Below, piece by piece: positions 1 through 64,000 of a stretch of DNA of 64,000 nt. The stretch lies in assembly GCA_026874595.1 (NCBI GenBank), contig CM049308.1:46321327-46385326 (forward strand), written 5' to 3'. The DNA comes from Sipunculus nudus. Lineage: Eukaryota > Annelida > Sipuncula > Golfingiida > Sipunculidae. The position numbers and the translations under genes were made by a program. The stretch's first letter is position 1; every line of letters starts with the position of its first letter. Below the pieces are notes generated by a model that was not told the origin of the DNA, made no database searches, and saw only the letters and a list, made by a program, of their open reading frames with translations.

Positions 1-1573
1 GTGCCATTTTTACCTAAGATCCCTTATATCAGGGATAGAAATGTTTGAAAATTTGTGGTCGTCCTACGGGACGACCTCAAATTTTCTGTGGTCGTCCTAG
101 CTAATTCGAGGTCGTCATATTTGTTTTGCAAAAAAAAAAAAAAAATAATATTCATATTCCATTTCTAATAAATGCATGTATTTAAACATTAGAGTATCCT
201 TGCTTATGCATGAATCGGTTATGTTACACGTGAATTTCTGTATCCTGCAGGGAATTATAAACTCAAGTGAACTGAACATTTATTCATGTAATACTGTTTG
301 TATTTTGCAAATACATATCGCTTCTATAAATTTGTGAAAGAAATGGTCGGTAACATTATCTTTTTCTAAGTCTTTATGTCATACAACAACTCTGCATATC
401 CCATGTCCTGTTTCCCGGGCTATACAGCCGTCTATGGGGCCCAGGAACCAGGATTATGTATTCACGGTGTCCTGTCAGTCGGCGCATTGAGTCTTTATTT
501 TCCATTTGTCATAAAAACTGCTTTGTTAAAAATAACATTAAACATATTGAAAATTCCTTAGTACCAAAATGACAGATGTATATGATGTTTTAAAATGATA
601 ATGAACTTTTCTATATATATTGTGAGCCTATGTGTGGATTAAATTCGAATAATAAGGTCAAGGAGTACATTTTTGTTTCATGTTAATTTTTATTAAAAAA
701 TATTTAAAGTAGCGGTCTTTTAGAATTTTTCATCCTTTGCTGATACAATATGTTTAAATTCATGCACGGCTTGTTTAGGGAAATATGCGACGTGGCATTT
801 ATATGCCTGTTCACCTGTCTCTAGAACCCATGTTCAGATGTGCCCGCGAAACCGAGTGGGTGGACGGTTATATGCAGGGGGTTCGTCAAATGAGAACGCA
901 GTTCTGCTCATAAGCTTTTTATTCCAATTGGTTAATAGAATGCGCATAAATATTAAAAATCTTTAAGTTTTTCTAGAGAAATAAGAGTTTTCTTCCTGCC
1001 TAGGAATGTGGCTTCCGCCGCGAATGACTGACATTCGTAACCCTTCATAAGAACTGATCTGAGATCGTTCGAATTTGCCGTATGGCTATGACCTGTAAAT
1101 TTGCATTTTCCGTAAGACCTCATTATTGGCCCGCTTGTATGCACGGTAATAGCTGCTCGGCAATATTCGGAAGAAGTGCCGCCTCGGTCTATGCAAATGA
1201 GTTGAAATGAACCAATGACATGTCACGTCGTCATTGTCACGTGGTTACCAATTAGGGGACATATGTACTCGTTTGTTCTGTCAACTGAACCAGCGCAGGA
1301 GTAGATACGAATGATTAAATGAACAATTGTTGGTCATTAAACAAAGTTTAACAATTATTTGGCGGCAACACGTGGTGATCATTCGTATTTTAAGAGTTTA
1401 CTCTTTTTGCAACGGCGGTAAATAATGAGAGCATTTTCACATTGGCGGTGTCAAGTGCGATAACGGCGGCGTCGATGTACCTCTTTTTTAAAAGAAACAA
1501 TATGAATCACGGGGTGTCTGAATCACAAACCATACCGAGAAAATGATGGTGTTCAACCGTATAAACAGTCACT
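1..1573. other. Upstream region without recognised gene
   Basis: Mixed unique-looking DNA. It opens with the GGTCGTCC hairpin repeat (57-116) and holds a poly-A run near 130-145. The short frames at 376-561 (+) and 953-1144 (-) match nothing I recognise. An octamer ATGCAAAT occurs at 1193-1200. Confidence 0.5.
57..116. repeat. GGTCGTCC hairpin repeat, copy 1
   Basis: Contains GGTCGTCCTACGGGACGACC (an inverted repeat) followed by a second, weaker GGTCGTCC...GAGGTCGTC arm. A diverged copy in the same order and orientation lies at 3999-4060. Confidence 0.6.
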
Positions 1574-1910
1574 TAGGGTAGACCGGGGCAAGACGCCCAC
1601 CCTAAGGGAAAATCTTTGTTGCCATTTTGTATATAGGTTAAAATCTTATTACTTCTTCCATAAATAATGTTTTCATGGTGAAAATATATTATAACTGAAA
1701 TTTTTGCGAAACCAAAGAAAATATTTAAATAAATAGTAAAAAAGAACAATTCCATAAACATGGGCGTTTTACCCCAGTCCTGGGGCAACACGCCCATAGG
1801 TGGGCTTTTTACCCCGACCTCAGCCTTCCTTATTTATAATCCGTTTTGTTCTCAAAAGGACACTTTAGTTTAAACCCTGGTCCTATAACAGTTTAGCCAA
1901 AAAATGAAGA

Positions 1911-1913
<3 letters not shown>

Positions 1914-1976
<63 letters not shown>
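1914..1976. repeat. (TA)n microsatellite
   Basis: About 31 uninterrupted TA units inside the TA-flanked element. Confidence 0.95.
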
Positions 1977-1978
<2 letters not shown>

Positions 1979-2857
1979 TCGTCAATATGCTAGGTATACT
2001 GCATGGAAAAGAGGGTTTGATGATAAAATGCAGGATACGAAGGGAATTACATGTCATTTTACTTCACTAGTTTGCTGTGAGGAGCTGTAAAATTTGACAT
2101 GGCAGGAATTTATCAACATTTTATAACACCACGCAAAGAGATGTCTGGCTTCCAATAATCTGGAATAAATATTGACCAAAATGTTAAATAGGCTTTTAAA
2201 AAAGTGAAAGAACAGTGAGATAACTGCATGGGTTGATAACATGATATATGCTTATAACAATATTGGGCGATTTGTGTTTTAATAGGAGTAGGCCTCTTAA
2301 GCTGTACAATATTTATAAATAATTGAATTATTGGTGGTCATGCATGCTCAATGTATATGTGCACTTGCTCAATTAATGAGTAGAAGCAGATCCAAAGGAG
2401 GGTTCAGGGGACCGCGACGGTAAGCCCATCTCCTCCCCTCCCCACTCTTTTTTTTTTTCTTTGGCCACCGCAATCTTTCATGGCTTCTTTGGCCTGGACA
2501 CCCCCTATCCCCCCTTTTTCTTTTCTGGACCTGAAGACGGGCATCCCTCAAGACAATAGAAGGCATTTTTCAAAGCGGCGTGCTTTTTATATGTATACGA
2601 TACTTCTACATCAATGTGTATTAATTCAGACCGCGTCAACTACAAATTTCATGCTTGCATTATTAAAATGAAGTGACATGCTTGGTGATAGGGGCGATGC
2701 AGTTTGAAGCAAAAGTTAATTAGAGTTTTTATATGAAAATCTAGTGGCACACTGAGTGGTCATAGTTAGTATTTGATTTCAAATATTGTTTAAGTGATGA
2801 CTGAATCACGATCTAAATAAAGGCACTTAAACATTCATACTATAAAGTTAGGATCTA

Positions 2858-2859
<2 letters not shown>

Positions 2860-2942
<83 letters not shown>
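2860..2942. repeat. (AT)n microsatellite
   Basis: About 41 uninterrupted AT units, also inside the TA-flanked element. It gives the Ile/Tyr-repeat frame on the minus strand at 2835-3158, which is not a gene. Confidence 0.95.
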
Positions 2943-2945
<3 letters not shown>

Positions 2946-3998
2946 TGGGCTTGCAGATCCTATCCGTAAATGACTGGGAACGTAGGCTCGGGAACATTGA
3001 CAACATAAAACAAGAATAAAGAATATTCTATACACTATAGTTACCTTTATAACAATGGCTCGATCTTGACCTAAATAAGTATCATTTTTTTTTTTTACAA
3101 AATTAAGGCTAAGGAATCTATTGCCGACAGATAAACCATATAACATAGAGTACAACATAATTCCTCCCTCAACCTAACGGAGGTATAATAATGTATCCTT
3201 GTAGATCTATTGATTACTCAAATATTTTAAGTTCTTAGTCAGTCTTAGTGTATATAATATATTTACAATTTATACTTTTGAAATTTGTATATAAATACAT
3301 GTTTATAGGCCTATTTGCAGGGCAACGGCGTTATATATCATATAATAACTCCATCGTAAGGCTTTATTATATATGGTGCAAGTCCACATCTGATGTTAAG
3401 CACTTTGCCTAATGTGATGGGGGCAAAACGCCCCCACTGGGGATTTTGCCCTCCGATATACGCTGGGCGTTTTACCCCGAACCACGTGGCTGTGTTTCGT
3501 TGCACACGGCACATTCCTCCGAATAGTTCAAGGCTTTTAACGTGATACATTCAGACAATGCAAGCTTAATTAAATGTGCGATGTGTTTTTTAATTTCTTA
3601 CCTATACTACAATTGACAAAGTTCAATATTGGAGGTACACGAGTTAATTTTTACCTTTGTTTTAATGCCATGATAATGAGCTGAATAGCCTCTCCATAGG
3701 CCTTTAAGCCTGGCGAAATTGTACTCAGCTTTTAATATAGGAGGTGCTTGTGAACATTTCATGAACTAAAACACGATATGAAACATCACAGAACAAATGC
3801 AAGGGTTGGGCCTTTTGCCCCCTGTTGGCGTCTTGCCCCAGTCTACCCTACTCCGTTGTTGTTTCGAGCATGTCGTCAAAATACGATTTGTCTGAGTAAA
3901 GGACTTTAGACAGAGTAGGTATAGCATTTACTTAGAAGAAACAATTTCCAACTTTGCGTCCTACAAGAGCTTTTATCTGCATCATGGCACTAAATGCC

Positions 3999-4060
3999 AG
4001 GTCGTCCCATAGGACGACCTCAACTTGTACTTGGCTCGTCCAAGCCGATTTGAGGTCGTT
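3999..4060. repeat. GGTCGTCC hairpin repeat, copy 2
   Basis: GGTCGTCCCATAGGACGACC followed by a second arm ending GAGGTCGT, in the same layout as the copy at 57-116. The two lie outside and on either side of the TA-flanked element at 1574-3850. They may be two dispersed copies or the ends of one larger unit. Confidence 0.6.
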
Positions 4061-4357
4061 TGTGACGAGTGAAACCCCATTATTTCAACCGCTGCCTTAT
4101 ATGATAATATATAGGGCTTGGAAATACGTCCCTCTAACCTAAAACTAGTGTCCACCCACACTGGCAAAACCATAGACATACACTCTATATTGTCTATGAT
4201 ATTGTCTATGGGCAAAACGTAAATGATATTTTCGCCTTAATTTTAAAAGAGTTTACCGTAAGCAACGGAAAAAGTTGATCTCCAGACACGGAAGGAGGCG
4301 AGTTAAAACACGGCGTCCCAGTTCGGTTTCATAGTGTTCTTACGGTAATCCCCGGCA

Positions 4358-4363
4358 TATAAA
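4358..4363 (+). promoter_or_regulatory. TATA-like box upstream of kinase exon 1
   Basis: TATAAA in the context ggcaTATAAAttcc, 162 bp upstream of the ATG at 4520. A purine-rich start region lies about 30 bp downstream (4388-4410), and no ATG intervenes in the coding frame after the stop at 4496. The position suits a core promoter, but there is no transcript evidence and the surroundings are AT-rich. Confidence 0.35.
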
Positions 4364-4519
4364 TTCCCCTATGCGCAGGACAGGAAATGGGCAGAGAACA
4401 AGAGAGGAAAGCAGTGTTACTCATTATACCTCACTCTCGGAATGGACATCCCATTCACACTAAAAACTAAAATGCATCCATGATACCATTCCCTTTAAAT
4501 TATGTGTGCAGCAGTGTCA

Positions 4520-4603
4520 ATGGATATTTCACGGCGGAACCCTCAAGACGATTTCGAGTTAATTCAGCGGATAGGAAGCGGCACTTATGGAGATGTTTAC
4601 AAG
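4520..4603 (+). CDS. MAP4K3/5-like kinase, coding exon 1 (partial gene)
   Basis: First coding exon of a MAP4K3/MAP4K5-family Ser/Thr kinase (GLK/GCKR; Drosophila happyhour), an upstream JNK and nutrient-signalling kinase of the cytoplasm. It encodes 28 residues: MDISRRNPQ, then [18 protein letters not shown], the start of the kinase domain with the glycine loop [10 protein letters not shown] at residues 19-28. The wording is closest to vertebrate MAP4K3 as I remember it. The exon ends AAG followed by gtctgc at 4604, a weak donor, phase 0. An in-frame ATG at 4502 would add six residues (MCAAVS), and an in-frame stop at 4496-4498 closes the frame upstream, so the start is 4502 or 4520. Neither has a strong Kozak context. 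4520 is chosen because homology begins just after it. Exons 2 and 3 at 15836 and 37106 continue the protein in phase. The rest of the gene lies beyond the window. Confidence 0.9.
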
Positions 4604-4797
4604 GTCTGCACCTTCATTGGCTTCAATTTCAAATGTCACAATATATCATAAATTCATGTTTGTCACGATTCGCACCTTAGTAATACTAAAAAGTAGAATT
4701 TAGGGAGCGAGTATAGAATCCGGTCTACATGGACGAGGTTATGGGTGTATACGGACGGACGTAATGTCTAATGATGTTTAGGATTCATGTAGACCTA

Positions 4798-5245
4798 GCT
4801 CCCGTGGGGTTTGCCTAAGGTACCTGTGACGAAACACCCTTTTAAATTCGAATTTGAAGCAAAACACTTGTATCAGTTAACAAATCATCATCTGTTGGAT
4901 ATGTTAATGTAGAATTTGTGCCACTATTCTGTAAAATTAAAGAAAGCAATAGTGTTTTGTATAATTGACAAGTGCGCTGCTTGATTGCGACTTGCGCCAC
5001 TAGGGGGCAGGGTCATAGCTGGCATAAACGGTGAACCGACCACCGCACAAACACTGGTTTTAATCTTTATGACATGAATTTATGAAACAATATTGCAGAG
5101 ATATAGTAGTCAGATGATTATCTATCGATTGGTCTTACGTTTTTGGTTCAGGCTTGAAGTGAAGTGGGTGTTTCGTTACAGATACCCAAAACTCCGGGAT
5201 ACCCAAAACACCGGTTTTTTGGGTGTGTAGGGGGACCGCTCTCGT
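4798..5245 (-). mobile_element. hAT-type MITE, copy 1 (inverted relative to copy 2)
   Basis: A 432-bp element (4806-5237) bounded by GCTCCCGT and GCTCTCGT, an 8-bp target duplication with one mismatch. Its ends are inverted repeats of about 90 bp carrying AAAACACCGG and CACCCTTTTAAATTC-like blocks. The centre (TTGCGCCACTAGGGGGCAG, near 4994) is the reverse complement of the centre of the copy at 9591. The 8-bp duplication is typical of hAT. There is no coding capacity. Confidence 0.8.
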
Positions 5246-6020
5246 GCTCTATTACAAAGCTATGCTGTTCGAGAGCCCTAGAAGACGATTTGAGGAAACT
5301 GGAGACATTCCATATGAAAATTAAATTCTTCATTTTAGTCTGAAAATGTTGTTTACATTATGAAATAAAGATATTCTTATCAAATATGCATATAACATCC
5401 CACTTTGACAGTGTTTGTCCACTTGTAAAACCAGCGGTAACGGGCTATGTTGGCTCAGCGAGTTCATTGTTTCAGATTCTGGGACAGTTTCAAGTGCCAG
5501 GGTTGCAAAGTTTAAAAAGTGAGTCTTGTTTACATACAAAAATATAATATTTAGCTGAATTTCTTGTTTATTCGAATGAAGTACTTTATCTTCCTTGGAG
5601 TACTTAAGTTTCCTTGTCATAAACGCAATATTTGATTTTACACAATTATTTTCCAACAAGGGTTTTAAGTTCTCCAGTTTACTCTGAAGCATTTTATGCG
5701 GCAGGATCCTGGATATAGCTGCATTTAATGTAGCCATGACAACATGACACTCAGACCTTCGGAAATAAACTGATAGGGCCTGGAGTCATGATGGCAGTCA
5801 CAACAGAACGCCCATTCTAAGGGTCGGATCAAAATATTTCCTGTCTGGTATTATTTGGCATCACAGGCTTATGTAGTCGTATTATATGTGCTTAATATCG
5901 AAGAAAAAATGTTGTTACACAAAAATAATTACATTTATTACCTCCTTTCATCACTGTGGCACCGATTCACGTTAAGCGGTACTTCTCATTCAAAACTAAA
6001 TGTGTCATGGCGCGGTCGTG
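5246..6020. other. Intronic sequence with one unexplained minus-strand frame
   Basis: Mostly unassigned. A 135-codon open frame on the minus strand (5330-5737) starts MATLNAAISRILPHK and has a mixed, non-repetitive composition. I recognise no family, and there is no splice or promoter evidence. It may be a relic or chance. Confidence 0.3.
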
Positions 6021-6421
6021 TATGCAAACTTGGAAGTCGGAAGCCAGAAACCATCGAAAGCAGTATACAAAATGCTAACGCTTCAATACCGTTTTGTTTT
6101 TTCCCCGATAGAATAAGATCTTTTTTATCATTCTGTGAAAAATAATAGTTATCCATTGTTTAATCTGAATGTTATTGAAGATTTTGTGCTCGGAAGCCAT
6201 CTCGGAAGTCAGTCAGAAGTGCTTGGATGTTATCCAATGTGTATAACTCGGAAGTCACAGAGAAGCACTGGTAAACTTGTGCCCAAATGCAGTTTCATTA
6301 TAATTATAGTTGCATGCATATATTAAAATTGCTCATGCATGATTCTGCTTTTAATGAGTATATAATACAAACATGATACATAATGGGAAAACTATAAGTT
6401 CTTAATTTTTTTATTTGTAAA

Positions 6422-6472
<51 letters not shown>

Positions 6473-8635
6473 TATAAATTTGTATTTTTCACGTAATATA
6501 TTTCACCCCATCTCAAGATTATGATTGATTTTCTGTTCCGCATCTATTCTCCTACATGTTTTTGAACAATGTATTCAAACTTTAGGTTGTTGGGCTTTAA
6601 TATTTATATTTCTATAAAAACTCGGTATAAACTGGAAAGTCCAAATATCCAAAAGTTTGTAACATGTTAATGTCAATGATGAAATGTGCGTCTATACATT
6701 TATAACTGGCAAATGTCACTCCTAGTATTTAAATGTAGTACTCATTGTTAAATAGTTGATATGATTAAGTCTTATGACAATCTTTGCATTTTTTTCCAAT
6801 ATTTGTGATCTTTGAGCGCACAGGCTCGGACAGCAGAACACAGTGCGCGAGTCTGAGTATCAGCCGAGGAGGCGTGAGATTTTTCACGGTCGATCCCACC
6901 CAGAGCTCAGCTCTCTGGGGAGACCGTGCATGACTCACACGGTAATGCGATGGTGGGGGGGGGGGATTGGGATTCGTCGGTGTTATTATCGAGAAAAGTG
7001 TGATAACAGAAATACTTCCTCTCTCATTATACTAGTATATATTTGGATTCTCTCTCAGTGGAGTAAATCACCAATTTATGAATTGGAAAGTAATAAATAT
7101 AATAATGAAATTGCTCGGGAATAAAAAAAGTAATCTGGAAAAGAAATGAAAATTAATTATGAATAAATGGGAAAAGAACTCAATAAAATGAGTTATTACG
7201 TCTGAACGGGCTTGCGCCCTCTATGGAAGCACCACTGAATAATAAATATGATTTAATAAACACTAATATGGCATTAAAAATACAGTTGTAAATTACGATG
7301 TCATTCAAAATAAAAAATAGTAATATATTTTCCATACGTTGAACAAATATGAAAATTCAATATATCCCAGTAGGTCATCGCTGGAACAAACATACATGTA
7401 TCATATACAAAACGAAATGTCTTTCAATATGTTAGAGTTCAACGATATTTAAAAAAAATGTTAAATTTATATCTTAGAAAAGGGATACAACAGTCCAGAT
7501 AATATATAACATACTAATACATGTGTTATTATAAAATCTGATCGATTTGTGAATTTAAGCTAATATTTTTTTAAAACTAAAATAAATTCTTTTTCAAGTT
7601 TTTACTCTTTCTTTCAAACTTTATCAATCTTGATATTTATATTATAATAATTTCACTCCTAATGTTTCAACATCACATTTCAACTTCAAATATATGGATA
7701 TTTATTAATATATTAAAGTATGTTTGCAACTGATTTCACTCTCAAACGTTATAATATGTGCATGATAAGGGCGCCTAACCAGAATGTGCTCCCTTCAACT
7801 TCATATTGCTGAACGATTATAAGGATTTCGATAAGAAATTACAATTTTGTTTACATAATATATATATGAATCAATGTGTGCAACCGGACCATGAAGTGTA
7901 AATATAATTTGGCATAAAAAGTATAACATAATAGATAAGAGTCTAAGATATTCATAATCCTGATGAAATTTTTGGTCAATGGAAGAGGAAAAGGTTTTTC
8001 AATTTATACATTAAAAATAAAATATTTTGTTCGAAACAACTTGTAAAAACATTAACTGGACGTTTTTTGGTTCTGTCAAATTTTCTGTTTAAGTCTCTAT
8101 GATATTATCAGGGTGATTTTTATAGGGGCACTTGCATAAAATATTATCAAAACCTTTATTTTTTTCATGTTTCCACCAACCTAAAATGCGGTAACAGCGT
8201 AAAAATATTGATGAGTTAAAATAATCTTGTTTTACAAAATGAAATAAAATATCAATATAATATATTATAACAAAACAGCATCATGAATGTTACAAAACAG
8301 ATTGAGTTTATTAAAAAATATATGATACTGAAGAAACTGAAAATGCTTGACACGTTTGCTGACGATATGATGACCAGTGCATTAGCCATTACTGGCTTCT
8401 GAGTTTTACACATTTGAACCATAACAGGGCATTTCCGAGCAAAAAATAGTCTATAACTTCGGATGGATAACTTTGATTATTTTAAATAATGATAGAAAAG
8501 ACCTTATTCTATCAATAAAATAATAAGGTACTTTCCATTGATGTAGTAGCATTTTAATTATGCTTCGATAGATTGCTTTAAAAAAAGTCCTTGCTTCCGA
8601 CTTCGGACTTCCGAGTTTTACACATAGTCCTTTGG
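6020..8635. mobile_element. Putative long-inverted-repeat element
   Basis: The segment 6022-6310 realigns, in reverse complement, with 8395-8630. Shared blocks in the same order include GGAAGTCGGAAGC, GATAGAATAAG, an AGTTATCC block and a GTGTAWAACTCGGAAG block. The arms are roughly 250-290 bp with indels, and the spacer is AT-rich with a (TA)n tract at 6427-6477. No protein was recognised and exact ends and target duplication were not resolved. A further direct partial copy of one block (ttttccccaacagaataaag) is at 8766-8786. Confidence 0.5.
6427..6477. repeat. (TA)n microsatellite
   Basis: About 21 TA units followed by AATATATAAAT. Confidence 0.9.
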
Positions 8636-8639
8636 AAAT

Positions 8640-9582
8640 CCCCTACCGGAAGTTATGGTTCTCCCGCTGACAGACGTGGAGACGAGTTTTTTTAGTAAAA
8701 CCAGCCTCGGAATTAAAAACTGCTGCACGAATACATGTAAGTCAACCGTGGATGAAATTATTATTTTCCCCAACAGAATAAAGTCACTTTTTGTCTTAAC
8801 TCAGGAAAATGACAGTTCGAGAAGTAGATGAAAATGAAAAAGTAGTGTCATAAATGGCGTGCACATCTGCACATACTAGAATTGATGCGAACCCAATAGC
8901 TTGTACTGTCACCCCATCATCTTCAGTTCATCTAAAACCGACGTTTGGGGTGACAAGCTGTCGCTACATTTAATGCAGTTAGGATTTATGTAATGGAGAA
9001 GTAAGAGGCATGTCATTGTCATATCATCAGGCATGTCATGGCTTATGTTGATTACTACTTATATGAGACGGTCCAGTCAGTTTTGTCCCATCTTGGAAAT
9101 GAAGACTGGATTCTATACTCGGGCCGAATTGAGTGCCTAACCTTACTGTTCATCAAACTTGTCTTGTCAGTAAATAATTGGGAGCTATTGTTGAATACCT
9201 CATGCATTATCTGAGGTGTTGGAGAGAGTTGGTTCAGCCTGTTACAGATTCAAGCAGAAAAAAGTATTGGTGTCTATGGTATGTGAGAAGGATATGGGAT
9301 ACAGTTAATCTACAAAGGAGTAAGTTGGATCTATTATTGGAACATTTAAGGTGTACTGTCCGTAGCATCACTCAAAATGAGGTGCGTGAGTGTTCGACAA
9401 TTGTAACAATCAGACAAGAGGTACGGGTATTCATATTCAGTATTAGTATTTAATGTATTTGATTGAATACAGGTTTTTTCAGTATTTGTATTCATATTTG
9501 TATACATTTGTAAAAAGTACAAATACATTACATGCAGTGTCAGAGTTTGCGATATCTTCTAGTCCTCAGCAGGAAAGTGGGT
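8640..9582. other. Intronic sequence, nothing recognised
   Basis: There is an inverted repeat, TGTCACCCC near 8909-8917 with GGGGTGACA near 8947-8955. A 91-codon plus-strand frame at 9178-9453 resembles no family I know. Confidence 0.4.
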
Positions 9583-10061
9583 CCTGCTGCTGGTCCCCCT
9601 AAACACATCAAAACACCAGTGTTTAGGGTATGTGTGACAAAACACCATGAAACACCCTGACCCTTTTAAATTCAAATTTGAAACAAAACATAACACCAAT
9701 CGTTAAATAATCATCTGATGAATATATCTCTGCAATATTGTGTAAAATAAATTTATGACATAAAGATAAACAAGTGTTTCTTGCCGTGGTTGGTTCCACA
9801 GCAGCCATTTATGCCAGCTATGACGCTGCCCCCAAGTGGCGCAAGTTGCAAACATACAAAACACTTTTCAGTTCTACAAAACACTACTGCTTTCTTTTAT
9901 TTTACAGAATATTGGCACAGTTATGCATTGACATATGCAAAAGATGATAATTTATCAACCTATGCCAAAGTTTTGCTTCGAATTTGAATTTAAAAAGGGT
10001 GTTTCATGACACCTACCCAAAACACCGGTGTTTTGGATGTTTAGGCAGACCCTCCTGCTGC
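9583..10061 (+). mobile_element. hAT-type MITE, copy 2
   Basis: A 463-bp element (9591-10053) flanked by a perfect 8-bp duplication CCTGCTGC (9583-9590 and 10054-10061). The terminal inverted repeats are long and include the palindrome AAAACACCGGTGTTTT at the right end. The centre CTGCCCCCAAGTGGCGCAAG matches copy 1 in reverse orientation. No open frame of its own is credible. Confidence 0.88.
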
Positions 10062-10184
10062 AGAAGACTTATTACCGGTTCTGCCAGATCTCTGTAGGAC
10101 CTGTCGTGAAGTATGTTAATTCAGTGCACTGTAACAAAGAGTAACAATGAAATAGCATCTGTAACCAAAGTGTCAATAGTTGTA

Positions 10185-13100
10185 TCCCCAGACAAAGTCG
10201 GGGGATACTATGTTTCATACTAGTCCTGCCGCCACCACTGCCGCCGCATAAAAATCTTGTTGGCGTGATAACTCAAAAAATATTTCACGGATCTTTCCCA
10301 AACTTGGTATATGTATAGATATGGGTAAGAGGACGACACCAATTAAAATGAGGTCATGACCTTTACTGGGAGAGTGTCCTCGACCTTGAATAGGTCCAAT
10401 TTTTGGGAAAATCACACAAATTCTTAAATATCTCAAGAAATCTTGCATGGATTGATCCCAAAATCAAATTGATTGAAGATCATGACTAGGGATGTCATGT
10501 TACAGAAACTGGTGGTGCCACCTATTATTCTTTACTTGTTTTCATGCCTTTTAATACCCCCAAAATTGTCACTTGACAGTACTGTGAGCATTATAAGTCA
10601 AAAACTAATGGACAGATTTCTTTTATATTATGCATATACATAGATACTAGCAATTACCCGTACTACGCACGGTTTTGGGGAGCATTTAGTTCTGATGTCA
10701 AATAGCCTGTCATAGTTGCATGTCTTTGGTGTACATTGTTACTGTCTCTTTAAATCCAACATTTGGTAAAAGTGTTCTGTCTCTGAGTTAACCTTGTGTC
10801 GGAGTCTGAATGACCTGGAGGAATACGTTCTTGTCCGAATGGTGGAATGTCTTCGGACAAACCTGGAGCATATGTATGTCAAAAATCACGGCTAACCGGT
10901 GTCAGAGGAGACATGTAAATTCACAAAAATCGCGTTACGCTATTAATATATAGATCAATTATATGCATGGTGTCATGCATGAAACTCTTAATTGAAGCCG
11001 AGAGGATGACCAGAGAATTTTCGAAGAAGTTTTGTTAAATAAAATGAAGAAATATGTTAAATAAAATCATTTTTATATGAAAATATATATTATGCTGAAC
11101 ATCGCCATTTAAAGTTGCCCTCTGAGCCCGTGAATCCGCCAGTAAAGAAACCTGTTATCTTGCATGGTAGTACAGTACAGCGCTGAGACGTGATCTCGAT
11201 AATTGCATTCCAGTTATAACGCACAAAAACTGAGCATTAACATGGTCGGGCAGTCCTGCTGCACAAAAGTTTGTGGTAGCATTATATTATGTGGTACATT
11301 TTATGGCTGTATATATTTTTAAATATCACGCACTCCTTTCTGTTTGAAAGCTGAGCCAATGTTTTCCAGTGAGACAGTCACCGCGTTCAGGCAGTGTGTT
11401 AAACCCGGATCCCACTCCGGATCCCGGACCCCAAGAAAAATTTGTAATTCTTAAACTCTCATGGTAATTTGTCCAGATATTTTAGCATTATCTTATCTTA
11501 AGACATATTTTATATCATGTTTGGTTAAAACATAAAAAAAAGTCTGTTTTGCAACAAAATTTGATAAAAAAAACACTTACGGACCCTGGCGCACGGACCT
11601 CACAGATTACACGGACCCCATTTTCTCGTTTTTTTACCATTTCTTTAGTACATACATGTATTTTACATCACGTTTAGCCATAACACCCTTGTAATTTATT
11701 ATTGTGTTTGTATCTGTATTTTTAAATTTCTGTCTCAGTTTTTATTCATAATTTTATATTTGCTATTTATTTCATTTGTGTAGCATTTTAAAAAGTATAA
11801 TAAATAAAAACATTTAAAAAATCATTATTTTGGAACCTGTAGTTGCTTGAATTGCAAGTAATCCACAATTCCTTTCGGTATTTATATTATTGCCAACTTT
11901 AAATTGCATATATTGTTATGAACGGAGCAAGAAACCTGTTGTTATGTGGAAGTGCTCTGTTATATCAGTCTCAGGTCCGCTCAACTGTTAGTGCACTTCA
12001 ATTTAATATCCCCCACTGTGTCAGCACTATTATATTTTCATTTAAAATAACAAATATTATATTAAGTGTGTGACATGAGTGCTAATTTTTTTCCTCTTTT
12101 AGTCATAAATAAAAATATGAGCGATGGTTACTGGGGTCCGTCAAAACTGAACACTCAGCAAAATCAAGTGAATGAGGTCCGTCTTCATCGAAATATTTGT
12201 GTAATTATAAATCTTTCAGTTAATCGGTTATTACAAATGTGCAACATTTAGGGACTTTGCTCTGTTCTTACATCAACAATAGTGGTGTTTTTATCGGTAT
12301 AAATAATGGAGAATGAGGAAATAGGTTTATGGGATCCAGGGACCGTGCATGGGGTTTGGGTTTTACACACTTCCCTGCATTCACTACCGCTCGGAAAATT
12401 TTCATTCTTTGAAAGATCCCCCTTTTGAGCATTTTCCTCACGCGAGATCTCCTTGTGCACAATAGACCTTTTCACTGAGCGGAGGTTGCCTTTTGAGAAG
12501 GGATCACCAATGGGGATTATTTTGGGCCGGTCACCGCAATTTTATGAAAAGCCCAGATAGGGACCCTGGAGAAAAACTCTGTCCGCCTTTAAACACTCTG
12601 TGGCCATTGTGTTACCAGGCCCGAAAACACAAAGAAAAGAGGTGCCCGTTGGGGAGCAAATATTAAAATTATTTATTATGCACGTTATACGCAAATATTG
12701 CAAATAAAAGTGGATGGAATCTCTTCGGACAAATCCTAGGCATATGTATGTCAGAAATCATGGCAAACCGTACAGTAGTATCATAGGAGATACGGAAAAT
12801 TACAAAAATCGCCTTACGCTATTAATATATAGATGGGTTATGGGATGATGTTTATTTAAATTGGGGTCATGACATTTCCAATGAGAGTGGCCTTGACCTT
12901 GAATATTCCCATATTTGGTGAAATTCACACAAAATCTTTAATATCTCAGTAAGGGATACATGGAATGATCTAAAAATCAAATCGACCAAAGATCTTTGAT
13001 AGCTTTGTCTTTTGAAGAAGACAGGTGGCGCCACCTTGTGTAGTTTTCTTGTTAAAATGATGTTAACACAATAACTTTGTAAGAATTTGAGGTACAGTCA

Positions 13101-13715
13101 CCAAACCCACAGGTTTGATGCATCTTATCAATGGCTAGGTCACGATCAAACATGGATGACCTTGATGCATCTTTCAAGGTCACAGCAGCGATTATGCTAA
13201 AATGATATTAGGGCAATAACTCAAAGAGAAATTTGTGGTACAGTCACAAAACCTACAGTTTAGATGCATCTTATCTAGGGCTAGGCCAAGATCAAATATG
13301 GATGACCTTGATGCATTTTTCAAGGTCACAGAGGTGATAATGCTGAAATGATGTTAACTTTAATATCTCACTGAGGGATGCATGGATTGGTCCAAAAATC
13401 AAATTAACATAAGATCTTTGATAGCATTGTTTTCTGCAGAAGACAGGTGGCGCCACCTTATGTTGTTTTCTTGCTAAAATGATGTTTAAATGGAATAACT
13501 TTGTAAGAATTTGAGGTACAGTCACCAAACCCACAAGTTGGAATGCATCTTATCAACGGCTAGGTCAAATTTGAAAAGAAACCATGGTGGCTTGCCAAAT
13601 GTCATTCTCTGCATTTGAATTCAAGATGAGATCCAATCCTTGAGGCTAGGGGAAGGGGGGGAGGGGTTAATTGTCTGGGGATATTATGGCACCTGAGGTG
13701 CCAAGAAATATCTAG
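10185..13715 (+). mobile_element. Helitron H2, non-autonomous, complete ends, interrupted
   Basis: The 5' end is TCCCCAGACAAAG, preceded by A. The 3' end is the perfect hairpin GGCACCTGAGGTGCC (13688-13702), then nine bases, then CTAG (13712-13715) followed by T. TC...hairpin...CTAG with insertion between A and T is the established Helitron signature. A 10-bp inverted pair links the ends (CCCCAGACAA at 10187, TTGTCTGGGG at 13671), and both ends carry GGGGATAYTATG. The core is a tandem of units with cgcaataactc-type phrases and GGTGGCGCCACC palindromes at 13024 and 13446. No Rep/helicase is encoded. It is interrupted by a foreign repeat at about 10650-12836. Confidence 0.82.
10650..12836 (+). 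mobile_element. Unclassified repeat pair inserted in Helitron H2
   Basis: The Helitron phrase ...atacatagat is split from atgggttatgggatgatg by about 2.2 kb. The insert starts near AGCAATTACCCGTACTACGC. It holds two copies of a similar 3' end: one at about 10828-10954 and one at about 12708-12836, both ending TTACGCTATTAATATATAG. Both share CTTCGGACAAA and GCATATGTATGTCA. No RT domain was recognised between them. It could be a non-LTR or Penelope-like remnant; this is unproven. Confidence 0.45.
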
Positions 13716-13771
13716 TTAAATACTGACCTACAAACACAATATTTTTTAGAACAATCTATAAAGCCATTCAT

Positions 13772-15445
13772 TTTTAGCTCAGCTGACTGTAAGTCAACTT
13801 AGGTATAGGAATGGCGCTTTGTCCGTCGGGTGTCCGGCCGTCTGTAAGCAGGGCACAAATTGTAACTGCTGGACCTGTAAATTTTGTTATTTTAACAAAT
13901 ATTTTTATTTTTTTTACTATAAAATGACAACAATCATGTCAGTTTCTCAGCTGTAATTACATATAGTGTCCCAAAACCTGGTGTGTATATTGATCACAAG
14001 TGGATGCCATATAGTTATATCACCCTGTCTGTCTATTTGTCTGTCTGTCCATCTGTCCATCCACACAAATTTGTTTCAAGATGATAACTCCAGGTTGTAT
14101 TGACACAAAGATTTCAAACTTGACTTATATATGGCCTACCACTAAAACAAGAACCTATATGATTTTGGGGTCATGAGGTCAAAGTTCAAGGTCACCAGAC
14201 TAACTTTTTAAAAAAAGATTATGGCTGCATTTTAAGCCAAGCTTTTCATCCCAAACTTTCCATTTTGCACATTTAGCTGACTTGCCAGTATGGGGAGAGC
14301 ATAAATGAATTTGGGGTCACATGGTCAAAGGTCAAGGTCACAGGAGCCATCTGTTCACAAATTAGTTTCCAGATGATAACTAATTTAAGAACCGTGTGGA
14401 TTTTGGGGTCCAATGGTCAAAGGTCATGGTCACAGGACTCATTTCTATAAAAAGAATGCATATGCATTTGAAGCCAAACTTTTCATCCCAAACCTTCCAT
14501 CTTCAAGATATTGCTAACCTGCCAATAGGGGAAGATTCTGTTAAATTTTGGGGTCATGAGGTCAAAGGTCAAGGTCACAGTACCCTCTTATTTAGAAAGA
14601 TTGTGGATGCATTTTAAGCCAAACTTTTCATCCAAAACCTTCCATCTTGCACATATAGCTGAGCTGCCAATAGGGGAAGAAACTGATTGATTTGGGGGTC
14701 ACAAGGTCAAAGGTCATCATCACAGGGGCCCATCTGTCCACATATTTGTTTCTGGATGATTACTCCAGTTTGGATTGACATATTGGCTTCAATTTTGACT
14801 TATCTATGACCCACCAATAATGTAAGAACCCTTTTGATTTTGGGGTCATAAAGGCCAAAGGTCAAGGTCACAGGACCCACTTCTTTAAAAGATTGTTGAT
14901 GTATCTTAAGCCAAAATTTCTGTCCCAAATATTCTATCTTTCCGATGTTGCTCACCTGCACTAGTTGAAGTAACTTATAGATTTTGGGGTCACAAGGTCA
15001 AGGTCTTGGGAGCCATCAATCCACATATTAGTTTCCAGATGATAACACCAGTTTGGTTTTAAATATTGGTTTCAAACTTGACTTATATATGGCCCACCAC
15101 TAAAGTAAGAACTGTTGATTCTGGGGTCATGAGATCAAAGGTCAAGGTCACAGGACCCACTACTTTAGAAAGATTGTGGATTCATTTTTAACCAAACTTT
15201 TCATCTCAATCCTTCCATCATCGACATGTGGTGCATAGGGGAAGTTTCCTTTTGATTTTGGGGTCACAAGGTCAAAGGTTAAGTTCACAGGGCCCATCCA
15301 TTCAAAAATTAGTTTATGGATGATAACTCCAGTTTGGGTAGACAGGTTGGCTTCAAACTGATCACAGGACCAATATTTTGAAAAATCTCATAAACATATA
15401 TCCTTATAGACAAATGCAGCTGAACGTTGAGACCCCACCCCTTTC
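13772..15445 (+). mobile_element. C repeat: Helentron-like element with AGGTCA-rich core, copy 1
   Basis: Opens with an A-type 5' end (TTTTTAGCTCAGCTGACTGT, then a GTCCGTC tract). From about 13915 it changes to a distinct core beginning ACTATAAAATGACAAC. The core repeats about every 290-340 bp, with phrases such as AACTTTTCATCCCAAA and GATGATAACTCCAG, and with AGGTCA half-site clusters. The degenerate 3' end CAGCTGAACGTTGAGACC is near 15417-15434. No coding capacity. Confidence 0.6.
14559..14577 (+). repeat. AGGTCA direct-repeat cluster (best example in C repeat)
   Basis: AGGTCAAAGGTCAAGGTCA contains a perfect DR1 spacing of AGGTCA followed by an overlapping TCAAGGTCA. Related clusters lie near 14176-14195, 14313-14331, 14848-14870, 15123-15151 and 48917-48932. 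These match known nuclear-receptor site types on paper only. Confidence 0.7.
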
Positions 15446-15790
15446 CCCTCTCCAAGAATCAGCAAATTCACTTTATACATTTATAAGTAGACCTTGTTGA
15501 GGTTCTTCAGAGTCAGTAAATATATGTGTTATGTAAATATGTTGACCTTGTTATATTAAGTATTTTCAAGGAGTTGGAGCCAAATGGAAACAAAAACTCC
15601 TGTATTGTGTGTACCATCATTGTAGGAGCATGGATAACATCACAGAAAGGAAACTATACATACAAGACAGACTTGTTAATAATATTGCCAAATTGCTGTA
15701 GCATTAGAATTAACATTAAAGTGCAACAATATAATTAAAACTGTGTTCTCTCTTTTTCTGTACACCAACATTTTATATTTTTCTGTCATT
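15446..15790. other. Intron 1 end, no gene recognised
   Basis: AT-rich sequence with one 70-codon chance frame (15526-15738) and no repeat identified. Confidence 0.4.
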
Positions 15791-15823
15791 CACCTGAGTG
15801 CCATGAACCATGGGTCCCTTTTT
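15791..15823 (+). mobile_element. Helentron-like 3' terminus next to exon 2
   Basis: CACCTGAGTGCCATGAACCA, then TGGGTCCCTTTTT, aligns with the B/A terminal sequence (CAGCTGAGCGYCRTGACCCA, then TRGGTCCCTTGTTT) with about six differences. The exon 2 acceptor AG follows 11-12 bp later. Confidence 0.65.
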
Positions 15824-15835
15824 ATGTTATTTTAG

Positions 15836-15893
15836 GCACGAGACTTGGCATCAAATGAACTAGCTGCAATAAAAGTCATCAAACTTGAACCAG
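15836..15893 (+). CDS. MAP4K3/5-like kinase, coding exon 2
   Basis: A 58-bp exon encoding ARDLASNELAAIKVIKLEP plus the first base of a Gly codon. It directly continues exon 1, joining VYK to ARDL. The ATP-anchoring Lys is in AAIKVIK (residue 41 counting from the ATG at 4520). The acceptor is ttattttag ending at 15835. The donor gtaagt at 15894 is near consensus, phase 1. Exon size and phase agree with the conserved split of this family. The acceptor lies only about 12 bp downstream of a sequence resembling the 3' terminus of a Helentron-like element (15791-15823). Intron 1 upstream is 11.2 kb and intron 2 downstream is 21.2 kb, both filled with repeats. Confidence 0.92.
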
Positions 15894-16360
15894 GTAAGTT
15901 CCATAGACTGTTCACACATTCTGCCAATGGAAAGAATTCAAGGCCGACTACCATGAAGTATCAAGTATAAGCCGTGCCCATATATTAGACCATTGGGATT
16001 GTTGGGGTGGAGGAACAGGTACAAATGTTTTTGGAATAAGGATTGTGAGGAATTTCAGCTCACTGCAGCTGGGCAGTGTACATCTTCATTTGTTGAGGCG
16101 CATGATTGGGAGAATAAACTAGAGCTATATTTATCTTATTTTTACAGCAAAAGAGGATAAAAACCAAAAGATAAATTTAAAATTATTTGTGGGGAGAAAT
16201 CAAGGAGAAAGGTGTGGAAGTATGAAACTGAGAGAGTCCAAATTTACAAAAGACACCAAATAATGATTAATGCAAACTGGTATGAATTAATTGGCGTGTC
16301 ACTGGAGAGAGAGTAATCAGAAATTTGCATTAGTGTTTTTCATAAAGAGATAATAATTTT
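15894..16360. other. Intron 2 start, no repeat recognised
   Basis: Unassigned sequence between the exon 2 donor and the first B element. Confidence 0.4.
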
Positions 16361-16689
16361 TAGCTCGGCTGACTATAAGTCATCTGAGCTATAGTTGTGG
16401 TCCATTGTCCGTTGTCCGTCTGTCTGTCCATCCGTCCGTAGATGTGGCACAATTTGAAACCGTAAGACCTAGGAATCCTAAATTCAGCATAATGTTAGAT
16501 GTCCCCAAGATCTACCAAGCCGAAAACTGGGTCTTTGCGACTTTGTTCCTTTGAGAAATTAAGGAAAAACCTCAATTTTTTATTAGCTCAGCTGACTGAA
16601 AGTCATTTGAGCTATAGGGATCACCTTTTGTCCGTCGTCCGTCCGGCCGTCCGGCCGTCCGTCCGTTAACAGGGCACAAATCGTAACCG

Positions 16690-18308
16690 CTTGAACTGGA
16701 ATCTTCTTACTTGACATCCTAGGAGGTCCATGAATTATCTCCTTGGAAACCAGAAATAAGGTCTCTGTTACCCATATCCTTCGAGCTATGGGGCCCCAAA
16801 GTACCCCCCAGAAAAGTCCAAAATTTCATACAAAAACTTCAATATCTCATTAACTACTTGACTGATGGTCATGATTTTTGGCATACATAATGATCATGAG
16901 AGGTTCCATCAGTTCCTGAAGACTGGTGGCGCCACCTGTATTTTTCGATTTTTTACGAATTTTTTTCTCTATTTTTGAGACCTTTCAAAATGTGAACATC
17001 TGTTAACAAGGTACAAATCGTAATGACTGGACTTAGAATCTTCATTCTCGACACACTGAGAGACCTATGAAAAGTCTCCATGGAAACCAGAAATTAGGTC
17101 TCTGTTACCCATATCCTTCCAGCTATGGGGCCCCAAACTGCCCCCCAGAAAAGTAAAAAATTTCATACAAAAACTTCAATATCTCATTAAATACTTGACT
17201 GATGGTCATGATTTTTGTCATACATATTGATCATGAGATGTTCCATCACTTCCTGCAGACTGGTGGCGCCACCTGTATCGTTAAATTTTTTACGAATTTT
17301 TTTCTCTATTTTTGAGACCTTTCAAAATGTAAACATATGTTAACAAGGCACAAATCGTAAAGACTGGACCTAGAATCTTCATTCTTGACACACTGAGAGA
17401 CCTATGAAAAGTCTCCATGGAAACCAGAAATTAGGTCTCCGTTACCCATATTCTTCGAGCTATGGAGCCTTAAAGTACCCCCAAGAAAAGTAAAAAATTT
17501 CATACAAAAACTTCAGTATCTCATTAACTACTTGAATGATGGTCATGATTTGTGGCATAACTATTGATCATGAGATGTGTCATCTGTTCCTGCAGACTGG
17601 TGGCGCCACCTGTGTCGTTCAATTTTTTACGATTTTTTCCTCTATTTTTGAGACCTTTAAGGATGCTGTCATCTGTTAGCATGGCACAAATAGTAACAAC
17701 TGGACCTAGAATCTTCATTCTTGACACACAGGGAGACCCATGAAAAGTCTCCATGGAAATATGAAATTAGGTCTCTGTTACCCATATCCTTTAAGCTGTG
17801 GCACTCCAAAGTACAGCTCAGATTAATGGAAAATTTGATATAAAAGCTGAAGTATCTGAACAACGAATGCAGGGATCACCATAATTGTTTGCATGGATTT
17901 TGATCATGGAATGTGTTATCAGTTTCTGCAGCCTGGGTGCGCCACCTCTATTTTTTTTTTTTTTATTATTTTTTACGAATTGTTTTCTCTTTTTTTTTGA
18001 GACCTTTAAAAATGTGAACATCTGTTAGCATGGCACAAATCGTAACGACTGGACCTAGAATCTTCATTCTCAATACACTGAGGGACCTATGAAAAGTCTC
18101 CATGGAAACCAGAAATTAGGTCTCTGTTACCCATATCCTTTGAGCTATTGGGCCCCAAAGTACCCCCCCAGAGTAGTCAAAAATTTCATACAAAAACTTC
18201 AATATCTCAATAACTACATCACTGATGGTCATGATTTTTGGCATACATATTGATTATGAGATGTTCCATCAGTTCCTGCAGACTGGTGGCGCCACCTATA
18301 TTGTTTGA
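16690..18308 (+). repeat. A-core tandem array, ~340-bp units (left part)
   Basis: About five units, phased by GGTGGCGCCACC at 16925, 17262, 17599 and 18285, with a degenerate CTGGGTGCGCCACC version near 17931. Spacing is 337-350 bp. Confidence 0.85.
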
Positions 18309-20208
18309 TTTTTAGCTCAGCTGACTATAAGTCATCTGAGCTATAGTCGTGGTCCATTGTCCGTCGTCCGTCCGTCTGTCCGTCCGTCCGTCCGTCCGTA
18401 GATGTGGCACGTTTTGAAACCGTAAGACCTAGGAATCCAAAATCCAGCATAATGTTAGATGTCCCCAAGATCTCCTACCAAGCCGAAAATTGGGGCTTTG
18501 GGACTTCGTTCCTTTGAGAAATTAAGGAAAAACCTCAATTTTTTATTAAAATCCTATTTTCACACTTCAGGACTGCCTAATATCAAAACCACTCATCTGT
18601 TTTTCCTCATATTTACCATAAATATTCCTCTATAAAGTTCCTATGTACATGCCAGAAATTAAGTCTGTAAAGTATAAATTCTTTAAGTTATGGGCCCAAA
18701 CATAATGCATTTTGTAAAAAATCAGGAAAAATAATAACTCAATTTACATGAAAAATTTTGAAACTAGAGTCTATTTTCTCAAGTATATAACTATGTTTAA
18801 TTAAGATTCAATTGTTTACCCAAAATTAGATCTGAATTTTGTAAATTTTTTAAGTTATTAGCATAAAAAAAAATTAGTTCCTTAAATTTTGCCCAACTTT
18901 GACCATGGCACGTTTTTTTCCTGGAAGCACCATTGATTTAATTTTCACAGCATGTAAACATAAATATTTAGTTTGTCTAAATCTGAAATTTGAAAATAAA
19001 AGCTTGAAAATTAAGCTAGTTATTGATTTTTTTTTCTGTAGTCACTTGCTTTGATTACAGATGCAGGGTCCCACTCCTGGTCACTGGAAGTCAGCTATGC
19101 CAGGGTTTCTGATTTGTTACAGTCACTGGGGGAGATCCCTGCTGTGACAGGTGTACAGTTATTCTCATATCACCACCCCAATAACCCCCCCCCCCCCCCC
19201 CCCCCCGCAAACCCAACCCACCAAGTGTTATGCAGTAATTGTTATTGTTTTCACTGTATCTCCTTAATTGTAATGCTGTTTCCACTCCGATATGCAAAAA
19301 CTTTCCTTGAAAAAAAAATTCAAGGTGTAATCCAGAAGATGCAATGTTGTGTAATGTAGCATTTTTAAAGAAATCAATTTTTCTTTTAAATGATTTTAAC
19401 AAATATAATTGAACCCATTAGTATGCTTAAATTATCATAAAATATGAAGCACATTATGGATAAATAAAAACACAATTAAAAAGTGTGAAATCTAAGTCCA
19501 GAATTATTTTTAGATATTAATTGTTTTGCAGATTTAAAAGATATGTTTTTGTGGTAAAAATTAAATAAACATTTGTATGCATGATGTGGTGTTATCTGAC
19601 AAGATTGAGATTTATGATGATGCAATTGAGATATATGAATCAACTTTTATATTCAGATATATATGTTAAATTGGAAATGTATAGAAATATAAACTTAAAT
19701 TAGAAAATAATTGATATGATGAAAAAATGAGGATTTAATACAAACATTTGTTCATTATTTTCCTGCCTCAGCAGAATTTGAGATCAGGCTTTTGCCCTGT
19801 TTTATGTTGTTAATTAGCTATATTTCAACCGTATACATTTTATAAAAAACATACATATATATTTAATAATATATATTATACAAAAAAATAGATTCAATTG
19901 AAAAAATGTGTAAACTACTGAAATGTCAACAGTTAATTGAAAAACCAACTAATGATCATGGTAATAGTACAGATCATTTGTTCACAAACTGCTCACATGC
20001 TTTAGTTTCAACATTAGTAAATGCATGGTCAGGTCACAAAATATTTTTTGCAACAATTTCTTGCTCATCAATACAAACCAATCATATAAACCAACCATGG
20101 CCTTAATTACCTCTTCCCCTTACACTTTATCTCCATTTGATATTGTTTTAGATTTTTACCTTCAAGGTTAACATCAGCTGAGCACAGTGACCCATAGGTC
20201 CCTTGTTT
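18309..20208 (+). mobile_element. B-family element nested in the A array (innermost)
   Basis: A 1.9-kb copy. Its 5' hairpin AGCTCAG-C-TGACT/AGTCA-T-CTGAGCT lies at 18314-18342, with a (GTCC)n tract at 18364-18397. The 3' end is CAGCTGAGCACAGTGACCCA, then TAGGTCCCTTGTTTT (20174-20208). On the left the array stops at attgtttgatt. On the right it resumes at acaatttcttcctctatttt. The uninterrupted unit at 20530-20565 shows the joined sequence. The insertion point is in a run of T. Its interior (18980-20100) matches 62710-63520. Confidence 0.8.
18314..18342 (+). repeat. 5'-terminal hairpin of B element
   Basis: A 29-nt imperfect palindrome: 7-bp stem, one mismatch, 5-bp stem, loop ATA. It is typical of the A and B 5' ends (also at 56656-56684). 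Confidence 0.75.
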
Positions 20209-22760
20209 TACAATTTCTTCCTCTATTTTTGAGACCTTTAAGGATGCTGTCATCTGTTAGCATGGCACAAATCGTAACGACTGGACCTAGAATCTTCATT
20301 CTCAATACACTGAGAGACCTATGAAAAGTCTCCATGGAAACCAGAAATTAGGTCTCTGTTACCCATATCCTGCAAGCTATGGGGCCCCAAAGTACCCCCC
20401 AGAGTAGTCAAAAATTTCATACAAAAACTTCAATATCTCAATAACTACATCACTGATGGTCATGATTTGTGGCATAACTATTGATCAAGAGGTGTTCCAT
20501 CAGTTCCTGCAGACTGGTGGCGCCACCTATATTGTTTGATTTATTTACGATTTCTTCCTCTATTTTTGAGACCTTTAAGGATGCTGTCATCTGTTAGCAT
20601 GGCAAAAATTGTAACGACTGGACCTAGAATCTTCATTCTTGACACACAGGGAGACCCATGAAAATTCTCCATGGAAACCTGAAATTAGGTCTCTGTTACC
20701 CATATTCTTTAGGCTGTATGGCTCCAAAATACCCCCTAGAATAATGGAAAGTTTGATACAAAAAGTGCAGTGTCTCAATAACTACAACACTGATGGTCAT
20801 GATTTTTGGCATACATATTGATCATGAGCTGTTCCATCAGTTTCTGCAGAGAGGGTGCGCCACCTCTATTTTTTTCAAATTTTTACAAATTTTTTTCTCT
20901 TTTTTCGAGACCTTTGAAGATGTGGTTATCTATCAAGAGGGTACAAATTGCAACAACTGGACCTAGAAACTTCATTCTTGTCATGCAAGGAGGCCCATGA
21001 AGAGTGCCTGTGGAAACTTGAAATTAGGTCTCTGTTACCCATATCCTTCAAGCTATAGGACTCTGAAGTATCCCTTAGAATAATGGACAATTTGATACAA
21101 AAGCTGAAGTATCTGAACAACTTATACGGAGATCATCATGATTCTTTGCATGGATATTGACCATTAAGTGTTTTTAGCTCAGCTGACTGTAAGTCATCTG
21201 AAGTATCCCTCAGAATAATGGACAATTTGATACAAAAGCTCAAGTATCTAAACAACTATTGCAGTGATCACCATGATTCTTTGCATGGATATTGATCATG
21301 GAATGTGTCATCAGTTTCTGCAGTATGGTGGCGCCACCTGTATTTTTTTTTATTTTTACGAATTTTTTTCTCTTTTTTTGAGACCTCATAAGATGCGGTC
21401 ATCTGTTAACATGGCACAAATCGTGACAACTGGACCTAGAATCTTCTCTCTTGACATGCTGAGAGGCCAATGAAAAGTCTCCTTAAAAACTTGAAATTAG
21501 GTCTCTGTTACCCATAACCTCTGAGCTATGGGGCTCCAAAGTACCACCCAGAATAATGGAAAATTTGATACAAAAGCTCAAGTATCTGGACAATTATTAT
21601 ATTGATCACCATGATTCTTTGCATGGATATTGATCATGAAATGTTTCATCAGTTTCTGCATTCTGGTGGCGCCACCTGTATTTTTTTCAATTTTTAGCTC
21701 AGCTGACTGAAAGTCATCTGAGCTTTAGGGATCACCTTTTGTCCGTCGTCTGTCCGGCCATCCAGGCGTCTGTCTGTTAACAGGGCACAAATCGTAACCG
21801 CTAGACCGGGAATCTTCTTACTTGAAATCCTGGGAGGTCTATGGAAATTCTCCTTGTAAACCTGAAATTAGGTCACTGTGACCTATATTCTTTGAGCTAT
21901 GGGGTTCTGAAGTACCCCCCAGAATAATGCAAAATTTAATACAAAAGCTCAAGTATCTGAACAACTAATGCATTAATCACCATGATTCTTTGCATGGAAA
22001 TTGATCATGGAGTGTTTCATCAATTTCTGGAGATTGGTGGTGCCACCTATATTTTTTTTAATTTTTTACAATTTTTTTTCTCTACTTTTGTGATCTTTAA
22101 ACATTTGGTCATCTGTCGACAGGGCACAAATCATAATGACTGGACCTAGAATCTTCTGTCCTCACCTCCAGGGAAGCCCATAAAAGGTCTACATGGAAAC
22201 CCGAAATAAGGTCCCTGTTACCCATATTATGTGAGCTATGGGGCTCTGAAGTACCCCCCAGAATAAAGATTTGGTCATATATTAACAGGGCACAAATCAT
22301 AATGACTGGACCTAGAATGTTCTGTCCTCACCTCCAGGGAAGCCCATAAAAGGTCTACATGGAAACCCGAAATAAGGTCCCTGTTACCCATATCCTTCAT
22401 GCTCTGGGGCTCCGAAGTACTCCCCAGAATAAAGATTTGGTCATCTGTTAACAGAGCACAAATTATAATGACTTGACCTAGAATCTCCTTTCTTGATATG
22501 CTGGGAGGCCCCTGAAAAGTCTCCTTGTGCACCTGAAATTACATCTCTGTTACCCATATCCTTCATCCTATGCGGCTTTGAAATACCCCCCAGAATAAAC
22601 ATTTGGATTTGTTAACAGGGCACAAATCATAATAACTGGACCTAGAATTTTATTTTTTTGACATGCTGGGAGACCCCTGAAAAGTCATCTTGTAAACCTT
22701 GAAAATAGGTGTCTGTTACCCATATCCTTCATGCTACAGAGCTCCATAGTACCCCAATGA
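20209..22760 (+). repeat. A-core tandem array (right part) with 165-bp short units
   Basis: Units of about 340 bp continue, with palindromes at 20516, 21327 and 21665. From about 22100 the period drops to about 165 bp (TTTGGTCAT...GGGCACAAATCAT at 22105, 22268, 22434 and 22599). These short units lack the palindrome half of the unit. Confidence 0.8.
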
Positions 22761-24239
22761 ATATTGGATGATTTTATACAAAAAGGTCAAGTTTGGAAAA
22801 AGTATTTCATTCAAATTTGACATTCAGATGATAAAATTACTTTTGTCAATGTCTTCCTGGTCAGCTGAGCGTCATGACCCCTGGGTCACTTGTTAAAAAC
22901 CTATTTTCACACTTCAGGGCTGCCTAATATCAAAACCACTCATCTGTTTTTCCTCATATTTACCATAAATATTCCTCTATATAGTTCCTACATGCTAAAA
23001 ATTATGTCTGTATTGTATATTTTAAAAAAGTTATGGGCCCAAACATAATGCATTTTGTAAAAAATCAGGAAAGATATTTGATCACTTAACACAAAACGTG
23101 TTAAAGCTATGGACTTTTTCTTCCAGTAAAATAATTTTAATTAATCAAAATTAAATTGTATACCCAAAATTAGATCAAAATCTTTTAAATTTTTTAAAAT
23201 ATTAACAAAAATAAAAAATTGGTACCTTAAATTTTGCCCAACTTTGACCATGGCAGGTTTTTTTCCTGTAAGCACTGTGGATTTTATTTTCACAGCATGT
23301 TTTTGTTAGTATTTTGTCTGTTAACACCAAAAATTTGAAACCAGTTGATCAAAAACTGTTGATTTTATTCAAGTTTTCAAGCAACATGTAACATTTTTTA
23401 CATCAAGCTAGTGTTTTGCAGTTTGCTAGAGCTCAGCTCCCCAGCTTCAGCTCTCAGTTCCAAAAATTTGGCATACAATTAGATGTCTCAAAAATCCCCT
23501 ACCATGCCAAGAATTTGGTCACTAGGACTTAATACCTTCGAGATATTAATGGAAAACTTCATTTTTCCATCAAAAACTCATTGTTACACTTCAAGACTGC
23601 CTAATATCAAACCACTGATCTGACTTTAATCATATATAATATACATGTTTTTCTGTACATTCTCTATGCACATGCAAGAAATGATGTCAGTATTGCGTAA
23701 TTGTTTTAAGTTTGTAAAAAAAAACCAAGAAATATATTTACTCCCTTAACAAGGGGATTGCTGAAGCTAAAGATTTTTTGTCAGGGATGTAACATTATTT
23801 ATTCAAGATTCAATTGAATACCCAAAATTAGTTCTGAATTTTTCAAATTTTATAAGTTATTAGAATAAATATAAAATTAGTACCTTAAATTTTGCCAAAC
23901 TTTGACCATGGCACATTTGTTTCCTGTGAGCACTGTTGATATGATTTTCATATCATGCACACATAAGGATTTAAACTTTTTAGTTTATAAAGCTGAAAAA
24001 TTGGCCAAAAATTGTAGCTTTAATTAATGTTTTTATGAGACCATGTCAGACCTTGGCTCTCCCCAGCCCCTCTTGAGTCACCTGTATGTTGACCTTGTTG
24101 ACCTTTCAGCAAATTATGCACGCTTCAGGCGAGGCATACACTGGGACAGCCTATGGCCAGCCACAGTTGTTCCATTTGTCCAACCCAACTCATCTAGTAG
24201 TTTAACCAACAACATAACAATAAAAAATAAAATTTTTAT

Positions 24240-25220
24240 TGGTTTTTAATAACAAATTAAAGAAAAATAGTTTATAATAACAGGAAATTTACTTGCAGTT
24301 ACTGATGATATAAGAATCTTTTATCGAGGGATAGAGTGTCACGTATTCCAAAATAACACCATGCAGTCACCTATGGTATTTATCAGTTCAATTTTAATAA
24401 TAAAAAAGTAAATCATATTATTCATTACTAATCATTAGGGATCATATGAAGGAAATTAATGATAGACAAAGATGCAGTTGATAATATTATTTAGATTACT
24501 ACTGTGTCTAGTGTACATTGATGTGAAATTAGTCCAAAATGAATATATTACCTTTAATTTTTTTTAATATAAATAAAAGCCATAAAACCAGGTACTTATG
24601 ATCATTATTAAAACGTGTGAATTTTGTATATTCTGGATTCTCAACATCATTGTTTGGTGAAAACTGAATAAATACCAGACATGGTGTGAATACTGTGCAA
24701 TTGTATTTAAATACGAATATGAATATGTACTCCATTATAAAATTTCTTGCATAAAGAATGGGAATTCAGGTAAAAATGAAAGTATATGAATACCAGTGCA
24801 AATACCAGTGCATTCATGAATATATTCTTTAATATTATTTTAATAATCATTTCAGTTATATTTCATTTTAAAAATCATATGATGCTCTTATTATTTTTAT
24901 TAAAAATTATATTTGGGACAAAATTTGTAATTTTTTTTAATAAATAGTTAAACTCATATATTATATGTTCTGCTTATAAGTTATATGGCCAAGTCAAAAT
25001 CTGTGTGACAATAGTACTCCATTTGTTAATAAAATAAATGAAACCAATCCTCTTCCCAGTCTCCAAAGGTACTATCAAAATCATACATAAGCTAAACAAC
25101 AAAAACTCATAATACAGCTTATATTTTTTTACCACACTAAACCAGCATGTGCCTCATTTCTAAATCAAAATATTTATCATATATAACAGCTGAGCGCCGT
25201 GACCCATAGGTCCCTTGTTT
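24240..25220 (+). repeat. B 3' module
   Basis: An AT-rich block of about 950 bp preserved at the 3' end of B copies (again at about 32220-33231, 40360-41351, 45380-46405 and 59550-60560). Minus-strand frames of about 67 codons starting MEYI recur at the same place in four copies. Plus-strand frames of 68 codons starting MGIQVK recur in three. They look like preserved repeat sequence rather than genes. Confidence 0.7.
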
Positions 25221-26200
25221 TAAAATTACCAATAAAATTGTCATTTTGGGTCTTCCACAAAGACAGCATATGATAGAATAGTTTTCATTGTAACTTCTTT
25301 GTAAGTGCTACCAGGATTGAATAATATGTTATTGTATCTGCCAAAACAGAATTTTGCCGATACTGTGTTTTCAGCCGGCCACTCACGGCAGCTGCTGCTG
25401 GCTCCGTTGCCGCAGAGGTTTCAGGAGAACTCCTCTGTAACCACTGGACTGAATTTATGAAACTCAGAATTATGATCGGGTCACATGTGAACTGCTCCAC
25501 CCTCACCTCATTTTGTGTTGACCTCTGACCTTTCCTTTCCACACAGGTTGTGCCACCGTTAATCAGGTCACAGGGCCAATAATGCTAAAATGATGTGAAC
25601 ACAATAACCGGTAACAAATTTGAAGCACAGATGCCAAACCTGCAACATTGATGCACCTTATCAAGCGCTTGGTTAAGTTTGAATACAGATGACCTTAGAC
25701 CCTTTCAAGGTCACACCAGAGATAATGCTCAAATGAAGTTAACGCAATAACTCAAAACAAATTTGATGTACAGTCTCCAAACCTGCAGCATTTATGCACG
25801 TTTAGTCCTTATCAAGCGCTAGGTCAGGTTGGAACACAGATGACATTGAAGCATTTTTCAAGGTCACAGCAGCAATAATGCTAAAATTCCCACCAGTGTG
25901 GGAATAAATCTTGCACATTAATTATCCTAAGATGTTGATAATTCAAGTTTGTTCAAATGGTTTTGGTTCAGTGCTTTTGTGGCTGAGTTATGGGAAGCTG
26001 AACTTAGCCAGTTTGCTGTATCTTCCTATATGAGTGATAAACCTGCAAAACATTTTTTGACTGACACCACTGAAGCCAATTTGTTTAATATTTTACAAGA
26101 ATAATCCCCAGAATAATTCTTTTAATAATTGTCATTAATGGTTGCACATTTATGATTTTCGCAGAATTATGGAGATTGAATTGAGTCATTTTACCATATT
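25221..26200 (+). mobile_element. H1/H2 chimeric Helitron fragment plus E-type fragment
   Basis: An H1-type 5' end (TCTGCCAAAACAGAATTTTGCC, preceded by A) starts at 25337, with the conserved TGACCTCTGACCT at 25519. After about 25560 the sequence changes to the H2 core (AATGCTAAAATGATGTGAAC). From about 25895 it becomes an E-type fragment (AAGTTTGTTCAAATGG, GGCTGAGTTATGGGAAGCTG). The 3' end is not found. Confidence 0.6.
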
Positions 26201-26344
26201 GTTAGATGTGTGAAGCAGGTACATCTAGCCTGGCGCCAGTTTATCAGCATCTATTACATCATGCCACTGGACATTTAGATTTCAGGTTATCTATGGTTAA
26301 TATTAACAACAGGGTTGGGGTCAAATACAGTATTACAAATACAA

Positions 26345-27219
26345 CTAGAATACGGGTAGTTGACAAGCGACTGCGTTTATCTGCCAAAAATCAGAGTGAG
26401 ACGGGTGAAGTGAGGCATGGATTGAGAGGCAAGGGGGAAATAGGTGTGTTGCATATTAGCATGGATGTCTGCAGCTGAAATGTGAATGTAGGTGGCCCCA
26501 CCTACCACAAATTCCAGAAAGCTGCCCAAGTTGTATTCATATGCTAAATTATAGGCAGATAAGTCAAACCACTGCTTGTATAAGAGTGATTTTATCCCAC
26601 AGCAGACAAACAGAAGGACACTGTGCAAAAATGGTGGCAGGTGGCGCCATCAATTTGTTTATGATAAAGAGCTATATGAGACCTATACACATGCAAAATT
26701 TTGCCCCAATCAGTCAAATGGTTCCCGAGATATGAGCTTGGATGTCTGCAGCATAAATGTGAATGTAGGTGGCGCCACCTGTCATAAAATCATGAAAGCT
26801 GTCCAGGATGTATACACATGTAAATTTCAGGTGGATAAGTCCAACCAATGCAGGGATTTGAGTGATTTTATCCCAAGGCCGATGAACAAAATAAAGTTTG
26901 CAGGTGGCGCCAGCATTTTTAGTGTATGTTATAAAGCTATCCAAGGGCTACGTTTGTGCAAAATTTTTAGCCTGATTGGTCTAACGGTTCTCGAGATATG
27001 TGGGTTTATGTGTGTAAACAGACACATAAATGGACGCTGGGCAGAGAGGAAAGGTCAAAGGTCAACCAAAAATGAGGTGCAGCAGTTCACATGTGACCCG
27101 ATCATAATTCCGAATTTAAAAAAATTCCGCCCAGTGGTTATGGAGGTGTTCTCTGGAAACCTAAGAGGCGGCATCGGTTGACTGATAACATTGTATCCGC
27201 AAAACTCTGTTTTGGTGGA
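26345..27219 (-). mobile_element. Helitron H1, complete small copy, reverse orientation
   Basis: Read on the minus strand, it begins TCCACCAAAACAGAGTTTTG (preceded by A) and ends GACTACCCGTATTCTAG (followed by T), 875 bp. Both ends obey the Helitron A|TC...CTAG|T rule. It carries GGTGGCGCCACC at 26768-26779 and a DR1 AGGTCAAAGGTCA at 27052-27064. The 201-codon plus-strand frame at 26576-27181 is antisense to the element and runs through its tandem units, so it is not taken as a gene. Confidence 0.8.
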
Positions 27220-27666
27220 TACAAATATTAATACAAGAGCTGTTCTCAATATACAAATACAGGTGGGTGAAATTAAAAACAAATTCAAATACAAATACAG
27301 AACATCAAATACAAATATGTCAAAGTATATTATACATAATATTTATTAATTTTCAGCACCATAAATATTCATAATGTCTACTGGTACCAATACTACTTGT
27401 GTACTTTTAGAGATCAGAGTCATTTTATATTCTACAAAATTTTAAAAAAAATTCCAGCCATGAGCAGTAATGAACCCAGAGCACAGTGACTAAGCAGTTA
27501 ATTACCCAGGCACATTTGGGATTGCAAACATTAGGAAGAAGTGAAACACTTGACCTGATGCTGCCTTTTGGGTTGTTCAAAAGTTATTCAGTTTAATTCA
27601 AGATTTTGCCATCAGTGAGTATGTGTGTTATAATTTTGCATTCAGTATGCATCTGTAATAATTTTA
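27220..27666. other. Sequence between H1 copies, unassigned
   Basis: AT-rich, with repeated phrases such as AATACAAATACAG. No gene. Confidence 0.4.
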
Positions 27667-28864
27667 TCCGCCAAAATGAAGTTTTGCGGATACTATGTTT
27701 TTGACCAGGTTCCGCCGCGGCGTCTGTTTCCACACATAAACCCATATATCTCGGGAACCATTTGACTGATCAGGAAAAAAATTTTACACAAATGTAGCCC
27801 TGAGATAGCTTTATAACATACACAAAAAAGGTGGCACCATCTGCAACCATGTTTGCACAGTGTCAATCTGTTCTTCTGCCTTATGTTAAAATCACTCATA
27901 TTTCTGCAGTGGTTTGACCAATTCACCTGAAATTCAGCATGCATATACATCCTAGATAGCTTTCTTGATTTTATGACAGGTGGCGCCACCTACATTCACA
28001 TTCAAACTGCAGACATCAAAGCTCATATCTTGGGAACCTTTTCACCGATTAGGCCAAAATTTTCCCAAGTGTAGATCTCACATAGCTCTTTATCATACGC
28101 AAAGCTGGTGGCACCACCTTCAACAACTTTGCACAGAGTCCGTCTATTTGTCTGCCATGGGATAATATCACTCATATCTCGGCAGTGGTTTGACATATCT
28201 GCCTAAATTTTTCAGTTTTATACATCCTGGACAGCTTTCTTGAATTTATGACAGGTGGCGCCACCTACATTCTAGTTTACGCAGCAGACATATATGGTGG
28301 CACCATCTGTATTTGTTCTGGTGTTTTTCTGAAATTAGGTCTCTGTTACCCATATCCTTTAAGCTGTATGGCTCCAAAATACCCCGCCCCCCCCCCCCCA
28401 GAATAATGAAAATTTGATACAAAATCTGCAGTATCTCAATAACTACAACACTGATGTTCTTTATTTTTGGCATACATATTGATCATGAGGTGTTCCATCA
28501 GTTTCTGCAGACTGGGTGCGCCACCTCTATTTTTTTTCAAATTTTTACGAATTTTTTTCTCTATTTTTGAGACCTTTAAAGATGTTGTTATCTGTCAACA
28601 GGGTACAAATCGTAACAACTAGACCTAGATTCTTCATTCTTGTAATGCATGGAGGCCCATGAAAAATGACTGTGGAAACCTGAAATAAGGTCTCTGTTTC
28701 CCATATCCTTCAAGCTATAGGACTCTGAAGTATCCCTCAGAATAATGGAAAATTGATACAAAAGATGAAGTATCTGAACAACTAATCCAGAGATCACCAT
28801 GATTCTTTGCATGGATATTGACCATTTGTTTTAATTAGTTTCTGCAGACTGGTGGAGCCACCTG
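27667..28864 (+). mobile_element. H1 Helitron 5' part joined to A-core fragment
   Basis: The 5' end TCCGCCAAAATGAAGTTTTG is followed by GCGGATACTATG at 27667. H1 units follow with palindromes at 27979 and 28254. Near 28300 the sequence switches to A-core units (GAAATTAGGTCTCTGTTACC), to about 28864. No 3' terminus of either family is present, so this is a chimera or truncation. Confidence 0.6.
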
Positions 28865-29337
28865 TATTTTTTAGTGAACCTGTGAGCTTATGCGATGGTG
28901 CGGCATCGTGCGTCGTCTGTACGTTAACCATAGCTATCTCGAAAATGGCAGGAGCTAGCATCACCAAATTTTTTACAAATAATCAGTCATCCAAAAAACT
29001 ATATGAGATTTTGTTTATTTTTTTCTAACTGCATTTTCTTAGATTTTATAGGGAAAAAGCTTTAAAAATCTTCTTCTCCGAAACTGTCCAGCCAAATTGT
29101 CCAATAATTCACAGAAATGATCCTTGGAACAATCTTTCTCAAGTTTGTTCGAATGGTTCAAGAAGTTAGGAGATTTTTGGCAGAGTTACAGGAGGTTGAA
29201 CTTTGTTAATTGTGCAAAAAAGCATATTAAAATTTAAATCTCAGAAACAGCTGGAGCTATCATCACCAAATTTTATGCCAATGTTGGTCACATAGGTCAT
29301 ATCTGAAATTGAGGTATTGGTGGCTCCACCTGCAACG
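28865..29337 (+). mobile_element. E-type repeat fragment
   Basis: Starts TTTTTTAGTGAACCTGTGAG, then GCTTATGCGATGGTGCGGC and CGTCGTCTGTACG. This resembles the opening of another mollusc-style (TTAGCTCACCTG-type) element. The core has AAGTTTGTTCGAATGG and GGTGGCTCCACC. Related fragments are at 25897 and 54371. Confidence 0.5.
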
Positions 29338-32300
29338 GCCTTGTTACACTTTAAGACTGCCTCATATCAAAACCACTGATCTGACTTTGATCAAATATAA
29401 TATACATATTTTTCTATACATTCGCTATGCACATGCCAGAAATGATGTCAGTATTGTGTATTTTTTTAAAGTTATGGGCCCAAACATAATGCACTTTTTT
29501 AAAAATCAAGAAATATATTTACTCACCTTAGATGAGAATTGCTGAATCTGGAGACTTTTTGTCAGGAAAATAACTTTATTTAATCAAGATTCGATTGTTT
29601 ACCCAAAATTATATCTGAATTTTGCAAATTTTTCAAGTTATTAGCTTAAATAAAAAATCAATACCCTAAATTTTGTCCAACTTTGGCAATGGCATGTTTT
29701 TTTTTTCTGTAAGCACTGTTGATTTAATTTTCACAGCATATATACATAAGGATTTAATCTTTTAAAATCTGAAATTTCAAAGGAATTGATTGAAAAGAGT
29801 AGCTTTTATTCAAGTTTTCATACACCATGTCAAGTGTTGTTTACATCTAGCCCACCTAGTAGTAAAGCCTTCACTTGCATTATGTAACCCACCCCAGGCA
29901 ACTTGTCTTGGCTCAGCTGGGCCACTACTAGCAGGCTTCTTCTCTGCCCTGCACACCCTCCCCCCCCCCTAGATGATGCATTAACTAGATGAATGTTATA
30001 ATTTTCTGTATTTCATTTTATTCTTGGCTATGCTACATTTTAGATTTTGTATTTACCACCAGGGTTACAATGATTAAAGTGCACATTTAATTGTGTCTAC
30101 AAAGTGGTGTATTGCTATGAAAGTGTGGATGTTCATCAGATAAGTAATTCCTTCCTTGAGAAGAGTAAAAACTTCACAAGGTGTGAAATTGACTATTAAT
30201 TCCAGGAATAAATTAAAGCTTAGATTGTAATTAGCATAATGATATTGTTTTTCCCTCATTCAACCAACAGTGTGTATACTTTATTTGAAAAGATGTTTTT
30301 ATTTTACCAAATTTACAGAATCTTATTTTATTTTGGTGAATAAGATTAAGCATGTACTGAAAACTCCAATGTGCAAAACTTTTTAATAGTGATTCAAGGA
30401 ATAATCTTGCAGATGCCATGTTGTGGCATTATTTTCTTTCAAATTCAGTTTAAAAATTTGTGATTTAAAAATAATAAAAATATATGTGTATGCATAATAT
30501 GACCCAATACGAGCTACACTCTGGATGTATAATGATTGCAACTAAGAATTCTAATATTTTAACTTATATTTTCAGTGGTTTTTTAATACAAATTTATAAA
30601 ACTTGTAAATAAAAAAAATTAATCAGATAAAAACTATTTTAATGGAAAAAGTGGATATGCTTAAATAATATATAAACTTAAATGTATTATTCCCTTGAAT
30701 GTGAAATAAAGGTATTAGTCCAGACCTAGGAATCCAAAATTCGGCATAATGTTAGATGTCCCCAAGATCTCCTACCAAGCCGAAAACTGGGTCTTTGCAA
30801 CTTCGTTCCTTTGAGAAATTAAGGAAAAACCTCAATTTTTTATTTAAAACCTATTTTCACACTTCAGGACTGCCTAATATCAAAACCACTTATCTGTTTT
30901 TCCTCATATTTACCATAAATATTCCTCTATATAGTTCCTATATACATGCCAGAAATTATGTCTGTATTATTTAATTTAAAAAAGTTATGGGCCCAAACAT
31001 GATGCATTTTGTAAAAAATCAGGAAAGATATTTTATCACTTAACACAAAACTTGTTAAAGCTAAGCACTTTTTTTCCAGTAATATTACTTTTAATTAATC
31101 AAAATTAAATTGTATACCCAAAATTAGATTAAAATCTTTTAAATTTTTTAAAATATCAATAAAAATAAAAAATTGGTACCTTAAATTTTGCCCAACTTTG
31201 ACCATGGCACGTTTTTTTTACTGTAAGTACTGTGGATTTAATTTTCACAGCATGTTTTTGTTAGCATTTCAACTGTTAACACCAAAAATTTGAAACCAGT
31301 TGATCAAAAACTGTAAATTTTAATCAAGTTTTCAAGCACCATGTAACATATTGTTTACATCAAGCTAGTGTTATGCAGTATGCAAGAGCTCAGCTCCCCA
31401 GCTTCAGCTCTAAGTTCCTTAAATTCGGCATACAGTAAGATGTCTCCAAAATCCCCTACCATGCCAAGAATTTGGTCACTAGGACTTAATACCTTCGAGA
31501 TATTAATGAAAAACTTCATTTTTCAATTAAAAACCCATTGTTACACTTCAAGACTGCCTAATATCAAAACCACTGATCTGACTTTAATCATAAATAATAT
31601 ACATATTTTTCATTCTCTATGCACATGCCAGAATGATGTCAGTATTGCGTAATTGTTTTAAGTTATGGGCCCAAACATAATGCACTTTGTAAATAATCAA
31701 GAAATATATTTACTCCCTTAACAAGGGCATCGCTGAAGCTAGAGATTTTTTTGTCAGGGATGTAACATTATTTAATCAAGATTCAATTGAATACCCAAAA
31801 TTAGTTCTGAATTTTTCAAATTTTATAAGTTATTAGCATAAATATAAAATTAGTACCTTAAATTTTGCCCAACTGTGACCATGGCACATTTGTTTCCCGT
31901 GAGCACTGTTGATATAATTTTCATATCATGCACATATAAGAATTTCAGCTTTTTAGTTAAGAAAGCTGAAAGAAATTGGCCAAATATTGAAGCTTTTATT
32001 AATGTTTTTTATGAGACCCTGTCAGACTTTGTCTCTCTCCAGCCCCTCTTGAGTCACCACTTTGTTGACCTTGTTAACCTTTCATCAAATTATGCACGCT
32101 TGAGGCGAGAATCCAGGCAGCTTATGGCCAGCCACAGTTGATCCAGGTGTCCAACCCAACTCATCTAGTAGTTTTAACCAACAACATAACAATAAACAAC
32201 AAATTAATAAATTTTTATTGGTTTTTAATAACAAATTAAAGAAAAATAGAAAAGGAATTTGTTAGTTTATAATAACAGGAAATTAACTTGCAGTTACTGA

Positions 32301-33231
32301 TGATATAAGAATCTTGTATCGATGGGTAGAATGTCACATATTCCAAATAACACCATGCAGTCACCTATGGCATTTTTCAGTTCAATTTTAATGATAAATA
32401 AGTAAATCATATTATTCATTACTAATCATTAGGGATTATATGAAGGAAATTAATGATAGACAAAGATGCAGTTGATAATATTAATCTAGATTCCTACTGT
32501 GTCTAGTGTGTACATTGATGTGAAATTAGTCCAAAATGATTTTTTTACAGTTATTTTTTAATATAAATAAAGGCCATAAAACCAGGTACTTATGATCATT
32601 ATTTAAATGTGTGAATTTTGTATATTCTGGATTCTCAACATCTTTGTTTGGTGAAAACTGAATAAATACCAGACATAGTGCGAATACTTTGTAATTGTAT
32701 TTAAATACGAATATGATTATGTACTCCATTTTAAAATTTCTTGCATAAAGAATGGGAATTCAGGTAAAAATGAAAGTATATGAATACTCGTGCAAATATT
32801 TTCAAAATGTATTCATGAATGCGTTCATGAATATATTCTTTAATATTATTTTAATAATCATATCAGTTATATTTCATTTTAAAAAATCATATGATTCTCT
32901 TATTATTTTTAATAAAAATTATATTTGGGACAATATTTGTAATTTTTTTAATAAATAGTTAAACTCTTATATTATATGTTCTGCTTATAAGTTATATGGC
33001 CAAGTCAAAATCTGTGTGACAGTAGTACTCCATTTGTTAATAAAATAAATGAAATCAATCCTCTTCCCTGTCTCCGAAGGTACAATCAAAATCATACATA
33101 AGCTAAACAACAACAACTCATAATACAGCTTATATTTATTACCCCACAAAACAAGCATGTGCCTCATTTCTAAATAATATTTTTTTATCATATATAACAG
33201 CTGAGCGTCGTGACCCATAGGTCCCTTGTTT
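29338..33231 (+). mobile_element. B-family composite, 5'-truncated
   Basis: B-core units (GTTACACTTTAAGACTGCC at 29342; ACCAAGCCGAAAACTGGG at 30773; CATGCCAAGAATTTGGTCAC at 31460) followed by a full 3' module and terminus AACAGCTGAGCGTCGTGACC, then CATAGGTCCCTTGTTT (33197-33231). No 5' hairpin. The segment 29340-30240 is nearly identical to 57570-58480. The 60-67 codon frames beginning MKRVAFIQ in both are shared repeat sequence. Confidence 0.65.
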
Positions 33232-34130
33232 ATTTTATGAAGTTATTCATAATACCAGACAGTGTTACAATCATGGATATTCAGCACTCTGTGGCTATAT
33301 AAAGACAACTGTACGTGGATTATAAATTATTGGTATCCCTACTCAACTTATTTCAATACTTTGCCATCAGTGAGATATATCTGTATTTTAATTTTGCATT
33401 CAGTATGCATCTGTAATAATTTTACATATATTCCTGATTTCTTTTTCATAAAAAGTCAGCTGAAAAGCATTTTGTATTGGGAAAATAAATTAGGGACCAC
33501 TTTTGTGTACAGATGGCAGCACTTGGTTTACCATTGGCAGATTGCCAGTGCCTTGATGTTGGCCATTAGCCAAGATGATGTCAGCTCTATAAATAGTTTT
33601 GGCACAGTGCCAGGATTGGAAGAAGTGCAGCCAGGTATAGGTCAAGAGTTCACTGAGTGCAGTAGCTGCATTCTATTTATAGATTTGGAAGACTGCTCAC
33701 TGCATCATATTTGGCACCAAAGTTCAGCCTGAATCTGTTTATAGCTTTGGCAGACTGCCAACTGTGTCAGATTATGCAATAGGTCAAGAATTCATTCAGT
33801 GCAGCCAGGTACAGGTCAAAAGTTCACTCAGTCCAGTAGCTTGAGACAGCAATTTGTCACAGGTCACTTGGGGGCAACTGCCTTACTCACCTAAGCCTTG
33901 TCAGCCCAGTGCATCAAACTATGAGGAAGTTAGATGTATTGGACTGATATTTTGACCTGTCTTTGATGGTATTCTTATTTACAAGACAGGTGGTGCCACC
34001 TACATTGACTTTTGCAGTGTATGTGCCTGCTTATTTCTAAGGAGGGGTTTGACATATCAGTCTGACATTGGGCATATTTATATATCTCTTGTTGTATATA
34101 AGACTGATGGGACCAGCTACAATCATTGTA
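33232..34130. other. Low-copy-looking intronic segment with internal repetition
   Basis: A 156-codon open frame (33262-33732, +) covers part of it. The phrases AGGTCAAGAGTTCACTGAGT and GGCAGACTGCCAACTG recur in variants at about 33515-33850, suggesting a diverged tandem repeat. No protein family is recognised. Confidence 0.35.
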
Positions 34131-35590
34131 TCCGCCAAAACAGAGTTTTGCGGAAACTATGTTTTCAGTCGGATGCTGACGCTGCCGCCATAGCCGCAAA
34201 GGTTTCCAGAGAACTCCTCCATAACCACTAGGCAGAATTTTAAAAAATTCGAAATTATGATCGGTCACATGTGAACTGCTGCGCCCTCATTTTTGGTTGA
34301 CCTCTGACCTTTCCTCTCTGCGAAGCGTCCATTTGTGCGTTTGTTTCCACACATAAACCCACATATCTCGGGAACCGTTTTATCGATAAGGCTAAGGATT
34401 TTGCACAAATAGAGCCCTTAGAAAGCTTTATAACATACACTAAAAATAGTGGCGCCACCTGCAACCATTTTTGCACAGCGTCCATCTGTTCATCTGCCTT
34501 GGGAGGAAAACACTCATATCTCTGCATTGTTTGGACTTATCCATCTGAAATTCTTGTGTATACATCCTGGTCAGCTTTCTTGATTTTATGACAGGTGGCG
34601 CCACCTACATTCACGTTTAAGCTGCAGACATCCAAGCTCATATCTCGGGAACCGTTTGACCATTTGGGCCAAAATTTTGCATGTGTATAGATCTCCCATA
34701 GCTCTTTATTTGCACAAAACTGGTAGAGCCACCTGCAACCATTTTGGCACAGCGTCCATCTGTTCATCTGCCTTGGGATAAAATCACTCATTTCTCGCCA
34801 GTGGTTTGACTTAACCACCTGATATTTAGCAGGTTTATACATCCTTGACACCTTTCTTGATCTGATGACAGGTGGTGCCACCTAAATTCAAATTTATGCT
34901 GCAGACATCCAAGCTCATATCTCGGGAACTGTTTGACCAGTTGGGCCAAAATTTTGCATGTGTATAGATCTCCCACAGCTCTTTATCATATGCAAATCTG
35001 GTGGCGCCACCTGCAACCATTTTTGCACAGCCTCCATCTGTCCATCTGCCTTGGGATAAAATAACTCATATCTCAGCTGGGTTTGACTTATCCTCCTGAA
35101 ATTTTGCAGGTTTATACATTCTTGACAGCTTTCTTGTTTTATGAAAGGTGGCACCACCTACTTTCAAATTTACGCTGCAGACATTCAAGCTCATATCTCA
35201 GGAACCATTTGACTGATATTGCAAAAATTTTGCATGTTTATAGATAACACATAGCTCTTGATCATATGCAAAACTTGTGGGGCCACCTGCAATTATTTTT
35301 GCACAGCATCTGTCTGTTTGTTTGCTGTAGGATCAAATCACTCATATCTCGGCAGTGGTTTGACATATCTGCCTAAAATTTTGCAGGTTATACATCATGG
35401 ATAGCTTTCTGGATTTTGTGGCAGGTGGGGCCACCTACATTTATGTATACGCTGCAGACATTCAGGCTTATATCTCAGGACTGGTTTGACATAACCCCCT
35501 GAAATTTTGCATGTGTATAGATCTCACATAGCTCTTAATCATACACAAAATTGGTGGTGCCACCTGCCACCATATTTGCACAGCGTCTGT
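34131..35590 (+). mobile_element. Helitron H1, 3'-truncated copy
   Basis: The 5' end TCCGCCAAAACAGAGTTTTG follows A at 34130. DR1 TGACCTCTGACCT is at 34298-34310. Several units of about 300 bp carry CTCATATCTCGGGAACCG and the palindrome (34594, 35000, plus decayed forms at 34449, 34871, 35148 and 35559). The CTAG end is absent. The sequence breaks off after cagcgtctgttt. Confidence 0.75.
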
Positions 35591-36500
35591 TTAGTGTTTA
35601 GTACTTGCATTGTTCATATATATGTTATACATGTTCTTGAAAAGTAATGGTCCAGCATTGAAGCATTATACCTGGTGTAATCTTGTTGCACAGGTTCACA
35701 TTAGGCCTGTAGGCCTTGTTTAAAGTTTACACATTTTTTCTCTATTTTTGAGATATGTAAATACAGACTAAATCTTGGCCTGTTGGTTAATCTGTTTGAT
35801 GCTTCAGGTGAATGGGTATATACTACCATTCAGATGTTAAAATTTCCTTTTCAAATCTCTTCCCAGTCAGCTGAGCGTCATGACCCATGGGTCACTTTTT
35901 TTAATATAAATAATAGCCATAAAACCAGGTACTTATATTAATTATTTAAATTTGTGAATTTTGAAAATTCTTGATTTTCAAAAACTTTGTTCGGCTGAAA
36001 CTGAATAAATACCAGACATGGTGCGAATACTTTGCAAATGTATTTGAATACCAATATGAATACCATTGCAAATACTTTCAAAATGTATTCATGAATGCAT
36101 GAATATATTCTGTAATATTATTTTAATAATCATTTCAGTTATATTCTATTAAAAAATCATATGATTCTCTTATTATTTTTAATAAAAATTATATTTGGCA
36201 TAAATTTGTTATTAAATTTTAATAAATAGTTAAACTCTTATATTATATGTTCTGCTTATAAGTTATATGGCCAAGTCAAAATCTGTGTGACAATAGTACT
36301 CCATTTGTTAATAAAATAAATGAAATCAATCCTCTTCCCTGTCTCCAATGGTACTATCAAAATCATACATAAGCTAAACAACAACAACTCATAATACAGC
36401 TTATACTTATTACCACACAAAACCAGCATGTGCCTCATTTCTAAATCATATTTTTTTATCATATATAACAGCTGAGCGCCGTGAACCATAGGTCCCTTGT
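35591..36500 (+). mobile_element. Element termini stacked in a B 3' module
   Basis: A short terminus TTAGGCCTGTAGGCCTTGTTT is at about 35702-35722. An A-type 3' segment ends GTCAGCTGAGCGTCATGACC, CATGGGTCACTTTTTTT near 35900. Then B 3' module sequence resumes (AATATAAATAATAGCCATAA) to its terminus at 36467-36500. Confidence 0.6.
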
Positions 36501-36813
36501 CTTTGTTTTAGAGCTGATTATACAAAAATAAAGAAAATATATACAAAGGTTCAGAGATGTCGTAACTCCCATCTGTATCACCCCCCCCCCCCCCTTACGG
36601 CATTTACTGTCAAGTCCTTCTACCTGTGGACTGGGAACTTTATTGGAGAAAAATCTCCTTGGAAACCCAAAATTAGGTCTCTATATCCCATATCCTCCAA
36701 GCTAAGCTCCAGTTGAATGGGGATACTACCTACAAAATTTGGCATTCAGATGATAAAATCTGTTTTGTGAATGTCTTCTTAGTTAGCTGAGCGTCATGAC
36801 CCATGGGTCACTT
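36501..36813 (+). mobile_element. A-type 3' fragment
   Basis: A poly-C run (36582-36594) is followed by A-core phrases (CTCCTTGGAAACCCAAAATT) and the terminus TTAGCTGAGCGTCATGACCC, ATGGGTCACTTGT at 36782-36813. Confidence 0.6.
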
Positions 36814-37105
36814 GTATTTAGGGAGTAGCCCACAATCAACAATCACAAAAAGTGCACATGTTCAGTGCGCTTTTCTGCTTGTTGATTTCAAGTGTGATTT
36901 CAGCATACATGAAAAACCTACCTACTGGTATGTGAAAATGGTTTACTGGTACATGTGAGCTTACAGGTAGGCATCCCATCCCTTGCAGCCCAGTTTATGA
37001 TTCAATTGTGTGTACTGGAGGTATCACCTATCTGTTCATAATAAACTTTGTTGGCAGCTGTGACATCTTTACAGAGTTGACAATAAATGTGTTGCTTTGT
37101 TGCAG

Positions 37106-37196
37106 GGGATGATTTTGGTGTCATTCAGCAAGAAATATTAATGATGAAGGACTGCAAGCATCGCAACATAGTTGCATATTTAGGAAGCTACCTCAG
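37106..37196 (+). CDS. MAP4K3/5-like kinase, coding exon 3
   Basis: A 91-bp exon that completes the split Gly codon and encodes DDFGVIQQEILMMKDCKH followed by RNIVAYLGSYL and two bases of an Arg codon. It holds the helix-C Glu of QQE (about residue 57) that pairs with the catalytic Lys 41 from exon 2, and beta-strands 4-5 of the N-lobe. The acceptor is gtttgttgcag ending at 37105 and the donor is gtatac at 37197, phase 2. The next expected segment (in relatives beginning near RDKLWICMEF, then the HRDIKGAN catalytic loop) was looked for through 64000 and not seen, so intron 3 probably exceeds 26.8 kb. A Helitron-type 5' end begins 93 bp after the exon. Confidence 0.92.
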
Positions 37197-37289
37197 GTAT
37201 ACTTTGTTCCTTTTGGATTTTGGCTTAAATTTATGGCAATTTTGTAAAACATTTCATGTACATGTGTTATTTGGATTTCATTCATTTTA

Positions 37290-37440
37290 TCTGCCAAAAC
37301 AGAGTTGTGTGGAAACAATGTGTTCACACAGGTTCTGCCGTTGCTGCAGCCCAGCTGCGTGCATTTCCAGAGAACTCCACTGAGACCCTTTGACAAATCT
37401 TTCCGATACGAGGCATATATTTTGCACCTATAAACCAAAA
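37290..37440 (+). mobile_element. Helitron H1 5'-end fragment
   Basis: TCTGCCAAAACAGAGTTGTG then GGAAACAATG, preceded by A. It starts 93 bp after kinase exon 3 and loses similarity by about 37440. Confidence 0.55.
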
Positions 37441-38768
37441 CATGATTTTGAGCACCCAGACAGTCAGATGTGGCACAACTTGTATCTATTAGGCATAGAA
37501 CCTTCTAACATAAAATTCAGGGAGGTCCCAGGCAAATGTTCTTGGAAACCTGAAAGTAGGTGATGGTGATCTAAATTCTGTGACCTATGGGCCGAAAAAT
37601 ACTTTTGAGCACCCAGACAGGTAGAAGGGGCACATATAGATCTATTAGGCCTAGAATCTTCCATCATGGTGACCTGTATTCTGCAACCTACAGGAAAAAT
37701 ATGTCATATGAGCACCAAGATTGTCAGATAGGCACAAATCATGTCTGTTAAGTCCAAAATCTTCTAACACAGAAGCCAGGGAGGTTCTGGCCACATCTCT
37801 TAGGAAACCTGAAATTAGGTCAAAGTGACCTGTTTTTGCAACCTAGGCAGAAAAAAATTATTTTGAGCACCAGACAGATGGAGCACAAATTGTATCCATT
37901 AAGACTAGAACATTCAGGGATGTCCCAGGCAAATGTCCTTGGAAACATAAAAATTAAGTAACTGTTACCTATATTCTGCAACCTGCATGGAAAAAGGTGT
38001 CATATGAATACCCTGAATGTCAGATGGGCACAAAGTGTTTTATTAGGCCAAGAATTTTCTAAAGCAACATCTGGGGAGGTTATAGGCAAATCTCTTTGGA
38101 AACCAGATTATGTTATGGTGCACAGGCTATATTCCAGGCGCTCTGAGCAAAAAAAATATGAATTTGAGCATCCAGACAGACAAGGTTCAAATTGTATCTA
38201 TTTTCCTTTGAACCTTGTATTGAAAAGTCTAGGGAGGTCTTTTGCAAATCTTCTTTAACTCCTGAAATAAGTTAACTTAATTCTTATAATACATGTCAAA
38301 TACAGTCATATAGGGCACAAACTGTATCCTTAAGCCCTAAAATCTCCCAACACAATATCCAGGGAGATTTTGGCAAATCCCACTGGAAACCTGCATTTGA
38401 CAGGCAAAAAACATGATTTGACTACCTTTAACATCAGATGGGTACAAATTGTATGGCCTAGGTTTGGCAAATCTCCTTTGAAATTTAAAATTAGGTCATG
38501 ATGACCTATTTTTTGCAAGCTTCTGGCCAGGAGCATGATTTTGAGCAGTCAGACAGGGCAGAAATTGTACTCATTAACACTAGACTCTTCTAAAATGACA
38601 TCAGGGTAGTCCTTGGCAATTCTCCTTGGAAACCTGATACTGGGTCATGGTGAACTATATTCTGTGAGCAGTGGACTAGAAACATGAATTTTAGCATCCA
38701 GAGAGACAGGGTACAAGGTCACATTTTACAAGGTGGTCCATAAAGTGTTACATGGGCCAAAACTACCA
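37440..38768 (+). repeat. F tandem array, ~160-bp units
   Basis: About eight diverged units with TTTTGAGCACCCAGACAG, GGCACAAATTGTATC, TAGAATCTTCTAAC and CCTTGGAAACCTG. Starts fall near 37449, 37608, 37711, 37867 and 38168. The units resemble the short (165-bp) form of the A unit and lack the GGTGGCGCCACC half. Confidence 0.7.
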
Positions 38769-41351
38769 TTTTTAGCTCAGCTGACTATACGTCATCTAAG
38801 CTATAGTCCTGGTCCTTTGTCCGCCGGCTGTCCGTCCGTTAAACTGGCATGTTTTGAAATCGTGAGACCTAGGAATAAAAAATTTGGCATAATGTTAGAT
38901 GTCCCCAAGATCTCCTACCAAGCCGAAAACTGGGTCTTTGCGACTTCGTTCCTTGAGAAATTAAGGAAAAACCTCAATTTTTTATTAAAAACTTATTTTC
39001 ACACTTCAGGACTGCCTAATATCAAAACCACTCATCTGTTTTTCCTCATATTTCCTATAAATAATCCTCTATATAATTCCTATGTACATACCAGAAATTA
39101 GGTCTGTATTATATAATTTTAAAAAGTTATGGGCCCAAACATAATGTATTTTGTAAATAATCAGGAAAGAAATTTTATCACTTAACACAAAACTTGTTAA
39201 AGCTAAGCACTTTTTTTCCAGTAATATTACTTTTATAAATCAAAATTAAATTGTATACCCAAAATTAGATCAAAATCTTTTAAATTTTTTAAAATATTAG
39301 CAAAAATAAAAAATTGGTACCTTAAATTTTGCCCAACTTTGACCATGGCACGTTTTTTTGCTGTAACTGCTGTGGATTTAATTTTCACAGCATGTTTTTG
39401 TTAGCATTTCAACTGTTAACACCAAAAATTTGAAACCAGTTGATCAAAAACTGTAGATTTTATTCAAGTTTTCAAGCACCATGTCACATATTGCTAGTGT
39501 TATGCAGTTTGCTAGAGCTCAGCTCCCGAGCTTCAGCTCTAAGTTCCTTAAATTTGGCATACAGTTAGATTTCTCCAAAATCCCCTACCATGCCAAGAAT
39601 TTGGTCACTAGGACTTAATTCCTTCGAGATATCAATGAAAAACTTCATTTTTCCATTAAAAACTCATTGTTACACTTTAAGACTGCCTAATATCAAAACC
39701 ACTGATCTGACTTTGATCATATATAATATACATATTTTTCTATACATTTGCTATGCACATGCCAGAAATGATGTCAGTATTGTGTATTTTTTTAAGTTAT
39801 GGGCCCAAACATAATGCACTTTGTAAAAAATCAAGAAATATATTTACTCCCTTAACAAGGGCATTGCTGAAGCTAGAGATTTTATTGTCAGGGATGTAAC
39901 ATTATTTAATCAAGATTCAATTGAATACCCAAAATTAGTTCTGAATTTTTCAAATTTTTTAAGTTATTAGTATAAATATAAAATTAGTACCTTAAATTTT
40001 GCCCAACTGTGACCATGGCACGTTTGTTTCCTGAGAGCACTGTTGATATAATTTTCATATCATGCTCACATAAGGATTTCAGCTTTTAATTTAGAAAGCT
40101 GAAAGAAATTGGCCAAATATTGTAGCTTTTATTAATGTTTTTTATGAGACCCTGTCAGACTTTGGCTCTCTCCAGCCCCTGTTGAGTCACCTGTATGTTG
40201 ACCTTGTTGACCTTTCATCAAATTATGCACGCTTGAGGCGAGAATCCAGGCAGCTTATGGCCAGCCACAGTTGATCCAGGTGTCCAACCCAACTCATCTA
40301 GTAGTTTTAACCAACAACATAACAATAAACAATAAATTAATAAATTTTTCTTGGTTTTTAATAACAAATTAAAGAAAAATAGAAAAGGAATTTTTTAGTT
40401 TATAATAACAGGAAATTAACTTGCAGTTACTGATGATATAAGAATCTTGTATCGATGGGTAGAATGTCACATATTCCAAATAACACCATGCAGTCACCTA
40501 TGGCATTTTTCAGTTCATTTTTAATGATAAAGAAGTAAATCATATTATTCATTACTAATCATTAGGGATTATATGAAGGAAATTAATGATAGACACAGAT
40601 GCAGTTGATAATATAAATCTAGATTCCTACTGTGTCTAGTGTGTACATTGATGTGAAATTAGTCCAAAATGAATTTTTTACAGTTATTTTTTAATATAAA
40701 TAAAAGCCATAAAACCAGGTACTTATGATCATTATTTAAATGTGTGAATTTTGTATATTCTGGATTCTCAAAATCATTGTTTGGTGAAAACTGAATAAAT
40801 ACCAGACATGGTGCAAATACTTTGTAATTGTATTTAAATACGAATATGATTATGTACTCCATTATAAAATTTCTTGCATAAAGAATGGGAATTCAGGTAA
40901 AAATGAAAGTATATGAATACTCGTGCAAATACTTTCAAAATGTATTCATGAATGCATTCATGAATATATTCTTTAATATTATTTTAATAATCATATCAGT
41001 TATATTTCATTTTAAAAAATCATATGATTCTCTTATTATTTTTAATAAAAATTATATTTGGGACAATATTTGTAATTTTTTTAATAAATAGTTAAACTCT
41101 TATATTATATGTTCTGCTTATAAGTTATATGGCCAAGTCAAAATCTGTGTGACAATAGCACTCCATTTATTAATAAAATAAATGAAATCAATCCTCTTCC
41201 CTGTCTCCAAAGATACTATCAAAATCATACATACAACTCATAATACAGCTTATATTTATTACCACACAAAACCAGCATGTGCCTCATTTCTAAAAAATAT
41301 TTTTTTATCATATATAACAGCTGAGCGTCGTGACCCATAGGTCCCTTGTTT
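38769..41351 (+). mobile_element. B-family element, complete ends
   Basis: The 5' end is TTTAGCTCAGCTGACTATAC with a short GTCCGCCGGCTGTCCGTCC tract. Two diverged core units and the 3' module follow. The 3' end is AACAGCTGAGCGTCGTGACC, CATAGGTCCCTTGTTT (41317-41351). Length 2.6 kb. It is highly similar to 56652-60560 and to 30725-33231. Confidence 0.8.
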
Positions 41352-44300
41352 AAAATATTAATAAAAATAAAAAATTGGTACCTTAAATTTTGCCCAACTT
41401 TGACCATGGCACATTTTTTTCCTGTAAGTACTGTGGATTTAATTTTCACAGCATGTTTTTGTTAGCTTTTCAACTGTTAACTCCAAAAATTTGAAACCAG
41501 TTGATCAAAAACTGTAGATTTTATTCAAGTTTTCAAGCACCATGTAACATATTGTTTACATCAAGCTAGTGGCATGCAGTTTGCAAGTGCTCAGCTCCCC
41601 AGCTTCAGCTCTAATTTCCTTAAATTTGGCATACAGTTAGATGTCTCCAAAATCCCCTACCATGCCAAGAATTTGATCACTAGGACTTAATTCCTTTGAG
41701 ATATTAATGAAAAAACCATTAAAAACCCATTGTTACACTTCAAGATTGCCTAACATCAAAACCACTGATCTGATTTTGATCATATATAATATACATATTT
41801 TTCTATACATTCCCTATGCATATACCAGAAATGATGTCAGTATTGTTTTAATTTTATTGGCCCAAACATAATGCACTTTTTAAAAAATCAAGATATATAT
41901 TTACTCCCTTAACAAGAGGATTGCTGAAGCTAGAGATTTTTTGTCAGGGATATAACATTATTTAATCAAGATTCAATTGAATACCAAACATTAGTTCTGA
42001 TTTTTTCAAATTTTATTAGTTATTAGTATAAATATAAAATTAGTACCTTAAATTTTGCCCAACTTTGACAATGGCACGTTTGTTACCTGAGAGCACTGTT
42101 GATATAATTTTCATATCATGCACACATAAGGATTTCATCTTTGTAGTTTAGAAAGCTGAAAGAAATTGGCCAAATATTGTAGCTTATATTAATGTTTTCA
42201 TGAGACCATGTCAGACCCAGGGTCAATCCAGCCACTCTTCAGTCACCTGTATGTTGACCTTGTTGACCTTTCATCAGATTATGCACGCTTTAGGGTGGGG
42301 TACACTTGGGCAGCCAGGCAGCTAATGCCCAGCCACAGTTGATCCAGGTGTCCAACCCAACTCATCTAGATAATAAACAATAAATTAATAATTCTTATTG
42401 GTTTTTAGCTCAGCTGACTTTCAGTCATGCTGAGCTATAGCGATCACTCTTTGTCCGTCGTCCGTCTGTCTGTCTGTCTGTCCGTCTGTCCGTTAACCTG
42501 GCACAAATCGTAACCGCTGGACTTAGAATCTTGTAACTTTACATTCTGAGAGGTCAATGAAAAATCTCCTTGGAAACCAGAAATTAGGTCTCTGTTACCC
42601 ATATCCTTCGAGCTATTGGGCCCCAAAGTACCCCCCAGAATAGTCAAAATTTTCATACAAAAACTTTAATATCACATTAACTACATGACTGATGGTCATG
42701 ATTTTTGGCATACATATTTATCATGAGATGTTTCATCAGTTCCTGCAGATTGGTGGCGCCACCTGTATTTTTAGATTTTTTACGAATTTTTTTCTCTATT
42801 TTTGTGACCTTTAAAAATGTGAACAACTGTTAACAGGGCACAAATCGTAAAGACTGGACCTAGAATCTTCATTTTTGACACAGTGAGAGACCTATGAAAA
42901 TTCTCCATGGAAACCAGAAATTAGGTCTCTGTTACCCAAATCCTTTGAGCTATGGGGCCCCAAAGTACCCCCCAGAATAGTGAAAAATTTCATACAAAAA
43001 CTTCAATATCTCATCAACTACATCACTGATGGTCATGATTTTTGGCATACATATTGATCATGAGATGTTTCATCAGTTTCTGCAGACTGGTGGCGCCACC
43101 TGTATTTTTCGATTCTTTACAAATTGTTTTCTCTGTTTTTGAGGTCTTTAAAAATGTGGACATCTGTTAACAGGGCACAAATCGTTAAGACTGGACCTAG
43201 AATCTTCATACTTCACACAGTGAGAGACCTATGAAAAGTCTCCATGGAAACCTGAAATAAGGTCTCCGTTACCCATATCATTTGAGCTGTGGGGCTCCCA
43301 ATTACCCCGCAGAATAATGGAAAATTTTATTTAAAAAAACTGCAACATCTCAATAACTACAATACAGATGGTCATGAATTTTGGCATACATATTGATCAT
43401 GAGATGTTCCATCATTTCCTGCAGACTGGTGGCGCCACCTGTATTTTTTCAAATTTTTACAATTTTTTTTTCTCTATTTATGAGACTTTTAAGGATGTAG
43501 TTATCTGTCAACAAGGTACAAATTGTAATGACTTGACCTAGAATCTTTATTCTTGACACACAGGGAGACCCATGAAAAGTCTCCAAGGACACCTGAAATT
43601 AGGTCTCTGTTACCCATATCCTTAGAGCTATGGCACTCCAAAGTACAGCTCGGAATAATGGAACATTTGATACATAAGCTGAAGTATCTGAACAACTAAT
43701 GCAGAGATCACCATAATTGTTTGCATGGATATTGATCATGGAGTGTTTCATCAGTTTTTAGCTCAGCTGACTGTAAGTCATCTGAGCTATAGCGATCACT
43801 CTTTGTCCATTGTCCGTCCATCGTGCCGTCCGTCTGTCCGTCCGTCTGTCCGTCTAACCGTTAACCTGGCACAAATCGTAACTGCTGGAATTTTTTTCTC
43901 TATTTTTGAGACCTTTAAAAATGTGGACATCTGTTAACAGGGCACAAATCATAAAGACTGGACCTAGAATCTTCATTCCTGACATTCTGAGAGACCTATG
44001 AAAAGTCTCCATGGAAACTAGAAATTAGGTCTCTATTACCCATATCCTTCAAGCTATGGGGCCCCAAAGTACTCCCAAGAATAATGAAAAATTTCATACA
44101 AAAACTTCAATATTGCATTAACTACATCACTGATGGTCATGATTTTTGGCATACATATTAATCATGCGATGTTTCATCAGTTTCTGCAGACTGGTGGCGC
44201 AACCTATATTTTTCGATTTTTTACAAATTTTTTTCTCTATTTTTGAGACCTTTAAAAATGTGGACATCTGTTAACAGGGCACAAATCGTTAAGACTGGAT

Positions 44301-46405
44301 CTAGAAGCTTTATTTTTCATTTTTGACATTGGGGGAGGCCCATGAAAAGTCTCCTTGGAAACCTGGAATTAGGTCTCTGTTACCCAGATTCTTCAAGCTA
44401 TGGGGCTCTGAAGTACCCCCGCTGAATAATGAAAATTTGATACAAAAACTGAAATATCTGAACAACTAATGCATTGATAACCATGGTTCTTTGCATGGAT
44501 ATTGATCATGGAGTGTTTCATAGGTTTCTGCAGACTGGTGGCGCCACCTGTATTTTTCGATTCTTTACAAATTTTTTTCACTATTTTTGAGACCTTTCAA
44601 GATATGAACATCTGTTAACAGGGCACAAATCATAACAACTGGACCTAGAATCTTCATTCTTGACACACTGGGAGACCCATGAAAAGTCTCCATGGAAACC
44701 TGAAATTAGGTCTCTGTTACCCATATCCTTCATGCTGTAGGGCCCCAAAGTACCCCCCAGAATAGTCAAAAATTTCATACAAAGAGATCATGAGATGTTT
44801 CATCAGTTTCTGCAGACTCCCTAGAAACCTGGAATTAGGTCTCTGTTACCTATATTCTTCAAGCTATGGGGCTTGTTACACATTTTTACAATTTTTTTTC
44901 TCTATTTTTAAGTTATGTGTCAACAGGGTACAAATTGTAACAACTGGACCTAGAATCTTCATTCTTGTCATGCAAAGAGGCCAGTGAGAGTGTCTTTGGA
45001 AATCTGAAATTAGGTCTCTGTTACCCATATCCTTCACGCTCTAGGACTACAAAGTATCCCTCAGAATAATGGAAAATTTGATTCAAAAGCTGAAGTATCT
45101 GAACAATTAATGCAGAAATCACTATGATTCTTTGCATGGATGTTGACCATTAAGTGTTTTTATTAGTTTCTGCAGACTGGTGGAACCACCTGTATTTTTT
45201 TTAAAGTTTGCGCATTTTTTCCCATATTTTGAGATATATAAATTCAGATACAATCTTGGCTTATTCTTTAATCTGTTTGATGCTTCAGTTGAATGGGTAT
45301 CTACTACCATTCAGATGTTAAAATTTCCTTTTGCAAATCTCTTCCCAGTCAGCTGAGCGTCATGACCCATCCATTTGTTAATAACAAATTAAGGAAAAAT
45401 TAATAGAAAAGGATTTTGTTAGTTGATGAGTAACAGAAAATTAACTTGCAGTTACTGATAATGTAAGAATCTTGTATGGATGGATAGAATGTCAGTGTCA
45501 ATGTTATTCCAAAAAACACCATGCAGTCACCTATGGTATTTTTCAGTTCAATTTTAATGATAACAAAATAAACCATATTATTCATTACTAATCATTAGGG
45601 ATCATATGAAGGAAATTAATGATAGACAAAGATGCAGTTGATAATATTAATCTAGATTGATTCCTACTGTGTCTAGAGTGTAGATTGATGTGAAAGTAGT
45701 CCAAAGTGAATATATTACATTTAATTTTTTTAATATAAATAAAAGCCATAAAACCAGGTACTTATGATCATTATTTAAATTTGTGAATTTTGTATATTCT
45801 GGATTCTCAACATCATTGTTTGGCTAAAACTACTAGACATGGTGCGAATGCTTTGCAAATGTATTTGAATACGAATATGAATATGTAATGCATATGTACT
45901 GCAAAATTTTATTGCATAAGAATTGGAATTCAGGTAAAAATGAAAGTATTTGAATACCAGTGCAGATACTTTCAAAATGTTTTCATGAATGCATTCATAA
46001 ATATATTCTATAATATTATTTTAATAATCATTTCAGTTATATTTTATTTTAAAAAATCATATGATTTGCTTATTATTTTGTTTTAAATAAAAATTATATT
46101 GGCACAATATTTGTTATTAAATTTTAAGAAATAGTTAAACTCTTTTATTATATAAGCTGCTTATAAGTTATATGGCCAAGTCAAAATCTGTGTGACAGTA
46201 GCACTCCAATTGTTAATAAAATAAATGAAATCAGTCCTCTTCCCTGTCTCCAAAGATACTATCAAAATCATACATAAGCTAAACACCAACAACTCATAAT
46301 AAAGCTTATATTTATAACCACACAAAACCAGCATGTGCCTCATTCCCAAATCATATTTTTTATCATATGTAACAGCTGAGCACCGTGACCCATGGGTCCC
46401 TTGTT
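41352..46405 (+). mobile_element. B-family element, 5'-truncated, split by an A element
   Basis: Starts inside the core (AAAATATTAATAAAAATAAA) directly after the previous terminus. It is split at ttattggttttt | aataacaaatt by the A element 42404-45379, then finishes with its 3' module and terminus CAGCTGAGCACCGTGACCCA, TGGGTCCCTTGTTTT (46371-46405). Intact B copies read straight across the split (for example at 32215-32235). Confidence 0.75.
42404..45379 (+). mobile_element. A-family element inserted in the B element
   Basis: The 5' end is TAGCTCAGCTGACTTTCAGTC with a GTCTGTCTGTCTGTCC tract. There are about eight core units, with palindromes at 42752, 43089, 43428 and 44537 and decayed versions at 44192 and 45178. 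An additional internal 5' end lies at 43757. The 3' end is GTCAGCTGAGCGTCATGACC near 45348-45367, with the final palindrome half lost. Confidence 0.75.
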
Positions 46406-47740
46406 TTACTATAAAATGACATCAATCATGTCAGTGTTTCAGCTGTAATTACATCTAGTGTCCCAAAACCTGGTGTGTTTATTGATCACAAGTGGATGCC
46501 ATATAGACAGATCCAATCGTGACGTCACAGAAACTAGGTCACTGACCAGGTGGTGCTCTCTGTAAGGCAAAACATGGGCTGCAGCAGGCACTGGACAAGC
46601 TATTTACACTACAATACCAGTCTGAGTTACTCTTAATTTTTCTCACCGTTTAGTGTCATTTTGCAGATCAAACACCATAAACATGTCATTCCGGTGTTCC
46701 TACAATTAAATAGTCATTTTAACTCCAGGAGGCCTTCCCTGTATACATTTAAATTTGCAGCTGACAATCTCACCTGGTGTTCAGCATCCTTGCATTTAGT
46801 CATGGCTAATCAAGAGGTCAGAGGTTTTTACATTTAGGTTTCACGCTTCATTCTATATATTTGTAATATTCTTTCCTACCACAAGTGCAGTTCCATTTGT
46901 GTGACGTAGATGGACAATTTATTCACTTAATAGGCAGTAGAAATGTTAGACTTCCTTGTCCAGACCTAAACCTCCCTGTTGGCAGGAGTAAACGTTTGTA
47001 CCGAAAAGGGAGTACAGCCTTCACTTTGGTAGATCATTTTCCATACAAATCACATTTCAGAGTTGTTTTCCTAAATATAAAATCTTTATATATTTAGAAT
47101 AAATTTGTCTTTAGACCTGTCTATCAGCTGATCCAAGTTGAGAATTTCCATGGAAACGTTATCTGATGACATAATTACTCATTTTCCTAAGTTAATTTGA
47201 GACTGTAATAATCTTTAACAGATATACCTCCTTCACTTAGTATTCAATAAAATTTTTATCAATAGTTTCTTATTCTTGTAATAATAATGATAATATTTTT
47301 ATAATTATTATGATTATAATTAATAATATTATAATAATAATAATTATTATTATTTTTATTACTATTATTATTATTATTAATATCATTAATAATAAATCAT
47401 AATAATAATTGTTAATAATATGAATATCATTAATATCAAAACTACTGTATTTTTTACAGTTATAATCAGTTTTACTTTATTTCAATTTTAATTAATTTAT
47501 ATTCTAATCATACGCTACACATTTTTAACCACAATTTAACATAAAAACTTACACAAAACAATGGCTTTCTCTTTCAAACAAACACAAACTGTTGCATTTA
47601 TCTACTACTACACCTAAATAATTATTTAACTGATTACAATAATACATCAAAGAAACTATTCTTTACATTGTTTTACATTAACTATTCTGGTAATTAATAT
47701 CATAATAACAATAATAATTAGAATATAACCTAAATTTGCA
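46406..47740. other. C-type fragment and unassigned AT-rich sequence
   Basis: 46406-46508 is the start of a C core (ACTATAAAATGACATCAATC). The rest is unassigned. A degenerate (AAT)n-rich stretch covers about 47270-47460. The 70-codon frame at 46885-47097 has no recognisable family. Confidence 0.45.
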
Positions 47741-47783
47741 AGGTTATAACAGCTGAGCGCCGTGACCCATAGGTCCCTTGTTT
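47741..47783 (+). mobile_element. B-type 3' terminus
   Basis: AACAGCTGAGCGCCGTGACC, CATAGGTCCCTTGTTT without the usual 3' module in front, so the body it belongs to is a different or rearranged element. Confidence 0.55.
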
Positions 47784-47808
47784 GTTATTTTATCGAATAT
47801 TTTTCTAT

Positions 47809-48375
47809 TTTTAGCTCAGCTGACTTAAGTCATCTGAGCTATAGTGATCACTCTTTGTCAATATCCATCTGTCTGTCTGTCCGTCAGTCTGTCCCTTCAC
47901 CAGGCACAAATCATAACCGCTGGACCTAGAATCTTGTAACTTAACATTCTGAGAGGTTATTATGAAAAGTTAAAAAAATCTGTGTCTTTGGAAATCTGAA
48001 ATTAGGTCTCTGTTACCCATATCCTTCAAGCTATAGGACTCCGAAGTATCCCTCAGAATAATGGAAAATTTGATACAAAAGCTGAAGTATCTGAACAACT
48101 AATGCAGAGATCACCATGATTCGTTGCATGGATATTGACCAATAAGTGTTTTTATTAGTTTCTGCAGACTGGTGGAGCCACCTGTATTTGTTTTTAAAGT
48201 TTACGCACTTTTTCTCTATTTTTGTGAAATATAAATACAGACACAATCTTGACCTGTTGGTTAATCTGTTTGATGCTTCAGTTGAATGGGTATATACTAC
48301 CATTCAGATGATAAAATTTCCTTTTCAAATCTCTTCCCAGTCAGCTGAGTGTCATGACCCATGGGTCACTTGTTT
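47809..48375 (+). mobile_element. A-family element, minimal complete copy (~567 bp)
   Basis: A 5' hairpin (AGCTCAGCTGACTTAAGTCA...), a GTCTGTCTGTCCGTC tract, essentially one core unit with GGTGGAGCCACC near 48171, and the 3' end GTCAGCTGAGTGTCATGACC, CATGGGTCACTTGTTT (palindrome TGACCCATGGGTCA at 48355-48368). This is the shortest copy with both ends here. Confidence 0.75.
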
Positions 48376-49083
48376 AATTATAAAATGACAACAACTATGT
48401 CAGTTTCTCAGCTTTGATTACATCTTGTGTCCCAAAACCTGGTGTGTTTATTAGTGGTTGCCCTATAGTAATCACCCTGTCTGTTTGTCTGTCTGTCCAT
48501 ACGTCCATCCACAAATATTTTTCCTGATTATAACTCCTGGTTGGACTGACACATATATTTCAAACTTGACTTACATATGGCCCACCACTAAAGCAAGAAC
48601 CTAAATGATATTAGGGTTGTAAGGTTTAAGGTCAAGGTCACAGGACTCACTTATTTAAAAAGATTATGGCTGCATTTTAAGCCTAGCTTTTCATCCCAAA
48701 CTTTCCATCTTGTGCATTAAGTTGACTTGCCAGTATGGGGAGAGCATGAATAAATTTGGGGTCACAAGGTCAAAGGTTGAGGTCACAGGTGCCATGTGTT
48801 CACAAATTAGTTTCAAGATGATAACAACAGTTTAGTTTGACAAATTGGTTTAAGATTTAACTTATGTATGGCTTACCACTAAAGTAAGAACCATGTCGAT
48901 TTTGGGGTCCAGTGGTCAAAGGTCAAGGTCACAGGACCCATTTATTTAATAAGAATGCAAATGCATTTGAAGCCAAACTTTTCATGGCAGTAGATGTCAA
49001 AGGACTCATTCTGAAAAATTTCCTAAAAAATATCCTTACAGACAAATTCAGCTGAGCATCAAGACCTATGGGTCCCTAGTTTA
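48376..49083 (+). mobile_element. C repeat, copy 2
   Basis: Follows the A element directly: AATTATAAAATGACAACAAC, then AGGTCAAGGTCACAGG-type clusters. The terminus is CAGCTGAGCATCAAGACCTA, TGGGTCCCTAGTTT (49050-49083). It lacks its own 5' hairpin. Confidence 0.6.
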
Positions 49084-50633
49084 AAAATTTGATATGTGAT
49101 TCACCTTAATAATACCTATTAAAAACAGTCTGTTCTAGGCTCAAATCTGTTTTATTAAGGCTTAAACCAATAAATTACACATTAAAATACAATGTAAATT
49201 ATTGTAAATCTGAAACTTTAAAGCTGTTTTTCTTCCGTTTCTACTTTTCTGTAAAATCTCTGCACATCTAAGAGAGTTTTTATGCTATTTACTTCAAATT
49301 TTCAGAATTAACTGATAATAAGTGGATCTACACCTAGAGTGAAATAATGTTTGTACCTGAAAGCCAAAAAAAAATGGCCTACAGTTGTTTTAGTACAAAA
49401 TTTTGTGCATTACAGGAAGACCGCCACAAAAAAAGTACATCTTTGACTATATGTCTTTTAAATTCACTAAATTGTAACAAAAAATCATAAAACAAATGTT
49501 AAGCACTTAAAAACAACACAGACATTATGTCTTGGTGATCAACATTGTTTAGAGAGTAATTACCTTTCTATTTTGTTTATGCCTACATACAAAACAGATT
49601 CCACATGAACTTAAGCTTCCTTCATGCTTAACTAAATTGAAATCCTGATATCATTTCTTTAAGAAAAATCCAAATAATGAACTCCAAACACAGTTGAACC
49701 TTTCGGAAATAACTAGATACCCTGGAAAATTTAACATTTACTCATTAAAAAACCTGAACATCATTATTTTACAAAACTACTTTTAGATCTGTCTTTAACT
49801 GCAGTGTTACAAAAGTTTAAGATTATTTAAGGTGCTTAAATTAAGAATATATTTTATTGTAAGCATAACATATTATATACCCCAAAAAAACTTATGTAAT
49901 GAGCATTTGGCTCACATCTTTGCATGAACCCTAATATGCTTTGTAAAGCAAAGAGGAATCAAAGTAAATTGAACCATTACTTAAAGTTTGGTAAAAATGT
50001 ACAGCATTACATAGATTTAAGATTAAATGAAGAGCCTGCTACAGATAAGTGTAGAATCCATACCTTGATACATCAGTCATAGCTTATTGCTATGAGCATT
50101 TATGCAGTGGAAAAGAAAAAGCAATACTTTTAATGTATTCTGAATAACAATGACATTACAATATTTAGTTTTTCAAATTACAAAAACAGGACAGCCTTGC
50201 CTTGTGTGGTATATGGATGCACAACTAAGTCCAGATGTTGGTCTATTAATCAGTCTTAAACCAGCTCAAGACGTGCATCTTTAAATTTTAGGTCTATAGT
50301 GTGCAGCTAAATGAAGACTCTTGAGTCTTCTCTAACTTTATTTGTTATTCTACCATCTTATTAGGACCATACGAGATTCCGCGAGATTGCATAGCTATCC
50401 CATGAGTCAATGTGTAGTTGACCTAGTTTTAAGTCAGATCAGATAATTACAGCTTGGGAAGATTTCACGTTTGTTTTTGCAAAAATAATCACCTTAAAGT
50501 TCCAGTATTGCATGCACGCGGTACAATAGTTTGGGAAGGAACCACTAACAAATAATTGATCGGTTTCGTTCATGCGTGCATGGGAACCTGAACATAACTG
50601 CTTAGCAATTATGGCCAGCTGCCTTCCACCATA
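49084..50633. other. AT-rich intronic sequence, possible left end of the DIRS-like element
   Basis: No gene or known repeat in 49084-50300. A short inverted pair CATGCACGC (50511-50519) / GCGTGCATG (50574-50582) precedes the gag frame. It could belong to a terminal repeat, but the element boundary was not resolved. Confidence 0.35.
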
Positions 50634-52073
50634 TTGTCCAAGATGGACAAACTGACAAAGACAGACAAGCAAAATGAATTGTCTGGGGAATGTAGCCCTC
50701 TAAAAGGCATAACATCTCTTGCCAAACCTTACGACAGCAACGCCACAAGAAATAAACAGAAAGCATGTGCTTCTGCAAGCAACAAGTGCTATGAAAAACA
50801 AACATGTGACTTCACGGGTGATTGGCCAGGCCAGCGAAATGGTGGCCAAGATGGCATACAACATACCCAAAACAAATTATCTGTGAACAATTCTGGAAGC
50901 TTCGCTACCAGTGACAAAGGGGAAAAACCGAGATGTGACAGCCACAGGCGTGAGAAAGAAAAAGCGAGTAAAGCTCACTCCCATCATGCCTCGGGCTCCG
51001 CTTTGGGTATTTCAAGAAACTCGAGTAACAGCATGCAACAGTCAAGCATGAAAGACGATATTAACGCTCTCCGTCAACAGGTCAGTAATTTGGCAGATAT
51101 GGTGTAAGGGCCTATGCCAGTACTGCATGATTTGACTGAATTTAAACGCAGTTTTGGAGTTAATGAGGCAGAACAGGTTATGGAAGAAGGTGAACTGCAT
51201 GACTAATGCCCAGATATTGAGATGGATAATGATGACGGAGAGATTCACCAAGCTGTGGAACACAGTGCGGTAGACCCTGGTGATAGTTAAGCCTCAGGTT
51301 CCAGCCACAGCTCAAATTTCAGCCAGGTGCTGGAGGAAATAGCAAACGACATAAAGAAAATGGAAAACTCTGGGCCCCCAGTGCTAGACAAACTTGCAGA
51401 TATACTCAATAGCATATCTCAGAATGGAATGGATGAGGAGAAGAAAGCAGCAAGAGCCAAACAGTTCCCAAGACCAATTAACTTTCAAGTTATGTCACCT
51501 GCAAAAATAAACTCAGAAATCTTGTCTGAACTCAAAACAGTAACCAAAAACAGAGATTTGGGATTTAAAAAAATGCTGGCAAAGCTGTTCAGTTGATTAA
51601 CACCTTTTGTGGAGGTGACAAACAAACTGCTTCATTCTCTCCAGAATAAATCCGGGGAAGAATCTACACTGAAGGCAGAAACTCTTCTCCCAGGACTGAC
51701 AAGTGGGCTGGCATTGATAACATCAGTGGCTCATGACCTCAACATGAAGAGAAGGGAACTTATAAAGCCAGAACTAAACACACAATTGATGAAAACTCTA
51801 GCAGCACCCAGTAATCCAGTTACACAACACCTATTTGGGGATGAACTGAGCAAAACTGTGAAAGACCTGTCAGAGACATTTTCAACCATATGCTAACAAC
51901 TGGGGAAAAGGTCCGCATTCAATCAGCAAAGGCTCTTTTTTGGGCCTAAGTCATGGCATAACCCAGCACAGAAAGAATGTTGCCAGCAACAATTACAAGA
52001 ACAGGCCAGGACTTAACAGCCAGTTCCAGTTCAAAAGGCCAGGTCAGGAGACCTTTACCAACAACAGAAAATA
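50634..52073 (+). pseudogene. DIRS-like gag (ORF1) remnant
   Basis: One frame can be followed from ATG 50634 to about 52000, interrupted by in-frame stops at 51105-51107, near 51204, near 51288, near 51594 and at 51894-51896. The N-terminal 157 residues are hydrophilic, Lys/Ser/Asn-rich and end in a coiled-coil-like DDINALRQQVSNLADMV. Further parts read VLDKLADILNSISQNGMDEE and ETLLPGLTSGLALITSVAHD, the helical nucleocapsid-like style of DIRS ORF1. No zinc knuckle is seen. Product role (RNP packaging) is inferred from position. Confidence 0.7.
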
Positions 52074-52129
52074 GACACTGTGAGTACAGGTCATTTGTAT
52101 ACCATCCCTAAGTTTGTGGCTCCCACAGG

Positions 52130-53865
52130 TGAACATAAAATAGGAGGAAACATTAAAAAGTCATTCCCAGAATGGAAAAAAACTCTTCTGATCAAAACTT
52201 TTTAACATGTGAAAGGATGTACCATAGAATTGCCCATTCAGAGCTTTGAGCCAAAATTGATACAGTTTAATGAAAAAGTGGAAATTATTGTAAATTCAGA
52301 GGTTCATACTATTGGCTAAAGGGGTGATTATTGAAAGTAATGAACAACCAGGACAATTCATGTCAACAATCTTCTTAAGACCAAAGAAAGATAGCACTTT
52401 TTCGAACAATACTCAATTTGAAAAAATTAAATTTTTACATTGCATATCATCACTTTAAAATGGATACAATTCAGACTTGTGTCAGTCTCATGAACCCTTG
52501 TTGTTACATGGCTTCATTGGATTTGCATGATGCATACTACTCTGTGCCAATACACCCTGATTATCAAAAGTATTTGAAATTCAGATGAAATAGAAAACTA
52601 TACAATTACACAGCCTTACCAAATGGACTTTCCTGCGCTCCTCTTTATTTCACAGCTGAAGAAACCTGTCCTGGCAGCATTAAGACAAAGGGTCACATAG
52701 ACTCTTTATATTTAGATGACCTGTATATACAAGCCTGTACTTATGATGAATGCAAGACTTAGCATAGAAGAAACTGTAACTTAATTCACTTGACATGAAT
52801 GTTACAGTCAATGCAACAAAACAGAATAATATCAAATTATTAGGTGAACAGGTGCTACAAAAACACAGTCAAAATGATTGTACTATTCAGGACATAGCAC
52901 AGCTTAAGGAAACCATGGTATCATGTCTGCCAGGGGTGGAATATGGTGAATTACATTACTGAAGCTTAGAACTTAATAAAGTTGAAGCCCTAAAACTCAG
53001 CAAAGGGAATTTTGATGCTTGCATTACACTCGCAGAACAATCAATTGAAAATATTAAATGGTGGTATGATATTTGCCAATATTCAAGAAAAATATCTCAT
53101 GGGAACCCGTGCAACACTGTAAGCACAGATGCAATCCTAGCTGGATGGGGGGCTGTAATGGGTAAACATTCCACTGGGGGGCGCTGGCTGAACTCTGAAT
53201 GCACAGAACACATTAATGTTTTAAGCGGCCTTCCTGGGATTAAAAGCTTTATGCAGTCAGGTACACCATATACACCTACTCCTACAGTTGGATAATTCAA
53301 CTGCAGTTGCTTACTTAAAAAATATGGGCAGCACTCATTCAATCCAGTGCAATAACATCACCCAGCAGATTTGGAATTGGTGCATAACAAAAAACATTTG
53401 GCTTAGTATCTCACATATTCTAGGGATAGAGAATACCGGGCAGACTCTGAATCTCGTAAGTTTAACCATAGGACAGAATGGACCATAGATAATAAAGTCT
53501 TCTGTAACATAAGCAAGCACTTTGGAGTACCAGACATAGATCTGTTTGCTTCTAGAGTTAACCATCAGGTTGAGACTTATTTTTCATGGAAAGCAGATCC
53601 CTGCTTCAAAGGAACAGATGCTATTTTACATGACTGGTGGACTTATAATCTCTGCTTTGCTTTTCCTCCCTTCAGTGTAATTCAACCAGTTCTCCAAAAA
53701 GTGATACAAAACCAGGTGGACATCATGTTGGTGATCCCAGATTGGCCGAAACAATCATGGTACCTGCAGTTCCTACAGCTGGTAGTAGAGAGCCCAGTGC
53801 TACTTCCCAGGAGACAAGATCTGCTACATCTGACACACAACACAATTCAGGTCCACCCCCTCTAG
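52130..53865 (+). pseudogene. DIRS-like reverse transcriptase/RNase H remnant
   Basis: RT motif A LDLHDAYYSVP is at 52517-52549. LPNGLSCAPLYF is at 52616-52651 and the catalytic YLDD at 52709-52720, in one frame. There is a nonsense codon at 52586-52588, and an out-of-frame patch between the last two motifs shows compensating frameshifts. RNase H pieces follow: TDAILAGWGAVMG (Asp codon 53128-53130) and LDNSTAVAYLKNMGS (Asp codon 53291-53293). The connecting domain follows with GVPDIDLFASRV and LCFAFPPFSVIQPV, ending at a stop near 53865. The upstream RT finger region is badly scrambled. Confidence 0.82.
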
Positions 53866-53899
53866 TGAAAAATGCGACTTGCAGCTTGTCACTTGTCAG

Positions 53900-54372
53900 G
53901 TAGAGCTTACAACGGAAAGGAATATCAGGCAGAACTCATCAGGAACATCAGAACAGTAAATCATCATACATGTGTTCATGGCGCACAGGGACTCAGAAAC
54001 AATTAAAAACTTACATCACAAAATGGACTAAGTTTTGCGATTTAAGACATTTCGATCCAATACAACCAAATATACCAGAAGTATTGGAATTTTTAACTTT
54101 CTTGTACGATTCAGGCTTAAAGTACAGCGCAATCAATACCCCTGGCTCAGTATAAGCATGTTTTGTAACAAAAGATGGCCAATTAACACTAGGGATGCAC
54201 CCATTACTAAAAAGATTTCTCAAGGCAGTTTTTCAGACATGGCCGGCCCTGCCAAGGTACCAGGACACCTGGAATGTGGACACTATCTTCGAGTACATGA
54301 AAAAACTAATGCCTCTAGAGGAACTTATCTTAAAACAATTAACATTAAAACTAGTTATGTCTCTTTTTCAAG
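53900..54372 (+). pseudogene. DIRS-like tyrosine recombinase, N-terminal part only
   Basis: The readable frame carries SWRTGTQKQLKTYITKW, NIPEVLEFLTFLYDSGLKYS, a nonsense codon near 54153, then HPLLKRFLKAVFQTWPALPR and LILKQLTLKLVMSLFQV. This is the core-binding (SAM-like) domain of DIRS recombinases. The catalytic half, with the first Arg expected almost immediately downstream and then His-X-X-Arg and Tyr, is absent. The sequence changes to an E-type repeat at about 54370. Confidence 0.8.
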
Positions 54373-54830
54373 TTAGTTCGAATGGTTCCAGTTTGGACAT
54401 TTTTGGCTGAGTTACAGGAGGTTGGACTTAGTCATCTGTCCAAAAGAGCACACTAAAATTAAAATCTCAGGGATGGCTAGAGCTATACTCACCAAATTTT
54501 ATACCAATGTTTGTCACATATGTCATATCTGATTTTGAGGTATTGGTGGCCCTACCTACATTGATGTGTTTTTTACAAGTGACTCTTCCAGCTTATACAC
54601 TGATTTATGATGAAACTGTTAAGCTGATTGGTTTAAACTTTACAAGAATTATTCTATGGTAGGGTTCTGCCAGTTTTATAAGAATAGATTGGGTAAATAC
54701 AGTTTTAAAAAAGCATTGTAGCCAATTTAAAAAGGCTTTCTGTATTTGAAAACAGATTTGACAACATCCTGAGTTTTAGCAGCCAAGTCAAGAGGTCACT
54801 CAGTACAAACAGGTGGGGTCCAGACATCAC
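54371..54830 (+). mobile_element. E-type fragment after the DIRS-like element
   Basis: CAAGTTAGTTCGAATGGTTC, GGCTGAGTTACAGGAGGTTG and ATATGTCATATCTGATTTTG match the E fragment at 29139-29310. Confidence 0.55.
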
Positions 54831-54846
54831 CATGGCAACTGACCTG

Positions 54847-54950
54847 GCTCGGGGGGGGGGGGGGGGGGGGGGGGGGGTGTCAAGACCATGTGTCTAGATG
54901 TCTAGACACAGTGTCTAGATGTCTAAACACAATGTTTAGATGCAGAAATC
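54847..54950. repeat. Poly-G tract and TGTCTAGA repeats
   Basis: A run of about 28 G is followed by several near-palindromic TGTCTAGATGTCTAGACACA-type repeats (54888-54945). The homopolymer length is likely imprecise in any assembly. Confidence 0.8.
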
Positions 54951-55012
54951 CCAGATTATTGGAACTATATCTTTCAACTGTTTGAAAAAACTTGGTTTGC
55001 ATTTTAAGCGAA

Positions 55013-56036
55013 TCGGGTTTATCATCAGGTCACATGTGAACTGCTGCGCCCTCATTTTTGGTTGACCTCTGACCTTTCCTCGCTGCCATAACATAAACCC
55101 GCATATCTTGGTAACTGTTTGACCGATCAGGCTAAAAATTTTGCACAAATGTGGCCCTTTGATAGCTTTATAACATACACTAAAAATGGTGGCACCACCT
55201 GCAAAGTCCATCTGTTCATATGCCTAGTGATAATATCACTCATATCTCAGCAGTGGTTTGACTTATCCACCAGAAATTTTGCAGGTTTATACATCCTGGA
55301 CAGCTTTCTCTATTTATGCAGTTGGCGCCACCTACATTCACGTTTACTCTGCAGATATCCCAGCTCATATCTCGGGAACCATTTGACCGATTTTGCAAAA
55401 ATTTTGCATGTGTATAGATCTCACATAATTCTTCATCATAGGCAAAAATAGTGGTGCCACCTGCAACCACTTATGCACAGCGTCCATTTGTTCATCTGCC
55501 TTGGGATAAAATCACTCATATCTCGGCAGTGGTTTGACTTATCCACCTGAAATTTTGCAGGTTTATACATCCTGGACAGGTTTCTCGATTTTATGACAGG
55601 TGGCCACACCTACATTCAGGTTTACTCTGCAGACATCCACGTTCATATCTTGGGAACCCTTTGACCGATTGGGCCAAAATTTGCATGTGTATAGATCTTA
55701 CATAGATCTTCATCATAGGGAAAACTGGTGGTGCCACCTGCAACCATTTATGCACAGCGTCCATCTGTTCATCTGCCTTGGGATAAAATAACTCATATCT
55801 CAGAAGTGGTTTGACTTGTCCACCTGAAATTTTGCAGGTTTATACATCCTAAACAATTTTCTCGATTTTATGACAGGTGGCACCAGCTACATTTAATTTT
55901 AAGCTGCAGACATTCATGCTAATATGCAACACACCTCACTCTATTCCCCTTGCCACTTAATCCATGCCTCACTTCACCCTACCCACTCTGATTTCTGTTG
56001 ATACACATAGTCACTTGTTGACTACCCATATTCTAG
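55013..56036 (+). mobile_element. Helitron H1, 5'-truncated copy
   Basis: Starts with the conserved GGTCACATGTGAACTGCTGC and DR1 TGACCTCTGACCT (55063-55075), followed by units of about 260-300 bp. It ends at the Helitron 3' terminus ACTACCCATATTCTAG (CTAG at 56033-56036) followed by T. Confidence 0.75.
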
Positions 56037-56651
56037 TTTTAAAATGTCCTAAGTCAGAAACTTGCAGGTCCGAAATGTCCGTTTTGCTGAAATTATAAAG
56101 ACTAAGGTAGATATGCAGGACTTAAAAGGATCATTATTAAATTTTAAAAATAAACCTCCATTCATACTCCCAGACCTGCACAGGTTCGCATTAGGCCTGT
56201 AGGCCTTGTTTCTTATATTTATCAGAAGTATTCTCATATATTTCCTATATACATGCCATAAATTAAGACTGTTAAGAGTAATTGTATCCGCCAAAATTAT
56301 AATTTCACATTTTGTTCAGCAACGAGCAGTTACAACAGAGACCCCTCCCCCACCCACCCCTCAATACACAGGACTAATAAGCAAGATGAATCTTATAATT
56401 TTAACGTTAAATAAATTCTTTTTGTTGAGACTTGGACAATTTTGATTTTTTTTTAAAAGAAAAAATTGTTCAGGAATTTAATCCTAATATTCAAATGAGA
56501 TAGATTTAAGATAGATTTAACAAGATTTAAGAAGATATAAATACTTTGTAGCATTTCATTCATATCTCTTAAAGTTGGCCGAGCCTAGGTGTAAATAACA
56601 CTGTTAAACTTAAATTTAAAATCAGGAATATTGGTCAAACTTTGTGGGATT
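56037..56651. other. Intronic sequence with short element termini
   Basis: Contains a terminus TTAGGCCTGTAGGCCTTGTTT (about 56192-56212) and an isolated H1 5' end (TCCGCCAAAATTATAATTTC at 56287). The remainder is AT-rich and unassigned. Confidence 0.45.
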
Positions 56652-59600
56652 AATTAGCTCAGCTGACTATAAGTCATCTGAGCTATAGTCGTGGTCCATT
56701 GTCCGTCGTCCGTCCGTCTGTCCGTCCGTCCGTCCGTCCGTCCGTAGATGTGGCACGTTTTGAAACCGTAAGACCTAGGAATCCAAAATTCAGCATAATG
56801 TTAGATGTCCCCAAGATCTCCTACCAAGCCGAAAACTGGGTCTTTGCGACTTCATTCCTTTGAGAAATTAAGGAAAAACCTCAATTTTTTATTATAAACC
56901 TATTTTCACACTTCAGGACTGCCTAATATCAAAACCACTCATCTGTTTTTCCTCATATTTCCTATAAATAATCCTCTATATAATTCCTATGCACATGCCA
57001 GAAATTAGGTCTGTATTGTATAATTTAAAAAAGTTTGGGCCCAAACATAATGCATTTTGTAAATAATCAGGAAAGAAATTTTATCACTTAACTCAAAACT
57101 TGTTAAAGCTAAGCACTTTTTTCCAGTAATATTACTTTTATTAATCAAAATTAAATTGTATACCCAAAATTAGATCAAAATCTTTTAAATTTTTAAAAAT
57201 ATTAGCAAAAATAAAAAATTGGTACCTTAAATTTTGCCCAACTTTGACCATGGCACGTTTTTTTTGCTGTAACTGCTGTGGATTTAATTTTCACAGCATG
57301 TTTTTGTTAGCATTTCAACTGTTAACACCAAAAATTTGAAACCAGTTGATCAAAAACTGTAGATTTTATTCAAGTTTTCAAGCACCATGTCACATATTGC
57401 TAGTGTTATGCAGTTTGCTAGAGCTCAGCTCCCGAGCTTCAGCTCTAAGTTCCTTAAATTTGGCATACAGTTAGATTTCTCCAAAATCCCCTACCATGCC
57501 AAGAATGTGGTCACTAGGACTTAATTCCTTCGAGATATCAATGAAAAACTTCATTTTTCCATTAAAAACCCATTGTTACACTTTAAGACTGCCTCATATC
57601 AAAACCACTGATCTGACTTTGATCATATATAATATACATATTTTTCTATACATTCGCTATGCACATGCCAGAAATGATGTCAGTATTGTGTATTTTTTTA
57701 AAGTTATGGGCCCAAACATAATGCACTTTTTTAAAAATCAAGAAATATATTTACTCACCTAAGATGAGAATTGCTGAAGCTGGAGACTTTTTTTCAGGAA
57801 TATAACTTTATTTAATCAAGATTCGATTGTTTACCCAAAATTAGATCTGAATTTTGCAAATTTTTCAAGTTATTAGCTTAAATAAAAAATCAATACCCTA
57901 AATTTTGTCCACTTTTGGCAATGGCATGTTTTTTTTTCTGGAAGCACTGTTGATTTAATTTTCACAGCATATATACATAAGGATTTAATCTTTTAAAATC
58001 TGAAATTTCAAAGGAATTGATTGAAAAGAGTAGCTTTTATTCAAGTTTTCATACACCATGTCAAGTGTTGTTTACATCTAGCTCACCTAGTAGTAAAGCC
58101 TTCACTTGCATTATGTAACCCACACCAGGCAGCTTGTCTTGGCTCAGCTGGGCCACAACTAGCAGGCTTCTTCTCTGCCCTGCACACACACGCCCCCCCC
58201 CCCCCCTCCCCCCACCCTAGATGATGCATTAACTAGATGAATGTTATAATTTTCTGTATTTCATTTTATTCTTGGCTATGCTACATTTTAGATTTTGTAT
58301 TTACCACCAGGGTTACAATGATTAAAGTGCACATTTAATTGTGTCCACAAAGTGGTGTATTGCTATGAAAGTGTGGATGTTCATCAGATAAGTAATTTCT
58401 TCCTTGAGAAGAGTAAAAACTTCACAAGGTGTGAAATTGACTATTAATTCCAGGAATAAATTAAAGCTTAGATTGTAATTAGCATAATATTTGATCACTT
58501 AACACAAAAAACGTTAAAGCTATGGACCTTTTTTCCAGTAATATAACTTTAATTAATCAAAATTAAATTGTATAGCCAAAATTAGATGAAAATCTTTTAA
58601 ATTTTTTAAAATATTAATAAAAATAAAAACTTGGTACCTTAAATTTTGTCCAACTTTGACCATGGCACGTTTTTTTTTACTGTTAGTACTGTGGATTTAA
58701 TTTTCACAGCATGTTTTTGTTAGCATTTCAACTGTTAACACCAAAAATTTAAAACCAGTTGATCAGATGTCTCCAAAATCCCCTACCATGCCAAGAATTT
58801 GGTCACTAGGACTTAATACCTTCGAGATATTAATGAAAAACTGCATTTTTCCATTAAAAACCCATTGTTACACTTCAAGACTGCCTAATATCAAAACCAC
58901 TGATCTGACTTTAATCATAAATAATATACATATTTTTCATTCTCTATGCACATGCCAGAATGATGTCAGTATTGCGTAATTGTTTTAAGTTATGGGCCCA
59001 AACATAATGCACTTTGTAAAAAATTAAGAAATATAGTTACTCCCCCTAACCAGGGCATTGCTGAAGCTAGAGATTTTTTTGTCAGGGATGTAACATTATT
59101 TAATCAAGATTCAATTGAATACCCAAAATTAGTTCTGAATTTTTCAAATTTTATAAGTTATTAGTATAAATATAAAATTAGTACCTTAAATTTTGCCCAA
59201 ATGTGACCATGGCACGTTTGTTTCCCGTGAGCACTGTTGATATAATTTTCATATCATGCACACATAAGGATTTCAGCTTTTTAGTTTAGAAAGCTGAAAG
59301 AAATTGGCCAAATATTGTAGCTTTTATTAATGTTTTTTATGAGACCCTGTCAGACTTTGGCTCTCTTTAGCCCCTCTTGAGTCACCTGTATGTTGACCTT
59401 GTTGACCTTTCATCAAATTATGCACGCTTGAGGCGAGAATCCAGGCAGCTTATGGCCAGCCACAGTTGATCCAGGTGTCCAACCCAACTCATCTAGTAGT
59501 TTTAACCAACAACATAACAATAAACAATAAATTGATAAATTTTTATTGGTTTTAATAACAAATTAAAGAAAAATAGAAAAGGAATTTGTTAGTTTATAAT

Positions 59601-60560
59601 AACAGGAAATTAACTTGCAGTTACTGATGATATAAGAATCTTGTATCGATGGGTAGAATGTCACATATTCCAAATAATACCATGCAGTCACCTATGGCAT
59701 TTTTCAGTTCAATTTTAATGATAAAGAAGTAAATCATATTATTCATTACTAATCATTAGGGATTATATGAAGGAAATTAATGATAGACAAAGATGCAGTT
59801 GATAATATTAATCTAGATTCCTACTGTGTCTAGTGTGTACATTGATGTGAAATTAGTCCAAAATGAAATTTTTACAGTTATTTTTTAATATAAATAAAAG
59901 CCATAAAACCAGGTACTTATGATCATTATTTAAATGTGTGAATTTTGTATATTCTGGATTCTCAACATCATTGTTTGGTGAAAACTGAATAAATACCAGA
60001 CATGGTGCGAATACTTTGTAATTGTATTTAAATACGAATATGATTATGTACTCCATTATAAAATTTCTTGCATAAAGAATGGGAATTCAGGTAAAAATTA
60101 AAGTATATGAATACTCGTGCAAATACTTTCAAAATGTATTCATGGATGCATTCATGAATATATTCTTTAATATTATTTTAATAATCATATATGTTATATT
60201 TCATTTTAAAAAATCATATGATTCTCTTATTATTTTTAATAAAAATTATATTTGGGACAATATTTGTAATATTTTTAATAAATAGTTAAACTCTTATATT
60301 ATATGTTCTGTTTATAAGTTATATGGCCAAGTCAAAATCTGTGTGACAGTAGTACTCCATTTGTTAATAAAATAAATGAAATCAATCCTCTTCCCTGTCT
60401 CCAAAGGTACTATCAAAATCATACATAAGCTAAACAACAACAACTCATAATACAGCTTATATTTATTACCACACAAAACCAGCATGTGCCTCATTTCTAA
60501 ATAATATTTTTTTATCATATATAACAGCTGAGTGTCGTGACCCATAGGTCCCTTGTTTTT
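56652..60560 (+). mobile_element. B-family element, complete ends, expanded core
   Basis: The 5' hairpin lies at 56656-56684, followed by a (GTCC)n tract to 56745. Several diverged core units follow, with a junction near 58487 where one core variant is cut and another begins. The 3' module and terminus AACAGCTGAGTGTCGTGACC, CATAGGTCCCTTGTTT (60526-60560) close it. Length 3.9 kb. It is nearly identical over long stretches to 29340-33231 and 38769-41351. Confidence 0.78.
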
Positions 60561-60668
60561 AACTATTATGGCCATATACTTAACTTTTGAAAACTTAATT
60601 ACCTTCACACATTATTTGTTTATGAAATGTAACTTTTATATAACACTTACCGTAGGCCCATTTTTGTA

Positions 60669-62396
60669 TCCGCCAAAACAGAGTTTTGCGGATACTATGT
60701 TTTCAGCTGCACGCCGCTGCCGCCGCCTCGTAGGTGTCCGGAGAACTCCTCTGTAACGGCTGGGCGGAATTTTACGAAACCCGGGATTATGTTCGGGTCA
60801 CATGTGAACTGCTGCGCCCCGATTTTGTTTTGACCTCTGACCTTTCCTCTGCGCTCTGCGTCCGTTTGTGCGTCTGTTTCCACACATAAACCCACATATC
60901 TCGGGAACCGTTTGACAGATCAGGAAAATTTTTTTGCACAAATGTAGCCCTTGGAGAGCTTTATAACATACACAAAAAATGGTGGCGCCACCTGCAACCA
61001 TGTTTGCAAGTGTCCATCTGTTCGTCTGCCTTGGGTTAAAATCACTCATATCTCTGCAGTGACTTTACTAATTCACCTGAAATTTGGCATGCGTAAACAT
61101 CTTGGATAGCTTCTCTGATTTTATGACAGGTGGCGCCACCTACATTCACATTTACGCTGCAGACATCCAAGCTCATATCTCGGGAACCGTTTGACCAATC
61201 AGGAAAATTTTTTTGCACAAATGTAGCCCTTGGAGAGCTTTATAACATACACAAAAAATGGTGGCGCCACCTGCAACCATGTTTGCACAGTGTCCATCTG
61301 TTCGTCTGCCTTGGGTTTAAATCACTCATATCTCTGCAGTGACTAGACTAATTCACCTGAAATTCGGCATGCGTATACATCCTGGATAGCTTTTCTGATT
61401 TTATGACAGGTGGCGCCACCTACATTCACATTTCAGCTGCAGACATCCAAGCTCATATCTCGGGAACCATTTGACCGATCAGGAAAATTTTTTGCACAAA
61501 TGTAGCCCTTGGAGAGCTTTATAACATACGCAAAAAATGGTGGTGCCACCTGCAACCATGTTTGCACAGTGTCCATCTGTTCGTCTGCCTTGGGTTAAAA
61601 TCACTCATATCTCTGCAGTGACTTGACTAATTCACCTGAAATTCGGCATGCATATACATCCTGGATAGCTTTTTTGATTTTATGACAGGTGGCGCAACCT
61701 ACATTCACGTTTACGCTGCAGACATCCAAGCTCATATCTCGGGAACCGTTTGGCCGATTGGGCCAAAATTTTGCATGTGTATAGATCTCACATAGCTCTT
61801 TATCATACGCAAAACTAGTGGTGCCACCTGCAGCCATTTTTGCACAGCTCGCGTCTGTTTGTCTGCCATGGGATAAAATCACTCATATCTCGGCAGTGGT
61901 TTGCATATCTGCCTAAAATTTTGCAGGTTTATACATCCCCGATAGCTCTCTTGATTTTATGACAGATGGCGCCACCTGCATTCTAGTTTATGCAGCAGAC
62001 ATCCAAGCTCATATCTTGGGAACTGTTTGACCGATTGGGCCAAAGTTTTGCATGTGTATAGTTCTCACATAGCTCTTTATCATACGCAAAACTGGTGGCG
62101 TCACCTGCAACCATTTTTGCTCAGCGTCCATCTGTTTGTCTTCCACGGGCTCAAATCACTCATATACATGTAATGGTTTGACTTATCTGCCTTAAATTTT
62201 GCATATGTATACAACTTGGACGGCTTTCTGGATTTTGTGGTGGGGGGGCAACCTAAATACACAATTTGGCTGCAGACATCCATGCTAATATGCAACACTC
62301 TATTTCCTCTTGCCACTCAATCCATGCCTCACTTCACCCGTTCCACTCTGATTTAGGCGGATACACGTAGACGCTTGTCGACTACCCGTATTCTAG
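60669..62396 (+). mobile_element. Helitron H1, complete long copy
   Basis: The 5' end TCCGCCAAAACAGAGTTTTG (hairpin with GCGGATAC, preceded by A) and the 3' end CGACTACCCGTATTCTAG (followed by T) bound 1,728 bp. DR1 TGACCTCTGACCT is at 60831-60843. There are about five tandem units with GGTGGCGCCACC at 60981, 61129, 61260 and 61409 and several one-base variants. No Rep/helicase. It is the longest full copy in the window, and its units alternate two half-units (GGCGCCACCTGCAACCAT and GGCGCCACCTACATTCAC). Confidence 0.85.
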
Positions 62397-62403
62397 TTCC
62401 TAT

Positions 62404-63525
62404 AAGCTATTGGCTTGAACATATTGGACTTTGTAAAAAATCAGGAAAAATATTTGCTCACGTAACATTAAAATTTTTTAAGCTTGAGACTTTTTTTCCC
62501 AATTATTTAACTTTCTTTAACTAAGATTCAATTGTATACCCAAAATTAGATCTAAATTTTGTAAACTATTTTATTAGCATAAAAAATAAAATAAGTACCT
62601 TAAATTTTGCCCAACTTTGAACATGGCACTTTTTTTCCTGTGAGTACTGTTGATTTAATTTTCACAGCATGTAAACATACATATTTAATTTGATTAAAGC
62701 TGAAATTTGAAAATAAAAGCTTGCACATTAGGCTAGTTATTGAATTTTTTAGGCTCTATTGTAGCCACTTGCTTTGTCCAGATGCAGGCAACTCACTCTT
62801 GGTCACTTGAAGTCAGCTATGCCAGGGTTCCTGATTTGTTAATCACTGGGGAAATCCCTTGCTGTGACAGGTGTACAGTAATTCTCATATCATCCCCCCC
62901 CCCTCTTAATTTATTATTAAAAAAAAATAATTGGATTAGAAAAAATTAAGTCTGATTGAAACATATTCTTTCCTCAGGAGACTGGAACATAAAGTGATCA
63001 GCTCTGTCTGTCCATCATCTCTCCATTATCATTAAATATATATATTAATAATGAAATGTTTCCTATAAGGCGCCGTTAAAATAACTTTCATATGCTGTAT
63101 GTGTATGGATTTAACCATTAAAGTCTGAAATTTGTGGCAACTTATAAATTCAATTGTGTAATATTGCATATTTTAAACTTTAATCCCATCATTCAAACCC
63201 CCCTTCCCCCTAACCACCACCACCACCACCAAGTCCTTGCATCTGTGGACTGGGGACATTTTATAAAATACATTTTACATTTTTACATTTCATAAAATAA
63301 GAAAATACATATATTTAATGATATATTTATTAAAAGAAATAGGTCCAATTGAACAGATGTGTAAACTACTGAACTGTCAACTGTTTATCAAAAAGCCAAC
63401 CAATGATCATGGTATTAATATACATCTTAAGGTCACAAACTGCTCACATGCTTTAATTTTAACATTAGGAAATGCATGGTTTGGTCACAAAATATTATTT
63501 GCAACATTTTCTTACTCATCAATCC
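62404..63525 (+). mobile_element. B-family interior copy, truncated at both ends
   Basis: Matches the interior of the B element at 18700-20060 block by block (GTCAGCTATGCCAGGGTT, CCTGTGACAGGTGTACAG-type, GTGTAAACTACTGAAATGTC). Similarity stops near 63525, at ctcatcaatcc. No terminus present. Confidence 0.65.
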
Positions 63526-64000
63526 CAAGGAGGGTACAGACTGGAGTAGCAGCTGTCAAAAGCCCCGCCAGATCTCAAGTGTCAGTCGTGCGCTAATTGC
63601 AATTAAGACATGATAAGCCCAATAACTCTATTGTGCGCCTGTTATGCCGTGGTGTCAGGCGCAGCGGCGGCACGCCCTTTGATAAAGCTAGCCTGCTAGA
63701 TGTTACTTCTGTTGTCCGCTGTAGCTCACTGAAGCAGAGAATAACATTGACCGGAATTATGATTGCGCAAATGGTTTGTGTCAAGAATTATGCGCAACAA
63801 TTTTATCTAGAGAGGTTTTGTGTTGAGGAACCACTGGATGGATTTTGGGATAGATGCGGTCACCATGCATCAACTTCTGCCGTGATTCATGACAGATGAC
63901 TGGTAAAAGTAAACCTAACTTTCCCTGAATAACTTCAGAATTATAAAAAATTACACACACTTCTGACATATATTAATAATTAGCCATATATTATAGTATT
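63526..64000. other. Unrecognised sequence at window edge
   Basis: More GC-rich than its neighbours, and open on both strands: a 100-codon + frame at 63597-63899 and 60-odd codon - frames at 63593-63784 and 63781-63969. No family recognised in any frame. It may be part of another mobile element. Confidence 0.3.

Follow-up and report, generated by a model that had tools for sequence, protein, structure and literature searches.

A 12-bp palindrome recurs throughout the 64,000-nucleotide stretch of Sipunculus nudus DNA that was analysed (the window; contig CM049308.1, positions 46,321,327 to 46,385,326). The tandem cores of Helentron-type non-autonomous elements (HINEs) are built from an ancient monomer, and the palindrome was shown to be its best-conserved box; the rest of the monomer has diverged between families. 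Judged from its sequence, the palindrome is a candidate binding site for a probably dimeric and probably host protein, a reading to which we give about an even chance.

Occurrence of the Palindrome in the Window and Genome

All 22 positions at which a sequence-only reading had placed the 12-mer were exact matches, and the one-base variants that it had mentioned were found as 23 further one-mismatch copies, which gives 45 copies in the window at up to one mismatch. In 100 dinucleotide shuffles, a mean of 0.00 exact copies was expected, and 0.01 when one mismatch was allowed. Genome-wide (1.4265 Gb), the exact 12-mer was found at 111,729 places, compared to 14 for the same word reversed without complementing; CpG-decayed forms of it number 45,683. 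The genome has more than 100,000 copies because a large group of rolling-circle elements carries tandem repeats in which the 12-mer is better kept than any other part. COX1-like genes on several contigs are bacterial, and a scan with one of them gave distant relatives, of which the 80 matches listed were at most 58% identical. The proposed frequency of one site per A unit and two per H1 unit agreed with the TRF periods (337 for A, 277 and 279 for H1), and the H1 12-mers at 60981-61409 are spaced by 148, 131 and 149 bp. That the tandem cores carry the 12-mer was true for A, H1 and H2 (Table 1), but not for two other arrays, the 166-bp array at 22098-22736, which is a shortened A unit, and the 281-283-bp array at 14049-15359. 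As a text string in the literature, the 12-mer had only one, unrelated occurrence, and a literature search on the title level returned nothing on the palindrome.

Table 1. Cores, sites and elements in the window. In core and site rows, the strand is that of the common site-to-box orientation.
Feature	Position	Strand	Details
A-family tandem core, 337-bp units	16665..18313	-	12-mers 16925, 17262, 17599, 18285
Broken-dyad site in A core 16665..18313	17935-17946		
A-family tandem core	20207..21696	-	12-mers 20516, 21327, 21665; separated by an inserted element from core 16665..18313
A-derived core	21773..22790	-	site GGTGGTGCCACC at 22036; 166-bp units 22098-22736 without 12-mer
A-family tandem core	42489..43756	-	12-mers 42752, 43089, 43428
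A-family tandem core	43888..45234	-	12-mer 44537; variant GGTGGCGCAACC at 44193
Two-mismatch site of F-like unit in A core 43888..45234	45179-45190		
H1 core, opposite orientation	26453..27000	+	12-mer 26768 and variants
H1 core	27746..28291	-	12-mers 27979, 28254; variant 28107
H1 core, 277-bp two-site units	34362..35587	-	12-mers 34594, 35000 and variants
H1 core	55102..55925	-	sites all one-mismatch or weaker
H1 core, 279-bp two-site units	60895..62291	-	12-mers 60981, 61129, 61260, 61409 and variants
H2 core	12936..13568	-	12-mers 13024, 13446 either side of a ~146-bp tandem repeat
X-family site	10511..10522	-	one mismatch, CpG decayed
F-like (diverged A-like) unit	47896..48235	-	site GGTGGAGCCACC at 48171
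HINE-type element inserted in A-unit T-run	18309..20207	+	left end from 18309; GTCC repeats 18366-18397; right end 20173-20207
HINE-type element	21693..22895	+	left end (subTIR/IR, GTCC-type microsatellite), A-derived core, right end GTCAGCTGAGC and palindrome at 22860
Composite	42404..45380	+	left ends 42404, 43757; two A cores; right end from 45348, palindrome degraded
Tandem core without 12-mer	14049..15359	+	left end at 13773; repeated AGGTCA half-sites, AGGTCAAAGGTCAAGGTCA type

The Tandem Cores Sit in HINEs

The tandem cores of the window sit in HINEs, which have GCTCAGCTGAC ends as well as GTCC microsatellites and, on the 3′ side, a palindrome. Left ends of the TTAGCTCAGCTGACT..AGTCATCTGAGCTATAG type, with the 5′ subTIR and the complementary IR, occur at 11 window positions, one of which (21173) is truncated, and exact 17-mer left ends number 33,424 genome-wide. 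GTCC-type microsatellite runs follow the left end at 16414, 18366, 42460, 43828 and 56708, the A, H1 and H2 arrays form the central tandem repeats, and the 3′ subTIR followed by the palindrome (GTCAGCTGAGC plus GTCATGACCCATGGGTCAC type) is found at 22860 and 35866, with variant or degraded 3′ ends at 20173, 45348 and 49047. There was one complete case of T-rich insertion, the element at 18309-20207 inside the T-run of an A unit; the neighbouring A unit at 20516 is uninterrupted in sequence.

Left-end junctions in A units were found in 7 of 17 cases, and all seven lay at -20 to +47 bp from the palindrome. Left ends with an exact 12-mer 4-34 bp upstream numbered 1,263, compared to about 81 expected from uniform densities, a comparison in which some 37 junctions are identical (by eye, among the matches listed) and T-runs account for most positions. 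We regard insertion targeting by the palindrome as a lead.

The Families Share a Half-Unit with Two Boxes

The surroundings of the palindrome had been described as otherwise different between families. This held in a simple BLAST comparison, where 12-25 bp were common to A, H1 and H2, but a register-aware comparison aligned the families. With the 12-mer excluded, the downstream 80 bp reached z ≥ 4.0 in 18 of 55 family pairs, eight of them within the H1 group, and the upstream side did so in 6 of 55; since the units were oriented by likeness to a by-eye consensus, the downstream side had an advantage here. Within these 18 pairs, the aligned flanks differ by 24-42%, while the 12 site columns are invariant. 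Ten families could be distinguished, three of them as a single copy, and all have the identical 12-mer, whereas most flanking columns are not identical; this perfect conservation is partly ascertained, because most families were found via the exact 12-mer. H1a and H1b have another identical block, ACATGCAAAATTT, which is as long as the 12-mer.

A second box, [TC]GAGATA, lies 71-77 bp from the palindrome in A, H1, H2 and X units of the window. Five spellings were tried, and TGAGATA and CGAGATA were retained for having the site at this distance in most window cases, that is, 30 of 47 boxes (A 6, H1a 7, H1b 13, H2 2, X 1, unassigned 1); 17 boxes had no site, where chance alone would give 12.6 ± 4.0 boxes. 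In 19 random stretches, the retained spellings had a site in 2 of 24 cases. Other spellings were rejected (with site: TGAAATA 0/30, TGAGGTA 0/7, TGAGATT 2/7). These alignments indicate that a common ancestral half-unit exists, and it is the shared register, together with the second box at a near-fixed distance, that identifies the palindrome as the best-kept box of an ancient monomer. A functional site and a relic of a common unit had been posed as alternatives; the data contain elements of both, a shared half-unit and a palindrome that is its most invariant stretch between families.

Single Copies Decay after Insertion

The expectation that the site is better kept than its flanks was borne out between families, but within families the site was nearly no better kept. 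Among window copies, site divergence was 0.078 in H1a, 0.057 in A and 0.193 in H1b, compared to 0.083-0.260 in neighbouring 12-bp windows, and the H1b sites diverge as much as their own flanks. In the X family, the site changed at 0.0096 versus 0.0136 in the flank at non-CpG positions (p = 0.42) and at 0.0093 versus 0.0248 at G/C positions only (p = 0.015), and the CpG of the site mutated at 0.0585 versus 0.0136 in the non-CpG flank. When units were found with the site masked, 20 of 60 had a perfect site; the mean site divergence was 0.07-0.08 in 51 of the 60 units, at flank divergences of 0.05-0.20, and 0.35 in five units at flank divergences of 0.20-0.25. McDonald-Kreitman-type tables were not significant (H1a/H1b, p = 0.38; A/H1b, p = 0.39), and a third, H1a/H1c, was uninformative, H1c having collapsed onto H1a. 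In summary, the decay of single copies once inserted is near-neutral and most rapid at the central CpG, and selection of the site at every copy is not supported. As the within-family decay is almost like that of the flanks, any selection therefore acts on propagating elements and not on each copy; that the site is kept in propagating lineages is the better reading, but it is not proven.

A Proposed Protein Recognition Site and Its Alternatives

The sequence-only reading favoured a functional site, such as one for a dimeric host factor or a replication/transposition signal, for which the shared invariance and the dyad speak, but against which the near-neutral within-family decay counts as far as conservation per copy is concerned. 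In the explanation that we prefer, the box in the core would be recognised by a DNA-binding protein, for which the perfect dyad symmetry of the site makes a dimer probable. Elements whose cores bind the protein would spread better, possibly by way of germline expression, replication timing or chromatin opening, so that the box would be kept, and dead copies would lose it afterwards. Against this explanation, the 166-bp unit was tandemly amplified without the 12-mer, and broken dyads of the GGTGGC-CACCC type were seen by eye in nine A sites among the matches listed. In our view, a host protein is more likely than the element's own Rep/helicase. One other tandem family has a canonical CTCF motif (its 18-mer occurs 3,379 times in the genome) and another has nuclear-receptor half-sites (a 19-mer, 22,468 times), and these families suggest that the cores may be built round factor sites. 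The three core classes, with no detected homology, have one motif each: the GGTGGCGCCACC dyad, the canonical CTCF site or triple nuclear-receptor half-sites. More tentatively, and on balance doubtfully, Helentron-type and neighbouring tandem cores may be arrays of host-factor sites, in elements that evolved by swapping the recruited host factor and seeded more than 100,000 dyad copies.

It is rather unlikely, if still worth serious consideration, that the palindrome is functionless now and represents whichever part of a common ancestral monomer changes most slowly, kept by recent common descent and homogenisation. The half-unit and second box common to the families agree with such a relic, as do the non-significant McDonald-Kreitman-type tables and a site only mildly better kept than its flanks within families, as at the non-CpG positions of the X family. 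However, the 12 columns are invariant between families despite the flank difference, and the G/C-only change of the X-family site is below that of the flank. Since the CpG in the site mutates fast, a neutral relic should have lost the site first. We think it quite improbable that the palindrome is an iteron-like site at which a Helentron protein, such as the rolling-circle Rep/helicase, binds and so brings the machinery to non-autonomous copies. Rolling-circle replicons have dyad sites to which Rep binds, the 12-mer lies in the central core of HINEs, and the genome has at least 143 Helitron_like_N matches, several of them in open frames of more than 2,000 aa; however, seven loci with Helitron ORFs, which together span 67.4 kb, had neither the 12-mer at up to two mismatches nor any of the searched HINE-end patterns. 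This absence is weak evidence, because a true autonomous partner, with HINE-matching ends, was not found among the seven loci.

A CTCF site is very unlikely, even though the CTCF motif has AGGTGGCGC as its 3′ half, which the palindrome presents on both strands. The genome encodes a CTCF orthologue (C11:67037578, E 4.1e-109, 56% identity; by eye, fingers 3-6 look well kept), CTCF in an annelid is treated in PMC7854359, and another tandem family has near-perfect CTCF motifs. With a CTCF matrix, the H2 consensus scored 17.2 bits and single window copies up to 16.1, but the consensus sites of six distinct families (H1a, H1b, A, B, X and E) scored only 6.3-9.2 of 31.9 bits and did not match the full motif, and in 64 kb of shuffled sequence 4.7 hits exceed 8 bits. 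The CCA half is absent, CTCF does not account for the full dyad, and the CTCF-bearing family, considered as a homologue of the 12-mer families, showed no detectable homology to them (z -2.5 to 2.3). For a hairpin or cruciform acting in rolling-circle replication or tandem amplification, we see hardly any likelihood. A perfect palindrome that recurs in each unit (one in A, two in H1) would fit, but units without it were amplified, and dyad changes were 59 broken versus 0 compensated (58 of 60 units) and, in the X family, 20 broken versus 0 compensated. The lack of compensatory changes disfavours a hairpin.

Comparison with Known Systems

Cg_HINE of Crassostrea gigas (PMC7492417, in its available text) has the same left flank with subTIR, IR and GTCC-type microsatellite, the same right flank with subTIR and palindrome, and central tandem monomers, mostly of 140-180 bp in the oyster, unlike the units of 337 bp, of 277-279 bp with two sites, or of about 146-166 bp found here. 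Two relatively conserved segments, reported without a protein function, are common to its otherwise dissimilar monomer clusters, whereas a palindromic 12-mer is not named for the monomers in that text, through which the comparison was made, the oyster sequences being in figures. DINE-1/HINE elements of Drosophila and a mite share subTIRs, a 3′ palindrome, a microsatellite or central repeats, and a T-rich insertion preference, but no shared 12-mer is mentioned in the accessible sections of PMC4067079. By resemblance alone, the elements would point to a mollusc or bivalve. Likewise, Helitron-associated oyster satellites form short arrays as Helitron central repeats and are scattered genome-wide, but the portions of PMC11136912 and PMC8268682 that were compared do not describe a conserved protein site.

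The palindrome, as a putative protein recognition site, bears on the reason for the satellite-like tandem cores of Helentrons and for the persistence of short boxes in cores that have diverged. With one well-defined dyad in more than 100,000 copies, this question can be put to the test. Were the dyad bound by a host factor, the elements would give the genome a large natural reservoir of regulatory or architectural sites. A precedent for elements of this kind that contain sites for host factors comes from D. miranda, where DINE-1-like elements supply binding sites for the male-specific lethal (MSL) complex, as cited in the part of PMC4067079 noted above; if true, the sites described here would be comparable in kind.

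Recurrence and genomic setting of the palindrome

The 12-bp palindrome GGTGGCGCCACC (the 12-mer) is present 22 times in the window (C3:46321327-46385326) and in none of 100 dinucleotide shuffles; an exact word search confirmed every coordinate assigned to it by the sequence-only reading, and copies with one mismatch lie at 23 more places. Counted genome-wide with a control word, as that reading had proposed, it occurs 111,729 times in 1.43 Gb versus 14 times for its reversal. The recurrence is real and large. The single-CpG-transition variant GGTGGTGCCACC has 45,683 genomic copies, and hence many further sites are in decay. Nineteen 4-kb stretches chosen without regard to the 12-mer contain no exact and three one-mismatch copies, together with A-, E- and H1d/e-like units. 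COX1 genes (frames of 577-578 aa) were seen on contigs C60, C61, C62, C66, C72, C74, C75 and C89; the only one read, on C60, is of bacterial type, so the assembly includes bacterial sequence, perhaps from a symbiont.

In the window, the 12-mers are located in the tandem cores of three unit families (A, H1 and H2), and further families (H1c-e, B, X, E and F) came to light when 20 loci surrounding listed 12-mers on contig C1 were inspected. The elements enclosing the cores have the anatomy of non-autonomous Helentrons (HINEs), with HINE-like left ends (TTTTTAGCTCAGCTGACT..AGTCATCTGAGCTATAG; exact left-end 17-mer, 33,424 in the genome), GTCC microsatellites, and right ends consisting of GTCAGCTGAGC and then a GTCATGACCCATGGGTCAC-type palindrome, degraded in some. 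For one complete element, the next intact A unit, at 20516, provides the uninterrupted counterpart of the insertion site. Seven of the 17 left ends found abut A units, all with the junction at -20 to +47 bp relative to the 12-mer and two sharing one junction type, and genome-wide an exact 12-mer lies 4-34 bp upstream of 1,263 left ends; a T-run preference may explain these junction positions.

Features of the 12-mer families and their surroundings (window positions unless a fetched stretch, L, or contig, C, is named)
Feature	Position	Remarks
A unit		337 bp; one site
H1 unit		277-279 bp; two sites (halves H1a, H1b)
Complete element	18309-20207	inserted in T-run of A unit
Left ends abutting A units	18312, 21174, 21694, 43758, 47811; L010 935; L062 653	
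166-bp unit	22098-22736	tandem, without 12-mer
Broken dyad GGTGGCGCACCC	17935-17946, 20853-20864, 28514-28525	A subfamily
AGGTCA core	14049-15359	based on half-sites
AGGTCA core	48508-48985	repeated half-sites, like 14049-15359
X-family 12-mers	C1 139957, 468939, 480504	within ~600 bp of AGGTCA-type arrays
~330-bp tandem family	L034 938, 1266, 2052, 2382, 2714	C9:33000001-33004000
69- or 63-bp repeats	L064 7973-9138; L065 8614-9481; L066 2463-2850; L067 7435-7960	Helitron-type loci
Box with site		A 6 (all 75 bp); H1a 7 (71-73); H1b 13 (74-77); H2 2 (75); X 1 (75); family-unassigned 1
Downstream z		X-H2 10.2; H1a-H1c 8.2; A-F 6.5; H1e-H2 6.4; A-H1b 4.5

A common monomer with two boxes

The families had been described as otherwise different, which holds in plain BLAST, where little beyond the 12-mer is shared, but not in aligned flanks. 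We aligned 11 family representatives over the 80 bp to either side of the 12-mer, itself left out, the sites being oriented by likeness to a by-eye downstream consensus, which somewhat favours the downstream side; z was at least 4.0 in 18 of 55 downstream pairs (eight inside the H1 group) and in 6 of 55 upstream pairs. In two controls of 110 ordered pairs each, downstream against upstream flanks gave a mean of -0.17 (s.d. 1.17, largest 5.9) and against reverse-complemented upstream flanks at most 2.7. Family B had no significant partner (best 2.6). By these alignments, the families are related rather than independent.

In a consensus alignment of ten distinct families (H1c collapsed onto H1a; H1d, H1e and F single copies), none of the 12 site columns varies, and near the end there is a second box, GAGA(TA). 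Five spellings were tried, and TGAGATA and CGAGATA were kept as having sites in most window cases. They make 47 boxes in the window, 30 with a site (at most three mismatches) 71-77 bp away, at 75 bp in 15 of the 30, versus seven sites on the opposite side. Shuffles predict 12.6 ± 4.0 boxes, so that the 17 site-less ones are about chance; in random stretches, 2 of 24 boxes have a site beside them. Flank similarity and the fixed-distance box together point to one ancestral monomer, in which two boxes have kept a near-fixed spacing while the remainder diverged.

Functional site or relic

The sequence-only reading had opposed a functional site to a relic of an ancestral unit; the common monomer stands by flank z and second box, and a functional site is still favoured, without strong per-copy constraint. 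The palindrome is kept better than its flanks between families, most of which were found through the 12-mer, and barely so within them. When the window was searched for copies under a masked site, site divergence against neighbouring 12-bp windows was 0.057 versus 0.083-0.177 (A), 0.078 versus 0.083-0.172 (H1a) and 0.193 versus 0.130-0.260 (H1b, the alternate half of H1 and hence less touched by 12-mer-based discovery). Across 60 masked-search units (window and random stretches), the site is perfect in 20; where the flanks diverge by 0.05-0.20 (51 units) its mean divergence is 0.07-0.08, and where they diverge by 0.20-0.25 (five units, two of them poorly aligned at the site) it is 0.35. For family X, copies were located by an anchor lying outside the site (1,054 in all, 100 examined, 94 indel-free analysed); non-CpG changes were 0.0096 in the site versus 0.0136 in the flank (p=0.42), or 0.0093 versus 0.0248 at G/C positions only (p=0.015), and the site CpG changed at 0.0585. 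McDonald-Kreitman-type tables for three family pairs, one uninformative, gave no significant result. Given these tables and the weak within-family difference, strong constraint on individual copies is absent; if selection acts, it acts on lineages that keep transposing. The 12-mer is best seen as the best-kept box of an ancient HINE monomer, and we give about even credence to its being a protein-binding site under element-level selection; the chief rival of that reading, a functionless relic, seems rather unlikely.

A hairpin or cruciform requires pairing, not one fixed sequence. Dyad changes were compensated in none and broken in 20 cases in family X, and in none versus 59 in the masked-search units (in 58 of 60). 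As a 166-bp site-less unit was also amplified in tandem, structure is disfavoured and a putative protein site favoured. These 166-bp units are A derivatives that lost the 12-mer-bearing half. At least nine A units (by eye, among the matches listed) carry broken dyads of the GGTGGC-CACCC type, the GGTGGCGCACCC subfamily, which has spread; an intact dyad is therefore not needed in every unit.

Candidate binders

An element-encoded binder is a possibility that gains no support from the Helitron ORFs: across seven loci totalling 67.4 kb, with frames 895-2,426 codons long, neither the 12-mer (at most two mismatches) nor any of the searched HINE-end patterns was found. Long-frame Helitron-type loci contain 69- or 63-bp repeats, lengths divisible by three, and these overlap the frames for the most part. 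A host factor is preferred, mainly because other cores bear textbook host-factor motifs: AGGTCA half-sites of nuclear-receptor type (AGGTCAAAGGTCAAGGTCA, 22,468 in the genome, control 0), and, in a different ~330-bp tandem family of a random stretch, near-perfect CTCF motifs (27.8 and 27.3 of 31.9 bits on a CTCF matrix). The 18-mer GGCYGCTAGGGGGCGCTG has 3,379 genomic copies (control 0), spaced ~327-334 bp for many among the matches listed, and its flanks have no detectable homology to the 12-mer families. CTCF, whose orthologue the genome encodes, seems very unlikely for the 12-mer itself: on that matrix, the family consensuses at the site reach 6.3-9.2 of 31.9 bits apart from H2 (17.2), and the best single window copies up to 16.1. 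On contig C16 (~12.7-61.8 Mb), many C2H2 zinc-finger frames among the matches listed resemble an expanded gene cluster; these proteins could be candidate binders of the repeat motifs.

Comparison with known elements

The literature text searched on such elements yielded no description of the palindrome. The kind of element (HINE) is already known; what is new is the dyad common to the families, the partner box at a fixed distance from it, and cores that bear motifs. D. miranda DINE-1-like elements are cited as a source of MSL-complex sites (PMC4067079). The anatomy of the window elements agrees with that described for Cg_HINE (PMC7492417), and the T-rich insertion preference of DINE-1-like elements (PMC4067079) is matched by the complete window element.
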